Positions 1 through 64,000 of a stretch of DNA of 64,000 nt are shown piece after piece. The notes beneath the pieces are model-generated. The model ran no database searches and was not told the DNA's origin. It saw only the letters and a list, made by a program, of their open reading frames with translations. The DNA lies in NCBI GenBank assembly GCA_025060695.1, contig JANXBH010000001.1, forward strand, positions 62,001 through 126,000. Reading direction: 5' to 3'. This DNA is from Caldifarciminota bacterium. Lineage in GTDB: Bacteria > Hydrothermota > Hydrothermia > LBFQ01 > DSFT01. The position numbers and the translations under genes were made by a program. How positions within the stretch are numbered: position 1 is the stretch's first letter; the number at the start of each line of letters is the position of its first letter.

Positions 1-265
1 TTTCTCTTATTTCTTGAAATCTCCTTAATTTTTCCTCTATTTCACTATAATCTAATATACGGTTTGGAATAATAGAAATATGTGGAGTAAATCTTAGTAG
101 TCTATTTTCTATCTCACTTCTAAAACCATTCATAATTCCAATAACTACGAGCAAAGCACTTACACCGAGCATTATACCAACTATAGAAAAAATTGAAAGG
201 AATGATAATATACCTTTTCTCGTTGTCTTGAAAAACCTAAGTACAAGAAGGATGTATATGTTCAT
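1..265 (-). CDS. LolC/LolE-family lipoprotein-releasing permease, N-terminal part
   Basis: This is the first 88 codons of a gene that runs off the left edge. I translated it by hand from the ATG at 263-265. It starts MNIYILLVLRFFKTTRKG, followed by a hydrophobic segment and the MNGFRSEIENR stretch, which is the usual N-terminus of FtsX-type permeases of the LolCDE system (ALRF..., membrane helix, VMNGF). LolCDE extracts lipoproteins from the inner membrane for delivery to the outer membrane. Its ATG overlaps the TGA of the upstream GTPase gene (ATGA), so it is the third gene of the pntB-mglA-lol transcript. Several lipoproteins in this window would be its cargo. C versus E cannot be decided. 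Confidence 0.75.
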   Translation of the reverse strand, partial: MNIYILLVLRFFKTTRKGILSFLSIFSIVGIMLGVSALLVVIGIMNGFRSEIENRLLRFTPHISIIPNRILDYSEIEEKLRRFQEIRE

Positions 266-840
266 AGAATTCTTGCTTTAATACTTCTTATAACTAATTT
301 TAATATTATTTCCAGTGTTTCAATAACCCCTTCTCCTATACTTGCTATTGCTAAGACATAGGGAAAATTATTCCAGTTTAAGTCTTTTTGCAATATTTCT
401 ATACTTAATGCATCCTTTAAATCTCTTTTATTATATTGCAAAACAACAGGAATATCTTTCATTCCTAATTCTTCCATAAATTCCTTCATCTCTTCCATAC
501 TACTGATATTAAATTCTCTTCTTTCAGGCATAGAGTCCGCTACAAATACTATACCATCCGCACCCCTTATCACTAACTTCCTTGAGATTTTATAAAATGT
601 TTGACCCGGCACTGTATAAAGATGGACTTTAAGGGTATATGGACTAAATTGAAACTCAACAGGTATAAAGTCAAAGTATAGTGTCCTTTCTCCCTTAGTA
701 TCTATTTTTATAAGTTCTCCTCTATACTCGGGCTTTACTTTTGAGTATATATATTTTAAATTTTCGGTTTTCCCTGCAAGTGCAGGACCATAGTATACAA
801 TTTTTATATCCAATTCTTTTTTTGACTTATTTAATAACAT
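262..840 (-). CDS. MglA-like small Ras-family GTPase
   Basis: A 192-residue small GTPase. The P-loop GPALAGKT is at residues 18-25, the switch II region reads VPGQTF in place of the usual DxxGQ, and the base-specificity motif is NKRD near residue 137. The P-loop form and the VPGQ switch are typical of the MglA branch, which in Myxococcus and Thermus sets cell polarity with MglB. No roadblock/MglB partner is encoded beside it. It starts with ATG 1 nt after the pntB stop and its stop overlaps the LolC/E start, so the three genes are co-transcribed. The biological role here is unknown. Confidence 0.85.
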   Translation of the reverse strand: MLLNKSKKELDIKIVYYGPALAGKTENLKYIYSKVKPEYRGELIKIDTKGERTLYFDFIPVEFQFSPYTLKVHLYTVPGQTFYKISRKLVIRGADGIVFVADSMPERREFNISSMEEMKEFMEELGMKDIPVVLQYNKRDLKDALSIEILQKDLNWNNFPYVLAIASIGEGVIETLEIILKLVIRSIKARIL

Positions 841-841
841 A

Positions 842-2230
842 CTATACCTTCAATTCTTTATACGCTCTTACTATTTCGGTTAATACTGGTTTTGCATCAC
901 CAAAAACCATAATAGTATTTTCTCCTATAAATAGTGGATTTACTATACCTGAAAATCCTGGCGCTAAACTTCTCTTAATAACTACTACTGTTTTTGATTT
1001 ATCTACATCTAAAATAGGCATACCATATATTGGAGAATCTTGCTTTTCTCTGGCTAATGGATTTACTACATCATTTGCTCCAACTACAATTGAAATATCA
1101 GTTTGTGGTAATAGTTCATTACTTTCTTCTAATGTCTTTAACTTATCATATGGTATATCTACTTCTGCAAGTAATACGTTCATATGACCCGGCATTCTTC
1201 CCGCAACAGGATGAATAGCAAAATATACTTCTTTATTATCTTTTGTTAATAATTCGTATAGTTCTTTAACTATTTGCTGTGCTTGTGAAACCGCAAGACC
1301 ATAGCCAGGAACAAAAGCTATGGTTTTTGCATAGTCAAGTAGCATAGCAATTTCCTCAGGAGCTGCAGTTTTTATTTTTCCTTCATAATAACCTCTATCA
1401 TCAGAAGCTTTAGAAACTTCAGGCGGAGTAATATTTCCTAATAGTATTCCCCAAAAGTCTCTATTCATAGCCTTTGCCATTATTCTTGTTAAAATTAAAC
1501 CTGATGCACCAACTAATGAACCCACCATAATCAATCCATAATTACTAAATGTAAAACCTAACGCTGTCGCAGAAAGTCCTGCATATGATATAAGAAGTGA
1601 AATTAAAACTGGCATATCCGCACCACCTATAGGAAGAGTAAGAGTTAGTCCTAAAATAATGGAGCTTATTAAAACTATCCAAAGAAGCATTGGATATTTA
1701 TATATTGCAAAAGCAAATATGGAAACAAGACTAACTAATAAAAGTATTAAATTTATGAAATTCTTAAAGGGGATTAAAATAGGCTTTTCTGTTATTATAC
1801 CTTGAAGCTTTAAAAATGCAATAATACTACCAACAAATGTTATAGTTCCTATAAATGTATCAAATCCTACAGAAATATAGAACTGATATACGTTAACAAT
1901 TTCAGGAATTCTATTTTCTAAAAATGCCCATATACCTACAAGTGCGGAAACAGCACCTCCAAAACTATTTAATATTGCTACAAACTGTGGTATTGCTCTC
2001 ATATCTACCCAATATGCCAAGAATATTCCAATAATACTTCCAATTATCAATGCGGAGAATATAAATAAGTAGTTCTCATAAGGGGTAAAAAATGTGGCTA
2101 TTACCGCTATTGTCATACCAATTGCACTTACTATATTTCCAAGTCTTGCAGTTTGTGGTTTTTGAAGAAGTTTAAGACCAAAAATAAATAAAAGAACAGT
2201 AATAAGATAAAAAACTAAAACTATGCTCAA
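842..2230 (-). CDS. pntB: NAD(P) transhydrogenase beta subunit
   Basis: A 462-residue polytopic protein that starts with TTG at 2228-2230, 6 nt after a promoter-like TTTAAAATTT. The N-terminal two thirds is made of membrane helices (proton channel, domain II). The C-terminal third is the NADP(H)-binding domain III, with VVGANDVVNPLA, GMPILDV, KRSLAPGFSG and FGDAK, all matching PntB. The enzyme couples proton flow to hydride transfer from NADH to NADP+. The alpha subunit gene pntA, normally directly upstream, is absent: the upstream gene is divergent purB. PntA must therefore lie elsewhere on the chromosome. Confidence 0.95.
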   Translation of the reverse strand: MSIVLVFYLITVLLFIFGLKLLQKPQTARLGNIVSAIGMTIAVIATFFTPYENYLFIFSALIIGSIIGIFLAYWVDMRAIPQFVAILNSFGGAVSALVGIWAFLENRIPEIVNVYQFYISVGFDTFIGTITFVGSIIAFLKLQGIITEKPILIPFKNFINLILLLVSLVSIFAFAIYKYPMLLWIVLISSIILGLTLTLPIGGADMPVLISLLISYAGLSATALGFTFSNYGLIMVGSLVGASGLILTRIMAKAMNRDFWGILLGNITPPEVSKASDDRGYYEGKIKTAAPEEIAMLLDYAKTIAFVPGYGLAVSQAQQIVKELYELLTKDNKEVYFAIHPVAGRMPGHMNVLLAEVDIPYDKLKTLEESNELLPQTDISIVVGANDVVNPLAREKQDSPIYGMPILDVDKSKTVVVIKRSLAPGFSGIVNPLFIGENTIMVFGDAKPVLTEIVRAYKELKV

Positions 2231-2236
2231 GTTTCT

Positions 2237-2246
2237 AAATTTTAAA
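2237..2246 (-). promoter_or_regulatory. putative -10 promoter box for pntB operon
   Basis: TTTAAAATTT on the minus strand (preceded by GC), 6 nt before the TTG start of pntB. It is back to back with the purB box on the other strand, 11 bp away. Confidence 0.6.
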
Positions 2247-2257
2247 GCTATAAAAAC

Positions 2258-2267
2258 CTTAAAATTT
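2258..2267 (+). promoter_or_regulatory. putative -10 promoter box for purB-fabG
   Basis: CTTAAAATTT, 4 nt before the ATG of purB. There is no room for a Shine-Dalgarno site between box and start, so the mRNA is probably leaderless. Confidence 0.6.
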
Positions 2268-2271
2268 TCTT

Positions 2272-3555
2272 ATGATTAAAAGATATTTATTTCCTGAAAT
2301 GGAAGAAATTTGGTCTGAAAAGAATAAGCTAAAAAAATGGCTACTAATAGAAATTACTACACTCGAAGTTCAAGTAGAAATAGGTATAATTCCAAAAGAA
2401 GCATTAAGAATAAAGGAAGAATTAAATAATTTAGACTACGATTGGTTATTAAAAAGACAATCAGAGATAGAAAAAGAAGTAGAGCACGATGTAATAGCGT
2501 TTTTAATGGCACTTGAAGAAGTTTCAGAATATGCAAAGTACTTGCACTATGGTTTAACTTCATCTGATATTTTAGATACTGCAAATGCATTGATTATAAG
2601 AGAAGCACTATATTTAATAAAGAGCGAGTACGAAAAATTTATAGAAGTTTTAAAAGATAAAGCTCTAAAGTACAAATATAGTCCGATTATGGGAAGGACA
2701 CATGGAGTATATGCAGAACCTACTACAATAGGTCTAAAGTTTCTAAATTACTACGCTGAAGCTTTAAGAAACATGGAAAGATTAGAATATTCTATTAAAG
2801 AGATAAGCTATGGGAAGCTGTCTGGCGCGGTAGGTAATTTTGCATACTTAAGTCCAATATTGGAAGAAAAAGTAATGGAAAGATTGAACTTAAAACCTGA
2901 AAAAATTTCTACTCAAATTATTCCAAGGGACAGATATGCATTTTTAGTAAATAACCTTGTTCTCTTAGCAGAGAATATAGAAAGATTAGCAATAGAAATA
3001 AGATTGCTGATGAGAACAGAAGTAGGAGAATTTATAGAACCATTCTATAAAAAACAAAGAGGCTCATCCGCAATGCCACACAAAAGAAACCCAATAAGAA
3101 GTGAAAGAATATCAGGTCTTGTAAGATTAATAAGAGGATATTTAATACCAATTCATGAAAATATTGCGCTTTGGCATGAAAGGGACATTAGTCATTCATC
3201 AAATGAAAGAATAATCTTACCAGATATTACATCCGCAATTTACTATATAGTTAAACTTTCAAGAAATATTTTAGAAAATCTCATAATTGATGAAAGTAGA
3301 ATTTCAGAAAACATGCAAAAATTCGGAAAATACTACATAACTCAACCATTTTTATTAAAACTTGTTCAAAAAGGAGTATCAAGAAAAGTTGCATATGAAT
3401 GGTTAAAGAAAATCTCTCAAAGTGAAGACTTTGAAAAAACTATCTTAAATGACGAAGAAATTAGAAGGTATTTAACTGAGGAAGAAATAAAAACTTGCTT
3501 AAATTGGAATTTTTTAAGAAATATAGACGAAATTTATAAAAGATTTGAACTTTAA
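2272..3555 (+). CDS. purB: Adenylosuccinate lyase
   Basis: A 427-residue member of the fumarase/aspartase superfamily. The signature loop SSAMPHKRNP lies near residue 264. GLTSSDILDT near residue 90 and GRTHG near residue 143 supply the other substrate-binding and catalytic residues. It performs two steps of purine synthesis: fumarate release from SAICAR and from adenylosuccinate. The length is normal for the short bacterial/archaeal type. It leads a two-gene unit with fabG, although fabG also has its own promoter-like box over the purB stop codon. Confidence 0.96.
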   Translation: MIKRYLFPEMEEIWSEKNKLKKWLLIEITTLEVQVEIGIIPKEALRIKEELNNLDYDWLLKRQSEIEKEVEHDVIAFLMALEEVSEYAKYLHYGLTSSDILDTANALIIREALYLIKSEYEKFIEVLKDKALKYKYSPIMGRTHGVYAEPTTIGLKFLNYYAEALRNMERLEYSIKEISYGKLSGAVGNFAYLSPILEEKVMERLNLKPEKISTQIIPRDRYAFLVNNLVLLAENIERLAIEIRLLMRTEVGEFIEPFYKKQRGSSAMPHKRNPIRSERISGLVRLIRGYLIPIHENIALWHERDISHSSNERIILPDITSAIYYIVKLSRNILENLIIDESRISENMQKFGKYYITQPFLLKLVQKGVSRKVAYEWLKKISQSEDFEKTILNDEEIRRYLTEEEIKTCLNWNFLRNIDEIYKRFEL

Positions 3556-3560
3556 AATTT
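3551..3560 (+). promoter_or_regulatory. putative -10 promoter box for fabG
   Basis: TTTAAAATTT, preceded by C and overlapping the purB stop codon, 4 nt before the fabG ATG. It suggests a separate promoter inside the purB-fabG junction. Confidence 0.5.
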
Positions 3561-3564
3561 TCCC

Positions 3565-4293
3565 ATGAAAACTGCTATTATTACAGGGGCAAGTAAAGGT
3601 ATAGGAAAGGCAATTGCATATAAGTTTGCACAAAATAATTACAACTTAGGTCTTATAGCAAGAAGTGAAACCCTTTTAAATGAAATAAAAGAGGACTTAA
3701 AAAAGAGTTATGGTATTGAGGTTTTGATATATATTGTGGATGTTTCAGATTATAAAAAGGCTGAGGAAGTTGTAGATGATTTTTATAAGAGGTTTTCAAG
3801 AATAGATGTTCTTGTAAATAATGCAGGTATTACTGATGATAAATTTTTAGTAAGAATTTCAGAAAGTGATTGGGATAATATAATAAGTGTAAATTTAAAG
3901 AGTGTTTTTAATTATTGTAAGTTTGTTAGTAAATACATGATAAAGCAAAGAAGTGGGGTAATTGTTAATATATCTTCTATTTCTGGTATTGTAGGAAATG
4001 CAGGTCAAACTTCCTATGCATCGACTAAGAGTGCAATAATTGGATTTACAAAATCCCTTGCAAAAGAGCTTGGAAGTAGAAATGTAAGAGTAAATGCCAT
4101 AGCTCCTGGTTTTATTTTAACTGACATGACAGAAAAGTTAAGTGAAGAAATAAAGAATAGTTATTTAGATAGAATTTCTCTTAAGAGATTTGGGACACCT
4201 GAGGAAATAGCAAATGTAGTATATTTTCTATGTTCAGACGATGCAAGCTATATTACTGGTCAAGTATTAGTAGTTGATGGGGGAATGATTTAA
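3565..4293 (+). CDS. fabG: 3-oxoacyl-[acyl-carrier-protein] reductase
   Basis: A 242-residue classical short-chain dehydrogenase. It has the cofactor motif TGASKGIG at residues 7-14, NNAG near residue 88, the active-site Ser in NISSISG near residue 137, and YASTK near residue 150. The C-terminus ends YITGQVLVVDGGMI, as is typical of FabG. It catalyses NADPH reduction of beta-ketoacyl-ACP in fatty acid synthesis. Its last 41 nt overlap the convergent ABC ATPase gene. Other short-chain reductases cannot be fully excluded, but the length and C-terminus fit FabG best. Confidence 0.9.
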   Translation: MKTAIITGASKGIGKAIAYKFAQNNYNLGLIARSETLLNEIKEDLKKSYGIEVLIYIVDVSDYKKAEEVVDDFYKRFSRIDVLVNNAGITDDKFLVRISESDWDNIISVNLKSVFNYCKFVSKYMIKQRSGVIVNISSISGIVGNAGQTSYASTKSAIIGFTKSLAKELGSRNVRVNAIAPGFILTDMTEKLSEEIKNSYLDRISLKRFGTPEEIANVVYFLCSDDASYITGQVLVVDGGMI

Positions 4294-4822
4294 ATAAATT
4301 GTCTTCATGAGAAGTTATTATGAAAATTTTATCATTAGAATATTCCATAATAAGATTTTCTAATTTTCTCTTAGAAATTTCATCAAGTGATACAAATGGC
4401 TCATCAAAAAGATATACCTTTGCATCTTTTATCAATGCTCTTACTATTGCAGCCTTTTGAATATTACCTCTGGATAGGTATTTTACCTTATATTCTAAAA
4501 AATTAACCAATTCAAAGTATTCAAATAGTTTCATAAAGTTCTTTTCATTGGAGAAAAATTTTAAATTTTCATAAACAGTAAGCTCAGGATACAATCCAAG
4601 CTTATGACCAAGATATGATATTTCAAACTTAGATATATCGTCATATATTATATCACCCTTAGTTTTTCTTTCAAAACCCGCAATTATTTTAAGTAGTGTA
4701 GTCTTACCTGAACCGTTTTTGCCCCTTATTAACAAAATACCATTTTCAATTTCAAAGCTTATATTACTAAAAATTACCTTATTGTTTATCTTCTTGCTGA
4801 GATTCTTTACTATTAGTTTCAC
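4253..4822 (-). CDS. ABC transporter ATPase, CcmA-like
   Basis: A 189-residue ABC nucleotide-binding subunit starting with GTG at 4820-4822. The Walker A motif GKNGSGKTT is near residue 34. The signature is an unusual LSRGNIQKA near residue 117, the Walker B is VYLFDEP, and the switch His is in ITSHE. The compact size and composition resemble heme exporter CcmA, but no CcmB/C permease is adjacent. The gene overlaps by 44 nt the upstream gene for a membrane-anchored protein, suggesting coupling of the two. The transported substrate is unknown. It is the last gene of a seven-gene operon. Confidence 0.75.
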   Translation of the reverse strand: MKLIVKNLSKKINNKVIFSNISFEIENGILLIRGKNGSGKTTLLKIIAGFERKTKGDIIYDDISKFEISYLGHKLGLYPELTVYENLKFFSNEKNFMKLFEYFELVNFLEYKVKYLSRGNIQKAAIVRALIKDAKVYLFDEPFVSLDEISKRKLENLIMEYSNDKIFIITSHEDNLFKSFPHQLLILDQ

Positions 4823-5663
4823 CTTTTTTTCTTGATTGCAAAAATAGTATTACTAAAACTATAACTACAACAAAGATACCTGCAACAACATATCGGTTTT
4901 TATTAATTACTTCAAAAAAGTTAAAATGAGGTATCACACCTGCTTCTATAACTGGTGGTTTGTTTCCATTATACACTTGAATATCAATACCACCCATTTT
5001 TTGAATATCACCTTTCTTTAAATTCTTTATACTATGCTTTAAGTCCTTTCTTATTGCAACAGTATAGTTTATATTACCAAAATTTCTACTTAATTTAAAT
5101 CTCTTATGAGTTATGTATACGAAGCTTATTACATTATTTGTATTCGGTATTAAAAATGGCTTTATGATTAATGTATCTCCTACCACTTGAACGCTATCGT
5201 TAGGAAAACCATTATATTGCAAATCACTATAGTTTTTTGGTAAATGTATCTTTATTGGCTCATTTGGTATTAAGACTTTTTTAGAATTAGTAGATAAAAC
5301 TATATTTTCAGCAATTACAATTGTACTATCTTGATTTACAACAAAAGCTCCATATTCGCTATATTTATAACTACCTTCATTACTTACATCGTATACAAAA
5401 AGAGTTTCATTCTTTATAGGTAAAGTTATAATAGGACTATAAAAACTATAACCTTCATAGATAGTTTGTATTCCTATTGTTTTTACAGAGCTATCCTTAA
5501 TATCAAATTTCAATATACCATTTTTTACCTTGAAGCTATCTATGAGGTTTATCTCATTGTTTTCTATTTTAAAAACAAAGGAAATTGCAGAATCAACAGG
5601 TTTATTCTCAGTCCCATTTATAATCCTTACTTCATATAGGAAAGTTATAAAAATCACTATCAA
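4779..5663 (-). CDS. Unknown exported protein with C-terminal membrane anchor
   Basis: A 294-residue protein starting with TTG at 5661-5663, which overlaps the thiE stop codon. A short hydrophobic N-terminus (MIVIFITFLYEVRI) may be a signal peptide. The middle is beta-rich and polar, without a family I recognise. Near residues 254-274 there is one strong membrane helix (YVVAGIFVVVIVLVILFLQ), followed by a charged cytoplasmic tail. The topology would place most of the chain outside the inner membrane. Its tail overlaps the ABC ATPase gene, so the two may work together. Function not assigned. Confidence 0.6.
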   Translation of the reverse strand: MIVIFITFLYEVRIINGTENKPVDSAISFVFKIENNEINLIDSFKVKNGILKFDIKDSSVKTIGIQTIYEGYSFYSPIITLPIKNETLFVYDVSNEGSYKYSEYGAFVVNQDSTIVIAENIVLSTNSKKVLIPNEPIKIHLPKNYSDLQYNGFPNDSVQVVGDTLIIKPFLIPNTNNVISFVYITHKRFKLSRNFGNINYTVAIRKDLKHSIKNLKKGDIQKMGGIDIQVYNGNKPPVIEAGVIPHFNFFEVINKNRYVVAGIFVVVIVLVILFLQSRKKGETNSKESQQEDKQ

Positions 5664-6265
5664 AGTTTAAAGTTTCTTAAATTTTCATAAGGATCACCAT
5701 CAAATATGGCGGATACCATTGCTATTATATTAACGCCCATGTCAACTAATATTTTATAGTTATCCTTATTTATACCACCAATTGCAATTATTGGAATATT
5801 TAAAAGACTTCTTGCCCATCTAAAAATTTCTATTGTTTTTATAGTTTCACTATCTTTTGTTTTTGTCGGAAATACAGAACCAAATGCTACATAGTTTACA
5901 CCTAATTTTTGAAAAAACAAAGCTCTTTCTATATCTCCATAGCATGAAACTCCAATAATTTTATCTCTTAACATTTCCCTTGCAAATTTTAAATAATATT
6001 CTTCATCTTTTCCAAGATGAACTCCATCCGCACGAACTTCTTTTGCTAAAATTGGGTCATCGTTTATAATAAATAATACTCCATACTTTTTCGTAATTTT
6101 TCTAATTCTTCTTGCCCTTTCTAATTTTTTACTATAGTCTAAATATTTATCCCTTAGTTGAATAATACTTGCGCCACCTATTATTGCCCTTTCTACTTTT
6201 TGTTCTAATTCGCTATCTTTTATTAAAAACTCATCAGTTATTGCATAAATTCCCTTTCTTATCAT
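5660..6265 (-). CDS. thiE: Thiamine-phosphate synthase
   Basis: A ThiE-type TIM barrel of about 201 residues. Typical motifs in order are YAITDE, IQLRDK, the diphosphate/metal-binding IINDD, GVHLGK, GVSCYG, VAFGSVFPTKTK and AIGGI near the C-terminus. It joins hydroxymethylpyrimidine diphosphate to the thiazole phosphate. I prefer the ATG at 6263-6265 because it overlaps the preceding TGA (ATGA) as at most junctions of this operon. A TTG at 6275-6277 would add four residues. No other thi genes are in the window. Confidence 0.93.
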   Translation of the reverse strand: MIRKGIYAITDEFLIKDSELEQKVERAIIGGASIIQLRDKYLDYSKKLERARRIRKITKKYGVLFIINDDPILAKEVRADGVHLGKDEEYYLKFAREMLRDKIIGVSCYGDIERALFFQKLGVNYVAFGSVFPTKTKDSETIKTIEIFRWARSLLNIPIIAIGGINKDNYKILVDMGVNIIAMVSAIFDGDPYENLRNFKL

Positions 6266-7365
6266 ATATAGCTCCAAGGCTTCGCTTTCTTTAATTTTAG
6301 AGTCAGATTATCTTGTATATAACCCTCAATAAACTCTATAAATTTCTCAAAATTCATATTCCAATTCGCTTTAAGTTTAATAATTTCTTTATTTATTCTC
6401 CTTGCCCTATTTATAAAGTCCATATCCATTGCAATTATAACTTTCTTTGCAATATCTTTCTCAATTAAGGGATTAAACAAAAGCCCATTATACCCATCTA
6501 TGACCCATTCAAAATTAGACCAAATATCTGAAACTACTGGAAGCGCTCCAAAATTCATAGCCTCAAGTAAAGAAACTGACGTAGAATCTACAAGCGAAGT
6601 GGATACATAAATATGACTTGACTTTAGTTCCTGCAATATTTCACTATAAGAACTTCCTTTAAATTCTACAAACTCTTCTAACTTATATTCTTTTACAAGT
6701 TTTTTATATTTTTCAGTGTCTATCCCATGTGAAAGCAAAAATAGTTTAAAGTTTTTATATCCATTCTCTTTTACTATTTTTATAGCCTTTATCAAACGAG
6801 ATTGATTATAAATGCTGTCAATATGTTTTCTATATTCCACAATTTTAAAAAATTCAAAACTGAGTGGTTCTAATTTTTCATTTATTATAGCGTTTTCTAA
6901 CCCAAATGGGAAATTTATAATTTTTGACGGGTTTATATTAAATTCATTTATAAGAATCCAGTTTAGGATATACGCATCAGTATGAACTATTTTTGCAGAT
7001 TTTATAATACTTCTTGAAATGGCTTTTCTAAATGGTTTATATGCAATAGAGAGTAAATCTCTTCCCCAAATAGATAGAATATATGGTTTTTTTAGTAAAT
7101 ATGCCATTAGACCATAATTTTGTATAAAGTGAGCGTGAATAATATCAGGTTTTGTCTTTTCAATAAAGTTTTTTAAAGAGTTAATTGATAGCGAATATTT
7201 TAATTTTTCAGATTTTATTGAAGTTTTTAAATAAAAAACTCTTTCGTCTTTTATTATTGGTTCTTGAAGAGTGAAGCCATAAGTATTAAAGTACTTAGAA
7301 TAGGTATCAAACCACAGAATTGTGTGTTTGGAACTAAAATCACCAAGTATTAGAACTTTCTTCAT
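6262..7365 (-). CDS. Glycosyltransferase family 4
   Basis: A 367-residue GT-B fold glycosyltransferase. The N-terminal Rossmann part contains HAHFIQNYGLMAYL and WGRDLL. The C-terminal donor-binding part has the family-4 pattern STSLVDSTSVSLLEAMNFG followed by PVVSD and NGLLF. These enzymes transfer sugars from nucleotide donors, usually for cell-surface polysaccharide or lipid glycosylation. Start and stop overlap the neighbours by 4 nt (ATGA on both sides), which places it between ftsW and thiE in one transcript. The acceptor is unknown. Confidence 0.88.
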   Translation of the reverse strand: MKKVLILGDFSSKHTILWFDTYSKYFNTYGFTLQEPIIKDERVFYLKTSIKSEKLKYSLSINSLKNFIEKTKPDIIHAHFIQNYGLMAYLLKKPYILSIWGRDLLSIAYKPFRKAISRSIIKSAKIVHTDAYILNWILINEFNINPSKIINFPFGLENAIINEKLEPLSFEFFKIVEYRKHIDSIYNQSRLIKAIKIVKENGYKNFKLFLLSHGIDTEKYKKLVKEYKLEEFVEFKGSSYSEILQELKSSHIYVSTSLVDSTSVSLLEAMNFGALPVVSDIWSNFEWVIDGYNGLLFNPLIEKDIAKKVIIAMDMDFINRARRINKEIIKLKANWNMNFEKFIEFIEGYIQDNLTLKLKKAKPWSYI

Positions 7366-8420
7366 ATTCGTGTTAACCTTGAAATTTGATATAGTATTCC
7401 AAGCAAAAATGAGTTTACAATTAAAGATGAACCACCAAAACTTATAAATGGCATAGAAATACCTGTTGGAGGGAAAATACCTACTACAACTGAAATATGT
7501 CCAAGTGTATATATTGCAATATTTATAGAAATAGCAAATGCAAGAACCGAAGCTTCAAAAAACTTATCACTAAGCTTGTAAGAAATAATAAGACCTCTAA
7601 TTACTAAAAACATTATTAGTAATAATATAAAAACAGCAAATATAAAACCCATTTCCTCTCCAATTATAGAGAATATAAAATCTGTATGTGCATCAGGAAG
7701 ATATAGAAATTTTGCTTTTCCATCCCCAATACCAACACCAAATAGCCCACCATGAGCAAGTCCTACTTTTGACTGCAACACCTGATATGCCTCAGTAGAC
7801 GAAAACCTTGCCATAGCATGTGGAAATGAATATATTGCAAGTATTCCTAATAAAAATAAGACTAAACCTATCAATCCAATTAAAGTTATGTTTACTCCAA
7901 TATAGAATGAGGTAATAAGGAAAATAAGAACAATCATACCTGCGGTAGAAAGATTTGGTTCTATTGCAATGAGAAATATACCGATGAAAACTAAAAGAAA
8001 TATAGTCAAAAAATTTTTATATTCAATTAAAGATTTTGAGATAAATGAAATTAGTAAAATTACTGCAAGTCTGTAAATATCTGAAACTTGTATACTCATA
8101 ACGAATAAATTTAACCACCTCTTTGCTCCTCTAATCTCTGGTGCAATAGGTGATGGTAAAATTAAAACCAGAAGAAGTAAAAGTAAAGAAACAAAGAATA
8201 TATAAAATGAATATTTCTTTAAGATTTCTAAATTAGTAAAATAACCGAGGGCAAAAAATCCAATTGCTATAAGAACTTTACTGAAGTGAGAAATCATATA
8301 GTAAAAATCAGGCTTATTACTAACATATGCAAGATAGGAACTTGAAGTATATACTACAATTGTGCTAATTGCAAGAAGAATGAGATATACAAAAAGAATA
8401 TAAATATCGTTTTTAAGCAT
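7362..8420 (-). CDS. ftsW: FtsW/RodA/SpoVE-family peptidoglycan glycosyltransferase
   Basis: A 352-residue polytopic SEDS protein with about ten hydrophobic helices. The conserved loop GVGIGDGKAKFLYLPDAHTD, then FIFSIIGEE, is near residue 225, and the C-terminal FPPTGISMPFISFGGSS matches FtsW/SpoVE closely. The protein polymerises lipid II into glycan strands at the septum. Assignment to FtsW over RodA rests on the LPDAHTDFIF and PFISFGGSS wording and is moderately sure. It overlaps the HAD gene by 8 nt and the glycosyltransferase by 4 nt. No mur cluster is next to it. Confidence 0.88.
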   Translation of the reverse strand: MLKNDIYILFVYLILLAISTIVVYTSSSYLAYVSNKPDFYYMISHFSKVLIAIGFFALGYFTNLEILKKYSFYIFFVSLLLLLLVLILPSPIAPEIRGAKRWLNLFVMSIQVSDIYRLAVILLISFISKSLIEYKNFLTIFLLVFIGIFLIAIEPNLSTAGMIVLIFLITSFYIGVNITLIGLIGLVLFLLGILAIYSFPHAMARFSSTEAYQVLQSKVGLAHGGLFGVGIGDGKAKFLYLPDAHTDFIFSIIGEEMGFIFAVFILLLIMFLVIRGLIISYKLSDKFFEASVLAFAISINIAIYTLGHISVVVGIFPPTGISMPFISFGGSSLIVNSFLLGILYQISRLTRI

Positions 8421-9192
8421 ATTTTAAGAGAGAGTTTAAATCACTAAAGCTTTCTATTATTATGTTTGCTTTTTGTTTTATAAGCTTATGAGAAATTTTC
8501 GGAGCTATTCTCAAGTCAGAAACTTCAAACATTTCTAAATCATTTATATAATCTCCAATACTAACTACAAAACTATAGTTAAAATTTTCCCTTATGAATT
8601 TTAGAGCTTTACCCTTATTTACGCTGTTTTTTACAATATCCAATACGTATAGTCCTTTTCGCTTTCCACTTGGATAACTATAAAAGCCGCCATTTCTATA
8701 ACTTCTTAAAAATAATTCTACACTTCTAACTACATCGTAATTATAGCTTGCAACTACAATTTTATAAATATTCTTACTAAGTAAACCACCAAAGTAAATT
8801 TTATTTTCTATCCTCCAATGCTTCAGTGATATACCAAGAGAAAGCATATTTGAACTAAATAACGAAAAGTCCTTATAGAATATGGTAAAGTATGCATTGC
8901 TATAATTTTCTATAAGTTTTAGAATATTGAAGCTCTCTACGAAATTCATACAATTACTATAAAAAACATTGCCATTTATATCACAAACAAGTGCTCCGTC
9001 AAAGCATATAAATGGTGCTCTAATGTCTAATAGCTTTACAAAATACAATGCACTTAAATAACTTCTTCCAGTTGCTATTGTAATTTCAAAGTGGTTTCTA
9101 ATATTATTTATAAATTCAAGCTTATCATCACTTATTCTATCTTGCTTATCTATTAAAGTTCCATCTAAGTCAATCACTAAAAGCTTTTTCAA
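8413..9192 (-). CDS. HAD-superfamily phosphatase, Cof type
   Basis: A 259-residue type-IIB HAD hydrolase. Motif I is DLDGTLID at residues 8-15, motif II the Thr of ATGRS near residue 41, then a conserved Lys in the KGKAL region, and motif IV GDYINDLEMF near residue 213. The cap domain lies between motifs II and III. Members dephosphorylate sugar phosphates and flavin precursors, but the substrate cannot be told from sequence. It overlaps the TonB receptor stop and the ftsW start by a few nt in the same operon. Confidence 0.85.
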   Translation of the reverse strand: MKKLLVIDLDGTLIDKQDRISDDKLEFINNIRNHFEITIATGRSYLSALYFVKLLDIRAPFICFDGALVCDINGNVFYSNCMNFVESFNILKLIENYSNAYFTIFYKDFSLFSSNMLSLGISLKHWRIENKIYFGGLLSKNIYKIVVASYNYDVVRSVELFLRSYRNGGFYSYPSGKRKGLYVLDIVKNSVNKGKALKFIRENFNYSFVVSIGDYINDLEMFEVSDLRIAPKISHKLIKQKANIIIESFSDLNSLLKYA

Positions 9193-11003
9193 AATAACCA
9201 GTCAAGCTGAAATCTTACATTTCTTGAAGGAAGAGGTAAAGATGTGGGATCAAAGCTTCTATATGCAACTACATTATTTAAATTGTTCACATAAATTGTA
9301 AATTTTATATTCTCTCTAATTGAATATCCAACTGCGGAATTTAACATTAAATACTGAGGTCTACTTGCTTGAATATCACTTCCTTCAGTCCTAAAGCTAT
9401 ATATTGCATTTAAAGAAAATATTAGTCTATGTATACTATAATCAAACTGAGAGAATATCTTATTTGGCGGAATATCTGAAAGCTTTATTTCTTTATCCTC
9501 TCTTTTTGCACGGCTGTCCATAAATGTATAACCTATGGTAAATCTTGATGTGTTTAATCTTAAAGTAGTAAATAAGCTAACTCCATATATGTGTGAAAAA
9601 TCCTCAAGATTTACATATGTAAATATAGTATCACCATTAGATGCCAATGTATCTAACTTTGTCATTTCTATATAGTCTAATATAGTATTATAAAAACCAC
9701 TAATTTCAAAATTTAAGTTATTTAAGCTTGTCCCAATAGTAAAGTCAGTATTTATTGCCCTTTCAGCTTTTAAGTTTGGATTGCCAGTTAAAAAGCCCCT
9801 TGTCCTTTGCTCATAAACCTTTGTTTCAGTAAGTTCAGGAAATCTATATGCAAATTGTAAATTACCTCTTACATAGTTAAATTGATTTATATTGTATTTT
9901 GCTCCAATATGACCTGAGGGTGAAAAATTGAAATTATTTTCTTGGTTGTATAGCCCAATTCTAAATGCATATGATAAAAGTAATTGATTAAATGTATTTG
10001 AATTAAATAGCGTTATGCCGAAATTATTATAATGTGCATTCTTTAGTGCATTATATTGATATTGCGAATTTTTAAAAATTCTAGAATTTACATTTATTCT
10101 TCCAAAGTAATCTACTATTAAAAACCTGTAATTATAAGTGATGCCGAAATCTTGACCAATGTAGTTTGTTTCACTTGTATCCTTCCTTATTGTAGTACTT
10201 ATGAAATTATAGTAATGATAACCAATGTTAAAATTATTAGAATTTACAACAAAGAAAAATTGCTCGTCTTTCGGATATATTCTAACTGCACTTCCAAAGA
10301 TTGCTCTATAAAGGTCAACAATTCTAAAATATGCAAACTTAAATTCAATATCTCTATACTTATATGCAGTTAAGAAATTGTATTTTTTAAATGATGAATT
10401 GTTTGATTTTACAAAAGAATTTGTCCAAAGACTTTCCTTTAATGTAGTATCAGGATAGAAATAGTTATCTGAAATATTTAGTCCCCCTGCTACATATAGA
10501 TTTTTTAAGGGCTTATATCCTGCAAATAGCTTATAGTTATTTCCATTAGTTCCATAACCTAAGCTAATTTCATTTTTAGAATTAACCCCCTTTAAATAAT
10601 ATATAATACTGCCACCCATTGCACCTGAACCAAAAGAGGAAGCACCTGAGCCTTCAAGTATTTCTACACCCTCAAACATATTTGAAATTGCGAAATAAGT
10701 AGAAGGTCCAATTTCCCTATCAGTAGTCATTCTATATCCATCTAATAATGCAATTGTTCTAAACCTTGCAAGTCCTCTTACTGTGGGAACTGCACCATGA
10801 GCATCCCTTCCAATAAATCCGATATTAGGAAGCTTTACAAATCCTTCTTCTATCTTATCGTATGCACTAATCATAATCTGACTTTCGTCCTTTGACAAGA
10901 ACCTACTTATCTTAGTATTCTCTACTTTCTTATAATAGAAAGCTCTTACTTCGACTTCAGGTAAAGTATAAAAAGTATCTTCTAAAGTTAATATGAAAAG
11001 CAT
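9189..11003 (-). CDS. TonB-dependent outer-membrane receptor
   Basis: A 604-residue receptor. The plug domain starts around residue 14 (LPEVEVRA) and includes VRGLARFRTIALLDGYRM and VEILEGSGASSFGSGAMGG. The rest is an alternating beta-barrel sequence that ends in an aromatic residue (LDWLF), as needed for BAM recognition. The size and plug resemble BtuB-like receptors, and the ligand is unknown. The start ATG is pinned 7 nt after a promoter-like box, so the export signal can be at most about 13 residues (MLFILTLEDTFY). It is the first gene of the operon that ends at 4253. Confidence 0.9.
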   Translation of the reverse strand: MLFILTLEDTFYTLPEVEVRAFYYKKVENTKISRFLSKDESQIMISAYDKIEEGFVKLPNIGFIGRDAHGAVPTVRGLARFRTIALLDGYRMTTDREIGPSTYFAISNMFEGVEILEGSGASSFGSGAMGGSIIYYLKGVNSKNEISLGYGTNGNNYKLFAGYKPLKNLYVAGGLNISDNYFYPDTTLKESLWTNSFVKSNNSSFKKYNFLTAYKYRDIEFKFAYFRIVDLYRAIFGSAVRIYPKDEQFFFVVNSNNFNIGYHYYNFISTTIRKDTSETNYIGQDFGITYNYRFLIVDYFGRINVNSRIFKNSQYQYNALKNAHYNNFGITLFNSNTFNQLLLSYAFRIGLYNQENNFNFSPSGHIGAKYNINQFNYVRGNLQFAYRFPELTETKVYEQRTRGFLTGNPNLKAERAINTDFTIGTSLNNLNFEISGFYNTILDYIEMTKLDTLASNGDTIFTYVNLEDFSHIYGVSLFTTLRLNTSRFTIGYTFMDSRAKREDKEIKLSDIPPNKIFSQFDYSIHRLIFSLNAIYSFRTEGSDIQASRPQYLMLNSAVGYSIRENIKFTIYVNNLNNVVAYRSFDPTSLPLPSRNVRFQLDWLF

Positions 11004-11010
11004 AGTACGA

Positions 11011-11020
11011 AAATTTTAAA
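11011..11020 (-). promoter_or_regulatory. putative -10 promoter box for TonB receptor operon
   Basis: TTTAAAATTT preceded by C on the minus strand, 7 nt before the ATG. It is 18 bp from the opposing box of the 11055 gene. Confidence 0.6.
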
Positions 11021-11038
11021 GTGTTTTTCAATATATAC

Positions 11039-11048
11039 TTTAAAATTT
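11039..11048 (+). promoter_or_regulatory. putative -10 promoter box for 11055 operon
   Basis: TTTAAAATTT preceded by C, 6 nt before the ATG at 11055. Confidence 0.6.
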
Positions 11049-11054
11049 CAAGCG

Positions 11055-11276
11055 ATGAAATTGAATGTTGGAACAACTGATAGAATGATAAGAATTAGTT
11101 TAGGAATTGTTTTAATCGTCTTTTCAATATCGTTGCAAATTTCAGTCATTGTAAAACTTATACTAATAGTTATTTCCATAGCTTTAATAATAACTGCAAT
11201 ATTCGGTTTTTGCCCTGCATATAAGATTTTTAACTTCAATAGTAAAAAAATAGACCCACTTGAAAGGAGAAAATAG
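11055..11276 (+). CDS. DUF2892 / YgaP-like small membrane protein
   Basis: A 73-residue protein with the DUF2892 layout: MKLNVGTTDRMIRISLG at the N-terminus, two closely spaced membrane helices, then FGFCPAYKIFNF with a conserved Cys. Similar domains are found alone or fused to rhodanese (YgaP). The function is not established. The following GTG shares the last base of its TAG stop, so it is translated together with the DedA gene. Confidence 0.8.
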   Translation: MKLNVGTTDRMIRISLGIVLIVFSISLQISVIVKLILIVISIALIITAIFGFCPAYKIFNFNSKKIDPLERRK

Positions 11277-11890
11277 TGTCAATAACTGAAGCCTTAGTAA
11301 ATTTCTTCTCAAAAATTATTTACGAAATCGGATATATTGGTGTAATGGTTCTTATGACTATGGAAAGTATGATATTTCCAGTTCCAAGCGAAGCGGTAAT
11401 GCCTTTTGCTGGTTTTTTAATATACGAAAATAAGTTTACTTGGATGGGAGTATTTACATACTCAACCTTAGGTAGTATATTAGGCTCGAGCTTGTCCTAT
11501 ATTATGGGACTATATGGTGGAAGAGCATTTGTCTTAAAATATGGAAAATATTTTTTACTTGAAAAGGAACATCTGGAATTTACTGAAAGATTTTTTAATA
11601 AGTATGGTGAAATAACTATACTTATTAGCAGATTTATACCTGTTGTAAGACACTTAATATCTATTCCTGCTGGTATGGCAAGAATGAATTTTTATAGATT
11701 TATAGTATTTACCACAATAGGTGCAAGTGCTTGGAATATGTTTTTGGCATATATAGGATATATTCTAAAAAGCAACTGGAAAGAAATAATGAAATATAGC
11801 AAAGTCATTGATATTTTTGTAATTCTAGCCCTTGTTGGAATGGTAGTTTATTTTGTATATCATCAAATTAGCATAAGAAAAAGGGCATGA
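11276..11890 (+). CDS. DedA-family membrane protein
   Basis: A 204-residue membrane protein with the DedA/SNARE-associated signature: ESMIFPVPSEAVMPFAGF near residue 30, and SRFIPVVRHLISIPAGMARM near residue 120 with the conserved Arg residues. DedA proteins act in lipid (undecaprenyl phosphate or phospholipid) translocation and proton-dependent envelope homeostasis. The start GTG at 11276 is preceded by a good Shine-Dalgarno AAAGGAG at 11263-11269, unlike the first gene of the operon. Its stop overlaps the next ATG (ATGA). Confidence 0.9.
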   Translation: MSITEALVNFFSKIIYEIGYIGVMVLMTMESMIFPVPSEAVMPFAGFLIYENKFTWMGVFTYSTLGSILGSSLSYIMGLYGGRAFVLKYGKYFLLEKEHLEFTERFFNKYGEITILISRFIPVVRHLISIPAGMARMNFYRFIVFTTIGASAWNMFLAYIGYILKSNWKEIMKYSKVIDIFVILALVGMVVYFVYHQISIRKRA

Positions 11891-12570
11891 TAAGAGGTAT
11901 AATTTTTGATTTAGATAATACACTTGTTGATTTTGCAAGATTTAAAGAAATTTCAGTGAAAAGTGCAATAGAAGCAATGCTTGATGCGGGATTAAAAATA
12001 GATCCAAACTTAGCATATGAGAAGATATTTAAAATATATGAAGAGAAAGGATGGGAATATCAGAAGGTATTTGATGAATTTTTATTAGATGTGATTGGAT
12101 ATATAGACTACAAGATTTTGGCAAGTGGTATAGTTGCATACAGGAGAGCAAAGGATGGCTCTTTGGCACTATATCCTAATGTTGTAAAGACCTTACTGGA
12201 CCTTATTAAAAGAGGTATAAAACTCGCTGTAGTATCTGATGCCCCCGCATTGCAAGCTTGGACAAGACTTGTTCAAATGAATTTACATCATATTTTTGAC
12301 GTTGTAATTACTTTTGATGATACAGGAAAAAGAAAACCAGAACCAGAACCATTTTTAAAAGCTCTTGAAAAATTAAATTTAAAACCAGATGAAGTTATCA
12401 TGGTTGGAGACTGGGCTGAAAGGGACATAGTAGGAGCAAAACTTGTAGGCATTAGAACTGTATTTGCACGATACGGAGATGTTTTTAAAACAATCAATTC
12501 TGGAGCACATTGGGAAATAGATAGTATTGAAGAAATTATAAAAATCTTAGATAGTGAAAATAGCTTTTAG
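11887..12570 (+). CDS. HAD-superfamily hydrolase, subfamily IA
   Basis: A 227-residue HAD protein. Motif I is FDLDNTLVDFARF at residues 7-19, with a helical cap. Motif II is VVSDAP near residue 116, a Lys follows in KRKPEP near residue 150, and motif IV is GDWAERDIVGAK near residue 178. It resembles the archaeal-type PH1655/TIGR02253 group, which has no firmly assigned substrate. It ends 4 nt inside the convergent sufB gene. Confidence 0.83.
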   Translation: MIRGIIFDLDNTLVDFARFKEISVKSAIEAMLDAGLKIDPNLAYEKIFKIYEEKGWEYQKVFDEFLLDVIGYIDYKILASGIVAYRRAKDGSLALYPNVVKTLLDLIKRGIKLAVVSDAPALQAWTRLVQMNLHHIFDVVITFDDTGKRKPEPEPFLKALEKLNLKPDEVIMVGDWAERDIVGAKLVGIRTVFARYGDVFKTINSGAHWEIDSIEEIIKILDSENSF

Positions 12571-14033
12571 CCTACACTTCCTTCCATCTCAAGCTCAATT
12601 AATCTATTTAGTTCAATAGCATATTCCATAGGCAGCGATTTTGAAAGTGGTTCAATAAATCCCATTACTATCATAGTAGTTGCTTCTTTTTCACTTAAAC
12701 CCCTACTCATAAGATAGAATATTTGCTCCTCACCAATTCTACCAACTTTTGCTTCATGAGCTATATTAACTCTATCAGCTTCAATTTCAATATATGGATA
12801 TGTATTGCTTGTAGAATAGTCATCCATAATTAAAGCATCGCATGAAACTGAAATTTTAGCATTTTCAGCATTCTTGTGAACTTGAACAAGTCCTCTATAT
12901 GTTGAAATTCCACCACCTTTTGAAATACTCTTTGAAGTAATAGTAGCTTTACAATTTGGAGCCATAATTACTACTTTTCCTCCTGTATCGTGCCACATAT
13001 TAGTATTTGCAAAACTCATAGAAAGTATATCAGCCCTACTGTTTTCTCCAATAAGTATAGCACTTGGATATTTCATATTTCTTCCACTTCCAAGTTCTCC
13101 TGAAATCCACTCCATAAAACCACCTTTATAAACCTTCGCCCTTTTAGTTACAAGATTTAATACATTCCTTGACCAGTTTTGTATTGTAGTATATCTTACA
13201 TGTGCTCCTTCTTTTACTATAACTTCAACTACTGCAGCATGAAGTGTATGAGTATCGTATATGGGTGCAGTACAACCTTCTACATAATGAACATATGAGC
13301 CCTCCTCCGCAATTATCAAGGTTCTTTCAAACTGACCAAACCTTTCGTAGTTTATTCTAAAATATGCTTGTAATGGTATTTCAACTTTTACTCCTTTTGG
13401 GACATATACAAACGAACCACCTGACCAAACGGCAGTATTTAACGCTGCAAATTTATTATCACTTGCAGGAACAACAGTTCCAAAATATTCCTTAACTATA
13501 TCAGGATACTTTTTCAATCCTTCATCCATAGAGAGAAATACAACACCCTTCTCCTCTAAGTCTTTTCTAATATTAGAGTATACTACCTCTGAATCGTATT
13601 GTGCTTCAACTCCACCAAGAAACTTTCTTTCTGCTTCAGGTATACCAAGCTTTTCGTATGTCCTTCTAATATACTCAGGAACTTCATCCCAACTTTTTGC
13701 AATCTTACTTGTAGGTCTTACATAGTATACTATTTCATCGAAATTAATATCATCAAGATTTACGCCCCAATTAGGTATCTCCTTTTTTAAAAATACTTCA
13801 TATGCTTTTAGTCTTATTTGCGTCATCCAATCAGGCTCATTTTTTAGTTTTGAAATTAAAAGAACTTTCTCAGCACTCAGTCCTGGCTCACTCACATACT
13901 CATAAACCGCATCCTCGTCTCTAAATCCATACTTACTATAGTCTATATCAAGTTGAAATTCTTCCTCAACTATAGTTTTTTTCTTTTCAGGAACTATTTC
14001 TAAAATTTCTTCTTCTATTCTTGTCTTTTCCAT
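12567..14033 (-). CDS. sufB: Fe-S cluster assembly scaffold SufB
   Basis: A 488-residue SufB: conserved GGVEAQYDSE near residue 140, VEGCTAPIYDTHTLHAAVVE in the beta-helix core, and ISVSCDALIMDD then AHEAKVGRIGEEQIFYLMSRG near the C-terminus. The conserved Cys and His/Glu ligands are present. It forms the scaffold with SufC on which Fe-S clusters are built. A Shine-Dalgarno GGGAG at 14041-14045 precedes the ATG by 7 nt. The operon is sufC, ferritin-like, sufB; sufD, sufS and sufU are not adjacent. Confidence 0.96.
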   Translation of the reverse strand: MEKTRIEEEILEIVPEKKKTIVEEEFQLDIDYSKYGFRDEDAVYEYVSEPGLSAEKVLLISKLKNEPDWMTQIRLKAYEVFLKKEIPNWGVNLDDINFDEIVYYVRPTSKIAKSWDEVPEYIRRTYEKLGIPEAERKFLGGVEAQYDSEVVYSNIRKDLEEKGVVFLSMDEGLKKYPDIVKEYFGTVVPASDNKFAALNTAVWSGGSFVYVPKGVKVEIPLQAYFRINYERFGQFERTLIIAEEGSYVHYVEGCTAPIYDTHTLHAAVVEVIVKEGAHVRYTTIQNWSRNVLNLVTKRAKVYKGGFMEWISGELGSGRNMKYPSAILIGENSRADILSMSFANTNMWHDTGGKVVIMAPNCKATITSKSISKGGGISTYRGLVQVHKNAENAKISVSCDALIMDDYSTSNTYPYIEIEADRVNIAHEAKVGRIGEEQIFYLMSRGLSEKEATTMIVMGFIEPLSKSLPMEYAIELNRLIELEMEGSVG

Positions 14034-14035
14034 AC

Positions 14036-14455
14036 TTATACTCCCAGTTTTTCTAAAATCTTCTTAAGTTCATCTCTATGTCTTGCTTCATCCACTATGA
14101 TGTTTTCTAACTGAACTTTAATATCAATATGTCCAAGTTTCTCGGCAAGTTTTGCATGATTTGCATATCTTTCAATTGTTTTTTCCTCTGCATTTAGTAA
14201 TTCCTCTATCATCTCTCTTGGATCTTCCGTAATTTTAAAAGATTTTGGAACGACAGAAGGAGTTCCACCAAGTGCAGAAATTTTGTCAGATAAATACTTT
14301 GCATGTTCAAGCTCGTCATTTATTTCATTTAAAAAGAACTCCTTTAACTCTACTCTATTTATACCCTTTATAAGTGCAGAATAAGTAATATATTGAATTA
14401 TGGCACTATACTCAAATGCCAAGTCTTCGTTTAGTGCATCTATGAGCTCTTTCAT
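14036..14455 (-). CDS. Ferritin-like di-iron protein
   Basis: A 139-residue four-helix bundle protein with two ExxH-type iron-binding segments: FEYSAIIQYI and NDELEHAKYL in the first half, and EEKTIERYANH and VDEARHRDEL in the second. This is the bacterioferritin/ferritin-like arrangement. Placement between sufC and sufB, with ATGA overlap to sufC and a 2-nt gap to sufB, suggests it stores or delivers iron for Fe-S assembly, or protects it from oxidants. A strong Shine-Dalgarno GGAGG at 14463-14467 precedes the start by 7 nt. Confidence 0.8.
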   Translation of the reverse strand: MKELIDALNEDLAFEYSAIIQYITYSALIKGINRVELKEFFLNEINDELEHAKYLSDKISALGGTPSVVPKSFKITEDPREMIEELLNAEEKTIERYANHAKLAEKLGHIDIKVQLENIIVDEARHRDELKKILEKLGV

Positions 14456-15225
14456 AGTTTTACCTCCTCCTTTTCCTCTATACCATATCTTAGATAACCT
14501 TCACTTTCAAGCTCTTGAGCTAATTTATAGTCCCCCTTATCTACAATCTTTCCATCAATAATTACATACACGTAGTCTGGCTTAATATAATTTAAAATTC
14601 TTTGATAGTGAGTAATAATAATTACACCCATATTATTCTCCTTTACCAATCTATTTACATTTTCTGAAACAATCTTCACTGCATCTATGTCAAGACCGGA
14701 ATCTATCTCATCTAATATAGCTATTTCTGGTTTTAAAACTGACATTTGAACTATTTCGGTTCTTTTCTTTTCCCCACCAGAAAATCCTACATTTAAAAAT
14801 CTATCTATCATCTCTTCTTTCATACCTGCACTAACAAGTGCATTTTTTAATTCCTTTCTAAATTCCATAACATTTGGTTTTTTATCGGTATTTTCAAACC
14901 TTTTTGCATAACTTTGCCATAAAAATGTAGAAAGTCTTACTCCGTCTATTTCAAGAGGATGCTGAAATGCAAGAAATATTCCAAGTTTTGCTCTTTCATC
15001 GGGCGAAAGTTCTAATATATTTTTATCTTTGTAAATAACTTCCCCTTCTATAACTTGATATTTTGGATGACCCATTATAGCATATGCAAGTGTAGACTTT
15101 CCACTACCATTTGGACCCATAATCGCATGTATTTCACCCCTTTTAACTTCAAAAGAGACACCCTTAAGAATTTCATTCTCTTCTATCTTAACTCTTAAAT
15201 TTTTTACAATAAGTTTTTCAGACAT
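14452..15225 (-). CDS. sufC: Fe-S cluster assembly ATPase SufC
   Basis: A 257-residue ABC ATPase of the SufC type. Walker A is GPNGSGKST near residue 36. The region AFQHPLEIDGV is typical of SufC, followed by the signature FSGGEKKRTEIVQM, Walker B EIAILDEIDSGLDIDA and ITHYQRIL. SufC binds SufB (and SufD where present) and drives assembly by ATP hydrolysis. The ATG is 4 nt after a promoter-like box, so it leads the operon. Confidence 0.96.
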   Translation of the reverse strand: MSEKLIVKNLRVKIEENEILKGVSFEVKRGEIHAIMGPNGSGKSTLAYAIMGHPKYQVIEGEVIYKDKNILELSPDERAKLGIFLAFQHPLEIDGVRLSTFLWQSYAKRFENTDKKPNVMEFRKELKNALVSAGMKEEMIDRFLNVGFSGGEKKRTEIVQMSVLKPEIAILDEIDSGLDIDAVKIVSENVNRLVKENNMGVIIITHYQRILNYIKPDYVYVIIDGKIVDKGDYKLAQELESEGYLRYGIEEKEEVKL

Positions 15226-15229
15226 AGAA

Positions 15230-15239
15230 AAATTTTAAA
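15230..15239 (-). promoter_or_regulatory. putative -10 promoter box for suf operon
   Basis: TTTAAAATTT preceded by C on the minus strand, 4 nt before the sufC ATG. Confidence 0.6.
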
Positions 15240-15298
15240 GTATAAAATCCGACTAAAAAAGTAAGTTTTTAATTTTTATGGAACGAATATTAGATAAC

Positions 15299-15308
15299 TT
15301 TAAAATTA
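15299..15308 (+). promoter_or_regulatory. putative -10 promoter box for alaS
   Basis: TTTAAAATTA preceded by C. It lies inside the longest possible alaS reading frame and 5 nt before an in-frame GTG at 15314, which argues for the shorter protein. Confidence 0.5.
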
Positions 15309-17830
15309 TGCGTGTGAAAGTAAATGAAATAAGAAAAACATTTTTAGAATTTTTCAAAGAAAAGGGTCATTTAATATATCCCTCCAGTTCACTATTACCA
15401 ATTGGAGATAATACTCTACTCTTTACTAACGCTGGCATGAATCAGTTTAAGGTATATTTCTTAGGTGAAGCGGAACCACCATCTAAGAGAATCACCACAT
15501 GTCAAAAGTGTTTAAGAGCAGGCGGAAAACATAATGACTTAGATAACGTTGGATATACAAGAAGACATCATACATTCTTTGAAATGCTCGGTAATTTCTC
15601 TTTTGGAGATTACTTTAAAAAAGAAGCTATACTTTGGGCTTGGGAATTATTAACAAAAGTATTTAAAATACCAAAAGAAAAGCTATATGTTAGTGTATAC
15701 TATTTAGATGAAGAGAGTTATAATATATGGAAAGATGAAGTTAAAGTAGAAAGTGAAAGGATATATAAATTTGGTGAGAAGGATAATTTTTGGGAAATGG
15801 GTGATATTGGACCTTGTGGTCCTTCAACTGAAATATATTATGACTTAGGTGATGAAAAATTAGAACTATGGAACATTGTATTTATGGAATACAATAGGAA
15901 GTCAGATGGGACATTAGAAAAACTTCCAAAGAAAAACGTGGATACGGGAATGGGATTAGAAAGATTACTTTCAGTCTTAGAAGGGACAAATAATAATTAC
16001 CATACATCACTATTTGTACCCATAATAAATGAAATTGAAAATATTACAAAAGTAAAGTATAGTGAAGAGACAGGAATAGCTCATAGAGTAATAGCGGACC
16101 ATATTAGAGCACTTGTATTTGCAATATCAGATGGGATATATCCTTCTAACTACTCAAGAGGATACGTATTAAGAAGAATACTAAGAAGAGCATACAAGTT
16201 TGCACAAAAACTAAATGTAAATGAACCTATACTGCATAGACTTGTAGATGTAGTTTATGAAATAATGAAAGACGCATATCCTGAACTTTCAGAGAATATA
16301 AAAATTGTTAAGGATATAATAAAAAGCGAAGAGGAAAAATATATTCAAACTATAGGAAGAAATATAGTTTATCTAAACGAAGTGGTTCAAAAATCAGTAG
16401 AAGTGATAGAAGGAGAAGATATATTTAGACTATACGATACTTATGGAATTCCTATTGATTTAATTGAAGAGTATGCAAAGGAAAGGAATTTGAAGTTAGA
16501 TTTAGAAGAATACGATATGATTTTAGAAGAAAAGAAGAGAGGAAGCAGGGAAAAGAAAAAATCATTACTAATTGAAAATTGGGATTATATTGATAAGAGC
16601 TATAAATCTACTAATTTTGTAGGATATGACCTTTTAAGCTATAAAACCAAGATTGCAAAATATAAGTTTGAAAATGAAAAAGTATATATAGTTCTATTTG
16701 ATAGCCCATTTTATGCTGAGGGTGGAGGGCAAGTGGGTGATAGAGGTTATTTAATCTTTGAAGATGGTAGTAAAGTTTATATAGAGGATACAAAAAAAAT
16801 ACTAAATGATATTGTACTTATAGCAAGGAATGGTGTTTTTAAAAACTTTAAAGACTTAAATGTAAATGCAATAGTGGATAAAGATTTTAGAAGGTCAAAC
16901 CAAAGAGCACATACCGCAACTCATTTACTTCATGCATCTTTACATAAAATTATAGGTGAGCATGCAAGACAACAAGGTTCACTCGTTGAAAACGATAGAC
17001 TAAGGTTTGACTTTTCACATACAAGGGCGTTAACAGATGAAGAGATAAAAGCTATTGAAAATATGGTAAATGAGAAGATTATGGAGAACATTGACGTAGT
17101 TTGGCAATACAAGGAATATTTAGAAGCGATAAATGAGGGTGCGATTGCTATATTTGAAGAAAAATATGGAAATATAGTAAGAGTTGTAAGTATTGGTGAT
17201 TTTAGTATGGAGCTTTGCGGTGGTACACATGTAAGAAAAACTGGAGAAATTGGATTTTTTAAAATTATAAAAGAGGAAGCAATTAGTAGCGGAGTAAGAA
17301 GAATAAATGCTTTAGTTGGGAAAAAAGCAATAGAATATATTAGAGAAATAGAGCTAATATTAAGGAAGTCTTCATTTCTTTTAAAGTCAGAAATAAAGGA
17401 AATTCCAAATAAAATTGAAAAAATCTATGAAAATTATAGGATTTTACAGGATAAGTGTGTCAGTTTAGAAGATAAATATGCAAATAAGATTTCACAGGAA
17501 ATTGAATATACTGAACATAATGGAATTAAAATATACTTTAGAATATTCCACGACATAGATATGGAATTGCTTAGAAAAATTGCGGACAGGTTAGATAATA
17601 AAAATAGTATAGTTTTGTTATTTTCAAAAGAGAGAAATAAAGTTATAGCGCATATTAGAGTAGGAAGGTCTATTTCTAATAGAATTAGTTCAAAAGAGTT
17701 AATAGTAAATATTTTAGGTAAAGGGGGTGGTTCTGAAACTAAGGCTGAAGGTGGGACTGAAGATTTAAGTATCTTAAATAATTTAGAGAGTAAAGTAAGA
17801 AATAAAATAAATGAGTTGTTAAAGGCTTAG
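15308..17830 (+). CDS. alaS: Alanyl-tRNA synthetase
   Basis: AlaRS of about 840 residues. The N-terminal class II core is conserved (KVNEIRKTFLEFFKEKGH, FTNAGMNQFK, GPCGPSTEIYYD). The editing domain has HTATHLLH, and CGGTHV carries the zinc/editing residues. The C-terminal DHHA1-type domain has GKGGGSETKAEGGT. The open frame extends to an ATG at 15278, but homologues start near KVNEIRK. A promoter-like box covers 15299-15308, so I favour ATG 15308 or GTG 15314. The last 12 nt overlap convergent fmt. Confidence 0.96.
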   Translation: MRVKVNEIRKTFLEFFKEKGHLIYPSSSLLPIGDNTLLFTNAGMNQFKVYFLGEAEPPSKRITTCQKCLRAGGKHNDLDNVGYTRRHHTFFEMLGNFSFGDYFKKEAILWAWELLTKVFKIPKEKLYVSVYYLDEESYNIWKDEVKVESERIYKFGEKDNFWEMGDIGPCGPSTEIYYDLGDEKLELWNIVFMEYNRKSDGTLEKLPKKNVDTGMGLERLLSVLEGTNNNYHTSLFVPIINEIENITKVKYSEETGIAHRVIADHIRALVFAISDGIYPSNYSRGYVLRRILRRAYKFAQKLNVNEPILHRLVDVVYEIMKDAYPELSENIKIVKDIIKSEEEKYIQTIGRNIVYLNEVVQKSVEVIEGEDIFRLYDTYGIPIDLIEEYAKERNLKLDLEEYDMILEEKKRGSREKKKSLLIENWDYIDKSYKSTNFVGYDLLSYKTKIAKYKFENEKVYIVLFDSPFYAEGGGQVGDRGYLIFEDGSKVYIEDTKKILNDIVLIARNGVFKNFKDLNVNAIVDKDFRRSNQRAHTATHLLHASLHKIIGEHARQQGSLVENDRLRFDFSHTRALTDEEIKAIENMVNEKIMENIDVVWQYKEYLEAINEGAIAIFEEKYGNIVRVVSIGDFSMELCGGTHVRKTGEIGFFKIIKEEAISSGVRRINALVGKKAIEYIREIELILRKSSFLLKSEIKEIPNKIEKIYENYRILQDKCVSLEDKYANKISQEIEYTEHNGIKIYFRIFHDIDMELLRKIADRLDNKNSIVLLFSKERNKVIAHIRVGRSISNRISSKELIVNILGKGGGSETKAEGGTEDLSILNNLESKVRNKINELLKA

Positions 17831-18706
17831 TATTTTTTTGCCATATCCGTTTATAAAGTCCAATACACTCATCCTTCTTGAATTTTCAGGTTGCACTTCT
17901 AATATTTTAACTCCCCCTCCAATAGCCCCAATTATAAAATTCTCCTTATCTATATATATTTTTCCCGGTATTTCCACCTTTTCTATAGGTATAGCCCTAT
18001 AGAACTTTAGAAGCATTCCTTTTATATATGCTCTTGCAGTTGGCTTAGGTGATAGTGCATTTATCTTCCTTACAAGTCTTATATAGTCTTCATTAAAATC
18101 TAAAAATAACTCTTCCTTTTTTATTTTCCTTGCATAGGAAGAAATACCTTCTTGCTCTCTTAATATTGCTCTTTCATTTTTAAGCTCGTCTATTGAAGAT
18201 TTTAGCAATTTTGCACTTAATTTTGCTAAAATTGGTAATAAATCTCCTTTTGTATTTTCGATTGAGTATTCTATTTTCTCTTGCTTTACTATTTTTCCTT
18301 CATCTACCTTTTCATTCATTACAATTATACTTATTCCAAGTTCTTCTCCATCCATCATTGTTCTTTCTATTGGTGCTGGTCCCCTATACTTTGGAAGTAG
18401 TGAAGGGTGTATATTCAGTGGTGCTATTTTAGGAAGCATTAAAGTTTTAGTTTTTAAAATTTTCCCATAATCGCAAACTATGATAAAATCTGGTCTTTCC
18501 TTAAATTCTATATCTTCCGGACTTTCAACTTGAATAACCTCTATATTTCTTTCTTGTGCTAATTTCTTAATAGCTGGAGAATATTCTTTTAGTCCTCTAC
18601 CCTTTTTTCTGTCAGGTATAGTAATTACTTTTTGAATAGTTATATGATTTAATAATTCTAAGAAAACTAAGCTTCCAAAATCACCACTTGAAAAGTAGTA
18701 ATTCAT
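17819..18706 (-). CDS. fmt: Methionyl-tRNA formyltransferase
   Basis: A 295-residue Fmt. The formyl-transferase core carries NIHPSLLPKYRGPAPIERT near residue 98, with the catalytic Asn and His, and the DEGKIV loop follows. The C-terminal domain (ARAYIKGMLLKFYRA) fits Fmt. It formylates initiator Met-tRNA with 10-formyl-THF. The N-terminus is slightly short of the usual MRIVFMGTP form (MNYYFSSGDFGS). It overlaps the YHS-like gene by 4 nt. Confidence 0.93.
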   Translation of the reverse strand: MNYYFSSGDFGSLVFLELLNHITIQKVITIPDRKKGRGLKEYSPAIKKLAQERNIEVIQVESPEDIEFKERPDFIIVCDYGKILKTKTLMLPKIAPLNIHPSLLPKYRGPAPIERTMMDGEELGISIIVMNEKVDEGKIVKQEKIEYSIENTKGDLLPILAKLSAKLLKSSIDELKNERAILREQEGISSYARKIKKEELFLDFNEDYIRLVRKINALSPKPTARAYIKGMLLKFYRAIPIEKVEIPGKIYIDKENFIIGAIGGGVKILEVQPENSRRMSVLDFINGYGKKILSL

Positions 18707-18924
18707 TCATTACAGGAACAATTTCCCCCACAACAGCAACTGTGATTTATGGAACTTAATATAAGTTTAGTGTAGTATTCTTGATCCTCATTGAACTTTT
18801 TAATACACTCATCTGAACAAAATGTAAGAAGATACTCATCTACTTGATAAGTCAAGGTATTTTCATTATAATCTACGTTCTCCCAACATACTGGGCAAGT
18901 TAAAATTGCATATCTTGGTGTCAT
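18703..18924 (-). CDS. Small Cys-rich YHS/TRASH-like protein
   Basis: A 73-residue protein. CPVC at residues 10-13, then VDYNENTLTYQVDEYLLTFC, then CIKKF, resembles the YHS/TRASH metal-binding fold. The C-terminal 13 residues (HSCCCGGNCSCNE) add five more Cys and a His, suggesting a second metal site. It could be a zinc or copper binding factor; no function is assigned. It has its own promoter-like box over the stop codon of the upstream lyase gene and overlaps fmt by ATGA. Confidence 0.65.
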   Translation of the reverse strand: MTPRYAILTCPVCWENVDYNENTLTYQVDEYLLTFCSDECIKKFNEDQEYYTKLILSSINHSCCCGGNCSCNE

Positions 18925-18928
18925 ATTT

Positions 18929-18938
18929 AAATTTTAAA
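18929..18938 (-). promoter_or_regulatory. putative -10 promoter box for YHS-like gene and fmt
   Basis: TTTAAAATTT preceded by GC on the minus strand, 4 nt before the ATG. The TAA stop of the upstream lyase gene lies inside the box. Confidence 0.5.
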
Positions 18939-20283
18939 GCTCATTTGTCCAATTTTCAACTGGTTCTAAATAAGACCTAAAATGCCTTAAAAATCTTGAC
19001 TCTTTTACAATTTTCATCCCTTTTATTTTGTGCCTTTTTTCTTTTATAAGATTGAAAATGTCTACAACGTATTCTAAATGACTTTTTGTATAAACTCTTC
19101 TTGGTATTGCAAGTCTTACGAAATTATACCTTGCATCTTTAAACATGAATTTTCCAACCTCTACAGCTCTAATTCCACCTTCAATATAAAGTGCAACAAC
19201 TAAGCTTTGACCGGGAAATTCGCTTTCATCTATATGTTCCAAAAATCTCTTAGCTTCTACATAAATCGCATGTCCTCCAAATGGTCTCATTACAGGAATA
19301 TTTATTTTACATAAACTTTCTACCAAAAATTTAACCTGATTTATTCTATGACTTAAATAGTTTTCATCAATACCTTCAAATAAACCTACAGAAATAATCT
19401 CTAAATCCCTACCTGCCATACCTCCATATGTAGGGAAGCCTTCAAATAAAACTAAATAGCTTCTAAATTCCTCGGCAAGCTCCCTGTCATCAAGTGCTAT
19501 AAATCCACCTATATGATTTAGTCCATCTTTTTTCGCACTAAATGTAATTATATCTGCATAACTTAAAGTTTCATTTACAATTTCAAGTATTGACTTATTT
19601 GAATAATTTTTATCTCTTAACTTAAGAAGATAACTATTTTCTGATACTCTACAAGCATCTATAAGCAATTTAACTCCATATTTACTACATAAAAATTTAG
19701 TTTCTCTTACATTTTCAATACTTACCGCTTGACCACCACCACTATTGTTAGTAATAGTAAGAACTACAAATCTTACTCTATCTCTATGTTTTTTCAATAA
19801 ATCCTCTAATTTATTTAAGTCTATATTACCTTTAAATGGATACTCACTTTCAATATCGTGCTCCTCAGGTATATCGTAAATAATAGCACCACCAAATTCA
19901 AAATTTGCCCTTGTAGTATCAAATAGAGTATTAGATATTACAATATCTCCTTTTTTTAATAGTGATATAGTAATAATCCTTTCTCCTGCCCTTCCTTGAT
20001 GAACGGGGATTACTTGAAGCTTTGTAGTATATTTTCTTACTGCTTCTTCAAATTTATAATAACTTTCAGCGCCTGCATAACTTTCATCTCCAAGTATCAT
20101 AGCACTTAGCTGATATTTACTAAGTGCGGAAGTTCCACTATCAGTTAACAAGTCTATAGTAACAACACTTGAAGGTAAAAAAAATACATTATAATGTGCT
20201 TCTTTTATATATTTTAGTCTATCTTCCCTTTTGGTAATAGGTATTGGTTCTACAACTTTTATTTTATATGGCTCAAAGTTCAT
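18934..20283 (-). CDS. Tryptophanase / tyrosine phenol-lyase family beta-eliminating lyase
   Basis: A 449-residue fold-type I PLP enzyme. Family marks are LLTDSGTSALS near residue 47, YAGAESYYKFE near residue 70, VHQGRAGERI near residue 98, ITNNSGGGQAVS near residue 177 and the PLP Lys in FSAKKDGLNHIGGFI. These match tryptophanase and tyrosine phenol-lyase, which split Trp or Tyr to pyruvate, ammonia and indole or phenol. I cannot separate the two by sequence alone. It leads its unit with an ATG 5 nt after a TATAAAATTT box. Confidence 0.88.
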   Translation of the reverse strand: MNFEPYKIKVVEPIPITKREDRLKYIKEAHYNVFFLPSSVVTIDLLTDSGTSALSKYQLSAMILGDESYAGAESYYKFEEAVRKYTTKLQVIPVHQGRAGERIITISLLKKGDIVISNTLFDTTRANFEFGGAIIYDIPEEHDIESEYPFKGNIDLNKLEDLLKKHRDRVRFVVLTITNNSGGGQAVSIENVRETKFLCSKYGVKLLIDACRVSENSYLLKLRDKNYSNKSILEIVNETLSYADIITFSAKKDGLNHIGGFIALDDRELAEEFRSYLVLFEGFPTYGGMAGRDLEIISVGLFEGIDENYLSHRINQVKFLVESLCKINIPVMRPFGGHAIYVEAKRFLEHIDESEFPGQSLVVALYIEGGIRAVEVGKFMFKDARYNFVRLAIPRRVYTKSHLEYVVDIFNLIKEKRHKIKGMKIVKESRFLRHFRSYLEPVENWTNEL

Positions 20284-20288
20284 CTTTC

Positions 20289-20298
20289 AAATTTTATA
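20289..20298 (-). promoter_or_regulatory. putative -10 promoter box for beta-eliminating lyase
   Basis: TATAAAATTT preceded by C on the minus strand, 5 nt before the ATG. Confidence 0.5.
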
Positions 20299-20326
20299 GC
20301 TTGTTTAGTTTATGTTAAGTTATACA

Positions 20327-20336
20327 ATTATAATTT
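20327..20336 (+). promoter_or_regulatory. putative -10 promoter box for 20341 gene
   Basis: ATTATAATTT, a variant of the common box, 4 nt before the ATG at 20341. Confidence 0.4.
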
Positions 20337-20340
20337 ATAC

Positions 20341-20646
20341 ATGAGGTCAGTAAGTATCTTAAATTTGGAGCTAGAGGAAATCTTGCAAATGCTTTTAATG
20401 ACTAAGAAAAGAACCCTTATTAACTTTTACAAGAATAATAAGCATGTGGCATATATATATCTTGATGAAGATGGATATGTAATGTGTTCATATGAAGAAT
20501 ATAGAGACTACGATGCTTTGGATAATCTTGTTTTAGAGCAAAAACTACTTAGTGCTGAAATAATATTTGACCCTATAGTAAAAAGCGAATTTATGAAATG
20601 TTATAAAATTCCTCTTTTGGACTACCTATTTAGTAGACTTTTTTAG
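20341..20646 (+). CDS. Small unknown protein, possibly DUF4388/PATAN-like
   Basis: A 101-residue single-gene transcript. The N-terminal pattern LELEEILQMLLMTKKRTLI followed by a beta hairpin (HVAYIYLDEDGYVMCS) is like the start of DUF4388 (PATAN) domains, which often work with small GTPases and two-component systems. The match is loose and the protein is shorter than a full domain. Its 3' end overlaps the convergent gene by 21 nt within a 13-bp tandem duplication. No function is assigned. Confidence 0.5.
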   Translation: MRSVSILNLELEEILQMLLMTKKRTLINFYKNNKHVAYIYLDEDGYVMCSYEEYRDYDALDNLVLEQKLLSAEIIFDPIVKSEFMKCYKIPLLDYLFSRLF

Positions 20647-20880
20647 TAGACTTTTTAAATGTTGTATTCTTTCATATTCCTTTCTTGATAGTTCTTCAAT
20701 TTCCATATCGTTTAAGCCAAGTTCATTCGATTTTGTATAAATCCCTTCTAAAATATTCTGATATACTATTTCAAAGAACTCATCTAATTGTAATTTTAAA
20801 AATTCAACAAATTCCTCCAATTCCATATAACCTCTCTCACTCAGAAGTTCAATATATAACCTATAGATATAATTGTTCAT
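20626..20880 (-). CDS. Small helical protein of unknown function
   Basis: An 84-residue, highly charged and mostly helical protein (many Glu and Lys, no membrane segment). It is the third gene of the slipin operon, and its ATG overlaps the stop of the adhesin-like gene (ATGA). The C-terminus, KSLLKKSTK, is encoded by the 13-bp tandem duplication at the convergent junction. I recognise no family. Confidence 0.5.
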   Translation of the reverse strand: MNNYIYRLYIELLSERGYMELEEFVEFLKLQLDEFFEIVYQNILEGIYTKSNELGLNDMEIEELSRKEYERIQHLKSLLKKSTK

Positions 20881-21539
20881 CTTGAAATTTCAAAACTACC
20901 ATTACTTTGGTCTACATATAGTAATTTATCGGAAGAACCCTCTTCACCCGAACAAGCAAAGCAATCAACTTTCTTTCCAAAGACCTTAAAACTTCCCAAA
21001 TCCTTTGAGTATATAACTTTCAAGTTTGAAGATGCTTTTATTTTTATATGACCATCCTTATTTATAATCCTTCCGGGAGAAGAAAAATCTTTAAAGTTCG
21101 CATTTGCATTCATAAATGTCCAATAAAAATTATTTGCTCTAAAAGTACCTTTTACTATACCATTATCTACTAATGCTTTTCCTCTATTTACGAATACATT
21201 AAATTCTATAGAACAAAGCTTACATTCAATATCAATACTATCAACCACTCCTGATATCCTAATCTTTGCAAAATCGCCTTCACACTTATTTAAAACTACA
21301 GCACTATGAGAACACGCAATGTTTCCAATTGCTCTTATTATTAATTTTGAAGTTTGTGGTATGGTTAATTTCGTATTTTCATTAATTCTATATTTGTAAT
21401 ATTCCTTTGCCTTTTCTTCATATCCATAGCTTTTTGCTTCTACTTTTACAATATCCATATTGTGAGTTGAGATGTCAAGCTCTATTCTACTTTGTTCCAA
21501 TTTTATATCAAAAACTTGACCTATAAGTATGGATATCAT
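20877..21539 (-). CDS. Beta-rich exported protein, adhesin-head (GIN)-like
   Basis: A 220-residue protein with repeated beta-strand turns such as [12 protein letters not shown] and [28 protein letters not shown], in the style of DUF2807/DUF4097 beta-helix domains. The N-terminus [16 protein letters not shown] may be a short signal. Four cysteines near the middle and two near the end (CFAC) could form disulfides. Its ATG overlaps the slipin stop (ATGA), so the two are co-translated and may share a membrane site. Family assignment is tentative. Confidence 0.5.
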
Positions 21540-22291
21540 TTCTTTTTACTCATTTCGTCAACTAATTTTAACAATTCTATTGGTAAAGGAAATGCAATTG
21601 TGGTAGTTTTTTCAGAAGATATTTCTATCAAGGTTTGTAAATATCTTAGTTGAATAGTAATAGGATTTTGTGCTAAAATATCCGCCGCTTCTCTTAGTTT
21701 TTGTGCTGCCTGATATTCACCTTCAGCGGATATGATTTTTGCTCTTCTTTCTCTTTCCGCTTCAGCTTGCCTTGCCATAGCTCTTCTCATTTCATCAGGT
21801 AAGTCTACATGCTTTATTTCAACTGCTACAACTTTAACACCCCAGTTATCAGTTTGTTTATCTATTATTTCTTGCAGTTTTAAATTTAACTTTTCTCTAT
21901 GTGCTAATATTTCATCAAGTTCTACTTCACCTAATACACTTCTTAGTGTTGTTTGAGCTATCTGACTTGTTGCATAGAAATAGTCTTCTATTTCCAAAAT
22001 CGCTTTATCTGGATGAACGACTTTAAAGTATACTACCGCATTAACCTTAATTGAAACGTTATCCTTCGTAATAACATCTTGGGATGGAACATCAAGGGCA
22101 ACAAGTCTTAGAGAAACTTTCTGCATGGTATCTATAAATGGAAGTAAAATTACAAGTCCAGGTCCCTTAACGCCTATAAATCTTCCAAGTCTAAAAACTA
22201 CAGCCCTTTCATATTCATTGAGTATCCTTATCATATAAGTTAATAATGATATAAGGAGAAAAATGATGAATGCCAGTGTAAGTAGCGTCAT
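21536..22291 (-). CDS. Slipin/stomatin-like SPFH-domain membrane protein
   Basis: A 251-residue SPFH protein. It has one N-terminal membrane helix (residues 3-20), then [57 protein letters not shown] and the coiled REKLNLKLQ... to [13 protein letters not shown] segment. This is the slipin pattern. These proteins form membrane microdomain assemblies and often partner with NfeD, which is not adjacent here. It heads an operon with the adhesin-like and small helical genes. Confidence 0.93.
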
Positions 22292-22308
22292 GTTTATAAG
22301 TTTAAAGC

Positions 22309-22318
22309 ATTAAAATTT
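22309..22318 (+). promoter_or_regulatory. putative -10 promoter box for 22324 lipoprotein
   Basis: ATTAAAATTT preceded by GC, 5 nt before a TTG start. The opposing slipin gene has only a weaker relative of the box (TTTAAACTTA at 22296-22305, minus strand). Confidence 0.5.
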
Positions 22319-22323
22319 TAAAC

Positions 22324-22806
22324 TTGAGATTTTTAAGTTTTATATTTATTCTTATTAGTTGCCTAAATGCTCAAACTAAAGTAGATGAAAAAGAACTTAA
22401 TGAATTTATTAGGAAAAACTTTAAAGACTATATGCTCTTTCCAAAGGCAATAATTAAAAAACATTATAAAAACATTATATTGGTTGATTTTGCAAGTGCA
22501 GGTGCTACTACTAACTATAGGGCTATTATTATTAAAGATAAGCATTTTCAGGTAGGGAAGTTAGAAAAAGACGGATTAAAGATGGATGGAGTTTTTGTAG
22601 TTGGTGGTGGAGGTAGTGGTAGGTATTACTTGGATGTTGATTTAAACAAATCTTACTTAAAGATTTACGAATATTCAATTTATGGTAAAAGAGAAGATTA
22701 TTGCAAAGTTGAAGTTTATAAACTTGAAAAGAATGTCTTTAGATATAATAAAGAAATGAGTGAAATAGAAGAGAAAACTTATTGTAAGAAAATACTTTCT
22801 AAATAA
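22324..22806 (+). CDS. Unknown lipoprotein
   Basis: A 160-residue protein starting with TTG. A very short signal peptide MRFLSFIFILISC carries a lipobox (LISC) with the Cys at position 13. The mature part is polar with a Gly-rich stretch (VVGGGGSGRYY) and two further Cys. I recognise no family. The start is fixed by a promoter-like box 5 nt upstream. It ends 8 nt inside convergent murE. Confidence 0.65.
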   Translation: MRFLSFIFILISCLNAQTKVDEKELNEFIRKNFKDYMLFPKAIIKKHYKNIILVDFASAGATTNYRAIIIKDKHFQVGKLEKDGLKMDGVFVVGGGGSGRYYLDVDLNKSYLKIYEYSIYGKREDYCKVEVYKLEKNVFRYNKEMSEIEEKTYCKKILSK

Positions 22807-24193
22807 TACTTCTTACAATTTCCTCATCATCAAAGTGATATTTTATACCCTTGATTTCTTGATAAGTCTCATGTCCCTTTCCCGCAATTAAAACAATATC
22901 ATCACTATTTGCTATCTTTATCGCAAGTTCAATTGCCTTTTTCCTATCAAGTTCTACTATATGAGGTCTTTTCATCCCATTTTGTATATCGTTTACAATA
23001 TCCATAGGTTCTTCATCTCGTGGATTATCACTTGTAATAATAATTATATCAGATAATTCTGATACTTTTCCCATAAGTGGTCTTTTAGACCTATCCCTGT
23101 TCCCACCTGCACCAAATACCAAGATTATCTTTCTACTATAGACCTTCTTAAGTGTTCTTATTACTTTTTCTATTGCATCAGGTGTATGCGCATAATCAAT
23201 AAATACATTTTTTATTTTTTGAAGCCTTCCTTTTGGAGGCTTTACCTTACTTAAAACATCTACAATTTTATCACTATCAAAACCAATAATATTTAATATA
23301 CTATATGCACAAAGAAGATTGTATGCATTAAATTCGCCTATCATATTATTATTTTCAATAGTTTTATTAAGAACTTTAATTTTTAGACCGTCCTTTGAAT
23401 TTTCCAAAATTTCACCTTTGATATCTGCGTTCTTGTAAAATCCATAAGTTAGAACTTTTCCATTACAGGCATTTATAAAATAACCACTATTTTCATCGTC
23501 TATATTTATAACTCCGTAGTTTTCTTTTTTTAGCATCTTAAATAATTTTAATTTTGCTTCTCTATAATTTTCAAATGTTTTATGAAAGTCCAAGTGGTCT
23601 ATAGCTAAATTTGTAAATCCTGCAATTTTAAAATCTACATCATCAACCCTATGTAATGAAAGTGCATGACTTGAAACTTCCATTACAAGAAACTTACCAC
23701 CACTATTTAAAATTTCAAAAATATATCTTTGTAAATCTAAGGACTCTGGCGTAGTTAGTTTTGGTATTTCCTTCCTTATAACTAAATCATTTATAATAGT
23801 TCCAATAATGCCTGATTTATAGCCAAGCATATTAAGTGCTTGGTAAATTATATGAGTAGTTGTAGTTTTTCCATTTGTCCCCGTTATACCAATAACAAAA
23901 AGTTTTTCTGATGAATAGTTATAGAACTTTGCAGATATTCTTGAAAGTTCAAGTCTTGTATTATCAACTAAAATTTGATTTACATGCTTATTAAGTCTTT
24001 TCTCTACTACTATTGCTTTTGCACCGTTTTTTATTGCGTCCTCTATAAAACTATGACCGTCAAACTTTTCTCCACTAATCGCAAAAAATACAAAATTATT
24101 TTTAACTTCTCTACTATCATAAGCGATTCCTTCTACCTCAAAATCTTGAAAGTTTTCTATATTATATCCTTTAAATAGTTCCGAAAGTTTCAC
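22799..24193 (-). CDS. murE: UDP-MurNAc-tripeptide synthetase
   Basis: A 464-residue Mur ligase. The ATP-binding loop is GITGTNGKTTTTH near residue 107, followed by EVSSHAL near residue 175, and VFGAGGNRDRSKRP and SDNPRDEEP in the C-terminal domain. The DNPR motif is the one seen in enzymes that add meso-diaminopimelate. It adds the third amino acid of the peptidoglycan stem peptide. It is the last cistron after tRNA-Leu and the DUF4321-like gene (4-nt overlap). Confidence 0.95.
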   Translation of the reverse strand: MKLSELFKGYNIENFQDFEVEGIAYDSREVKNNFVFFAISGEKFDGHSFIEDAIKNGAKAIVVEKRLNKHVNQILVDNTRLELSRISAKFYNYSSEKLFVIGITGTNGKTTTTHIIYQALNMLGYKSGIIGTIINDLVIRKEIPKLTTPESLDLQRYIFEILNSGGKFLVMEVSSHALSLHRVDDVDFKIAGFTNLAIDHLDFHKTFENYREAKLKLFKMLKKENYGVINIDDENSGYFINACNGKVLTYGFYKNADIKGEILENSKDGLKIKVLNKTIENNNMIGEFNAYNLLCAYSILNIIGFDSDKIVDVLSKVKPPKGRLQKIKNVFIDYAHTPDAIEKVIRTLKKVYSRKIILVFGAGGNRDRSKRPLMGKVSELSDIIIITSDNPRDEEPMDIVNDIQNGMKRPHIVELDRKKAIELAIKIANSDDIVLIAGKGHETYQEIKGIKYHFDDEEIVRSII

Positions 24194-24444
24194 AACTGTT
24201 TATATAAAATAACAAACAAAATACCGAAGATTAACATAATAAGAGAAAAATTTAGCATTATAGAAAAAGATATGTTCATTGCAATAAGGTTAATTTTGAT
24301 ATTTTCTATTCCAAAACTTACTTTATAAGTTAAAAATTCATTTGCTGGATGCTTTGGAAGATATTTAACTATGCTCCAGTCTATTATCGTCCCAAGTACA
24401 ATACCTAATACTAATACAAAAAAATAGGATTTTATAGACTTCAA
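24190..24444 (-). CDS. DUF4321-like small membrane protein starting next to tRNA-Leu
   Basis: An 84-residue protein with the TTG start at 24442-24444, reading MKSIKSYFFVLVLGIVLG. It has two membrane helices, one at each end. The layout (FVLVLGIVLGTIIDW, a central FGIENIKINL beta part, C-terminal helix) resembles DUF4321. The frame can be read further upstream only through the tRNA, giving a nonsense peptide, so I take the TTG 3 nt beyond the tRNA 3' end as the start. It overlaps murE by 4 nt. Function unknown. Confidence 0.7.
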   Translation of the reverse strand: MKSIKSYFFVLVLGIVLGTIIDWSIVKYLPKHPANEFLTYKVSFGIENIKINLIAMNISFSIMLNFSLIMLIFGILFVILYKQL

Positions 24445-24447
24445 TAA

Positions 24448-24533
24448 TGCCCGGGGAGGGACTCGAACCCTCACGCCCCTTTCGGGGCTTGGGATTTTAA
24501 GTCCCATGCGTCTTCCTATTCCGCCACCCGGGC
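24448..24533 (-). tRNA. tRNA-Leu (anticodon TAA)
   Basis: A class II tRNA. The acceptor stem GCCCGGG pairs with CCCGGGC and the discriminator is A. The anticodon loop CTTAAAA gives anticodon TAA. The variable arm AGCCCCGAAAGGGGCGT is long and paired, and the T-loop is GGTTCGAGTCC. CCA is not encoded. The mature 5' end lies 9 nt after a promoter-like box. Confidence 0.97.
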
Positions 24534-24542
24534 AAAGTTATA

Positions 24543-24552
24543 AAATTTTAAA
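24543..24552 (-). promoter_or_regulatory. putative -10 promoter box for tRNA-Leu transcript
   Basis: TTTAAAATTT preceded by GC on the minus strand, 9 nt before the mature tRNA 5' end. Confidence 0.6.
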
Positions 24553-24580
24553 GCTAAAGTTTTATATAAAAATTTTATCC

Positions 24581-24590
24581 TTTAAAATTG
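24581..24590 (+). promoter_or_regulatory. putative -10 promoter box for tRNA-Glu transcript
   Basis: TTTAAAATTG preceded by C, 8 nt before the mature tRNA 5' end. Confidence 0.6.
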
Positions 24591-24598
24591 TAGCACTT

Positions 24599-24670
24599 GC
24601 CCCCATCGTCTAGCGGCTAGGACACCACTCTTTCAAGGTGGAGGCAGGGGTTCGATTCCCCTTGGGGGCA
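24599..24670 (+). tRNA. tRNA-Glu (anticodon TTC)
   Basis: The acceptor stem GCCCCCA pairs with TGGGGGC and the discriminator is A. The anticodon loop CTTTCAA gives TTC, and the T-loop is GGTTCGATTCC. CCA is not encoded. A protein gene begins 1 nt after the discriminator. Confidence 0.97.
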
Positions 24671-24671
24671 C

Positions 24672-25091
24672 TTGCAATTAATTCCCCTTATTATAGTAAT
24701 TTTAGGCTGTAATCAAATATATAAAAACTCATATAGTCAAGAACTTATAGTAAGTACCTCAAAAGGAGAATTAAGTAAAGTAAAGGACTTAATCAAAAAA
24801 GGTGCGGACATAAATAGCAAAAATGAATATGGTAAAACACCTCTTCATATAGCAGTTGAGAATAACTATGAGGATATAGTTAAGGTATTACTTGAAAATA
24901 AGGCGGACGTTAACATAAAAGATAACAATGGTAATACACCTCTACACATTGCGGTAATGAAAGGTAATGAATATATTATTAAAGAGCTGTTGAAAAATGG
25001 AGCTAATGAAAATATTAAAAATAACGATGGTAAAACTCCAAAAGAATTAGCAATTGAAAATGGCATAGAAGATTTATTCAAAAAGCATTAA
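24672..25091 (+). CDS. Ankyrin-repeat lipoprotein starting next to tRNA-Glu
   Basis: A 139-residue protein whose TTG start (24672-24674) is 1 nt beyond the tRNA-Glu 3' end. A short lipoprotein signal MQLIPLIIVILGC has the Cys at position 13. About three ankyrin repeats follow (GADINSKNEYGKTPLHIAVE, KADVNIKDNNGNTPLHIAVM, GANENIKNNDGKTPKELAIE). It is probably an envelope protein-interaction module; the partner is unknown. No promoter-like box or ribosome site lies between tRNA and start, so it should be co-transcribed with the tRNA. Confidence 0.85.
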   Translation: MQLIPLIIVILGCNQIYKNSYSQELIVSTSKGELSKVKDLIKKGADINSKNEYGKTPLHIAVENNYEDIVKVLLENKADVNIKDNNGNTPLHIAVMKGNEYIIKELLKNGANENIKNNDGKTPKELAIENGIEDLFKKH

Positions 25092-25096
25092 AATTT
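25087..25096 (+). promoter_or_regulatory. putative -10 promoter box for first YfhO gene
   Basis: ATTAAAATTT preceded by GC, overlapping the stop codon of the ankyrin gene, 5 nt before the TTG at 25102. Confidence 0.5.
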
Positions 25097-25101
25097 CTCT
25101 C

Positions 25102-27168
25102 TTGTCATATATAGTTCTTTTTGTTTTTTGGCTAATATTCTTTTTTCCAATATTTCAGGGATATAACTTATTTGATGATACAATTGAAGCATTTTACCCA
25201 TCCTTTTATTTCTTAACTGAAAGTTTAAAAAGTGGTAAAATACCCCTGTTTAATCCATACATGTTTAGCTCTTATCCATTTATTAATAATACTCAATTTT
25301 TCGAATTTAATCCTGCATTTATTTTTAGGACAATTTTAGGCACTATAAATAATAGTTTATATTGGTTTAATTTGCTCGTTTCAATAAACTACTTATTCTC
25401 AATGATTTTCTTCTTTCTCTATCTAAAAAATAAGCTAAAATTTAACAAAGAAGTATCAATATTCGGTGCGATAGTTTTTGCACTCTCAAGTTGCTATGTC
25501 CTTACTATAATCCATCCTCATACTTATGACTTTATTATATTTATTCCACTCATCCTTTACTTTTTAGACGATAAACCTTATATTAGTGCTATATTTATGG
25601 GTTTTGCACTACACTCTGGTCATCCACAAAAGCCACTTTATCTATTAATCCTTATTTTCTTTATCTATCTTTTTAGGAAAGAAATTCTAAAACTTTTAAT
25701 TTTTATGCTAATCTTCTCACCGTTTCTTATTGCATTCTATTTTCAAGGCATAGACTTATTCTTAATAAGCAAAAGAATAGAAAGTGATATTAAGTTTCTA
25801 ACCGAAATGTCCTATCATTTTGACAAATTGATAACACTTATAATTCCAAACTTCTACGGTTCTATATTAGAGGAAAATTATATTGCCGGTCCTTACTACT
25901 TTTGGACTGAAATGACATTTTATTTTTCAGTTATCGCAATTGTGCTTGCAGTTATTGGAGCAATTTCTTCTTATAGAGATAAATTTGTCCTATCTTTAAT
26001 ATTCTCTGCTATTTTTCTATATTTTATAGCACTTGGAGACCAAAATCCTGTAATAAAATATCTATATTCAGAAGAAATTATTAAAGGAATAAGACATCCA
26101 TCAAGAGCTTTATTTATATATCCTGTTATAGTATCAGTCCTTGCATGTTATGGCATAAGCTACCTATTAAATACCAAGAAAATTAATTATCTAAATATTT
26201 CAGCACTTTCAATCTTTATGTTGTTTTTAATATTCATACCATTTATTCCGAAAGAAATTGATATTTCTGGTGAAATATTTAAGTTCTTTATATTCTTCAT
26301 TTTAACATACGTCGTAGTCTATGGTTTTGTAAAGAATGTTATAAACAAGAATATATTCTTAGCTTCTTGTATTATGCTTGCTTTTCTTGATTTATACCTA
26401 TTTTCAAATAGCTATTTAAAAAGAGAAGTATATGAAAATGTTCATAGCTACTATAAACCAGATTTTATAGATTATATAAGACCAGATAAAATTGGTGAAT
26501 ATAGGATAAATGCAAGATTCTATGGAGGTTTAGCTTTGCCAAGAAACTCAGGAAATATAAATAAGCTTGAGCTAACAGAAGGATACGATCCACTTGTTTC
26601 TAAATTTTATATGGAGTTTTATGACTATATTATCAAAAGAAAGGAAGGCTTTGAAAACTTGCTAAGGATGGCAAATGTTAAGTATTATATTAGTGAAAAT
26701 GGGTTTTCTGTGTTAGATGGTTTTTTACCAAGAGCTTATCTTGTTTATTGTGCTAAAATTATTAAAGATAGTTTTGAATTTTTCTCAAACGTAAAGTATT
26801 TTGAACCTAAAAAGTGCGTATACTTACAGGAAGGTAAAACATTTGAATTAGAGCAAGGATATAAAGATGTAAAAATTTTAGAATATGATTTAAACAAAAT
26901 TGTAATTGAGTATGAAACCGAAAAGGATGCTGTTTTAGTTTTAAGTAATAGTTATTATCCATATTGGAAAGCTAAAGTAAATAATAAAGAAGTCAAAGTT
27001 TTAAGAGCTAATTGGACATTTATGGCAATTGAGGTAGAAAAAGGTAAAGGTAAGGCAATCTTCTACTATGATACTACTAAGATTATACTTGGTTTTGTAT
27101 TTTATGTAATTGGAGTATTTTTAGGCTTAGCTATTAGCTTTTTAAAGTGGATTCTATCCTCTTTGTAA
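25102..27168 (+). CDS. YfhO-family membrane protein (putative lipid-linked glycosyltransferase)
   Basis: A 688-residue polytopic protein starting with TTG. About twelve membrane helices are followed by a soluble domain near residues 460-660 and a final helix. Marks include FNPYMFSSYPF near residue 50, and YPYWKAKVNNKEVKVL near the end, a typical YfhO C-terminal strand. YfhO proteins are GT-C-like and in Gram-positives glycosylate lipoteichoic acid, but their role in Gram-negatives is poorly known. A paralogue lies at 59426-61711. It overlaps convergent adk by 35 nt. Confidence 0.8.
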   Translation: MSYIVLFVFWLIFFFPIFQGYNLFDDTIEAFYPSFYFLTESLKSGKIPLFNPYMFSSYPFINNTQFFEFNPAFIFRTILGTINNSLYWFNLLVSINYLFSMIFFFLYLKNKLKFNKEVSIFGAIVFALSSCYVLTIIHPHTYDFIIFIPLILYFLDDKPYISAIFMGFALHSGHPQKPLYLLILIFFIYLFRKEILKLLIFMLIFSPFLIAFYFQGIDLFLISKRIESDIKFLTEMSYHFDKLITLIIPNFYGSILEENYIAGPYYFWTEMTFYFSVIAIVLAVIGAISSYRDKFVLSLIFSAIFLYFIALGDQNPVIKYLYSEEIIKGIRHPSRALFIYPVIVSVLACYGISYLLNTKKINYLNISALSIFMLFLIFIPFIPKEIDISGEIFKFFIFFILTYVVVYGFVKNVINKNIFLASCIMLAFLDLYLFSNSYLKREVYENVHSYYKPDFIDYIRPDKIGEYRINARFYGGLALPRNSGNINKLELTEGYDPLVSKFYMEFYDYIIKRKEGFENLLRMANVKYYISENGFSVLDGFLPRAYLVYCAKIIKDSFEFFSNVKYFEPKKCVYLQEGKTFELEQGYKDVKILEYDLNKIVIEYETEKDAVLVLSNSYYPYWKAKVNNKEVKVLRANWTFMAIEVEKGKGKAIFYYDTTKIILGFVFYVIGVFLGLAISFLKWILSSL

Positions 27169-27661
27169 TTTCCTCAATACTACCAACTCCTTCAACTTCA
27201 TATAAAATACCTTTATTTTTGTAATACTCAATAAGTGGTTGGGTTTGTTCTCTATATACCTTTATTCTATTTTCTATAACATCTAATTTATCGTCAATTC
27301 TCCCTCTATTTATTAATCTTCTCTTTATTTCCTCATCTGGAACTTTTATATGTATTACCTTATCAATGTGTGTAATTTTGTCCAATTCAATTGCTTGATT
27401 TATAGTTCTTGGAAAGCCATCTAATATAAAACTTTCTAGATTTTTTATATTATTTTCTATAATTTTTACCATAATCTCATCTGGGACAAGTTCTCCTTTT
27501 TTAACGTATTCTTTTGCCAATTTTCCAAGCTCAGTATTATTTTCCATCTCGTTTCTCAATATATCTCCTGTTGATATTTTCCTTATTCCATATCTTTTTG
27601 AAATAATATCTGCCTGCGTCCCTTTTCCTGCACCAGGTGGTCCAAGAAATACGATTCGCAT
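27134..27661 (-). CDS. adk: Adenylate kinase (short-lid form)
   Basis: A 175-residue P-loop kinase. It has GPPGAGKGTQA at residues 7-17, STGDILR near residue 31, LDGFPRTINQA near residue 81 and NRGRIDD near residue 117. The lid domain is very short and lacks the zinc Cys motif, making it smaller than the usual 215-residue form. It interconverts ATP + AMP and 2 ADP. The ATG is 4 nt after a promoter-like box that is back to back with that of asnS. Confidence 0.95.
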   Translation of the reverse strand: MRIVFLGPPGAGKGTQADIISKRYGIRKISTGDILRNEMENNTELGKLAKEYVKKGELVPDEIMVKIIENNIKNLESFILDGFPRTINQAIELDKITHIDKVIHIKVPDEEIKRRLINRGRIDDKLDVIENRIKVYREQTQPLIEYYKNKGILYEVEGVGSIEEITKRIESTLKS

Positions 27662-27665
27662 ATTG

Positions 27666-27675
27666 AAATTTTAAA
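27666..27675 (-). promoter_or_regulatory. putative -10 promoter box for adk
   Basis: TTTAAAATTT preceded by T on the minus strand, 4 nt before the ATG and only 7 bp from the asnS box. Confidence 0.6.
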
Positions 27676-27682
27676 ACATAAC

Positions 27683-27692
27683 TTTAAAATTT
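27683..27692 (+). promoter_or_regulatory. putative -10 promoter box for asnS
   Basis: TTTAAAATTT preceded by C, 7 nt before the ATG. Confidence 0.6.
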
Positions 27693-27699
27693 TGAAATC

Positions 27700-28995
27700 A
27701 TGAAATTTGTATATATAGAAAATTTAAGGAATTTTGTAAATGAGGAGGTAGAACTTAGAGGATGGTTATATAATAAAAGAGAAAGTGGTTCAGTTAAGTT
27801 TATCATTTTAAGGGATGGTACAGGGTTTGTTCAATGCATTCTATCTAAAACTGACGTTCCAGTAGAAATTTTTGAAAGAAATATTCCCTATGAATCATCT
27901 ATAGTTGTAAGGGGAATAGTAAGAGAAGATAAAAGAGCGCCTGGAGGATATGAAGTTTTAGTAAAAGACATAAAAGTAATAACAGAAAGTGAAAACTATC
28001 CAATACCAAAAGTAAGAGAAGATAATATTCCTGACGTAGATGTTTTAATGCCAATGAGACACCTTTGGATTAGAAGTAAAAAACAGTGGGCAATTTTAAG
28101 AATTAGAAGTGAAGTAGAACAAGCTATTCACGATTTTTTCTATAATAGAGGTTTTATAAGAACGGATGCACCTATTTTAACACCTGCAAGTGTTGAAGGA
28201 ACAACCACACTTTTTGAAATTGACTATTTTGGAAAACCTGCATATTTATCACAATCTGGTCAACTATATGTAGAAGCTACTATGATGTCATTTTCTAAGG
28301 TATACTGTTTTGGACCTACATTTAGAGCGGAAAAGTCAAAAACAAGAAAACACTTATCTGAATTTTGGATGGTAGAGCCTGAAGTTGCATATGCGGAATT
28401 AGAGGACGTAATGGACTTAGCAGAAGAACTTGTGGAATATATTGTAGAGAGGGTACTAGAAAGAAAAATGGAAGAATTAAAGATATTAGAAAGAGACATA
28501 AAAGAATTAGAAAGTGTAAAAAAACCATTTTATAGAATAACCTATGAGCAAGCTATTGAAAAACTTATGAAAAAAGGTTTTAATATAAAATATGGAGATG
28601 ATTTTGGAGCAGATGAAGAAAAAGGTATAGTAGAAGAATACGATAAACCAGTTTCTATAATGTTCTACCCAAAGGAAATAAAGCCGTTCTATATGAAAAT
28701 TGACTATATTGATAAAACTAAGGTTAGGAATTTTGATATGTTAGTACCATATGTTGGTGAAATAATTGGTGGAAGCCAAAGAGAGGAAGATATTGAAACA
28801 CTAATTAGTAGAATAAGGGAAGAAAATTTACCAATGGAACTATATATCTGGTATTTAGAAACAAGGAAGTATGGAGGTGTTCCACACTCAGGATTTGGTT
28901 TAGGAGTTGAAAGAACAGTGCTTTGGATTACTAAAGCACAACACATTAGGGAAACTATACCATTTCCAAGATTACTTGAAAAAATTTATCCTTAA
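27700..28995 (+). CDS. asnS: Asparaginyl-tRNA synthetase
   Basis: A 431-residue class IIb synthetase. The N-terminal OB fold is VELRGWLYNKRESGSVKFI. The catalytic domain has RHLWIRSKKQWAILRIR, APILTPASVEGTTTLFE, YLSQSGQLYVE, GPTFRAEKSKTRKHLSEFWM and the motif 3 Arg in GFGLGVERTVLW. The Thr-rich EGTTTLF and the SKTRKHLSEFWM wording fit AsnRS better than AspRS. It leads a two-gene unit with a glycosyltransferase (1-nt overlap, TAATG). Confidence 0.93.
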   Translation: MKFVYIENLRNFVNEEVELRGWLYNKRESGSVKFIILRDGTGFVQCILSKTDVPVEIFERNIPYESSIVVRGIVREDKRAPGGYEVLVKDIKVITESENYPIPKVREDNIPDVDVLMPMRHLWIRSKKQWAILRIRSEVEQAIHDFFYNRGFIRTDAPILTPASVEGTTTLFEIDYFGKPAYLSQSGQLYVEATMMSFSKVYCFGPTFRAEKSKTRKHLSEFWMVEPEVAYAELEDVMDLAEELVEYIVERVLERKMEELKILERDIKELESVKKPFYRITYEQAIEKLMKKGFNIKYGDDFGADEEKGIVEEYDKPVSIMFYPKEIKPFYMKIDYIDKTKVRNFDMLVPYVGEIIGGSQREEDIETLISRIREENLPMELYIWYLETRKYGGVPHSGFGLGVERTVLWITKAQHIRETIPFPRLLEKIYP

Positions 28996-29939
28996 TGAAA
29001 TTAGTATTTCTAAACTCTGCTCCCTATTTAGCAGGAAGCATTATATCGGACTTAAAACTTGCAAGACTATTATATAATAATGGGTTTGAAGTTGCTTTCT
29101 TCTCAAAAATAAAGCATATGATAAAAAATTTTGAAGACTTAAACATTTTAGATTTTAAGATTTTGGATATTTTTAAACATATCAAAAAATCACATGTAGT
29201 ATTTCTTACAGAAAAAGAAGCAAGAAGATTAATTTTGCCAATAAGAATAGTAAATCCCAAAATAAAAATATTTTCAATAAGAAGAGCACTTCCGAAAAGC
29301 ACTAAGATATCTTTATTAATTCAAAAGCTACTTAGCGATAAAATACTATGTGTAAGCAAAAGTGTAGCAAATTCTATAAATTCAAAGAAAACCTATGTAA
29401 TATACGATTTTACAGAAAGTGTAAGTAATCCAAAAGAAAGTGTAAATAATGAAATAACATTTGGATATTTAGGAAGGAATGATTATGACAAAGGAACGGA
29501 CATACTATTAAATAGTATAAAAATTAAGAAGTTTAAGCTTATACTTGCAGGAAATTTTGAAAATTCAGAATTTTTAAAGTATGAAAATGTTAGCTACTTA
29601 GGATTTATTTACAATATAGAGGAATTTTTTAGAAAGATAGATATACTTATACTACCATCAAGAAAAGATGCTTTTCCGAGAGTAATTCTTGAAGCGTTCT
29701 CCTTTGGTATTCCAGTAATAGCAAGTAATGTTGGTGGTATTCCCGAGATTGTAAAGGAAAACTACAACGGTTTTATATTTGAAAGTGAGAATGTAAAAAA
29801 TTTAATAGAAAAAATAGAAATGGTTGAAAATAATCCAAGTATGATTTTGAACATGTCTAAAAACTGCATTAAAACTATAGAGGAAAACTTCCTTCCAAAT
29901 CATATGCTAAAAAGAATATTACCTCTTTTATCTTCATAG
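28995..29939 (+). CDS. Glycosyltransferase family 4
   Basis: A 314-residue GT-B enzyme. The N-terminal domain is short. The C-terminal domain carries GYLGRNDYDKGTDILL near residue 157, then IDILILPSRKDAFPRVILEA, ASNVGGIPEI and NGFIF, the family-4 donor-site pattern. It is probably a cell-surface glycan enzyme; the acceptor is unknown. Its last 40 nt overlap the convergent deacetylase gene. Confidence 0.88.
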   Translation: MKLVFLNSAPYLAGSIISDLKLARLLYNNGFEVAFFSKIKHMIKNFEDLNILDFKILDIFKHIKKSHVVFLTEKEARRLILPIRIVNPKIKIFSIRRALPKSTKISLLIQKLLSDKILCVSKSVANSINSKKTYVIYDFTESVSNPKESVNNEITFGYLGRNDYDKGTDILLNSIKIKKFKLILAGNFENSEFLKYENVSYLGFIYNIEEFFRKIDILILPSRKDAFPRVILEAFSFGIPVIASNVGGIPEIVKENYNGFIFESENVKNLIEKIEMVENNPSMILNMSKNCIKTIEENFLPNHMLKRILPLLSS

Positions 29940-30640
29940 TCAGTAAATAGCTTTATGTAAAATCTTATGATATTTGCATCTTTCGGAATATTAATCCTTT
30001 TAGCACTAAATAAATCATCTCCTACTTTATATCTGCCCCTATCCAGTGTCCAAGCACTTTCGTAATTTGCTTTTTTTACATAACTAATTACTAAATCATT
30101 ATATTTTCCATATGGATAACAAAAATGTCTGATTTTTACTTTGAACTTTCTTTCAAGTATAATTTTACTATTTAAAACTTCGTCCTCTATAGATTTTTCG
30201 TCTAAATCAGTTAGTATCGGATGGGTTCTTGTATGGCTTGCAATTTCCATACCACTATCTAACCATACTTTAATTTGGTCTTCATCCATAAGTGGCTTTA
30301 TCATGTTAGCTTCCTTATAGTACCACTTATTGTAACTTCCAATTAAATCACTAACTACAAATAAGGTTGCACTAAATCCGAATTTTTTCAATATAGGAAG
30401 TGCATTTTTAAAATTATCTACATATCCATCATCAAAAGTAAGAATAACTACTTTTCCTACTTTCTTTCCAGTAATATATTCCCAACCATCTGAAATAGAA
30501 AGTCCTTTATATCCCAAAAATTTTAATAGTTTCATTTGAAGATAAAAATTTAATGTAGTTGTATGTAAACTTCTTTTTTTTACGTTAAAATAAGGTGCCC
30601 TGCTAATATTATGATAGCACAAAACTGGTATTTTATTCAT
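29900..30640 (-). CDS. Polysaccharide deacetylase (NodB-like)
   Basis: A 246-residue carbohydrate esterase 4. It has VLCYHNI at the N-terminus, the catalytic TFDDGYVDNF near residue 73, the metal motif SHTRTHPIL near residue 133 and RHFCYPYGKYND near residue 170. I see no signal peptide, so it may act on a cytoplasmic or membrane-associated glycan, or the export route is unusual. Last gene of the PLP enzyme-tsaB-rimI unit. Confidence 0.88.
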   Translation of the reverse strand: MNKIPVLCYHNISRAPYFNVKKRSLHTTTLNFYLQMKLLKFLGYKGLSISDGWEYITGKKVGKVVILTFDDGYVDNFKNALPILKKFGFSATLFVVSDLIGSYNKWYYKEANMIKPLMDEDQIKVWLDSGMEIASHTRTHPILTDLDEKSIEDEVLNSKIILERKFKVKIRHFCYPYGKYNDLVISYVKKANYESAWTLDRGRYKVGDDLFSAKRINIPKDANIIRFYIKLFTDYEDKRGNILFSI

Positions 30641-31064
30641 CCTTGTTTAAGTAGTATCTATATGCACTTTTTCCGTTTGAGTAGAATTTTTTTATTTCCT
30701 CAACCTTTCTAAAGCCAATGTTTTCATAGAACTTAATTGCAACTATATTATCATCCACAACTTCAAGATATATATCCTTTTTCAACTTTCTTACTTTATC
30801 TATAAGAAGACTTCCAATTCCTCTTCTTCTATGATTTGGATGAACAGCTATATTCTTAATATGAATAGAATTTCCTTCATCAGTATATGCACAATAACCT
30901 AAAATCTCACCATTTTTCTCTACTAATATTATTCTGTTATAAGCATTTTCAATGAACTTCATGAAAAAATATAACCCCCACTTACCAAAGTTAAACGATA
31001 GTTCCTCTATTTTTGAAACTTCTATTAAATCTTCTTTTTCAGCCTCTCTTATTGTATAGTGCAT
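30633..31064 (-). CDS. rimI: GNAT N-acetyltransferase, RimI-like
   Basis: A 143-residue GNAT protein. It starts MHYTIREAEKEDLIEVSKIEE and has the acetyl-CoA loop VHPNHRRRGIGSLLIDKV near residue 80, with VVDDNIVAIKFYENIGF following. The pairing with tsaB is the usual rimI neighbourhood. The frame is open 12 codons further upstream into tsaB, but the ATG at 31062-31064 matches the family start. Confidence 0.83.
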   Translation of the reverse strand: MHYTIREAEKEDLIEVSKIEELSFNFGKWGLYFFMKFIENAYNRIILVEKNGEILGYCAYTDEGNSIHIKNIAVHPNHRRRGIGSLLIDKVRKLKKDIYLEVVDDNIVAIKFYENIGFRKVEEIKKFYSNGKSAYRYYLNKDE

Positions 31065-31605
31065 CAGGTTCTCTAATGTAGTTAGGTTCAAAAGTTTCAA
31101 TATCTACATAATTTTCAAATTTAGAAAGCCTTATTAAATTAGATGCGGTTGGATAATTCTCTAAAATTATAAAATTAGGAAAATCCATTTTTAGTTCCTC
31201 TAGGCTATATATTCCTTCTTCTAACACTATATTGAAGTTTTCATCAAAAGCACAAGCATAAACTTTATTCTTTGGTGCTTTTAAAATAGGAATTACTCTA
31301 TAGCCTTTGATGTTATATGCTATGTTTTTTAAAGAGCTTACTGCTTTAAATTTTACGTCATTGTATACAATTTTAAAAGCCTTTGAAAAGGCGGTAGAAA
31401 TTCTTAAAGATGTAAAAAATCCGGGTCCTCTTGATATCACAACTTCTTCTATTTTTGAAAAATCTACCTCAAGCATAGAAAGAATTTTATTTAAATTCTC
31501 TGTATGAGAAAATTCAATAAATAAATTATACTCCCACATTACATTGTCATTCTCTCCAATAGCAATAGATAGAAATTCGGTAGATGTTTCTATTGCTAAA
31601 ATCAT
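31039..31605 (-). CDS. tsaB: tRNA threonylcarbamoyladenosine biosynthesis protein TsaB
   Basis: A 188-residue protein of the ASKHA fold. It has MILAIETSTEFLSIAIG at the N-terminus, the His in FIEFSHTENL near residue 33, and SRGPGFFTSLRISTAFSKA near residue 58. TsaB supports TsaD in making t6A37 on ANN-decoding tRNAs. It is somewhat shorter than E. coli TsaB. It overlaps both neighbours by a few nt. Confidence 0.92.
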   Translation of the reverse strand: MILAIETSTEFLSIAIGENDNVMWEYNLFIEFSHTENLNKILSMLEVDFSKIEEVVISRGPGFFTSLRISTAFSKAFKIVYNDVKFKAVSSLKNIAYNIKGYRVIPILKAPKNKVYACAFDENFNIVLEEGIYSLEELKMDFPNFIILENYPTASNLIRLSKFENYVDIETFEPNYIREPDALYNKRG

Positions 31606-32828
31606 AAATTCTCAAACGCTTGTTTTAAATCATTTATTAAATCGTCTACATTCTCTATTCCAATTGAAAGTCTTATCATACTATCACTAATTCCAATTTT
31701 TAATTTTTCTTCATTTTCTATATCTGAATGCGTCATAGAATACGGATGTTCCGCTAATGATTCAGTTCCTCCAAGACTTACCGCAAGTTTAAATACTTTC
31801 AAATTATTTAAAAATTTAAAAGCTACTTTCTCATCACCATCTATATCAAATGAAATCATAGCACCAGGTCCAAGACACTGCTTTTTATATATTTCATATT
31901 GCTCACCTTCTAAAAGACCCAAATAGTAAACTTTTCTTACTTTTGGATGATTTTTTAAAAAGTTTGCAATTTTTATAGCATTTTGTGTTTGTTTTTCAAA
32001 TCTAATTTTTAGTGTTTCTAAACTCCTTAGAATAAGCCACGCATTTATCGGATCAGTTATAGTTCCAAGAAATGTCCTCGTTGTTTTTATTTGATTTATA
32101 TACTTTGAATATCCAACTACCGCACCTGCTACGACATCACTATGTCCTGAAATATACTTAGTAGCAGAATATACTACTAAATCCGCTCCAAATCTTAATG
32201 GCTTTTGATATATTGGTCCAAGAAAAGTATTGTCTACAATTAGAATTGCTCCTATTTCTTTTGATATTTTTGAAAATTTCTCCATATCTATAACCTCAAG
32301 CGTTGGATTTGCAGGCGTTTCAATATATATAATCTTCGGCTTTTCTATCTTTATTCTTTCAAATATATTTTTATCGCTTATGTAGAATTTTATAACCTCT
32401 ATGTCAAAATCTTTCAAAAAATGTTCAAAAAAATAGTAAGTACCACCGTATAGAGGAAAAGAATAAAAAATCTTATCTTTTGGCTTTAGAAATGTTAAAA
32501 TAGTGGTAGATATAGCAGACATTCCACTAGAAAATACAGCGCTATCTTCCGCTTCATCGTAAAGAGTTAATCTATCCTCAAGTATTTCTATATTTGGATT
32601 ATTCAATCTACTATATATAAGACCAATACTTTCAGTAGGCTCTTTTTCTCTTAATCCATATGCAATTTCAAAGAACTTCTTTCCTTCTTCAGCACTTTTA
32701 AAGATAAATGTAGAAGTTTGATATATTGGTGGCTTCAGTGCATATTCTGACCATGCAGGGACATAACCATAACTTAAAATAAGCGTTTCAGGTTTTAAAT
32801 TATTTTTCTTTTTATAATCTATACCCAT
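31602..32828 (-). CDS. Cys/Met metabolism PLP enzyme (cystathionine gamma-synthase / methionine gamma-lyase family)
   Basis: A 408-residue fold-type I PLP enzyme. It has PIYQTSTFIF near residue 34, YSRLNNPNIEILE near residue 73, FSSGMSAIS near residue 99, ETPANPTLEV near residue 174, the PLP Lys in YSATKYISGHSDVV near residue 222, and LGGTESLAEHP near the C-terminus. The family covers cystathionine gamma-synthase, cystathionine lyases and methionine gamma-lyase; I cannot decide which. It leads the unit, with an ATG 6 nt after a promoter-like box. Confidence 0.9.
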   Translation of the reverse strand: MGIDYKKKNNLKPETLILSYGYVPAWSEYALKPPIYQTSTFIFKSAEEGKKFFEIAYGLREKEPTESIGLIYSRLNNPNIEILEDRLTLYDEAEDSAVFSSGMSAISTTILTFLKPKDKIFYSFPLYGGTYYFFEHFLKDFDIEVIKFYISDKNIFERIKIEKPKIIYIETPANPTLEVIDMEKFSKISKEIGAILIVDNTFLGPIYQKPLRFGADLVVYSATKYISGHSDVVAGAVVGYSKYINQIKTTRTFLGTITDPINAWLILRSLETLKIRFEKQTQNAIKIANFLKNHPKVRKVYYLGLLEGEQYEIYKKQCLGPGAMISFDIDGDEKVAFKFLNNLKVFKLAVSLGGTESLAEHPYSMTHSDIENEEKLKIGISDSMIRLSIGIENVDDLINDLKQAFENL

Positions 32829-32834
32829 GGTCTT

Positions 32835-32844
32835 AAATTTTAAA
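32835..32844 (-). promoter_or_regulatory. putative -10 promoter box for PLP enzyme-tsaB operon
   Basis: TTTAAAATTT preceded by C on the minus strand, 6 nt before the ATG. Confidence 0.6.
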
Positions 32845-32852
32845 GTTTGTAC

Positions 32853-32862
32853 CTTAAAATTT
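32853..32862 (+). promoter_or_regulatory. putative -10 promoter box for UPF0158-like gene
   Basis: CTTAAAATTT, 1 nt before the first possible TTG (32864) and 7 nt before the second TTG (32870). The usual spacing favours the second. Confidence 0.55.
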
Positions 32863-32869
32863 ATTGAAT

Positions 32870-33343
32870 TTGGAAAGAAAAAGGTTAGATATTAATATTT
32901 ACTCACTCGCTGAGATAATAAAAAATAGTGAAGAACACATTTTAGATTTAGAAACTGGTAGATTATTCAAAATTGATGAAAATATCTTAGATGCTATTGA
33001 AAGTGACTATTACGATGACTTAAGTGTAAATGAGTTGGAAGTAGTGGAAATTTTAAAAGAGGTTTATAATGGTTCTAAGAGGTTTGTTCAAGTTCCAAAA
33101 ATTTCAGAGGGAGACATAATAAATATCATTATGGAAATTAGAGAAAATTTGGATGATATGGATGAATTAAAAGAAAAACTTCTTGAAATTGCATCATCTG
33201 AAAAAGTGTATAGAAAAATTAGATATTTGATAGATAAAAATGAGGAATTTGAAAAAATATGGAATTATTATCTTTGGTTGTATACAGTAAAAAAGGCAAA
33301 GGCTTGGCTTTTATCTCTTGGATTTGAAATTAACCAACCATAA
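32870..33343 (+). CDS. UPF0158-like protein
   Basis: A protein of about 157 residues. HILDLETGRLFKI near residue 23, FVQVPKISEGD in the middle and EKVYRKIRYLIDKNEEFEKIW followed by AKAWLLSLGFE at the end follow the UPF0158 layout, a family of unknown function. I prefer the TTG at 32870 (MERKRLDINIYS) on promoter spacing; a TTG at 32864 adds two residues. Its last 33 nt overlap convergent coaX. Confidence 0.72.
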   Translation: MERKRLDINIYSLAEIIKNSEEHILDLETGRLFKIDENILDAIESDYYDDLSVNELEVVEILKEVYNGSKRFVQVPKISEGDIINIIMEIRENLDDMDELKEKLLEIASSEKVYRKIRYLIDKNEEFEKIWNYYLWLYTVKKAKAWLLSLGFEINQP

Positions 33344-34003
33344 ATAAAGACCAGATAGCGTCATATGAGGTTCATATTTATAGTCCTTAAAGAACTTTAA
33401 AAATAAATTCGCATTTCCACCAGTTATAAACTTATGCTTTACATTGAATTCTTTTTCCAATTTTAAAATTAGAGATTTATAGCTATTTAACAAACCAAGT
33501 AGTATAGCCTCTTCTGTTGAGTTAGCTATTGGTTTTTCCTGAATATCAAAACATGTATTTTCTAAATTTGGTAAAAGCGAAGTACTTTCATGTAAGCATT
33601 TTAAATAGTTTTTATAACCAAGTAATATAAAACCACCTTTAAATTCGCTATCTACTATATCTATTACTGTTGCTGTCCCAAAGTCTACCACTATAGAAAT
33701 TTCCCCTAACTTGTATGAAATGTAATGTGCCTTTGCTATTCTATCGCTACCAAGTGTTTTTGAATAGTTCAACTTGACTAAACTACTTTCATAATTAAGT
33801 TCATACAAACTCTTATTTTTTAGTACTTCACTTAAGTTTATTTCTTTTAAAACACTACAATATGCAATTTCTTCTATTTCATGAAAAAATTCCTGAATTT
33901 TTGATATTTCTACTAAACTAAATGTATTAAATTTTATTAAATCACCACTACTTACTATACCGCACTTAATTAAACTATTTCCAATATCTACTAAACCGAC
34001 TAT
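33311..34003 (-). CDS. coaX: Type III pantothenate kinase, apparently ATA start
   Basis: About 230 residues. The N-terminus (residues 2-10) reads VGLVDIGNS, the phosphate-binding motif of CoaX. Further on come DFGTATVIDIV and GGFILLGY, then FITGGNAN, all conserved. From 34003 down to a TTG at 33806-33808 there is no in-frame ATG, GTG or TTG, and starting at that TTG would delete the ATP-binding motif. The ATA at 34001-34003 stands exactly 6 nt after a promoter-like box, so I infer an ATA start. The enzyme makes 4'-phosphopantothenate, the first step to CoA. Confidence 0.88.
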   Translation of the reverse strand: MVGLVDIGNSLIKCGIVSSGDLIKFNTFSLVEISKIQEFFHEIEEIAYCSVLKEINLSEVLKNKSLYELNYESSLVKLNYSKTLGSDRIAKAHYISYKLGEISIVVDFGTATVIDIVDSEFKGGFILLGYKNYLKCLHESTSLLPNLENTCFDIQEKPIANSTEEAILLGLLNSYKSLILKLEKEFNVKHKFITGGNANLFLKFFKDYKYEPHMTLSGLYLWLVNFKSKR

Positions 34004-34009
34004 TGACCT

Positions 34010-34019
34010 AAATTTTAAA
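34010..34019 (-). promoter_or_regulatory. putative -10 promoter box for coaX
   Basis: TTTAAAATTT preceded by GC on the minus strand, 6 nt before the inferred ATA start. Confidence 0.6.
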
Positions 34020-34032
34020 GCAACATAACTGC

Positions 34033-34042
34033 TTTAAAATTT
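34033..34042 (+). promoter_or_regulatory. putative -10 promoter box for RNase gene
   Basis: TTTAAAATTT preceded by GC, 7 nt before the ATG at 34050. Confidence 0.6.
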
Positions 34043-34049
34043 TTACTTC

Positions 34050-35600
34050 ATGGAAGAGTTAAAGAAAGTGTGGAAAGATTTAGTAAATAAAAAAATAGAG
34101 CTTATAAATTATAATGAATTTGAAAAGATGTATGGTGCAAGCATGCTTGAGATGGTAGCTAGTCCAAATCCTTATTTTTCTATAAGGGAAAATGTTATAA
34201 GGGTAAATAGTTGGGCAAAGAGATTTACAAATTTTGAAAGTGGGAAAAAAGATGAGGAGCTTGCACTAATTTTATCTGACTATATAAGAAATGGCTATAA
34301 AACAGAATATTTAGATATAATTGAAGAGATAAAAAGTGAAGGTACAGATGACCAAAGGATATATAAAACACTTGGTAGAAAAGGTTATTTATACTACAAA
34401 GAATTGCCTTTTTTTTATAGGGAAGAACCATGTAATCCTATAATAGTAGAGGATAACTATAAGAGAGTTGATTTAAGAAACTTATATACATTCTCTGTTG
34501 ATGAGGAGGGAACGATAGAAGTAGATGATGCAATTAGCATAAACGGAAATAAGGTATATATCCACGTAGCAGACGTTGCATCATCAATAAAATTATACAA
34601 AAACCTATCATTACTTGAAAAAGTAATGAGCTTGTACTTGCCTGAAGAAAATTTTTACTTATTTTCAAATAAGGTGATTGAGAGTTTTTCTCTATATAAA
34701 GGTGATAAAAAAGCATTAACTTTAGTTATGGAATTTGATGAAAACTTAAATCTAAAAAGCTACAATTTTATAAGAACGATTATCAGCGTAAAAGATAGAT
34801 TTGACTATAAAACCTTTGAAAAAGTTTTATCTATAGAGCCATTTAAAAAACTTCTAACAATTTCAAGAAAATTTCAACTGATAAGATTAAATAATGGTGG
34901 CTATAACATAAATTTACCTATGAAAAAATTCAAAATAGAGGACGATAGTATACACTACGAGCTTATAAATTTAAATTCAAAAAGTTATACTACAATTTCA
35001 GAACTTATGATACTTTATAACTACTTGGCTTCCAAACTACTAAGAAGACTGGAATTTTCTGCAGTATATAGAAATTATGAGGATAAAGGTCAAATCCAAT
35101 TAGATGAGAATGATCCCTTATATTACTATAAAATTATGAATTTATTCAAACCAACTGTTCTATCTTCTCAACCTAAAGCTCATACTATTATGGGTTTAGA
35201 TGTATATGCACAATTTACTTCACCTTTAAGAAGAATTTACGATATCATAAATCAAGAGCAACTACATAGAGCATTAGATAACCAAGAACCAGTTTATCAT
35301 GCAGAGAAAATAGAAGAGTTTATAAAAGTTGCAGTTAGAATTGAAAAGAGGAAGAAAAATATACAAAGAGATAGGCTAAACTTTTGGACTTATGTCTATT
35401 TGAAAAAATACCATAGTGAAAGAATTATAAGCGGAGTTGTTTCACAAGCAAATAATAAATGGTCGGAAATTTTCTTCCCAAAGTTTCTTATAACTGAAAA
35501 GGTATATTACAAAGGTCTTGAAGTTGGCAAAAAAATAAATTGTTTAATAAAAAATGTAGATCCATTCGGAAATAAAATGGAGATTTTCATAGTAAAATGA
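34050..35600 (+). CDS. RNase II/R-family 3'-5' exoribonuclease
   Basis: A 516-residue protein with an RNB domain. The catalytic Asp cluster is in FSVDEEGTIEVDDAI near residue 150. VYIHVADVAS and YLPEENFYLFSNKV follow, and the C-terminal QFTSPLRRIYDIINQEQLH near residue 395 carries the conserved Arg. The N-terminus may be a winged-helix segment instead of the two cold-shock domains of RNase R, and the protein is shorter than either E. coli enzyme. It degrades single-stranded RNA. It leads the unit with patatin and acpS. Confidence 0.88.
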   Translation: MEELKKVWKDLVNKKIELINYNEFEKMYGASMLEMVASPNPYFSIRENVIRVNSWAKRFTNFESGKKDEELALILSDYIRNGYKTEYLDIIEEIKSEGTDDQRIYKTLGRKGYLYYKELPFFYREEPCNPIIVEDNYKRVDLRNLYTFSVDEEGTIEVDDAISINGNKVYIHVADVASSIKLYKNLSLLEKVMSLYLPEENFYLFSNKVIESFSLYKGDKKALTLVMEFDENLNLKSYNFIRTIISVKDRFDYKTFEKVLSIEPFKKLLTISRKFQLIRLNNGGYNINLPMKKFKIEDDSIHYELINLNSKSYTTISELMILYNYLASKLLRRLEFSAVYRNYEDKGQIQLDENDPLYYYKIMNLFKPTVLSSQPKAHTIMGLDVYAQFTSPLRRIYDIINQEQLHRALDNQEPVYHAEKIEEFIKVAVRIEKRKKNIQRDRLNFWTYVYLKKYHSERIISGVVSQANNKWSEIFFPKFLITEKVYYKGLEVGKKINCLIKNVDPFGNKMEIFIVK

Positions 35601-36373
35601 AAGCCCTTGTGCTTTCAGGTGGAGGTTCAAAAGGTCTTGCTCATATCGGTGTGATAAAAGCAATTGAGGAGAAGAAAATTGAATTAGATTTTATTGTAGG
35701 ATGTTCAATGGGAGCTTTAGTAGGAAGTTTGTATGGACTTGGATATTCTTCACATGCTATGACTTCTATTGCAAGACTTATTATTTCAAAAAAGTTGCTA
35801 AATTTTAAGTTTTCATTGAGTGAGTTTTTTGATTCAAAGAAAATAGATAGTTTATTAGATGAAATATTTCAAGAAACCACATTTAGAGAGCTTAAAATTC
35901 CTGTTTATATAACTGCTGTGGACTTACTAAATTACAACTATATTGTTTTTAATGATGGATTGCTAAAGAATGCAATAAGAGCGTCTATTTCATTGCCTGT
36001 TATTTTTAAGCCTGTAATGATAAATGGCAGGGTCCTAATAGATGGTGGAATTATTGAAATACTTCCTCTAAGTGTTGCGAGGAAATTAGGAGCAAACTAT
36101 ATCATTGCTGTAAACGTTGTAGGTTCATTATCAGAAGATATATACTTTGAAGATAGTAGCAATGTAAAAAGTATAGATTATGGACTTATTAGAACTGCTC
36201 TAAGTTCTATATATATTTTACAAAGGTCTCAAATTCAAAAGACTATAGAATCATTTAAGCCAGAGGTACTTATAAATGTAGATACAAGTGGTATTAGTCC
36301 TATAGACTTTAACCTTAATTTAGAAGATATTATAAGTAGAGGCTATGAAAGTGCAAAGAATGCTTTAAAATGA
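35597..36373 (+). CDS. Patatin-like phospholipase
   Basis: A 258-residue patatin/RssA-type protein. The oxyanion loop is LSGGGSKGLAHIGVIKAI at residues 6-23, the nucleophile Ser is in GCSMG near residue 38, and the Asp is in DGGII near residue 152. These residues form the Ser-Asp dyad. The substrate is probably phospholipid or acyl ester. It overlaps the RNase and acpS genes by 4 nt each (ATGA). Confidence 0.92.
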   Translation: MKALVLSGGGSKGLAHIGVIKAIEEKKIELDFIVGCSMGALVGSLYGLGYSSHAMTSIARLIISKKLLNFKFSLSEFFDSKKIDSLLDEIFQETTFRELKIPVYITAVDLLNYNYIVFNDGLLKNAIRASISLPVIFKPVMINGRVLIDGGIIEILPLSVARKLGANYIIAVNVVGSLSEDIYFEDSSNVKSIDYGLIRTALSSIYILQRSQIQKTIESFKPEVLINVDTSGISPIDFNLNLEDIISRGYESAKNALK

Positions 36374-36735
36374 ATATAGGTATAGATATAGTTGAAGTTA
36401 AAAGAATTGAGAATTTATATAGAAAATTTGGTGAAAAGTTTTTACATCGCATCTTTACAGATGAAGAAATAAATTATTGTTTTTCAAGGAAAAATAGTTT
36501 CCATAGTTTTGCAGGTAGATTTGCTATAAAAGAGGCTGTTCTTAAGGCTCTTGGAATTGGTATGACATCTGGATTTTCATTTAAAGATATTGAAGTTGTA
36601 AATTTAGAAAAAGGAAAACCAGTGGTAATACTAAATGGTAAGCTAAAAGAAATGCTTGGAAATAGAAAAATAGAAATATCTATAAGTCATTCAGATAACT
36701 ATGCAATAGGTGTATGTATAATTCACAACCTTTAA
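36370..36735 (+). CDS. acpS: Holo-[acyl-carrier-protein] synthase
   Basis: A 121-residue AcpS. It has the metal/CoA motif IGIDIVEVKRIENL at residues 3-16, the second metal-binding stretch FAGRFAIKEAVLKALG near residue 50, and ISISHSDNYAIGV near the C-terminus. It transfers phosphopantetheine from CoA to ACP. Its stop codon lies inside the promoter-like box of the next gene. Confidence 0.95.
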   Translation: MNIGIDIVEVKRIENLYRKFGEKFLHRIFTDEEINYCFSRKNSFHSFAGRFAIKEAVLKALGIGMTSGFSFKDIEVVNLEKGKPVVILNGKLKEMLGNRKIEISISHSDNYAIGVCIIHNL

Positions 36736-36740
36736 AATAT
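36731..36740 (+). promoter_or_regulatory. putative -10 promoter box for barrel protein gene
   Basis: TTTAAAATAT preceded by C, 4 nt before the ATG at 36745, overlapping the acpS stop. Confidence 0.45.
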
Positions 36741-36744
36741 AAGC

Positions 36745-38478
36745 ATGCTTCAGATTACTTTCGGACTTTTTGTTGATATTCCAAAAACGAAGTTCTTTGG
36801 CATAGGTGCTTACATAAATCCGCAGTTTCAAAATAGAACTATTGGGTATTGGGAAGTATCCTATACCCCATTTACAATGGGTCTTGTAGGCTTTACAACT
36901 GGAACTCAAATACTATTCGGTAATATCTATGCATCCGAAATTTCTTCCTCCGATACACAATTATATTACCTACCAGGATTTCAAGTTTTCATTGGACCTG
37001 CAATTGGTAAGAAGTTTTTTTATATAGCTCCAACTTTAAGTATTACTTATTTTAATCCAAGGTCTATAAAAGTAATAAAGCCAACTTTTGGTGATACATT
37101 GAATTATGGACCAACACTTTCATCTTCAGTAGGTGTAAAAATTGGACTATTATATAAAGAACACTTTTCACTTATTACTGCATATTTTGGTTATGGACAG
37201 TACGTAATAAAGAGATACAATAATAATAATTGGATAAGAAATCAAGATAGCTTATTAAGGAATTTTTATTTTTCTATAGCAATAAATCCTTTATTTTTCA
37301 CAAGTACTTATCCATTTAGAGAGTGGGATGAGGAAACATATACAAGATATTATCATGGAGATATAGTAGAAAAGGCAGAAGAAAGAAATTTCGTACTATT
37401 TTCAATATATACTCAAAGGATGTTTGAAGAAAAATCACACTTTGACTACATTTACGAATTGGGACTATATAGATACTTTCCTTTAAGAAAATATGGCAAT
37501 GAGTTTACACTTGGTTTAAGAAGAACAACTTATAATCCACTAAATCCTACATATAACCTTCCAACCTTTATATATTTTAAATTTAGACCATATTTCGGGA
37601 CAAAAAATTACGATATTGGTCCTTATTTTTCGTTTGGTTATGCGACTGATGGAAAATTTTTAAGAGGAGGAGGTTATGACTTTGGTCTTGCAATAAGATG
37701 GCAGATATTTTATCTTGATGTAGGTATGACAAAAGCATACTCAGGATTATTCTACGACCCTATGAAAACCTACATTTTAAGAAGCAAACCCGATACCAAC
37801 TTATTTAGCGAATATAGAATATATCCCTCTAAACTATTACTAAAAGTTTCATTTGGTTTAAGAATTTTATATAACCATAGCGATTACGTTATAGCACCAT
37901 TTATATTTAATCCTGCGAGTGAAAGGACATTTTTACTATGGACATTGAGTTTAGGAACTAATTTTCAAGCAAGTAATGAACTAAAGATTGTTCCATTTGA
38001 TTTTATATTCTTTAAATACATGAAAAATAAACCGATTGGTTTCGGAATAGGTATGGATTTTGAAAATATTACATTTAGTTTAAGAAGAGATACGACCTTA
38101 CCTAAAGATATAAAAGAAGCAGTAAAAGAGTCAAGACTTTCATTTAAACTTGGTCCTTCACTTGGGGGAAGGGTAGCTTCAATTATGCCATATGGATTTG
38201 TAGGCACTGCATTTTATCCAAGAGATTTAATATACGGCGGTGGCGTAAAAGTAGGTTTCGGTTCTTGGGGTAAAGCTTGGAATATGCCATTCTATGTTTT
38301 ATCAGTTGATTTAAGATATGCAAACGATTACTACTTTAATGGTTCAGAATATGTCCAAAATTTTGGATTTAGTCTAAAATTTGGTTTGAGTTATCATATT
38401 CCTATATGGATATTTACAAAGAAAACAGAAAGCGATATATACAAACCTGTAAAACCTGACTATATAAGAGGATATTGA
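36745..38478 (+). CDS. Unknown outer-membrane beta-barrel-like protein
   Basis: A 577-residue protein dominated by alternating aromatic/Gly amphipathic strands (for example IGPYFSFGYATDGKFLRGGG and LSFKLGPSLGGRVASIMPY), with little helix. This composition fits a barrel of 20 or more strands in the outer membrane. The N-terminal MLQITFGLFVDIPK is a very short possible signal, and the start is pinned by the promoter-like box. I recognise no family. Its end overlaps the TTG start of the next gene by 4 nt. Confidence 0.6.
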   Translation: MLQITFGLFVDIPKTKFFGIGAYINPQFQNRTIGYWEVSYTPFTMGLVGFTTGTQILFGNIYASEISSSDTQLYYLPGFQVFIGPAIGKKFFYIAPTLSITYFNPRSIKVIKPTFGDTLNYGPTLSSSVGVKIGLLYKEHFSLITAYFGYGQYVIKRYNNNNWIRNQDSLLRNFYFSIAINPLFFTSTYPFREWDEETYTRYYHGDIVEKAEERNFVLFSIYTQRMFEEKSHFDYIYELGLYRYFPLRKYGNEFTLGLRRTTYNPLNPTYNLPTFIYFKFRPYFGTKNYDIGPYFSFGYATDGKFLRGGGYDFGLAIRWQIFYLDVGMTKAYSGLFYDPMKTYILRSKPDTNLFSEYRIYPSKLLLKVSFGLRILYNHSDYVIAPFIFNPASERTFLLWTLSLGTNFQASNELKIVPFDFIFFKYMKNKPIGFGIGMDFENITFSLRRDTTLPKDIKEAVKESRLSFKLGPSLGGRVASIMPYGFVGTAFYPRDLIYGGGVKVGFGSWGKAWNMPFYVLSVDLRYANDYYFNGSEYVQNFGFSLKFGLSYHIPIWIFTKKTESDIYKPVKPDYIRGY

Positions 38479-39017
38479 TATTTTTACCTGATATCCTTAC
38501 AACGATTAGATTTATAATAACTTTTTTTGTGTTTTTTTCTATTGGAAAAAATAATTTACTTACATTGTTCTTATTATTTATTGCATTTATTACAGATATA
38601 CTTGATGGACACATTGCGAGGAAATTGGGTATTCAAAATAGGGAGTTCGGTAAGGCATACGACCACTTAGTTGATAAACTTTTAGTTTTTGTAGTTATCT
38701 ACGGACTTGTTTTATATAAGAATTTACCAAATTGGGCATTAATATTTTTCCTGATGAGAGAATTTCTTTTAATTATTGGTGTCATATTTCTATGGTTTTA
38801 TAAAATGAAAATTCAAGGCTCTAATATTTTAGGTAAAATTTCAGGAGTGGTTTTTTATTTAATGGTAATTAGTTATCTTTTTAATTTAGATATTAGCTTC
38901 ACAATGCTAATTATTTCAATTGTTTTTTCATTACTTGCATTTTTAATCTACGCTATAAGAGGTATATCAGAATTTTATAAATATGTTGTTTCTAATAGCT
39001 CTAAAGTTAGATATTGA
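38475..39017 (+). CDS. pgsA: CDP-alcohol phosphatidyltransferase (PgsA-like)
   Basis: A 180-residue membrane enzyme starting with TTG. The family signature DILDGHIARKLG, with GKAYDHLVDKLL after it (near residues 40-66), gives the D-G-AR-G-D-D residues that bind metal and the CDP-alcohol. It has about five membrane helices. PgsA makes phosphatidylglycerol phosphate from CDP-diacylglycerol, but related enzymes use other alcohols. The neighbourhood (acpS, patatin, a lipase-like hydrolase) supports a lipid role. Confidence 0.82.
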   Translation: MIFLPDILTTIRFIITFFVFFSIGKNNLLTLFLLFIAFITDILDGHIARKLGIQNREFGKAYDHLVDKLLVFVVIYGLVLYKNLPNWALIFFLMREFLLIIGVIFLWFYKMKIQGSNILGKISGVVFYLMVISYLFNLDISFTMLIISIVFSLLAFLIYAIRGISEFYKYVVSNSSKVRY

Positions 39018-39660
39018 GTTAAAAAGAATAAAGTTCAATGGTGATTATATTGACGTATATAAGCCAAAGGAAAATGGAAGTTATCCATTTGTTATATTTT
39101 CAGGAGGTATGAATACACCTTCAAGAAGGTATGAATCCTTCGCAAGATACATATCAAGTTATGGTTATGTAGTGATTATTCCTGACTATAAAGGGTGGCT
39201 ATTTTTAACTTTCATACCATCTAAGATTTTGAAAATTCTTGATAACTTATCTAAGATTGATAGTTCAATAAAAAATGAAGGATGTCTTGGTGGACATTCT
39301 CTCGGTGCATACTTTTCACTTTTAGTTTCTTATAAAAGAAGTTCTATAAAGTGTGTTTTTGTATTTTCTCCACCTGCTCTGTTATTAAGATATGATAAAA
39401 TCAAAATTCCAGTTTTGATTTTTGCTGGGACAAATGACGAAATTACAAAAATAGAGAGTAATCAAAAAATTATATATGATAATCTGAAAACTGATAAGAA
39501 ACTTGTAATTATTGAAGGTGGTAATCATAATGGTTATATGGATAGATGGGCTTTTGTAGAAGGAATAACAGATGGACATTTAAAGATTGAACATGCAAAA
39601 CAGCTCAGTATAGTAAGGGATAGTGTGTTGGAGTTCTTAAATTCTATATTTAAGCATTAA
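38983..39660 (+). CDS. Alpha/beta hydrolase, dienelactone-hydrolase/chlorophyllase-like
   Basis: A 225-residue alpha/beta hydrolase. The nucleophile elbow is GGHSLGAYFSLL near residue 103, the likely acid is in FAGTNDEI near residue 148, and the His is in EGGNHNGYMD near residue 174. The N-terminus MLFLIALKLDIE may be a short export signal. It overlaps pgsA by 35 nt. The substrate is unknown. Confidence 0.78.
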   Translation: MLFLIALKLDIELKRIKFNGDYIDVYKPKENGSYPFVIFSGGMNTPSRRYESFARYISSYGYVVIIPDYKGWLFLTFIPSKILKILDNLSKIDSSIKNEGCLGGHSLGAYFSLLVSYKRSSIKCVFVFSPPALLLRYDKIKIPVLIFAGTNDEITKIESNQKIIYDNLKTDKKLVIIEGGNHNGYMDRWAFVEGITDGHLKIEHAKQLSIVRDSVLEFLNSIFKH

Positions 39661-39665
39661 AATTT
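39656..39665 (+). promoter_or_regulatory. putative -10 promoter box for ZIP gene
   Basis: ATTAAAATTT preceded by GC. It is 7 nt before an in-frame CTG (39673) and 28 nt before the first TTG (39694). Confidence 0.45.
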
Positions 39666-39672
39666 TGTTCTT

Positions 39673-40398
39673 CTGGAAATTTATGTAGTTTTCTTGTATG
39701 CTTTAGTTTCAGATTTGGCAACAGGAATAGGAGCAATTCCTTTTTTTTTCATTAAAGACATCAAAAAGAAGATTTTAGGCTTTCTTGAAGCACTTGCAGG
39801 TGGTTTAATGATGGGTGCAAGTTTTAATTTAATATTTGAAGGGATAAATCTAAATATCTTGTTATTAAATATAGGAATGATTTTAGGAATACTTCTTGTT
39901 GTAGCTTCAAATAATTTTTTAAATGGTAAAGAGCTTGCACTTGGAAATATAAGAGGTATTTCAGCTAAAAGAGCTATATTGTTTTTATTTATAATGACCG
40001 CACATAGTTTCGCTGAAGGTATTGCAATTGGTGTTTCATTCGGTGGAAGGGAAAATCTTGGTATATTGACCTCTGTAGCTATAGCAATTCACAATATACC
40101 AGAGGGTCTTGCAATATCACTATACTTAATTTCGCAAGGTGCAAGTCCAATCGCCTGCCTGTTTTGGAGTATATTCTCAAGTCTTCCTCAGCCAATTATG
40201 GCTGTCCCTTCTTATATCCTTGTTGAAATCTTTAAACCAATTTTACCATTTGGTTTTGGCTTTGCAGCAGGAGCTATGATATATCTTGTATTATGGGATA
40301 TTATACCAAGTTCCCTAAAATCAGTTTCACAAGAATTTAACTCTATAACTATAATTTTAGGAACCTTATTAATGATAACTTTTTATAAATTACTCTAA
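39673..40398 (+). CDS. ZIP-family metal transporter, possible CTG start
   Basis: About 241 residues with eight helices. The metal-binding helices carry HSFAEGIAIG and HNIPEGLAIS, the hallmark of ZIP transporters, which import Zn, Fe or other divalent ions. The first helix is LYALVSDLATGIGAIPFFF. A TTG at 39694 cuts this helix short. A CTG at 39673 adds MEIYVVF and sits 7 nt after a promoter-like box, so I prefer it, with moderate confidence. The last 9 nt overlap the convergent copper chaperone gene. Confidence 0.88.
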   Translation: MEIYVVFLYALVSDLATGIGAIPFFFIKDIKKKILGFLEALAGGLMMGASFNLIFEGINLNILLLNIGMILGILLVVASNNFLNGKELALGNIRGISAKRAILFLFIMTAHSFAEGIAIGVSFGGRENLGILTSVAIAIHNIPEGLAISLYLISQGASPIACLFWSIFSSLPQPIMAVPSYILVEIFKPILPFGFGFAAGAMIYLVLWDIIPSSLKSVSQEFNSITIILGTLLMITFYKLL

Positions 40399-40800
40399 TT
40401 TCTTTACTGGAACTTTTATTTTTTTCTCGCCTGACTTTTTAAATTTTAATACCAGCTCAATAGTGTCATTTTCTCTTAAGTCTTCTTTTAAGTTTATAAG
40501 CATTACATGAAGACCCCCTGGCTCTAAGCTTAGTTTATCCTTTATCACTAAATAGTCTATTTTTTTCATCTCCATCATATCACCCTTTTTTATTGTCTCA
40601 TGTAATTCGGTTATATTCGCACAATTGCAGTATGCTTCATACAAAGTATCCTCCATACCTTGATTATTCTTTATTTTCATATATACCGCACTTGAACCAT
40701 CCTTAGGAGCTATTCTCGCATATGGATTCAATATCTCTATATCCTCACCTACCTTATTACATCCAACTATAAAAAGTAATATCAAAATTTTTTGTCTTAT
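40390..40800 (-). CDS. PCuAC-family copper chaperone lipoprotein, apparently ATA start
   Basis: A protein of about 136 residues. The PCuAC metal motif is visible: ELHETIKKGDMMEMKKI, followed 20-odd residues later by LEPGGLHVMLINL. The first standard start (TTG at 40785) gives MILLFIVGC, a signal without any basic residue. The in-frame ATA at 40798-40800, 8 nt after a promoter-like box, gives MRQKILILLFIVGC, a good short lipoprotein signal with Cys at 14. PCuAC proteins carry Cu(I) in the periplasm, which fits the neighbouring Cus genes. Confidence 0.85.
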   Translation of the reverse strand: MRQKILILLFIVGCNKVGEDIEILNPYARIAPKDGSSAVYMKIKNNQGMEDTLYEAYCNCANITELHETIKKGDMMEMKKIDYLVIKDKLSLEPGGLHVMLINLKEDLRENDTIELVLKFKKSGEKKIKVPVKKLE

Positions 40801-40808
40801 GTTTTGAT

Positions 40809-40818
40809 AAATTTTAAA
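40809..40818 (-). promoter_or_regulatory. putative -10 promoter box for PCuAC gene
   Basis: TTTAAAATTT preceded by CC on the minus strand, 8 nt before the inferred ATA start. It directly follows a hairpin ending the upstream TonB receptor gene. Confidence 0.5.
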
Positions 40819-40834
40819 GGGGGAACGGCCCCCT
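40818..40834 (-). terminator. Rho-independent-like terminator after TonB receptor
   Basis: On the minus strand AGGGGG-CCGTT-CCCCCT forms a 6-bp stem, overlapping the TAG of the receptor gene and followed by TTAAAATTT. It is one of the few clear hairpins in the window. Confidence 0.55.
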
Positions 40835-42650
40835 ATATAGAGATACTAATTGAGAAATTTCTGAAAGGTTCAAATGTTTTAAATGGATTGGTCGGTTCTA
40901 TGTATTTTTCATTAAATAGATTATTTATAGAAAAGTTTAAACTTATTCTTCTAATGTTGTAATCTATCCCAAGAGAAAATATGGAAAATAGTTTTTTGCT
41001 TTTCTCATCAAAGAATGCTCTATGGTATAGCGTAATGAATTTATAACTTAGTCTCGTCCTTAACTGAGGTTTTGTATAAAATTCAATCTCAACCGAAGGT
41101 TTGGAGTATTCAAGTGTAGTACTAAGAAAAAAGTTATTAAACGGAATGAAATTCATATTAAGCAGCGAGTTGAAAATGTATATATCTTTATTTTCCCACG
41201 TATAGGCTGGATATCCTTCAATAGTATCATTAGCAAACTTTAGTGAAATGTAGTTTTTTATATAACTTATAGACGGGTTAACATTAAGCATTATGAAATT
41301 TAAAGAATGCTTATAGTCTACATGAAAACTAAGTAGAAGCTCCTCTTTTAAACTTGGATTTGGAATTTCGTATCTATTTGCTGTCTTGTGAATACCTTCA
41401 AATGTTAACTGCTGGAGTGATGGGTACTGAATTGACTGAGAAAGAGAAAAGTTAAAATCACTAAATTTCGTTCCAATTAAAAAGCTATAACCAATTTTCA
41501 GTTTCTCATCAAAGCTTGAGTAGCTTGGTATTATTGAAAATGCATAATTAAGGTTCTTAAACTTGTTAGAATATAGAGTTGAAAGTATTATTCTGTTATA
41601 GTTATATTTATCTTCACCTTTTGAAAGAAAATCACTATAGTTTAAATTTAAGTAGAAGTTATTTGAATTATAAATAGTTTGGATTGTTCTTAGATTTAGC
41701 TGAGTTATTAGTTCATCTCCATCGTATTCTCTTTGGTCCGAGTTTTGAAAATCTAAAATAAAATTATTGTAGCTTAGTCTTGGATTTAGATATATATTTT
41801 TTGCTCTTGACTGACCATGAGCACCATGCATAATTTTACTTTCTTCTAAGCTTGGCACGCCATAGTTTATAAAACTAAAATAGTTTCCAATCATAATTTT
41901 CTTATATTTTGCAGAAAGTATTGAGTATATTGAACTATCGGAAGTGTTTTCTATTTCTGGATTTTTAAAGTCTCCACTTATTGAACCCTTAATACCAACT
42001 TTGTATGAGAAGTTTTTAAAGTTTCTATTATCCTTAAAGAGCACAGAAAATCTGTCATTAGATGATAAATAGGAAAATTTACCCACATATCTATTCTCAT
42101 TTGTTATATCAAATATCCTTAAGTCCAAGCCACCTGCTACAGAATTTATACCAAATATAGCGTTTGTAGATGTATTGCCTATATATATTTTATCCGCAAG
42201 TTCAAAGTCCATTACTATAGGATGGTCAAGGTAGTCGCTTTGGTCATGCAATATCGCACCATCTACAGTAATATTGTATTTATCCCTATTGAAACCGGAG
42301 ATTATAGGCTTGTTCACTACACTACCATACATTGTATTTTCAAGGTCAAAGTCCAATTTCCTTACCTCATTTAATCTTGTATATTTAGAAACGACTTCAA
42401 CAGGTTTTAGGCTAATTCCTTCCACTTCAAGATATATTTCACTTGGAACATTTTCTTTAAATTTTAACATTTTATAGCCTATTCTATATATTATGATACT
42501 ATCCTTATATTTCACATTAGCACAACCACTATGGTCTGTAAAAGTAATACTTATTGGGCTATAAATCTTTACCGCTTCAAGCGGCTGTTTTGTCTCTTTA
42601 TCATAAACACAAATTTTTAAGTTTTCTAAATTTATAATTAAAGCTATCAT
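40833..42650 (-). CDS. TonB-dependent receptor in the copper/silver locus
   Basis: A 605-residue receptor. Residues about 10-80 form a carboxypeptidase-regulatory-like domain (CVYDKETKQPLEAVKIYSP). The plug follows (KYNITVDGAILHDQSDYLDH, IGNTSTNAIFGINSVAGGLDL) and then a barrel ending FRNFSISISI. It has an Asp/His-rich plug segment. Unlike most genes here it has a clear Shine-Dalgarno (AAAGGAGGT) 6 nt before the ATG and a leader of about 25 nt. Its context suggests copper or another metal complex as ligand. Confidence 0.85.
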   Translation of the reverse strand: MIALIINLENLKICVYDKETKQPLEAVKIYSPISITFTDHSGCANVKYKDSIIIYRIGYKMLKFKENVPSEIYLEVEGISLKPVEVVSKYTRLNEVRKLDFDLENTMYGSVVNKPIISGFNRDKYNITVDGAILHDQSDYLDHPIVMDFELADKIYIGNTSTNAIFGINSVAGGLDLRIFDITNENRYVGKFSYLSSNDRFSVLFKDNRNFKNFSYKVGIKGSISGDFKNPEIENTSDSSIYSILSAKYKKIMIGNYFSFINYGVPSLEESKIMHGAHGQSRAKNIYLNPRLSYNNFILDFQNSDQREYDGDELITQLNLRTIQTIYNSNNFYLNLNYSDFLSKGEDKYNYNRIILSTLYSNKFKNLNYAFSIIPSYSSFDEKLKIGYSFLIGTKFSDFNFSLSQSIQYPSLQQLTFEGIHKTANRYEIPNPSLKEELLLSFHVDYKHSLNFIMLNVNPSISYIKNYISLKFANDTIEGYPAYTWENKDIYIFNSLLNMNFIPFNNFFLSTTLEYSKPSVEIEFYTKPQLRTRLSYKFITLYHRAFFDEKSKKLFSIFSLGIDYNIRRISLNFSINNLFNEKYIEPTNPFKTFEPFRNFSISISI

Positions 42651-42655
42651 TTTTT

Positions 42656-42664
42656 ACCTCCTTT
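42656..42664 (-). promoter_or_regulatory. Strong ribosome binding site of TonB receptor gene
   Basis: AAAGGAGGT on the minus strand. The GGAGG core at 42657-42661 is 6 nt before the ATG at 42650. It is the only gene in the window with its own promoter-like box that clearly has a leadered mRNA. Confidence 0.8.
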
Positions 42665-42682
42665 TTTTATTATTTACTTTCT

Positions 42683-42692
42683 ATTTTTTAAA
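42683..42692 (-). promoter_or_regulatory. putative -10 promoter box of TonB receptor gene
   Basis: TTTAAAAAAT preceded by GC on the minus strand, 32 nt before the ATG. This leaves room for a leader that contains the ribosome binding site. Confidence 0.45.
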
Positions 42693-42706
42693 GCTCAAAT
42701 TTAAAG

Positions 42707-42967
42707 TTAAAAATTAGGAGGAGAGCGAATATTTGGAAAAATAAGACTATAAGTTTCGTGCTTTTTAGTTTTCATTGATATTGAAACAATGTATAGAACT
42801 CTCGGTTTTTCTATTTTTAATGAAAAACCTTCGATTTTAGGAGGATTGTTTTGATAGTGTAAGATAAGACATTCTTCTAATATTGAATGATGAATATGAT
42901 TGTGAAAGCTTGAAATTACAATTGCATTTAATATAAATATTAATGTGAGAAATGAGAAAATCTTCAA
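42707..42967 (-). CDS. Small exported His-rich protein in Cus operon
   Basis: An 86-residue protein starting with TTG, overlapping the cusB stop (TTGA). The N-terminal signal is MKIFSFLTLIFILNAIVISS. Next comes FHNHIHHSILEECLILHY, a His/Glu/Cys cluster suited to metal binding. Small periplasmic proteins with His clusters are common in Cus-type operons, but I cannot name a family. Likely role: periplasmic metal binding or sensing. Confidence 0.6.
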   Translation of the reverse strand: MKIFSFLTLIFILNAIVISSFHNHIHHSILEECLILHYQNNPPKIEGFSLKIEKPRVLYIVSISMKTKKHETYSLIFPNIRSPPNF

Positions 42968-43770
42968 GGTTTTATAATTTTAAAGTCCGCATCTATCAAA
43001 AATACTCCTTTTTTTACAATTTTTTCACCATTCTTTATACCTTCAATTAAATAACCATCTTTTACATCAGTAATAATCTTTACTTCTTTTGCTTTAAATG
43101 AGCCATCTTCAAAAACATATACTATATCACTATTTCCTGTTCTAATTACTGAACTTTTCGGAACAATCTTTCCCCTTATTTCCTTCACTATCTTACCTAC
43201 TTCATAATTATTCTCAAAGAAAGTATTATCATTTTTAAGAATAACGATAATTTCAAAGTAGTTTGCACTATTGGAAGAAGGTAAAATCTCTACTACTCTA
43301 CCCTTAGTATTTCTAATTTCAACTATATCTCCTTTTTGAACATATAAAAAATCGCTTTTTCTAACGCTACCTATAAACTGAACAATAGAATTATTTACAA
43401 TTTCCATAACTACAGAACCAGCCTCAAATTTTTCACCTTCTGTTATATCAATTTTCAAAACTCTTCCACTAATAGGACTTCTAAAAATTATACTATCCGA
43501 AAATATATCTTCAGGACTTATTTGTAATAACTTAATCCTCTCAAGAATAAAACTATCTTTAGTAATATCGAACTCCGATTTTATTCTTAAAATTTCAGGA
43601 GAATAAAAACTAAAAATCTTCTCTCCTCTATTTATATATTCTCCTTCGTTTTGAATATAGAGATTTAAAACGTATCCAGAAAATCTTGGAACAATTTTTG
43701 TAATTGCATTTTTTGGAAATTTTACTACACCTTCTATGATTATTTCCTTATAACCAACTGTATCTTTAAC
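42964..43770 (-). CDS. cusB: CusB-like membrane-fusion (adaptor) subunit, N-terminus unresolved
   Basis: An open frame of 269 codons translated by hand past the TTG at 43458. It begins VKDTVGYKEIIIEGVV. Next are IVPRFSGYVLNLYIQNEGEY, INRGEKIFSFYSPEILRIKSEF and SPISGRVLKIDITEGEKF, matching CusB (YSPEL...AQ.EY). The frame has no standard start or signal at its N-terminus, and its upstream limit is a TGA just before a T8 tract (43772-43779) that lies at the end of the YtkA-like lipoprotein gene. One extra T, or a -1 slip, joins both frames into a lipoprotein of about 400 residues, the usual CusB size. Confidence 0.75.
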   Translation of the reverse strand, partial: VKDTVGYKEIIIEGVVKFPKNAITKIVPRFSGYVLNLYIQNEGEYINRGEKIFSFYSPEILRIKSEFDITKDSFILERIKLLQISPEDIFSDSIIFRSPISGRVLKIDITEGEKFEAGSVVMEIVNNSIVQFIGSVRKSDFLYVQKGDIVEIRNTKGRVVEILPSSNSANYFEIIVILKNDNTFFENNYEVGKIVKEIRGKIVPKSSVIRTGNSDIVYVFEDGSFKAKEVKIITDVKDGYLIEGIKNGEKIVKKGVFLIDADFKIIKP

Positions 43771-44168
43771 TAAAAAAAATCAATAAGTTTATTATCTATT
43801 TGAGAATGTGTATGCTTAACTTCCCCCTTAAATGGTATATTTATTAGCTTTTCAATTTTGTTTCCATCTAACTCTAAAATAATAAACCACTCACCACTCA
43901 TAGAAACAAAAACTTTTCCTTCGTAATTTTTATTTAGTTCAAATACTTCTGTCATGGCAGGCATGCCTGGCATTTCCGGCATATACAAATACGCCTTAAA
44001 TGACCTTGGTTTTGGTTCTATTATAAACTTTACCTTATTTTCTCTTTCCTTTAGCATTCCATCAGTAGTTAAGATTTTTACTTTATATCCTTTATCTACT
44101 ATTTCAAGAACTTCTTTATAATTTTGACCACAGGATATAAGAAAAAGTAATATAAAAATTTTCCTCAT
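43770..44168 (-). CDS. YtkA/FixH-like lipoprotein with Met-rich loop
   Basis: A 132-residue protein. The signal MRKIFILLFLISC has its lipobox Cys at position 13. The YtkA-like beta domain contains YMPEMPGMPAM, with methionines suited to Cu(I) or Ag(I), then SMSGEWFIILEL. The C-terminus KHTHSQIDNKLIDFF ends at a TAG directly after T8. I prefer ATG 44168, 5 nt after a promoter-like box, over the TTG at 44174. It may be the N-terminal part of a CusB fusion (see cusB). Confidence 0.75.
   Translation of the reverse strand: MRKIFILLFLISCGQNYKEVLEIVDKGYKVKILTTDGMLKERENKVKFIIEPKPRSFKAYLYMPEMPGMPAMTEVFELNKNYEGKVFVSMSGEWFIILELDGNKIEKLINIPFKGEVKHTHSQIDNKLIDFF
43772..43779 (-). other. T8 slippage tract between YtkA-like and CusB frames
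   Basis: On the minus strand eight T residues read GAT TTT TTT TAG in the lipoprotein frame and TTT TTT TTA GTT in the CusB frame. One inserted T, or -1 ribosomal slippage, gives continuous reading D-F-F-L-V-K-D. Confidence 0.55.
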
Positions 44169-44173
44169 ATTCA

Positions 44174-44183
44174 AAATTTTAAA
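44174..44183 (-). promoter_or_regulatory. putative -10 promoter box for YtkA-like/cusB
   Basis: TTTAAAATTT on the minus strand, 5 nt before the ATG at 44168, overlapping the stop of the tolC-like gene. Confidence 0.5.
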
Positions 44184-45213
44184 ACATAAACTTTAACTTA
44201 TAGTAGCTTAGGATTGCATTATATTTCAACCTGTTTATTTCTCTTTCCATATTCAATATTTCGTTTAAATTATAGTAGTATTCTACTAAAGATATATCAC
44301 CTAAAAGCTTTGAAATATTTAAAGTCGTCATAAGTTCATCTCTTCGGCTTTTATATAACTCATATTGACTAACTGATAGTTTATATTCAGATATAGTTCT
44401 TTCAATTTCAAGCTTAATATATTCTATTGAAGAACTATAGTAATTTCTATATGCATCTTTCAATTTTACTCTTGTCTTTATTTCACCTAATGGAAATGTA
44501 TTAATAGTAAATCCTATCATAAATCCATATGTATTATCTTTTCTTATTAAAACCATAGGTTTTACATTAGGAACAAGCTTTATATAGCTTAATTTTAAAG
44601 AATTTTCAATTGTCTTAAGTTCATAGCTTAACATATTATAATCTACGGTCTCTTCCAACTTATAGTCTTTTAATTTTGGAATACTTTCAATATCTTCAAT
44701 GCTATCTATCTTGGCATAGTAGTTTAGTGTAATCATTAAATTATTATATTTTGCCTTAAGAAAATCCAAGTTTATATTCAATTCTCTTATTTTTGCATTT
44801 ATCTCTAATATTTTTGAAAATTCCGTAGTTTTATCATATTTATAAGCACTTAGTATTAGCTTCCTTATTTTTTCATAGTTTTCTAAAATTTTATATAGAA
44901 TTTCCAATTCTTTTTTTAATTCAATAGCTTGTAAATAAGTCTCTATTGCTTCAAGTATGAATTCATTCCTTTCTTTTAAATTTTTATATTTCATCGCAAC
45001 TATTTCATCTTTAATTATAAAAGACTCATATATCATATGGGGCGATATTTCAGTTCCTATACTTATATTTCCACTTTCAAACATTGCATTGTATTCTACC
45101 ATAAGCTGTGGATTTAAAGCACTGTAAATTTGATATTCGTAATACTTTACTTTTTTATGCTCCATTACTTTCTTTATAAAATCCTCTATGTTCGTAAATA
45201 TTAAGTAAATAAT
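44179..45213 (-). CDS. TolC/CusC-like outer-membrane efflux protein, apparently ATT start
   Basis: About 344 residues of long alpha-helical hairpins typical of TolC-family proteins. The first ATG (45165) lies inside the first helix. The open frame continues upstream with IIIYLIFTNIEDFIKKVMEH, where NIEDFIKKV corresponds to the usual family start and IIIYLIFT to a short export signal. There is no ATG, GTG, TTG or CTG in that extension. ATT codons at 45208-45216 stand 2-8 nt after a promoter-like box; I mark the middle one. It pairs with divergent CusA and cusB in metal efflux. Confidence 0.75.
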   Translation of the reverse strand: MIYLIFTNIEDFIKKVMEHKKVKYYEYQIYSALNPQLMVEYNAMFESGNISIGTEISPHMIYESFIIKDEIVAMKYKNLKERNEFILEAIETYLQAIELKKELEILYKILENYEKIRKLILSAYKYDKTTEFSKILEINAKIRELNINLDFLKAKYNNLMITLNYYAKIDSIEDIESIPKLKDYKLEETVDYNMLSYELKTIENSLKLSYIKLVPNVKPMVLIRKDNTYGFMIGFTINTFPLGEIKTRVKLKDAYRNYYSSSIEYIKLEIERTISEYKLSVSQYELYKSRRDELMTTLNISKLLGDISLVEYYYNLNEILNMEREINRLKYNAILSYYKLKFMF

Positions 45214-45218
45214 AATGA

Positions 45219-45228
45219 AAATTTTAGA
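45219..45228 (-). promoter_or_regulatory. putative -10 promoter box for tolC-like gene
   Basis: TCTAAAATTT on the minus strand, directly adjacent to the opposing cusA box. Confidence 0.45.
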
Positions 45229-45238
45229 GTTAAAATTT
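45229..45238 (+). promoter_or_regulatory. putative -10 promoter box for cusA
   Basis: GTTAAAATTT, 4 nt before the TTG start at 45243. Confidence 0.5.
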
Positions 45239-45242
45239 AAAA

Positions 45243-48236
45243 TTGCTTGAAAAAATTGTAAATTTTTCTCTGAAAAATAAAACTACAATTTCACTTATCG
45301 TTATACTTTTAACTATTGTTGGAATATATTCCATATTTAAAGTTAATATAGATGCAATACCAGATATTTCAGAAAATCAAGTAATTATTACCGCAAGGTA
45401 TGAAGGACAGGACCCCATTACTATTGAGGAGCAAGTTAGCTATAAGTTAGTATCAAGACTACTATCAATACCTAAAATTAGAACTATTAGAGCAATTTCA
45501 ATGAATAATATTGCTTTTGTATACATAATTTTTAAAGATGGTGTAAATATATATTGGGCAAGGTCTAGAGTTTTAGAGTATATTGCAGGATTAGATATTC
45601 CAAAAGAAGTAAATATACAAATTGGCCCTCCCTCATCTTCTATATCTTGGATAGTTCAATATGTACTAATATCAGATAAACATACTATTGATGAGTTAAC
45701 TGCATTTAACGAGTTTATATTAAAACCATATCTACAGGCAACAGAAGGTGTATCAGAAATAGCTACAATAGGTGGTTTTATAAAGGAATATCAGATAGAC
45801 GTTGACCCATATAAATTAAAATCTTATAATTTAAGTTTTGAAGAAGTTTTAAAGGCTATTGAAAATGCCAACTTATCAACAGGTGGAAGGTTTATAGAAA
45901 TAGCCGAAAGATATTATAACATAAGGGGATACGGATATATTAGAACATTGGAAGATATTGAGAATATTTCTATAAAAGGCATAAAAATTAAGGATATAGG
46001 TATTGTTCAAATAGGTCCTTCAATAAGAGAAGGAGCTTTGGACTATAATGCAAAAGGTGAATCGGTAGGTGGTATTATTATTTCAACAATAGGAGAAAAT
46101 GCGTATAAAGTAATTAGAAATGTAAAAGAAAAAATAAAGAAGATAAATTTGCCTGAAGGTATGAAAATAGAAATCGTTTACGATAGAAGTTATTTAATTG
46201 AGGAAAGCATTAAAACATTGATTAGCGCAATATTAAAAGAAAGTCTTATAATCGCAATATTAGTTTATATTTTTTTAGTTTCAATAAAATCTTCTATTTC
46301 AATAATTATTATACTTCCTCTTTCGGTAATTTTATCTATAATTTTTGTAAAAATTTTTAACATTACTTTAAACATAATGAGTCTTGGTGGTTTTATACTA
46401 TCGCTTGGAGTTTTGATTGATATGGCGGTTGTTCTTGTAGAAAGCAGTCATAAGTATATTGAGCAAGGATATTCCAAAATAGAAGCAATAGAAAAATCAG
46501 TTAAGGAACTTTCAAGAAGTATTTTCTTTTCGCTATTAATCATTACAATATCATTTTTACCAGTTTTCTTTCTTACTGGTGAGGAAGGAAAACTATTTAA
46601 GCCATTAGCTATTACCAAAACCTTTTCCATGTTAATAGCTTCAATACTTTCTATTTCTTTCATAATCATTTTAATATATTTCTTCCTCCCAAATAAAACC
46701 AAACCTGAAATGGAAAATCCTATAAATAGAATAATTTTGAAAACTTACGAGTTCACATTCAAAATTGTATATAAATATCCATTAGCTTTTATAGTGTTTT
46801 TTATTTTGTTTTCCGTTTTCGGTATTTTTATTTATAAAACCATAAAAAGCGAATTCTTACCACCATTTAATGAAGGCTCAATTTTATATATGCCATCTAC
46901 AACCTCAGGTATTTCTATACAAAAAGGTATTGAAGTACTTAGATATATGGATTCTATTATTATAAGTAATGAAAATGTAAGAGCGGTTTTTGGAAAAATT
47001 TCAAGGGCAAACACAGCTACTGACCCTGCACCACCTAGCATGATTGAAACTAATATAGAGCTAAAAGACCCAAAGAAAATATACGAAGTTATAAATGAAT
47101 TAAGCCATAAACTAAATATCCCTGGATTTATAAACACATTTAGTATGCCAATTAGAACAAGGATAGATATGTTAAAAACAGGCATTAGAACTCCACTTGG
47201 AATAAAAGTATATGGAAATGATCCTTATATTACCGAAAGTTTAGCAATAGAGATAGAAAAATTATTAAGGAGTTTAAGAGAGACAAAATATGCCTATGCA
47301 GAAAGACTTTCAAATTCATACTACATTATAATTAGTCCAAGAAGAGAAAGAATTTCCCAATACAATATAAGTATAAAGGAGATTATGGATATTATAAATT
47401 TTTACATTGGTGGAAATACTATTACTTACAAGATTGAAAATAGATTTAGCTATCCAATTAGAGCAAGAATTCTAAGAGACTATAGAGAAATTGAATATAT
47501 TAAGAGGATACCTATTTTTACAACTTCAGGTTTTGTAAGCTTAGAAGATATATGCGATATTCAAATTAAAAGAGGTTTTGAAATGATTAGAAATGAAAAT
47601 GGATTTATTACAAGTTATATTTATCTTGATAGTCATGACGACTATTTAAAATATATTCAAAAAGTAAATTCTATAATAAATTCATTCATAAAATTCCCCT
47701 CTGGATATTTTTATGAGGTTTCAGGTCAATACGAAGACTTAAAGAGAGTTCAAAGCACACTTGTTTTTATTATTCCAATGACCATATTCATTATATTTAT
47801 TTTGCTATATATGAACTTTAAGAGTTTAGTAAAGAGTATTTTAGTATTGATATTACTTATATTTCCACTTTCGGGAGCCTTTATTACTATAAAGTTATTA
47901 AACTACAATTTATCAATTGCGGTATGGATTGGAATTGTTGCACTTTTAGGTATAAGTACGGAAATTATTGTAGTAAAAATTGCGTTTTTAGATTTAGGTT
48001 TTGAAAAGTTCAATAACAAATACGAGGCTATACACTGGGCAGTGATAACAAGATTAAGACCAATTACAATTACTACACTAACCGCATTCTTTTCACTAAT
48101 TCCTATAATGTTTGAATTTACACTTGGTGCAGATATTATAAAAAGAATAGTTGCACCCATGATAGGAGGTATATTCTTTACATTCATTTTAAGTTTATAT
48201 ATCTTGCCAAGTTTTTATGTAATGTTTAAAAAATAG
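45243..48236 (+). CDS. cusA: CusA-like heavy-metal RND efflux pump
   Basis: A 997-residue RND transporter with twelve helices and two large periplasmic loops. The helix-4 proton-relay region reads LGVLIDMAVVLVESSHKYIEQ, closest to the Cu(I)/Ag(I) class with its His after the acidic residue. The periplasmic loop has TDPAPPSMIETNI and RIDMLKTGIRTPLGIKVYG, which carry methionines at the positions of the CusA copper site. It pumps monovalent copper or silver with the adaptor and TolC partner encoded divergently. TTG start. It ends 1 nt before the convergent UbiA gene. Confidence 0.93.
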   Translation: MLEKIVNFSLKNKTTISLIVILLTIVGIYSIFKVNIDAIPDISENQVIITARYEGQDPITIEEQVSYKLVSRLLSIPKIRTIRAISMNNIAFVYIIFKDGVNIYWARSRVLEYIAGLDIPKEVNIQIGPPSSSISWIVQYVLISDKHTIDELTAFNEFILKPYLQATEGVSEIATIGGFIKEYQIDVDPYKLKSYNLSFEEVLKAIENANLSTGGRFIEIAERYYNIRGYGYIRTLEDIENISIKGIKIKDIGIVQIGPSIREGALDYNAKGESVGGIIISTIGENAYKVIRNVKEKIKKINLPEGMKIEIVYDRSYLIEESIKTLISAILKESLIIAILVYIFLVSIKSSISIIIILPLSVILSIIFVKIFNITLNIMSLGGFILSLGVLIDMAVVLVESSHKYIEQGYSKIEAIEKSVKELSRSIFFSLLIITISFLPVFFLTGEEGKLFKPLAITKTFSMLIASILSISFIIILIYFFLPNKTKPEMENPINRIILKTYEFTFKIVYKYPLAFIVFFILFSVFGIFIYKTIKSEFLPPFNEGSILYMPSTTSGISIQKGIEVLRYMDSIIISNENVRAVFGKISRANTATDPAPPSMIETNIELKDPKKIYEVINELSHKLNIPGFINTFSMPIRTRIDMLKTGIRTPLGIKVYGNDPYITESLAIEIEKLLRSLRETKYAYAERLSNSYYIIISPRRERISQYNISIKEIMDIINFYIGGNTITYKIENRFSYPIRARILRDYREIEYIKRIPIFTTSGFVSLEDICDIQIKRGFEMIRNENGFITSYIYLDSHDDYLKYIQKVNSIINSFIKFPSGYFYEVSGQYEDLKRVQSTLVFIIPMTIFIIFILLYMNFKSLVKSILVLILLIFPLSGAFITIKLLNYNLSIAVWIGIVALLGISTEIIVVKIAFLDLGFEKFNNKYEAIHWAVITRLRPITITTLTAFFSLIPIMFEFTLGADIIKRIVAPMIGGIFFTFILSLYILPSFYVMFKK

Positions 48237-48237
48237 C

Positions 48238-50190
48238 TTATTTATTAAAGAGTGTTCGTGCTAATCTATTTCTTGCTCTTTTCTTTTCAGCTATAAATCT
48301 ATATTCATTACTTTTTAAATTATTTCCAATTAAGTAATACATAGCGGAAAATGTCCAGTATGCATCGTTTTCAGAAAGCAAAACTGAAACTTTTAATTTT
48401 TCCATAGCATCATTCCTTTTATCTAATTTCCACAAGGCTAATGCCCAAATATGATACATATATCCATTCATATAGCAATTTTTTAAAAGATATCTTGCAA
48501 CACTGTCTACTTTTTCATATTCCTTCAAGTCATAAAGAAGACCTATCTGTCTTGCTCTTACATCTTCATTACAAGGCTCTTCGCGTAATATTTCATTTAA
48601 TCTCTCTGAAAGTTTCTTAAAATCCCTAAATTGAACAATTTCTAACTTGGAATAATTATAATGAACTGTCCTAAAGAAATTACTTTCCTTCATGATTTTC
48701 AAAAAACATATAAAACTAAAAATTCCAAATAGTATTAAAAATAGAATTTCATAAAATTTTTTCTGAATAGCAAATAGAAAACATAAAATAGAAAAAGTCA
48801 GCCCTATGAGTATATTTATATTTAAAAGTAGTGAAACTATAACGAAAGACAATGATGCCAAAATTCCCTGAACGTATTTTCCAAAGCTTCCAAACATGGT
48901 ATAAGCGGTAAATATATTACCTCTTTTATCACCTTCTACATCGGACATATCCTTTAGACCAAATCCCAAGCTAATACCAAATAAAATAGAAAGTACCAAT
49001 TTTTCATTCAATATTAAAATAGGATTTTCTTTATAAAAATAACCTATAGCTAAAACTACACTCATTAGAGCAATAAAGCTTAAGTTTAGTGTTGAAATTA
49101 TCCAAAACCTCTTTAATCTAACAGGTTCAATAGAATACAGAATAGAGGAAGAAAGAATTACTAAAATTATAACAAAAATACTATATGACGTAGAAAGTGC
49201 AATTGATAAATTGAGAATAGTAAGAATAGAAATATATCCAAAAAATTCGTTTTCTTTTAGTATACCTTCATTGAATACATTTCTTTTTTGGTTTATTTTA
49301 TCTATTTCCCTATCAAAGTAGTCATTTACTATAAGTGCTATCAAGAATGTTAAAAATAAGCATAATATAATATTAAAAATTCCAAGAAAGTCAAATATAT
49401 TGGAAAATACAGATTGATAGGTAAATCTTACAACTTTTAAACCAATAATAAAACCAAATACTAAAAATGGCAAATAGTATAGAAATTTATAAATTCTCAT
49501 TTTGAAGATATTTTTTACATGGTGTGGAAATAGAAAAATAAGCGATAGAATAATAAAATATAAGTTAATTAAAGCATACCTTTGAGTATCGGTTTCAATC
49601 AAGGAAAATGTTTTGAAATATTCTCTTGAGATAAATGAAGGAAATGAACCTATAACACCTGTAGTAATTAAAAAAATTAATACTATGAAAGTTGATTTTA
49701 AGATACTTTTTCCCCATGCAAACGACCACAAGAAAATACCTAAAACAGCTACTAATAGTTCAATTCTCATACCAGGACTAAGTGCTCTAAGTTCTACAAA
49801 TGGATTAAATAAGTTAAAAAGCGAATATAAAAATTCTTCGAAAGAAAATATATACTGTGGTCTAAAATTTCCTCCAAATATAGCATCAACTATCGGAGGA
49901 GTAATGATAATAATAGAAAACGAAAAAACTATTTTTATTATATTAATCGTACTTTTGTATGGAAAGAAAAGTTTAATTATTGAAGAAAGTACTAAGTAAA
50001 CCGCAAAGAAAAATGCATATTGATGTAAAAATATAAAAAGAGCTGACTTATATTCAATAGGATTAGTTAGCATGCGGTTGTGGTCTACTGCACCTTCAAG
50101 AACTCCTCTAATTATCGGAGATAGTAGTGCAATAACAAGAGCACTTAAAAAACTTGTATTTTCAATATATTCAATAATCTTCTTAATCAT
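48238..50190 (-). CDS. UbiA-type prenyltransferase fused to N-terminal membrane domain and C-terminal TPR-like domain
   Basis: A 650-residue protein. Residues 1 to about 250 hold six or more membrane helices of no recognised family. Residues about 270-510 form a UbiA domain with both Asp motifs (NDYFDREIDKINQ and DMSDVEGDK). Residues about 530-650 are helical and TPR-like (DVRARQIGLLYDLKEYEKVDS). The middle part would attach an isoprenoid to an aromatic or phosphosugar acceptor. It is the last gene of the polyamine operon; the link is unknown. Confidence 0.75.
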   Translation of the reverse strand: MIKKIIEYIENTSFLSALVIALLSPIIRGVLEGAVDHNRMLTNPIEYKSALFIFLHQYAFFFAVYLVLSSIIKLFFPYKSTINIIKIVFSFSIIIITPPIVDAIFGGNFRPQYIFSFEEFLYSLFNLFNPFVELRALSPGMRIELLVAVLGIFLWSFAWGKSILKSTFIVLIFLITTGVIGSFPSFISREYFKTFSLIETDTQRYALINLYFIILSLIFLFPHHVKNIFKMRIYKFLYYLPFLVFGFIIGLKVVRFTYQSVFSNIFDFLGIFNIILCLFLTFLIALIVNDYFDREIDKINQKRNVFNEGILKENEFFGYISILTILNLSIALSTSYSIFVIILVILSSSILYSIEPVRLKRFWIISTLNLSFIALMSVVLAIGYFYKENPILILNEKLVLSILFGISLGFGLKDMSDVEGDKRGNIFTAYTMFGSFGKYVQGILASLSFVIVSLLLNINILIGLTFSILCFLFAIQKKFYEILFLILFGIFSFICFLKIMKESNFFRTVHYNYSKLEIVQFRDFKKLSERLNEILREEPCNEDVRARQIGLLYDLKEYEKVDSVARYLLKNCYMNGYMYHIWALALWKLDKRNDAMEKLKVSVLLSENDAYWTFSAMYYLIGNNLKSNEYRFIAEKKRARNRLARTLFNK

Positions 50191-50192
50191 CT

Positions 50193-50618
50193 CTAAAATC
50201 TATAGTCTTTCAATATTATCACTTTATTTCTTACAACCTTTAGTTTATATGGCTTTTGAGATAGTTTTTTTATAAAGTATTGTCCCTCTATTAAATCTAA
50301 TACACTATCATTTATCCATACACTACTTGGCTTTTCAGATATTCCTAAGGCTATCCAATATTTTCCTTGAAAAAATATAAGAAAATAGTTTGCACTTTTA
50401 CCCTTTTCAAAGTATATTTTACCACTATCTACCTTCCCATTTTCGTATATAAGTTTATAACTTTTTGAACCTGATATAGCTCTTGTAGATAAAACTAAAG
50501 TATCCTTTTCCATTTTATATCCTGAAAACTCAAACGATTTTACATTATTCTCAGTCCATATTTTAAGTGTATCTAAAGTTATGTGAAAAACTAAAACACT
50601 ATCAATCAAAAAACTCAT
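50193..50618 (-). CDS. Unknown protein in polyamine operon
   Basis: A 141-residue, beta-rich, mostly hydrophilic protein (for example SSVWINDSVLDLIEGQYFI, KPYKLKVVRNKVIIL). The N-terminus MSFLIDSVLVFHI is only weakly hydrophobic. I recognise no family. It overlaps speE by 4 nt (ATGA) and is 2 nt from the UbiA gene. Confidence 0.55.
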   Translation of the reverse strand: MSFLIDSVLVFHITLDTLKIWTENNVKSFEFSGYKMEKDTLVLSTRAISGSKSYKLIYENGKVDSGKIYFEKGKSANYFLIFFQGKYWIALGISEKPSSVWINDSVLDLIEGQYFIKKLSQKPYKLKVVRNKVIILKDYRF

Positions 50619-51433
50619 TCTATTGCATCTTTTAAAAATTTCGGAATTTTAAACACTGCATCGTACATTTCATCATGATAGAATTTCAAATCTTCTATAA
50701 AATAATAATTTCTAATTTTAGGATATTCTAAAGACTGAAAGCTTATAGTAAATGACCAATATCCCCCAGGATAAGTAGGAATTGGTGCGGTATAAATATA
50801 TGCATTTGAAAATATTTTCTTAAATCTTTGGTAAATAGTTCTAATTGTATCAATGTGATAGAATGGAGACTCACTTTGCATACAAACTATAGAGTTTTCA
50901 AAAACTAACTTTTTCAAATTAAATAGAAACTCCTCACTTATCAAACCTTCAGCTATTTTAATAGGGTCAGTAGAGTCTATTAAAATTACATCAAATTTTC
51001 TACTTTCATTCTTTACCCATTTAATTGCATCCATAATGATAACCTCTACTCTTTTATCATTAAATGAACTTGAAAGTTCGCTAAAGAATTTTTTTGAAAC
51101 TTCAATAACTTTCTCATCTATCTCTACAAGCAAAACCTTATTAATAGGATATTTCAAAACTTCCCTCAGTGTACCACCATCACCCCCTCCTATTATAAGG
51201 ATATTCTTAGGATTAGGATGTGACCTTAGTGATACATGCGCTAACATTTCATGATATATAAATTCATCTTTTGTAGTAGTCATAACAAGATTGTCTAATA
51301 CTAAAACTTTACCAAAAAATTCATTTTCAAAAACTAATATTTCCTGATACTTACTTCTTTCACTATGAAGTATTTTATTTACTTTAAGATATAAACCTGA
51401 TGAATTTGAATGATGCTCTATAAAACTGTCCAT
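50615..51433 (-). CDS. speE: Spermidine synthase (aminopropyltransferase)
   Basis: A 272-residue SpeE. It has LVLDNLVMTTTKDEFIYHEML near residue 46, IGGGDGGTLREVLKY near residue 87, the acidic VEIDEKVIEVS, the catalytic IDSTDPIK near residue 158, and a C-terminal YPGGYWSF motif. It transfers aminopropyl from decarboxylated SAM to putrescine or agmatine. It starts at the nucleotide after the arginine decarboxylase stop codon. Confidence 0.92.
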   Translation of the reverse strand: MDSFIEHHSNSSGLYLKVNKILHSERSKYQEILVFENEFFGKVLVLDNLVMTTTKDEFIYHEMLAHVSLRSHPNPKNILIIGGGDGGTLREVLKYPINKVLLVEIDEKVIEVSKKFFSELSSSFNDKRVEVIIMDAIKWVKNESRKFDVILIDSTDPIKIAEGLISEEFLFNLKKLVFENSIVCMQSESPFYHIDTIRTIYQRFKKIFSNAYIYTAPIPTYPGGYWSFTISFQSLEYPKIRNYYFIEDLKFYHDEMYDAVFKIPKFLKDAIE

Positions 51434-51907
51434 TTAGAATATTGCAACTCCTGAAAAAACACAGGTCGGTCCATCAACAATAGCGGAAGAAGACTTAATT
51501 TCAATAAAGTCTATATCTATTTTTCTCCTTTGCATGGCTTCAATTGCCATATCGTATGCTAATTTTCTTGCCTCTTCTTCATTAAAATAACCACTTACTT
51601 CCATAATTACTCCTACACTCTGTCTATTTTTTGGAATAGCAACTGAAACCGCACATGAAATTACCCTCCCATACTCATTAGATATTAAATATCCATATGC
51701 AATAGGAAGAATTGAACCTTCTTTTAAATCAATACTATCTACAATCTCTATATTAGGAGGAACTATACTTGAAACTTTTATAAGATTATAATTTCCTACA
51801 CCTGCAGATATTAAAGCATCATCAAATGCATTTAATAAAGTCTTTCCTCTTCCTATACCTGAGCAAAGATATATTCTTTTAAGCTCGCCAAATAAAGGGA
51901 ACATCAT
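51434..51907 (-). CDS. pdaD: Pyruvoyl-dependent arginine decarboxylase
   Basis: A 157-residue proenzyme. The self-cleavage site is KVSSIVPP near residue 43, where the second Ser becomes pyruvoyl. GRGKTLLNAFDDALISAG precedes it, and PIAYGYLISNEYG and a Glu in GVIMEVSGYF follow. It converts arginine to agmatine, the entry to polyamines. The gene lies between two aminopropyltransferase genes and overlaps the upstream one by 29 nt. ATG 51907 is used, and a second ATG follows directly. Confidence 0.93.
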   Translation of the reverse strand: MMFPLFGELKRIYLCSGIGRGKTLLNAFDDALISAGVGNYNLIKVSSIVPPNIEIVDSIDLKEGSILPIAYGYLISNEYGRVISCAVSVAIPKNRQSVGVIMEVSGYFNEEEARKLAYDMAIEAMQRRKIDIDFIEIKSSSAIVDGPTCVFSGVAIF

Positions 51908-52787
51908 CTTTTATAACTATACCTTTTTCCTCAGCAGCATTTCTTAAATATTTCGGTATAGCAAAAACTGCACTTTGAACAGCAGGATAGTAGTATTTAA
52001 ATTGATTCTGAATTGACTTAAATCTTTCATTTATAGATGAAAAACTAATATTTTCTGGATCTCTTGATTTACTTGCAATTACAAAAGCCCAAGGTAGTTG
52101 AAACGAGAACATAAAGGTCCAATATATTTTAACTATGGGAAATATTGTTTTCAATGTTTTTACTAAGCTTGCTGCAAAATTAGGATATAACGGATCTGCA
52201 CTACCTGCTTGAGCAACAAATATACCATCCGAATTTAGTTTATTATACAGAATACTATAAAACTCCTTTGTAAACAACTTTATAGACGGTCCTTGCTCGA
52301 TAGGTTCTGTTAAATCAGATATAATAACATCATATATAATGCTTGTTTCTTCAACAAATCTTCTTGCATCTGTGTAGTATATTCTTGATTTTGGATTTTC
52401 AAATGCACCTTCACTCCACTCAGGTAAATATTCTTTACATAAATTTACTAACTCTTCATCTATATCTACCATGTAAGCTTCTTTTACACTTTCATGTTTT
52501 AAAACTTCCCTTAATGTCGCACCCTCACCTCCTCCCATAATTAAAACTCTTTTTGGGCTTGGATGTGAAAACATGGCTATATGTGTAAGTGCTTCATGAT
52601 AAATATATTCGTCAACTTGTGCGGACTGAATTTTATCATCTAAAAACAATGTTTTTCCGAAAGGCTCAACATCCAAAATCTCTACTTTTTGGTATTTAGT
52701 TCTACCACTGTAAATAATTTTTTTAATTTTATAAGAGAATAACAGGCTATCAGTATGTTTCTCTACAAACCACATTCCTCCAAGCAT
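51879..52787 (-). CDS. ACL5-like aminopropyltransferase (thermospermine/long-chain polyamine type)
   Basis: A 302-residue SpeE paralogue. It has LFLDDKIQSAQVDEYIYHEAL near residue 50 and MGGGEGATLREVLKH near residue 84. The catalytic loop is SDLTEPIEQGPSIKLFTKEF, which replaces the DSTDP of normal SpeE and resembles ACL5/thermospermine synthases (DL.DP.E.GP...LYT). It may use spermidine or agmatine. The ATG is 6 nt after a promoter-like box, and it heads a five-gene operon with pdaD, speE, an unknown and the UbiA fusion. Confidence 0.85.
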   Translation of the reverse strand: MLGGMWFVEKHTDSLLFSYKIKKIIYSGRTKYQKVEILDVEPFGKTLFLDDKIQSAQVDEYIYHEALTHIAMFSHPSPKRVLIMGGGEGATLREVLKHESVKEAYMVDIDEELVNLCKEYLPEWSEGAFENPKSRIYYTDARRFVEETSIIYDVIISDLTEPIEQGPSIKLFTKEFYSILYNKLNSDGIFVAQAGSADPLYPNFAASLVKTLKTIFPIVKIYWTFMFSFQLPWAFVIASKSRDPENISFSSINERFKSIQNQFKYYYPAVQSAVFAIPKYLRNAAEEKGIVIKDDVPFIWRA

Positions 52788-52793
52788 AGTTTA

Positions 52794-52803
52794 AAATTTT
52801 AAA
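52794..52803 (-). promoter_or_regulatory. putative -10 promoter box for polyamine operon
   Basis: TTTAAAATTT preceded by C on the minus strand, 6 nt before the ATG. Confidence 0.6.
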
Positions 52804-52811
52804 GTTAAGTG

Positions 52812-53093
52812 TTAAAACCAAGAAATTCTATGCTGAGTAATTTCAAATCTTCTATCTTCTTCTAAAAATTTTAGAATTTCTAAAAGCTGACTATTTATAT
52901 AATTAACATTGCTATTAAGACATGCAAATCCAAGCTTACTTCTTTGCCAAGCATCATAATAATCTAATTCTGCAACAGAAACATTGAATTTTGACTTCAC
53001 TTTATCTTTAATACTTTTGACAATATGTCTTTTTTCTTTAATTGATCTACTATAAGGTATAAATACTTCAACTTCAAGAACACCTACTATCAT
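52812..53093 (-). CDS. DUF503 / YlxP-like protein
   Basis: A 93-residue protein. It starts MIVGVLEVEVFIPYSRSIKEKR and continues KSIKDKVKSKFNVSVAELDYYDAWQRSKLG, the standard DUF503 pattern. The family lies beside infB and rbfA in many bacteria and may act in ribosome maturation. The function is not firmly established. Its ATG overlaps the infB stop (ATGA). Confidence 0.88.
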   Translation of the reverse strand: MIVGVLEVEVFIPYSRSIKEKRHIVKSIKDKVKSKFNVSVAELDYYDAWQRSKLGFACLNSNVNYINSQLLEILKFLEEDRRFEITQHRISWF

Positions 53094-55198
53094 TCCAATT
53101 TAGGCAAAATCTTAACTACTTTGTAAACTTCAATAATATCCCCCTCTTTATAATCATTCCAATTAGTTAATCTTATACCGCATTCCATACCAGCACTTAC
53201 TTCTTCTACATCAGTTTGAAAGTGTCTCAAGCTTTCAATTTTGCCTTCATATACTGCATTTCCATCTCTTAGTAATCTTACTTTATCTGCACTCTTTAAG
53301 ACTTTACCTTCTAATGCATAACAACCTGCAACTTTTCCATACTTTGTCTTGAAAACCGCTTTTATTTCAAGCTTACCTAATAGTTCTTCTTTATACTCAG
53401 GTTCTAAAATACCTTGCATGAATTTAGTTAGGTCCTCAAGTAAGTGATATATAATTTTATGAACTTTTATTGGAACTTTCTTTGCATCTGCATAGGACTT
53501 TGCTCTGCTATCTATTTTTACTGAAAATCCAAGAACTACTCCTTCACTTGCCTCAGCTAACATTACATCACTTTCAGTTATATCACCTATTCCACTATGA
53601 ACTATTATAGGTTTAATCTTTTCAAATTCCATCTTCAATACGCTATCCTTGATTGCTTCAAGTGTCCCATAGTTATCAGCTTTTAGAACAATTGCTAATT
53701 CCTTTTTCTCTCCTAATAGTATTTTTTCTTTTATTTTACTTGCTATTGATTCCATTTCACCTCTTGCAAGTTGAGCTTTTAGTGCTTTTCTTCTTTCTTC
53801 TACTATTTTTCTTGCTTCATTTATATCTTCAACAATCTCAAATTTATCACCTGCTCTTGGTAATTCTTCAAAACCTTGAACAAGAACAGGGTCGGATGGA
53901 TATGCATTACTTAATTTTTCACCTCGGTCATTGTATATTGCTCTAATTTTTGCATATGTATAACCAGCTACTACAATGTCCCCAGATTTTAAAACACCTC
54001 TTTGGACTATTAAAGTTGCAACTGGTCCCTTACCTTTATCCATTTTAGACTCTAAAACTATTCCTTTTGCAGTCCCCTTTATACTTGTCTTTAAATCCAA
54101 CTCCTCACTCACAATTAATATTGCTTCCAATAGGTCGTTTATTCCAATACCTTTATACGCAGAAACAGGAACAAATATTGTGCTCCCTCCCCAATCATCA
54201 GGTATTAAATTGTATTCTGAAAGCTGCCTTTTTACCATGTCAATATTTGCATCAGGAAGATCAATTTTGGTTATTGCAACTATGATTTTAACTCCTGCAG
54301 CTTTTGCATGATTTAGTGCCTCAATAGTTTGCTCCTTCACCCCTTCTCTCCCATCTACTACTAATATTACAATATCAGTAATTTGTGCTCCTCTTGCACG
54401 CATTGCTGTAAATGCTTCATGACCAGGGGTATCAATAAAAGTAATCTTTTTATTATTATAAACTACTTGATATGCACCAATCCTTTGAGTTATTCTACCT
54501 TCTTCTTTCTCAGCAATATTGGTATTTCTTATTTTATCAAGTAATGTAGTCTTTCCATGGTCAACATGTCCCATGATTGTAACTATAGGAGGCCTAATAT
54601 AGTCATATTCAACTTCTTCCTTTACTTTTTCTTCTATTATTTCTTTCCTAACTACTTGAAAGCCAAAGTTTTCAGCCAATAACTCAATAACATCAAAAGG
54701 TAATGTTTGATTTATAGTTGCAATATATCCTATATCCATTAGGGTTTTTATAACCTCAGAAGGAGATAATCCTGCTATAGTAGAAAATTCTCCAACAGTC
54801 AAAGGACCTGGTATTTCTATAATTTTTCTCTCTAATACTTGCTCTTCTTTTATTAACTTCTTTGGCTTTAATTTTTGCTTTACGTGCTTTTTTATTGGCC
54901 TTTCCTCTTTAGTTATTTCTTCTCTTTTTTCCTGCCTTTGTTGTAGCCTCCTTGGAACTTTTTTTCTGGGAACTTCTAATTTTTGATATATCTCCTTTTT
55001 CTTCTCTATGTCCTTTTGAACTTCCTGTTTTTCCTTTTCTAATATTTTTCTCAAATAATCCTCCATTTCCTTATTTACTTTACTAAAACCAGATTTTACT
55101 TCATACCCTGCATCTTTAAGTAGTTCGACTGCAGTCTTTACAGAAATACCTAAATCTTTAGCCAACTCTTTAAGTTGAACTGGTCCCTTTTTATTCAT
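53090..55198 (-). CDS. infB: Translation initiation factor IF-2
   Basis: A 702-residue IF-2. The N-terminal IF2_N subdomain is LKELAKDLGISVKTAVELLK, followed by a highly charged Lys/Glu linker. The G domain has GHVDHGKTTLLDKI near residue 211, DTPGHEAF near residue 258 and TKIDLPDAN near residue 311. EF-Tu-like domains II-IV complete the protein. It recruits formyl-Met-tRNA and joins the subunits, which matters for the leaderless and non-standard starts inferred here. It overlaps nusA by 8 nt. Confidence 0.97.
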   Translation of the reverse strand: MNKKGPVQLKELAKDLGISVKTAVELLKDAGYEVKSGFSKVNKEMEDYLRKILEKEKQEVQKDIEKKKEIYQKLEVPRKKVPRRLQQRQEKREEITKEERPIKKHVKQKLKPKKLIKEEQVLERKIIEIPGPLTVGEFSTIAGLSPSEVIKTLMDIGYIATINQTLPFDVIELLAENFGFQVVRKEIIEEKVKEEVEYDYIRPPIVTIMGHVDHGKTTLLDKIRNTNIAEKEEGRITQRIGAYQVVYNNKKITFIDTPGHEAFTAMRARGAQITDIVILVVDGREGVKEQTIEALNHAKAAGVKIIVAITKIDLPDANIDMVKRQLSEYNLIPDDWGGSTIFVPVSAYKGIGINDLLEAILIVSEELDLKTSIKGTAKGIVLESKMDKGKGPVATLIVQRGVLKSGDIVVAGYTYAKIRAIYNDRGEKLSNAYPSDPVLVQGFEELPRAGDKFEIVEDINEARKIVEERRKALKAQLARGEMESIASKIKEKILLGEKKELAIVLKADNYGTLEAIKDSVLKMEFEKIKPIIVHSGIGDITESDVMLAEASEGVVLGFSVKIDSRAKSYADAKKVPIKVHKIIYHLLEDLTKFMQGILEPEYKEELLGKLEIKAVFKTKYGKVAGCYALEGKVLKSADKVRLLRDGNAVYEGKIESLRHFQTDVEEVSAGMECGIRLTNWNDYKEGDIIEVYKVVKILPKLE

Positions 55199-56405
55199 TT
55201 AGTTTCTCCTCTATAAATTCTATAAGTTTTAACGAGGTTTTTTCATCAAGACCTATATTATATAAACTTGCTAAGGTTGGTTCCTCGTTAAATGAATAAA
55301 AACCATGCTTCCTTAAAATTTCTAAGACAGTAGGAGGAAAGCTTTTTTGTATTTCTAGTAATGTTACTATACCCTTTGGCTTTATATATTCTGAATAAGC
55401 TAATATAACTATGTCTTTTCCAATGAGTTTAGATGCAAGTATCACATTATAACCCTCTACCCCTTTTGTCTCTCCAACATGCTCGTCTTCTACTACTATA
55501 TAAATTTTATCCTCAATTCTATATGCGGTTAAAACATATGGACTTTGAATAGCATTAACTGCAAACTTTATTAAATCATTATCCCACTTTACAATATCAA
55601 CTTTTTCCCCACCAAGCTCCTTTTGAATTGGATTAAGTCTAGTTCCCTTGCTTCCTATGACTGTTCCTATAGGGTCTAATTTTAGCTCTCTTGAAAATAC
55701 CGCTACTTTTGATCTTTTTCCGGGTATTCTTGCAACTTGCTTTATCTCAACAGTCCCATCCATAATTTCAGGTATCTCCCTTTCTAATAGTTTTTTTAGG
55801 AAATCAGGATGGGTTCTTGAAAGCAAAATATAGTTCTCCTTGTCATCAATACCAGTAATAACTGCAAGTTTCTTTTCACCCTGTTTAATCTTTTCAAACT
55901 CTCCTGGCAATAGTTCTGAAAAAGGTAATTTACCCTCAGCATCTACTCTCTCTATTGCTAAAATTACCGAGTTCTCCTTCTTTATAATTCTCTGAACCTC
56001 GCCTCTTACAATCTCTCCAATTTTCTTAGAAAATTCCTTTACGATTATTTGTCTTTCCTTGTCTTTTAATCTCTGAGTAAATTTATTCATTATTTTATAA
56101 ACTACTGCTCTTGGTAATTGTTCTATGGAAATTGGAACTCTTACCTCCGCTCCTTCTATTGCTTGACTGTCGTACTTTTTTGCATCTTGGATACTTATTT
56201 CGTTTGATGGTTCTTTAACCCTCTTTACTACTTTCTTAGGCACCACCACTGTCCACTTATTATCCAGCTGAATTTCTACATTAGTTCTATAATAACTAGA
56301 TGCAGCTTCAATTATAACACTTTTAAGAGTATTAATTATTTCTTCCCTATCTAAGTTTTTCGTTCTTACAAGCTGCTCTATCTTTTCTTCAAATTCCCTT
56401 GTCAT
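55191..56405 (-). CDS. nusA: Transcription termination/antitermination factor NusA
   Basis: A 404-residue NusA. The N-terminal RNAP-binding domain is followed by an S1 domain (KIGEIVRGEVQRIIKKEN near residue 130) and two KH domains with DPIGTVIGSKGTRLNPIQKEL near residue 252. The C-terminal tail (LREHG-like, SLYNIGLDEKTSLKLIEFIEE) is a short helical repeat. It affects pausing, termination and antitermination. It sits in the common rimP-nusA-infB order. Confidence 0.95.
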   Translation of the reverse strand: MTREFEEKIEQLVRTKNLDREEIINTLKSVIIEAASSYYRTNVEIQLDNKWTVVVPKKVVKRVKEPSNEISIQDAKKYDSQAIEGAEVRVPISIEQLPRAVVYKIMNKFTQRLKDKERQIIVKEFSKKIGEIVRGEVQRIIKKENSVILAIERVDAEGKLPFSELLPGEFEKIKQGEKKLAVITGIDDKENYILLSRTHPDFLKKLLEREIPEIMDGTVEIKQVARIPGKRSKVAVFSRELKLDPIGTVIGSKGTRLNPIQKELGGEKVDIVKWDNDLIKFAVNAIQSPYVLTAYRIEDKIYIVVEDEHVGETKGVEGYNVILASKLIGKDIVILAYSEYIKPKGIVTLLEIQKSFPPTVLEILRKHGFYSFNEEPTLASLYNIGLDEKTSLKLIEFIEEKLNE

Positions 56406-56408
56406 AGC

Positions 56409-56834
56409 TCATACCTCATCCAGTTTTATTTTAGATATCTCAGATCTTTTGTATACTTTACCCGATACAACTACTTCATTTTCGTTAAATTGTTCCAATC
56501 TCCCACCAAAAGTGGCACCATTTTTTAAAAATAGTTTAACTTTCTTAGATACTGCCCATCTAAGTTCTCTGTCTTTATTTAATTCCCTGTCAAGACCGGG
56601 AGATGAAACTTCCAATACATACCTTTCTTCTATTATATTTTCAGCATCAAGTATAAGAGATATTTCTCTACTAAGTTTTTCTATTTCTTTTATAGTAATG
56701 CCACCATCTAAGCGATCTACGAATATTTTTAAAATGCCATACTTGCCACCTTTGTATTCAATATCCACTAAAACATAACCATATGCATCTATAATTGGTT
56801 TAATAGCTTTTTCTACTTCCAATTCAACTTGCAT
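56409..56834 (-). CDS. rimP: Ribosome maturation factor RimP
   Basis: A 141-residue RimP. It has VDIEYKGGKYGILKIFVDR near residue 23, GGITIKEIEKLSREIS near residue 43 and YVLEVSSPGLDREL near residue 70. It assists 30S subunit maturation. First gene of the rimP-nusA-infB-DUF503 operon, with an ATG 7 nt after a promoter-like box. Confidence 0.94.
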   Translation of the reverse strand: MQVELEVEKAIKPIIDAYGYVLVDIEYKGGKYGILKIFVDRLDGGITIKEIEKLSREISLILDAENIIEERYVLEVSSPGLDRELNKDRELRWAVSKKVKLFLKNGATFGGRLEQFNENEVVVSGKVYKRSEISKIKLDEV

Positions 56835-56841
56835 AACTTGA

Positions 56842-56851
56842 AAATTTTAAA
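56842..56851 (-). promoter_or_regulatory. putative -10 promoter box for rimP-nusA-infB operon
   Basis: TTTAAAATTT preceded by C on the minus strand, 7 nt before the rimP ATG. Confidence 0.6.
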
Positions 56852-56858
56852 GGTTTTA

Positions 56859-58316
56859 CTAAATTTCCCAAAAGCTAACTTTGTGCTTCCAAGAATGAGT
56901 CTTTTGTGTTTGCTGTATTGTTTTTTTATTTAAATTTATAGAATTTGCAATATCTAAAAGGATTTTCGTTGGCTTCTTTTGAGAATATTTAAACTCTTCA
57001 ACAAACTTAGTTGTATAGTTAGCACTTTTAAAATCTTCACTACTAAAGATTTCTATTAGATAATCAATATTAGTTTGAACTCCAAAAATTCTATATTCCT
57101 TTAATGCACATATAATTCTACTTATTGCCTCATTTCTATTATTTCCATATACTATAAGTTTGCTAATCATTGGATCGTAATATACTGGAATTTCATAACC
57201 CAAATATACTCCACTGTCTACTCTTATGTATGGTCCCGCTGGTTCAATTAGAAATTCTATTTTTCCGGGACTTGGAATAAAGCCATTCATTGGATCTTCC
57301 GCATAAATTCTTGCTTCAATTGAATAACCTCTTGGAGTTATATTCTTTAAATAACTAATATCTTCCCCATTTGCAATTTTTATTTGTATTTCAACAAGGT
57401 CTATATTATATCTCCACTCAGTTATAGGATGTTCTACTTGAAGTCTTGTGTTCATTTCTAAAAAGTAGAAGTTTTTGTTTTCATCAAATATAAACTCAAC
57501 TGTCCCTACATTTTCATAATTTATAGCTCTTGCAAAATTTATTGCACTTTCAAACAGTTTCTCTCTTATTCTATCATCAATATATGGACTTGGTGATTCT
57601 TCTATAATCTTTTGGTGTCTTCTTTGAATAGAACACTCCCTTTCTCCAAGTGCTAATACATTTTTATATTTATCAGCAACTATTTGAACTTCAATGTGTC
57701 TCGGTTTTGATATGTATTTTTCAAAATAGATAGTTCCATCGCCAAATGCACTTTCCGCTTCTTTACTTGCTAACTCATATTTTTCCAAAAGTTCGTCCTT
57801 GTTATATACTATTCTCATACCCTTACCACCACCACCCTTTGCTGCCTTTATCATAAGTGGAAATCCTATTTCCCTTGCATATTTTTCCGCATCATTAAAA
57901 TTATTTATACCAGGAGAACTTGGCAATATTGGAACATTTACTTTTTTTGCAATTTCCTTTGACATAATCTTATCACCTGCAAGTAATATACTCTCTATAG
58001 AAGGTCCTATGAATATTAATCCTGCTTCTTTTACTTTTTTTGCAAATTCAGGATTTTCCGATAAAAATCCATATCCGGGATGAATGGCATTAGAATTGGA
58101 CTTTATTGCAATCTCTATAATTTTGTCCATATTCAAATAACTCTTAATACTTTCAGGAGGTCCAATATAGTATGCTTCATCACTTAAAAGGACATGTAAG
58201 GAATTTTTGTCAGCATCTGAATATATAGAACAATAAGGAATAGATAATCTCTTTAAGGTTCTAGCTATTCTTAAGGCTATTTCACCCCTATTTGCTATAA
58301 GGACCTTTTTTATCAT
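56859..58316 (-). CDS. accC: Biotin carboxylase (acetyl-CoA or pyruvate carboxylase subunit)
   Basis: A 485-residue biotin carboxylase. It has KVLIANRGEIALRIARTLK at the N-terminus, HPGYGFLSENPEFA near residue 80, the Gly-rich ATP loop AAKGGGGKGMRIV near residue 158, HIEVQIVAD and GERECSIQRRHQKIIEESPSP near residue 228, and LEMNTRLQVEHP near residue 286. The C-terminal tail beyond the usual 450 residues suggests a PycA-type subunit as an alternative. No biotin carrier gene is adjacent. Confidence 0.92.
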   Translation of the reverse strand: MIKKVLIANRGEIALRIARTLKRLSIPYCSIYSDADKNSLHVLLSDEAYYIGPPESIKSYLNMDKIIEIAIKSNSNAIHPGYGFLSENPEFAKKVKEAGLIFIGPSIESILLAGDKIMSKEIAKKVNVPILPSSPGINNFNDAEKYAREIGFPLMIKAAKGGGGKGMRIVYNKDELLEKYELASKEAESAFGDGTIYFEKYISKPRHIEVQIVADKYKNVLALGERECSIQRRHQKIIEESPSPYIDDRIREKLFESAINFARAINYENVGTVEFIFDENKNFYFLEMNTRLQVEHPITEWRYNIDLVEIQIKIANGEDISYLKNITPRGYSIEARIYAEDPMNGFIPSPGKIEFLIEPAGPYIRVDSGVYLGYEIPVYYDPMISKLIVYGNNRNEAISRIICALKEYRIFGVQTNIDYLIEIFSSEDFKSANYTTKFVEEFKYSQKKPTKILLDIANSINLNKKTIQQTQKTHSWKHKVSFWEI

Positions 58317-58552
58317 TTTTTTAAAAATAAAATAATTAATGTGGCTAAAAATATAACTATGTTTAATATGGTAAGAAAAACTATTGCTGCAGATATATTT
58401 TTTATCATTGATATATCTTTCATAAGATTATCACTTGTTTTGTGATAGTCCTGGACTGTTCGCTTGATGTCTATCCACATATCTTCTACTTCCTTTAAAA
58501 CCAAATACAATGTTCTTAAATCATCTTTTTCTTTGTTTGGTTCGTTTTCCAC
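58313..58552 (-). CDS. Small single-helix membrane protein upstream of accC
   Basis: A 79-residue protein starting with GTG, 5 nt after a promoter-like box. The first 50 residues are charged and helical (coiled-coil prone), then comes one membrane helix (AAIVFLTILNIVIFLATLIIL) and KK. No family is recognised. Its stop overlaps the accC ATG by 4 nt, so it is the leader cistron of the carboxylase. Confidence 0.6.
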   Translation of the reverse strand: MENEPNKEKDDLRTLYLVLKEVEDMWIDIKRTVQDYHKTSDNLMKDISMIKNISAAIVFLTILNIVIFLATLIILFLKK

Positions 58553-58557
58553 AAATG

Positions 58558-58567
58558 AAATTTTAAA
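58558..58567 (-). promoter_or_regulatory. putative -10 promoter box for accC unit
   Basis: TTTAAAATTT preceded by GC on the minus strand, 5 nt before the GTG, and 5 bp from the opposing ccdA box. Confidence 0.6.
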
Positions 58568-58572
58568 GCAAC

Positions 58573-58582
58573 CTTAAAATTT
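58573..58582 (+). promoter_or_regulatory. putative -10 promoter box for ccdA
   Basis: CTTAAAATTT, 6 nt before the ATG at 58589. Confidence 0.6.
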
Positions 58583-58588
58583 TGAAAT

Positions 58589-59440
58589 ATGGAAGAAGTA
58601 AATATTATTAGTGCCCTTATTGCAGGTTTCTTGTCATTTCTATCACCTTGTGTATTTCCACTTATCCCTGCATATATTTCGTATATTTCAGGTATTTCCA
58701 TTAAGGACCTTTCAAATTCAAGAATTTCAACAAATACCATAGTAAATCTAATTTCCTTTATCTTCGGATTTTCAATTATATTTATATTATTTGGTGCAAG
58801 TGCAACATTTATCGGTCAAGTACTTGCACAGAATAAGCTACTAATATCAAAGTTTGCAAGTTTAGTAATTATTGTTTTTGGTTTAAATTTTATTGGAATT
58901 TTCAGATATAAAATTCAACTTCAACACAAAAAACTTATCAAAATTCTATCTTGGATAGTGTTAGCACTATTAATTATAGCTTTTTACGATGTTTTCAAAA
59001 ACTGGTTATTTCTTCTATTTTCAGTTATTTTAATTACTCTATTTAATTATTTGAATCTCATTGATTTTGAATTTTTAAACTATGAGAAGAAGCTAAATGT
59101 AAATACTACAAGAAGAGGTTTAGTATCTTCACTCATACTTGGAAGTTCATTTGCATTTGGCTGGACACCCTGCATAGGACCAATTTTAGCAAGTATATTA
59201 TCACTTGCAGCAATTCAAGAGACTGTATATCAAGGTATTATACTTTTATCGTTCTATTCACTTGGACTTGGTATTCCATTTTTCCTTGCAGGCATATTGA
59301 CTGATGCTTTACTTAGAAGTGTAAAGTTTATGAAAAAATTTTTCGGTATAATTGAAGTCATTAGTGGTATTTTACTGATAGTTATTGGTATACTTATATA
59401 CAACGATGCATTCACAATATTTGCATCATTTTCTTCTTAA
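58589..59440 (+). CDS. ccdA: CcdA/DsbD-type thiol-disulfide membrane transporter
   Basis: A 283-residue membrane protein. The two conserved Cys of the family are in FLSPCVFPLIPAYISYISG near residue 20 and FGWTPCIGPILASILSLAA near residue 192. It carries reducing equivalents from thioredoxin to the periplasm, for cytochrome c maturation or disulfide repair. A region between the two halves is longer than in a minimal CcdA. It overlaps convergent YfhO by 15 nt. No partner thioredoxin is adjacent. Confidence 0.9.
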   Translation: MEEVNIISALIAGFLSFLSPCVFPLIPAYISYISGISIKDLSNSRISTNTIVNLISFIFGFSIIFILFGASATFIGQVLAQNKLLISKFASLVIIVFGLNFIGIFRYKIQLQHKKLIKILSWIVLALLIIAFYDVFKNWLFLLFSVILITLFNYLNLIDFEFLNYEKKLNVNTTRRGLVSSLILGSSFAFGWTPCIGPILASILSLAAIQETVYQGIILLSFYSLGLGIPFFLAGILTDALLRSVKFMKKFFGIIEVISGILLIVIGILIYNDAFTIFASFSS

Positions 59441-61711
59441 TGAGAATAATAATATGGAAAAGACTAAAACCATAAAAGTAAAAATGGAAATTATTAAAGA
59501 CGAAATTTCTAATTTTGGTTCATATTTAAAAACTACTACATGACTTCCTTTATCTAATGCAATAGCCATTTGAAGATAGTTAACTATATAAATTTTCTTT
59601 TCTTTCCCATTAACGAAAGCTTTCCACTGCTTATGGTAATTATTGGAAAAGACTAAATATGCAGGATTTTCTAAGTCAACTTTAAGCTTTGCATAATTTT
59701 CAGATAAATTCATAACCTCAATATTTCCATTTATTTTATCTAAGTTTATTTTCTCAACCGGCTCACTTTCAAAAATAAGCTTTCCTTGATAATTTCTTAC
59801 ATCCGAAATAGGATTATTTGAAACTTTGTACGAACTGGCTAAATAAAAAATAGGATAATAATTTGGATTTTCGTAAATTTCGTATATTCCATCATCGTAT
59901 ACCTTTTTATAGTTTCTTACATATTCCTGGAAAAGTTTTACAATTGGTTCGTCTGATACTTCTGGAAGTTTTTGTGTAATTACAAATCTAATAGATAGAA
60001 CATCACTTAATTTAGGATTCTTTAGTATTTCAGTTGTTGTTGCAGGATTTAGCATAAGTCTATTTTCTGCTCCAATAATACTAAATAGTCTGTGAGGTTG
60101 AACTCCGTGATGACCACCAATTGTTCTAATTTCTTTTAGTGTAAAATAATTGTCATCTGTTCTGTATGCAAATGGAAATACATTAAAATAACCTTTTTGA
60201 TTTTTTAAAAACATTACCACACTATCACTTTTGAATATATGCTCTTCGTTATCTACATATCTAATAAAGTTCTTTGAAATTAAATATAGGTCAATACCAC
60301 TTATAATGCTTAGAAATAAAACTAAGTTCCTATGGCTTATCCAATTATTTATGTGGGAAAGTATTAGAACTGATGCTAATGTAGAGAATAAAAATGTCAT
60401 AAATATAGAAAATCTTATTTTGTCAATTTCATACAAAACTATTTGGGCTTTATCAATAGGATTATTAAATATGCCGTTTATCAAGGATTCAGATGAGAAT
60501 AACCAGAAAATTAAAAGCGAAATTGGAATTAAAAATAGAAGTTTAGTATAAACTCTTGGATTTTCCTTTAAATTTTTTAGTGTAATAGCGGAAATTAAAA
60601 TTGCGGAAAATACGCAAAGATAAAAAGCCATAGAAGGTGCTCTAAATTTTTGATATGCAGGTAGTACAGTCCATATGATTTTATATAAAAATGTAGAACC
60701 TCCAAGTGAAATAATTGAAAAGAAAACAAAAGAAAATATTAGAAAATTTCTTAGTCTGTTTTCTATCTTGTTTAAAAAACTTAAAATAAAGAGTAAAAAT
60801 ACTACTATACCAAAGTATTCGGAATTTATTTTAAATGCATTAGGACCCCAATAGAATGAATAGTTAGTATCTTCTAATGAAAAACCACTAAATCCACCAA
60901 TGAAAGAAGATATAAAATCTTGCCATCCAAGTGACCAAGTAGTAGCAAACTCATAACTTTCAATTTGTCCTCTTTGAGAATAGTTAATAGTATAATCGTA
61001 TATAGGTAGGAATTGACCAAAGAAAATTAGTATAGAAAGAAGCAAACTAAAAATGCCAAGAGAAAAAACCCTTATAAGTTTTTTATTATTTTCTTTAAAA
61101 ACAAAATAGCTTTCATATAATACATAGAAAAATGTAAAAAGGACTAAGTAATAAATCATTTGAATATGAGCATTTAGAGAAATTAAGCTTGTAAATAGTG
61201 ATAAAAGCAAGGCATTTTTAAAGCTTGGATTTATGAAGATTTCTCTTAAATATAGAAAGTAAAAGGGAAGAATTGAAACTATTGCAAATTTTCCAAGATG
61301 ACCACTATATAAATAACCAAAAAATATACCACTTAGCATAAAGGATACAGCGGAAAATAGTGCAATAACTTTATCACTCAATATTCTATTTACCAAAATG
61401 AACATCCCAATACCTGCAATAATTAAATGAAAAATTATCCAATAGTTTAAAAAGAACTTTGCAGGCAAAATAATAAGTAATAGAAAAAATGGATAAAAAC
61501 CAAATTGTAATGTTGGTATTGTAGGCATGCCATAAAAGATATAAGGATTCCAAAAAGGAAAACTTCCGCTTAGTATTTCTTTTCTTATAAACTCATAGAG
61601 ATATATGCCATCAGTTATCGCATCGGTCATTATAAGTAGATTTCCAAGCAATGCTTTAAAAAGTAAAAATATTGGAATAATAGAAACTATTAGTATTTCT
61701 AAATTTTTCAT
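59426..61711 (-). CDS. YfhO-family membrane protein, second copy
   Basis: A 761-residue polytopic protein, a distant paralogue of that at 25102. About eleven helices include FPFWNPYIFYGMPTIPTLQFG near residue 55 and AHIQMIYYLV near residue 180. A soluble part carries FRAPSMAFYL earlier and NNYHKQWKAFVNGKEKKIYIV near residue 690, the YfhO C-terminal strand. A final helix and RRK follow. Probable GT-C type glycosyltransferase. The ATG is 8 nt after a promoter-like box. Confidence 0.8.
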   Translation of the reverse strand: MKNLEILIVSIIPIFLLFKALLGNLLIMTDAITDGIYLYEFIRKEILSGSFPFWNPYIFYGMPTIPTLQFGFYPFFLLLIILPAKFFLNYWIIFHLIIAGIGMFILVNRILSDKVIALFSAVSFMLSGIFFGYLYSGHLGKFAIVSILPFYFLYLREIFINPSFKNALLLSLFTSLISLNAHIQMIYYLVLFTFFYVLYESYFVFKENNKKLIRVFSLGIFSLLLSILIFFGQFLPIYDYTINYSQRGQIESYEFATTWSLGWQDFISSFIGGFSGFSLEDTNYSFYWGPNAFKINSEYFGIVVFLLFILSFLNKIENRLRNFLIFSFVFFSIISLGGSTFLYKIIWTVLPAYQKFRAPSMAFYLCVFSAILISAITLKNLKENPRVYTKLLFLIPISLLIFWLFSSESLINGIFNNPIDKAQIVLYEIDKIRFSIFMTFLFSTLASVLILSHINNWISHRNLVLFLSIISGIDLYLISKNFIRYVDNEEHIFKSDSVVMFLKNQKGYFNVFPFAYRTDDNYFTLKEIRTIGGHHGVQPHRLFSIIGAENRLMLNPATTTEILKNPKLSDVLSIRFVITQKLPEVSDEPIVKLFQEYVRNYKKVYDDGIYEIYENPNYYPIFYLASSYKVSNNPISDVRNYQGKLIFESEPVEKINLDKINGNIEVMNLSENYAKLKVDLENPAYLVFSNNYHKQWKAFVNGKEKKIYIVNYLQMAIALDKGSHVVVFKYEPKLEISSLIISIFTFMVLVFSILLFSLRRK

Positions 61712-61719
61712 GATTTTGA

Positions 61720-61729
61720 GAATTTTAAA
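61720..61729 (-). promoter_or_regulatory. putative -10 promoter box for second YfhO gene
   Basis: TTTAAAATTC preceded by C on the minus strand, 8 nt before the ATG. Confidence 0.5.
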
Positions 61730-61736
61730 GTTTTAG

Positions 61737-62714
61737 CTAACATATAGGCTCGTACAGGTTTTTCTTTACACATTCCTTGAACTTGTTTACCCTTTCCAAT
61801 CTTAAAACTTTCCTACTTTCAGCTGACTTAAATCTTTCAATCTCATAGTCCCTCCAAGGATTAAATTGCTTTAATGGCTCAACTGAAACAAAAGTCATAT
61901 AACTACTTGCAACTTTATATCTTGTTGAAGTAAGTGGCTCTTCTTTTATTATTTTTACACCAACTTCAATAGAGCGATGACCTACATAGTTTATACCAAG
62001 GTAGAAATGCAAGATATCTCCAGTTCTTACAGGACAAATAAAGTCAAACTCATCGATTGATGCAGTAAACGACGGGCTTTTCGCATACTGAACACTTAAA
62101 ATTCCACCAAGCTCATCTAACTTCTCAAACAAATAACCTGCAAACATTGTATTAGAATATATAGTTTCATATGGAAAAACAAGTTTTGCAGAATACAAAC
62201 TATAGGTAGGGACTTTTGATGTATCTAAGTCATTTATGTCTAATTTTCTATTCTTTATCCTTTCTAATCTATACGCCCTTTTTTTAAGACCCCATTCGTA
62301 TATTTGTTTTTCTTTTTCATCCTTTGGGACAACTTTTATGTCTAGCTTTCTTGGTTTTCCGCTTTCATCCACTGCAACGTATCCAAAATGAGCAAGTGTG
62401 ACTACTTTTAATTCATTATCCTTTGTTCTTTTAAATACAGTAACACCTACTTCTAAAGAACTATTAAAAGTTGCCTGCACTCTTGATCTAAAAATAAGTG
62501 TATCTCCACTATGTACAGGTTCTATAAAATCTACGCTATCCATAGAGCCAATTACAACTGGTCCTTGTGCTACTTTATTTGCAGAAAGAAGACTTGCCTG
62601 ACTTATAAGATATAACATTTTACCGCCAAACATTGTATTTGCAGGATTTATAAAATAAGGAAACACATATTCGTATATTTCTATAACTGTATCAGAAATA
62701 TTTATTTCCTTCAT
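61737..62714 (-). CDS. Acyl-CoA thioesterase with two hotdog domains
   Basis: About 325 residues. Two hotdog repeats are visible: NPANTMFGGKMLYLISQASL with GSMDSVDFIEPVHSGDTLIF in the first half, and YSNTMFAGYLFEKLDELGG with ASIDEFDFICPVRTGDIL in the second. This is the double-hotdog layout of acyl-CoA thioesterases related to YciA/ACOT. I choose the ATG at 62712-62714, 4 nt after a promoter-like box, over the TTG at 62718-62720. The box lies within the 3' end of rdgB. Confidence 0.86.
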   Translation of the reverse strand: MKEINISDTVIEIYEYVFPYFINPANTMFGGKMLYLISQASLLSANKVAQGPVVIGSMDSVDFIEPVHSGDTLIFRSRVQATFNSSLEVGVTVFKRTKDNELKVVTLAHFGYVAVDESGKPRKLDIKVVPKDEKEKQIYEWGLKKRAYRLERIKNRKLDINDLDTSKVPTYSLYSAKLVFPYETIYSNTMFAGYLFEKLDELGGILSVQYAKSPSFTASIDEFDFICPVRTGDILHFYLGINYVGHRSIEVGVKIIKEEPLTSTRYKVASSYMTFVSVEPLKQFNPWRDYEIERFKSAESRKVLRLERVNKFKECVKKNLYEPIC

Positions 62715-63294
62715 CTTCAAATTTTAAACTTAGAAAATCTCTAAGCTTTTTTAATGCAATAGCTCTATGACTAATTTTATTTTTAACTTCCATTTCTATT
62801 TCCCCAAATGTTTTTCCAATTGGTTTATAGTAAAATATTGGGTCATAACCAAAACCTTTATCTCCTCTTATTTGAAAACCAATTTCACCCTCCACCTTTC
62901 CCTCAAATACATGGCTTTCACCGTTGTTATTTATAAACACAATGACACAATGAAAATACGCACTTCTATTTTCTTTATCTTTCATAAGTTCTAAGATTTT
63001 TTCTAAATAGTCTGGATTTCCTTTTTGAAACTCAGCTGAATGAACACCGGGAAAACCACCTAACGCCTCTATAAAAATACCAGAATCATCAGATATTACT
63101 GGCATTCCTGTTATTTCATGAACTTTCTTTGCCTTAATTAGTGCATTTTCTAATAGCGTCTTTCCAGTTTCCTCTATTTGAATATCTAAACTTATATCTT
63201 CCAAAGACAGAAATTCTATATCCTTAAAGTCCTTGAAAAAATTTTTAATTTCTTCTATTTTATGTTTATTTCTTGAAGAAATTAGAATTTTCAG
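62692..63294 (-). CDS. rdgB: XTP/dITP pyrophosphatase RdgB, apparently CTG start next to tRNA-Tyr
   Basis: About 200 residues. My translation extends past the internal ATG at 63204 and gives (M)KILISSRNKHKIEEIKNFF, the standard RdgB N-terminus with the substrate-binding SRNKHK. Later come SDDSGIFIEALGGFPGVHSAEF, GEIGFQIRGDKGFGYDPIF and ISHRAIALKKL. The family Met position is a CTG at 63292-63294, and no ATG, GTG or TTG is available. The CTG is 3 nt after the tRNA-Tyr 3' end. It hydrolyses non-canonical purine nucleoside triphosphates. Confidence 0.9.
   Translation of the reverse strand: MKILISSRNKHKIEEIKNFFKDFKDIEFLSLEDISLDIQIEETGKTLLENALIKAKKVHEITGMPVISDDSGIFIEALGGFPGVHSAEFQKGNPDYLEKILELMKDKENRSAYFHCVIVFINNNGESHVFEGKVEGEIGFQIRGDKGFGYDPIFYYKPIGKTFGEIEMEVKNKISHRAIALKKLRDFLSLKFEDEGNKYF
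62719..62728 (-). promoter_or_regulatory. putative -10 promoter box for thioesterase
   Basis: TTTAAAATTT on the minus strand, inside the rdgB coding region, 4 nt before the ATG at 62714. Confidence 0.5.
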
Positions 63295-63297
63295 TAG

Positions 63298-63382
63298 TGG
63301 GCAGGGTAGGATTTGAACCTACGTAGGGCGTTAGCCCAGCAGGTTTACAGCCTGCCCCCGTTGGCCGCTTGGGTACCTGCCC
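63298..63382 (-). tRNA. tRNA-Tyr (anticodon GTA)
   Basis: A class II tRNA. The acceptor stem GGGCAGG pairs with CCTGCCC and the discriminator is A. The anticodon loop CTGTAAA gives GTA. A long variable arm and T-loop GGTTCAAATCC are present. CCA is not encoded. It lies 4 nt downstream of tRNA-Thr and 3 nt upstream of rdgB. Confidence 0.97.
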
Positions 63383-63386
63383 AAAA

Positions 63387-63459
63387 AGCCAGCGGGCGGA
63401 CTCGAACCGCCGACCTGCTGATTACAAATCAGCCGCTCTACCAACTGAGCTACGCTGGC
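63387..63459 (-). tRNA. tRNA-Thr (anticodon TGT)
   Basis: The acceptor stem GCCAGCG pairs with CGCTGGC and the discriminator is T. The anticodon loop TTTGTAA gives TGT, the D-arm is GCTCAGTTGGTAGAGC and the T-loop GGTTCGAGTCC. CCA is not encoded. The 5' end is 9 nt after a promoter-like box. Confidence 0.97.
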
Positions 63460-63464
63460 AAGGC

Positions 63465-63474
63465 TTTATAATTT
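63465..63474 (+). promoter_or_regulatory. putative -10 promoter box for C25 peptidase gene
   Basis: TTTATAATTT preceded by C, 6 nt before the ATG at 63481. Confidence 0.5.
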
Positions 63475-63478
63475 TAAA
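63469..63478 (-). promoter_or_regulatory. putative -10 promoter box for tRNA-Thr/Tyr-rdgB transcript
   Basis: TTTAAAATTA preceded by C on the minus strand, 9 nt before tRNA-Thr. It overlaps the opposing box of the C25 gene. Confidence 0.55.
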
Positions 63479-63480
63479 GT

Positions 63481-64000
63481 ATGCTTACATTACTTTTTAA
63501 CCTTTCGTTTTATTATAACGAGCAAAATATTAAAAAACTTCCCATTCTATTTGAAGAAGGTTATCCACAAATTCCATATGACTATAGACTTATTGAAATT
63601 CCTGAAAATGCAAAGAATATAAAAATTAAAAACACTTACTACCAGAAAAGTTTATACCAGTCCAATGCTATTTTAAAATACAACGACAAGATATACTACT
63701 TTGATAGAACAGGAGCGTTAAAGACTATTGATATTCCAAGAATAAACATAGGAAATAGGTTTCCGAAATCTCCTATTGAAATAAGAAGTATTGGTTATTT
63801 CAGAGAAAAGAAATATGTTCTTGTTTTTATCTATCCTATCGTTTATGAAAATGGAAATTTGTATTTAAATGAAGTTATTTCCTTTGATATTGAATATGAA
63901 GAAGAACAAAGGAACTATAGTATTAGACCATTGCCCGATAGCTTGGACTATGCGATATTAACGATAAGTTTGTTAAAAGAGCCTTTCGATTCTATTGCGC
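63481..64000 (+). CDS. Gingipain-like peptidase C25, N-terminal part
   Basis: An open frame of 173 codons that runs off the right edge. It starts MLTLLFNLSFYYNEQ, a very short possible signal. The propeptide-like part contains EEGYPQIPYDYRLIEIP, then SPIEIRSIGYFREKKYVLVFIYPIVY, and near the end DYAILTISLLKEPFDSIA, which matches the YVIIT..L...F entry into the C25 catalytic domain. The catalytic His and Cys lie outside the window. C25 proteins are secreted cysteine peptidases, in Bacteroidetes exported by the type IX system. Confidence 0.7.
   Translation, partial: MLTLLFNLSFYYNEQNIKKLPILFEEGYPQIPYDYRLIEIPENAKNIKIKNTYYQKSLYQSNAILKYNDKIYYFDRTGALKTIDIPRINIGNRFPKSPIEIRSIGYFREKKYVLVFIYPIVYENGNLYLNEVISFDIEYEEEQRNYSIRPLPDSLDYAILTISLLKEPFDSIA

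Follow-up and report, generated by a model that had tools for sequence, protein, structure and literature searches.

The stretch of DNA analysed here, hereafter the window, comprises 64,000 nt of a Caldifarciminota bacterium (GCA_025060695.1, contig JANXBH010000001.1, positions 62,001-126,000 of the forward strand; G000:C11:62001-126000 in our numbering). It carries pntB-like, purB, fabG, sufC, alaS, adk, asnS, coaX, rimP, ccdA and cusA-like genes together with genes for tRNA-Leu, tRNA-Glu and tRNA-Thr. The genome totals 1.497 Mb on 77 contigs, of which 1.488 Mb was analysed (29% GC; 43.5 kb masked). The host is uncultured and its group is related to 'candidate division WOR-3'. Genomes bearing the names candidate division WOR-3 and Ca. 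Hydrothermota belong to its taxonomic class, and its asnS is most similar (64% identity) to that of genomes under the first of these names. A search of the host genome for RNase P RNA (RF00010) found none. All start codons in our counts come from our own hexamer-based ORF caller (n = 1412 ORFs), whose choice of start was blind to the upstream box described below because it always takes the first start after a stop. The genome-wide set of divergent first genes comprised 382 genes.

As shown in Table 1, a short box recurs on both strands of the window directly ahead of genes. The sequence-only reading had placed it 4-8 nt before the start codons of first genes and 8-9 nt before mature tRNAs. We recovered it at those distances at pntB, purB, fabG, sufC, adk, asnS, rimP, ccdA and cusA, as well as at all three tRNA genes. 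For coaX, also claimed, the box itself was there but no ATG, GTG or TTG stood next to it. Altogether the window holds 25 exact copies of TTTAAAATTT, and 165 copies at no more than one mismatch versus 107 ± 11 in shuffles. Fifteen of the 25 exact copies lie 4-8 nt ahead of a start codon or tRNA, two more precede coaX and a 73-codon ORF that had not been listed, and most of the remainder fall inside genes. The two boxes nearest the window's end overlap and are therefore read as one shared near-palindromic promoter.

Table 1. Boxes in the window, with the distance from the box to the start codon or mature tRNA where given
Position	Strand	Box	Distance (nt)	Start	Downstream feature	Remark
2237..2246	-		6	TTG	pntB-like, 842-2230	
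2258..2267	+	CTTAAAATTT	4	ATG	purB, 2272-3555	Divergent from pntB box
3551..3560	+		4	ATG	fabG, 3565-4293	
11011..11020	-		7	ATG	TonB-receptor-like, 9189-11003	
11039..11048	+		6	ATG	73-aa ORF, 11055-11276	
15230..15239	-		4	ATG	sufC, 14452-15225	
15299..15308	+	TTTAAAATTA		Internal in-frame ATG	alaS	Real start probably ~15314, not 15278
18929..18938	-		Shortly before	ATG	73-codon Cys-rich ORF ahead of fmt	
20289..20298	-	TATAAAATTT		ATG	Tryptophanase-like, 18934-20283	
22309..22318	+	ATTAAAATTT		TTG	22324-22806	
24543..24552	-		8		Mature tRNA-Leu	
24581..24590	+	TTTAAAATTG	8		Mature tRNA-Glu	
25087..25096	+	ATTAAAATTT			25102-27168	
27666..27675	-		4	ATG	adk, 27134-27661	
27683..27692	+		7	ATG	asnS, 27700-28995	Back-to-back with adk box; start codons 38 bp apart
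32835..32844	-		6	ATG	31602-32828	
32853..32862	+	CTTAAAATTT	Adjoins	TTG (called)	32864-33343	Start predicted from box slightly downstream
34010..34019	-			ATA in frame at expected distance	coaX	
34033..34042	+		7	ATG	RNase II-like, 34050-35600	
36731..36740	+	TTTAAAATAT	4	ATG	36745-38478	
44174..44183	-		Overlaps	TTG (called)	43770-44174	Real start probably ATG two codons further on
45229..45238	+	GTTAAAATTT	4	TTG	cusA-like, 45243-48236	
52794..52803	-		6	ATG	speE-like, 51879-52787	
56842..56851	-		7	ATG	rimP, 56409-56834	
58558..58567	-		5	GTG	58313-58552	
58573..58582	+	CTTAAAATTT	6	ATG	ccdA, 58589-59440	Back-to-back with 58558..58567 box
61720..61729	-	TTTAAAATTC		ATG	59426-61711	
62719..62728	-			In-frame ATG slightly inside ORF	61737-62720	This ATG likely the true start
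63465..63474	+	TTTATAATTT	6	ATG	Gene at 63481	Canonical TATAAT core
63469..63478	-	TTTAAAATTA	9		Mature tRNA-Thr	Overlaps 63465..63474 box

The same pattern extended to the whole genome. There, CTTTAAAATTT occurs 352 times versus 88 for the reversed string, and 282 of the 352 copies lie within 15 nt before a start (238 at called coding sequences, 24 ahead of a nearby alternative start and 20 at tRNAs). Only 19 copies are inside genes, even though called genes cover 94% of the sequence, and the equal in-gene density named beforehand as a refuting outcome was thus not observed; most scrambled controls fall mainly inside genes. The exact 10-mer stands 3-9 nt ahead of the start in 153 of 382 divergent first genes versus 2.0 expected from positions 30-90 nt upstream. 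We then used a matrix trained solely on 32 tRNA promoters, and hence on no promoter of a protein gene, to search for the box. This matrix matched 257 of 382 divergent first genes at a gap of 5-12 nt from the end of TAAAAT (dinucleotide shuffles: mean 10.5, maximum 21; in-gene chance 0.6% per gene). Once near alternative starts were counted as well, a box at a gap of 5-11 nt preceded 465 of 1412 ORFs; among first genes the share was 70% for divergent ones and 60% overall.

Aligning 272 sites gave R C T T [TAAAAT] T T T, which we number as R(-16) C(-15) T T [T A A/T A A T](-12 to -7) T T T. The box first noticed is real and fixed in position, but the conserved unit is longer than had been described, namely the nearly invariant 13-nt element RCTTTAAAATTTT. 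Its hexamer is TAAAAT and sometimes the canonical TATAAT. Roughly 30% of divergent first genes lack a box at a start, and 39% of these unboxed genes have TTG starts. Some of them are miscalled genes or starts, and others may use other sigma factors. Non-canonical start codons after boxes were looked for, and no general habit of using them emerged.

Spacing to the start codon was informative about the function of the box. Among genes, the distances from the hexamer end to the start codon were distributed as 4 nt (1 gene), 5 (7), 6 (86), 7 (83), 8 (55), 9 (70), 10 (30) and 11 (17), which gives a hard left edge at 6 nt. Since 6 nt separate a -10 hexamer from +1, the edge coincides with the spacing at which transcription would begin on the start codon itself. 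A few genes do not fit a fixed start point exactly, namely the gap-5 genes and coaX with its ATA. Downstream of the hexamer, where leaders are longer, a purine at +7 and C at +8 keep their place relative to the box in tRNAs and in genes with gaps of 9-10 nt, a start signature anchored to the box; the frequency of C at +8 is 0.56 in tRNAs and 0.46 and 0.38 in genes with gaps of 9 and 10 nt, respectively. Of the 44 tRNAs, 34 have a box at gaps of at least 7 nt, mostly 7-15 nt, which probably corresponds to a short leader trimmed off the transcript, and the 16S rRNA has a box at -72. A hexamer near TATAAT, an edge at 6 nt, and use by tRNAs and 16S are together what a sigma-70-type -10 element would display. 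Placing the box at the distance of a -35 element or an archaeal TATA box was rejected, as transcription would then start inside tRNAs.

Use by stable RNA genes bears on whether the box could instead be a translation signal, that is, an A/T-rich ribosome-binding motif replacing the Shine-Dalgarno (SD) site, as proposed for other SD-poor bacteria. Such a role would fit the proximity of the box to the start codon and the lack of SD sites at boxed genes. However, an identical box precedes most tRNAs and the 16S rRNA, neither of which is translated, and the 16S tail keeps CACCTCC. We rejected a translation signal on this basis, as had the sequence-only reading, unless two unrelated signals happen to look identical, and we consider it extremely improbable.

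SD sites and boxes are largely exclusive of one another. Irrespective of leader length, SD 4-mers were present at 0.4% of boxed divergent genes, compared with 33% of unboxed internal genes and 11% in an in-gene control, such that the expectation of SD sites at operon-internal genes held only in part. The strong box implies leaders of 0-5 nt at 352 first genes, none of which has an SD site in its leader, these being too short for one. Because the 16S anti-SD is intact, SD-led and leaderless initiation appear to coexist in the host. Directly before the start codon, T is found in 60% of boxed divergent genes versus 40% of unboxed internal genes, an excess that would fit many transcripts whose first nucleotide is the A of ATG and is preceded by a pyrimidine in the DNA. 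These sequence features support mRNAs of most first genes starting at the start codon or no more than about 5 nt from it, with no ribosome-binding leader.

Nevertheless, the boxes might be real -10 elements while most mRNA comes from other, upstream promoters, so that leaders in the cell are longer. In favor of such a scheme, the strongest box at 43 first genes would give a leader of 12-26 nt, and 37% of these genes have an SD site. Against it, boxed genes generally lack SD sites, and the median distance between the start codons of divergent genes is 41 bp when both are boxed. We regard predominantly upstream transcription as very unlikely.

Taken together, we assign a probability of roughly 93% to the box being a housekeeping promoter that has a -10 element only and would give rise to leaderless or near-leaderless mRNA at most first genes. 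Each sequence-level expectation of this reading that was checked held true: use at tRNAs and 16S rRNA, an edge at the spacing that a -10 element calls for, boxed genes without SD sites, placement tied to strand and position, retention of the box at orthologous starts, and lack of a -35 element. The -10 element would be TAAAAT, sometimes TATAAT, extended from R(-16) through the trailing TTT. We infer that the primary-sigma holoenzyme has essentially no need of a -35 element to recognize it and begins transcription about 6 nt downstream of the hexamer, a point that in most first genes would fall on the start codon or up to about 5 nt before it. The resulting leaderless mRNA would be translated by 70S ribosomes binding to the 5'-terminal start codon. 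The tRNAs and 16S rRNA would use the common box with short processed leaders, and operon-internal genes would depend on SD sites or on overlapping the gene ahead of them.

Where convergent genes meet, the median overlap is 8 bp. In doubly boxed divergent pairs the -35 position of 164 of 186 promoters lies in the neighboring gene or on the neighbor's box or leader. Most divergent pairs use two back-to-back boxes. Thirteen boxed pairs have less than 30 bp between starts and a sequence that fits a bidirectional promoter, with several close pairs reading as a single palindrome, e.g., CATAAGCTTTAAAATTTTAATATG. At a shared box, the predicted start-to-start distance is about 15 bp. Two traits of the box, its partial palindromy (CTTTAAAATTTTAAAG occurs) and a sequence kept far more constant than that of a typical -10 element, could point to a global repressor or nucleoid protein whose operator lies across unrelated promoters. 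Yet the box is strand-specific, its gap is fixed and cut off sharply at 6 nt, its natural TAAAAT and TATAAT variants match a -10 element, no other promoter element is visible, and divergent intergenic regions of 18-49 bp are too small for a separate promoter. An operator was rejected on this geometry and is, in our estimation, very improbable.

The lack of a consistent -35 element, reported earlier for the window, held genome-wide. Across the 272 aligned sites, information upstream of the box was mostly below 0.1 bit per column, and matches to TTGACA at 15-19 bp spacing showed no clear excess. At most there was a weak upstream excess of TTGACA that was not tied to the -35 position, and the TTGACA about 17 bp upstream that marks sigma-70-type promoters, although some members lack it, was not found. 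The 5-mers enriched upstream proved to be the reverse complement of the box, belonging to the partner promoter of divergent genes. In extended -10 promoters, TGn upstream of TATAAT provides extra bases that can replace the -35 element. The box resembles these promoters in having extra conserved bases directly upstream of the hexamer, but it carries C(-15) in 89% and T(-14) in 80% of aligned sites, with a purine at -16, rather than T(-15)G(-14).

We asked which sigma factor might read such a promoter. An RpoD-like ORF (C44:20297-21923) scored 343 bits to TIGR02393, for which the cut-off is 354, and its product could be aligned with primary sigma factors of solved structure as far as region 4; the genome encodes a primary sigma factor with regions 2 to 4. 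Region 2.4 of this protein reads WWIRQAIIRAIADHARIIRIP, with Ile, His and Ile at the aligned E. coli positions that we take to be T440, Q446 and T449. These changed residues may be tied to the box, which we treat as a lead only. In a pattern search at residue 440, Ile was found only in the host genome and Thr in seven order-mates of the next family, while G032, G033 and G034 matched neither I, T nor V. This I/T/V search of relatives did not support a family-wide link between residue 440 and the box. It is possible, if rather doubtful, that the housekeeping holoenzyme of the whole genus is of the -10-only kind. Under this tentative generalization, a sigma factor with Ile/His/Ile in the region that reads the -10 and extended -10 would recognize the 13-bp RCTTTAAAATTTT without a -35 element, promoters would span about 20 bp, divergent genes would lie about 41 bp apart or share one palindromic box, and first genes would by default be translated by the leaderless route.

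Leaderless genes preceded by -10 boxes already form a known kind. Zheng et al. (2011, PMC3160421) described TA-like (-10, TANNNT) signals, placed about 12 bp ahead of the start, as a hallmark of leaderless genes in many bacteria; in Actinobacteria and Deinococcus-Thermus such genes make up more than 20% of the total. The host resembles these in three ways: a -10-like hexamer keeps a constant, short spacing to the start codon (about 10-12 bp), SD sites are lacking, and transcription is predicted to begin at the start codon; its signal differs in being 13 nt long, nearly invariant, and present at about 60-70% of first genes. A passage in a review (PMC9031893) cites up to ~60% leaderless mRNA in Deinococcus deserti, a majority usage like that predicted for the host; D. 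deserti belongs to another phylum, and the evidence for the host comes from sequence. Warman et al. (PMC12825309) described single near-palindromic -10 elements serving both directions, with start-to-start distances of 18 (also 10 and 23) bp in E. coli. The 13 close divergent pairs of the host are similar, except that the predicted distance at a shared box is shorter than the main E. coli value and both products are predicted to be leaderless. The features that set the host apart as a variant are the long fixed box with C(-15), the absence of a -35 element, and divergent promoters of 18-50 bp. In the literature searched, no paper connected leaderless mRNA with WOR-3 or Hydrothermae.

With these results, the majority-leaderless bacteria would gain an uncultured lineage whose signal is unusually clean. 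In these genomes, the box can serve directly for correcting start codons and for finding small genes, as with alaS and the missed 73-codon ORF. It also offers a natural example of promoters that seemingly function with no -35 element and squeeze two leaderless genes into 18-50 bp, so that both the smallest size of a bacterial promoter and the sigma residues behind an extended -10 become open to testing.

In G032, from the same genus, a box 5-12 nt before the start is kept in 16 of 19 boxed first genes while the upstream flanks have diverged. Several orthologs in G033 (same family) have TTTAAACTTT-like variants near the start, and some in G037 (same order) have TATAAT. Enrichment of CTTTAAAATTT is clear in the genus only and lesser in the family, and the exact box is not phylum-wide. 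Across the order, TATAATN{6,9}ATG and TAAAATN{6,9}ATG are above their reversed controls, with the hexamer pattern plus N{6,9}ATG counted 152 versus 2 times in G037 and 279 versus 34 times in G033. Outside the phylum, TATAATN{6,9}ATG was not enriched in Atribacteria and Calescibacterium; it occurred 123 versus 10 times in an Aminicenantes genome and 52 versus 3 times in an Anaerolineales genome.

Boxes resembling a -10 element, lying just 5' of start codons, were informative about gene starts (coordinates are listed below). One such box precedes a 73-codon, Cys-rich ORF (its sequence includes MTPRYAILTCPVCWENVDYNE...) that was absent from the output of our hexamer-based ORF caller and whose end point is the start of fmt (minus strand). 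The true start of alaS is probably the internal ATG rather than the ATG of the longest ORF. No ATG, GTG or TTG was found at the right place after the coaX box; where the start would be expected, in frame and directly before the CoaX N-terminus (VGLVDIGNS), the codon is ATA, which is either an uncommon start codon or an error in the sequence.

Features associated with boxes and sigma factors (C1 and C44, host contigs)
Feature	Location	Strand	Remark
Cys-rich ORF	window 18703-18938	-	box 5' of ORF
alaS start region	window 15278-15320	+	longest-ORF ATG 15278; internal ATG near 15314 directly after box
coaX	window 33311-34019	-	box present
Near-palindromic stretch	window 63465-63478	both	boxes of tRNA-Thr (-) and gene from 63481 (+)
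Smaller RpoD paralog promoter	C1:37057-37080		20-bp near-palindromic box
Primary sigma gene	C44:20297-21923	-

Boxes can also be shared: a single near-palindromic stretch contains those of tRNA-Thr and its neighbor, and another is common to the smaller RpoD paralog gene and a divergent gene. The primary sigma factor has Ile, His and Ile at the positions corresponding to T440, Q446 and T449 of E. coli. The SD-like sequence AAAGGAGG lies ahead of its own gene, and no box was seen within 60 nt upstream of that gene. Class A RNase P RNA (RF00010) was not found in the whole host genome (95% complete).

TATAATN{6,9}ATG exceeded its reversed control 12-fold in an Aminicenantes genome (G151, of L044) and 17-fold in an Anaerolineales genome (G163, of L109), which suggests that leaderless genes are numerous in both as well.
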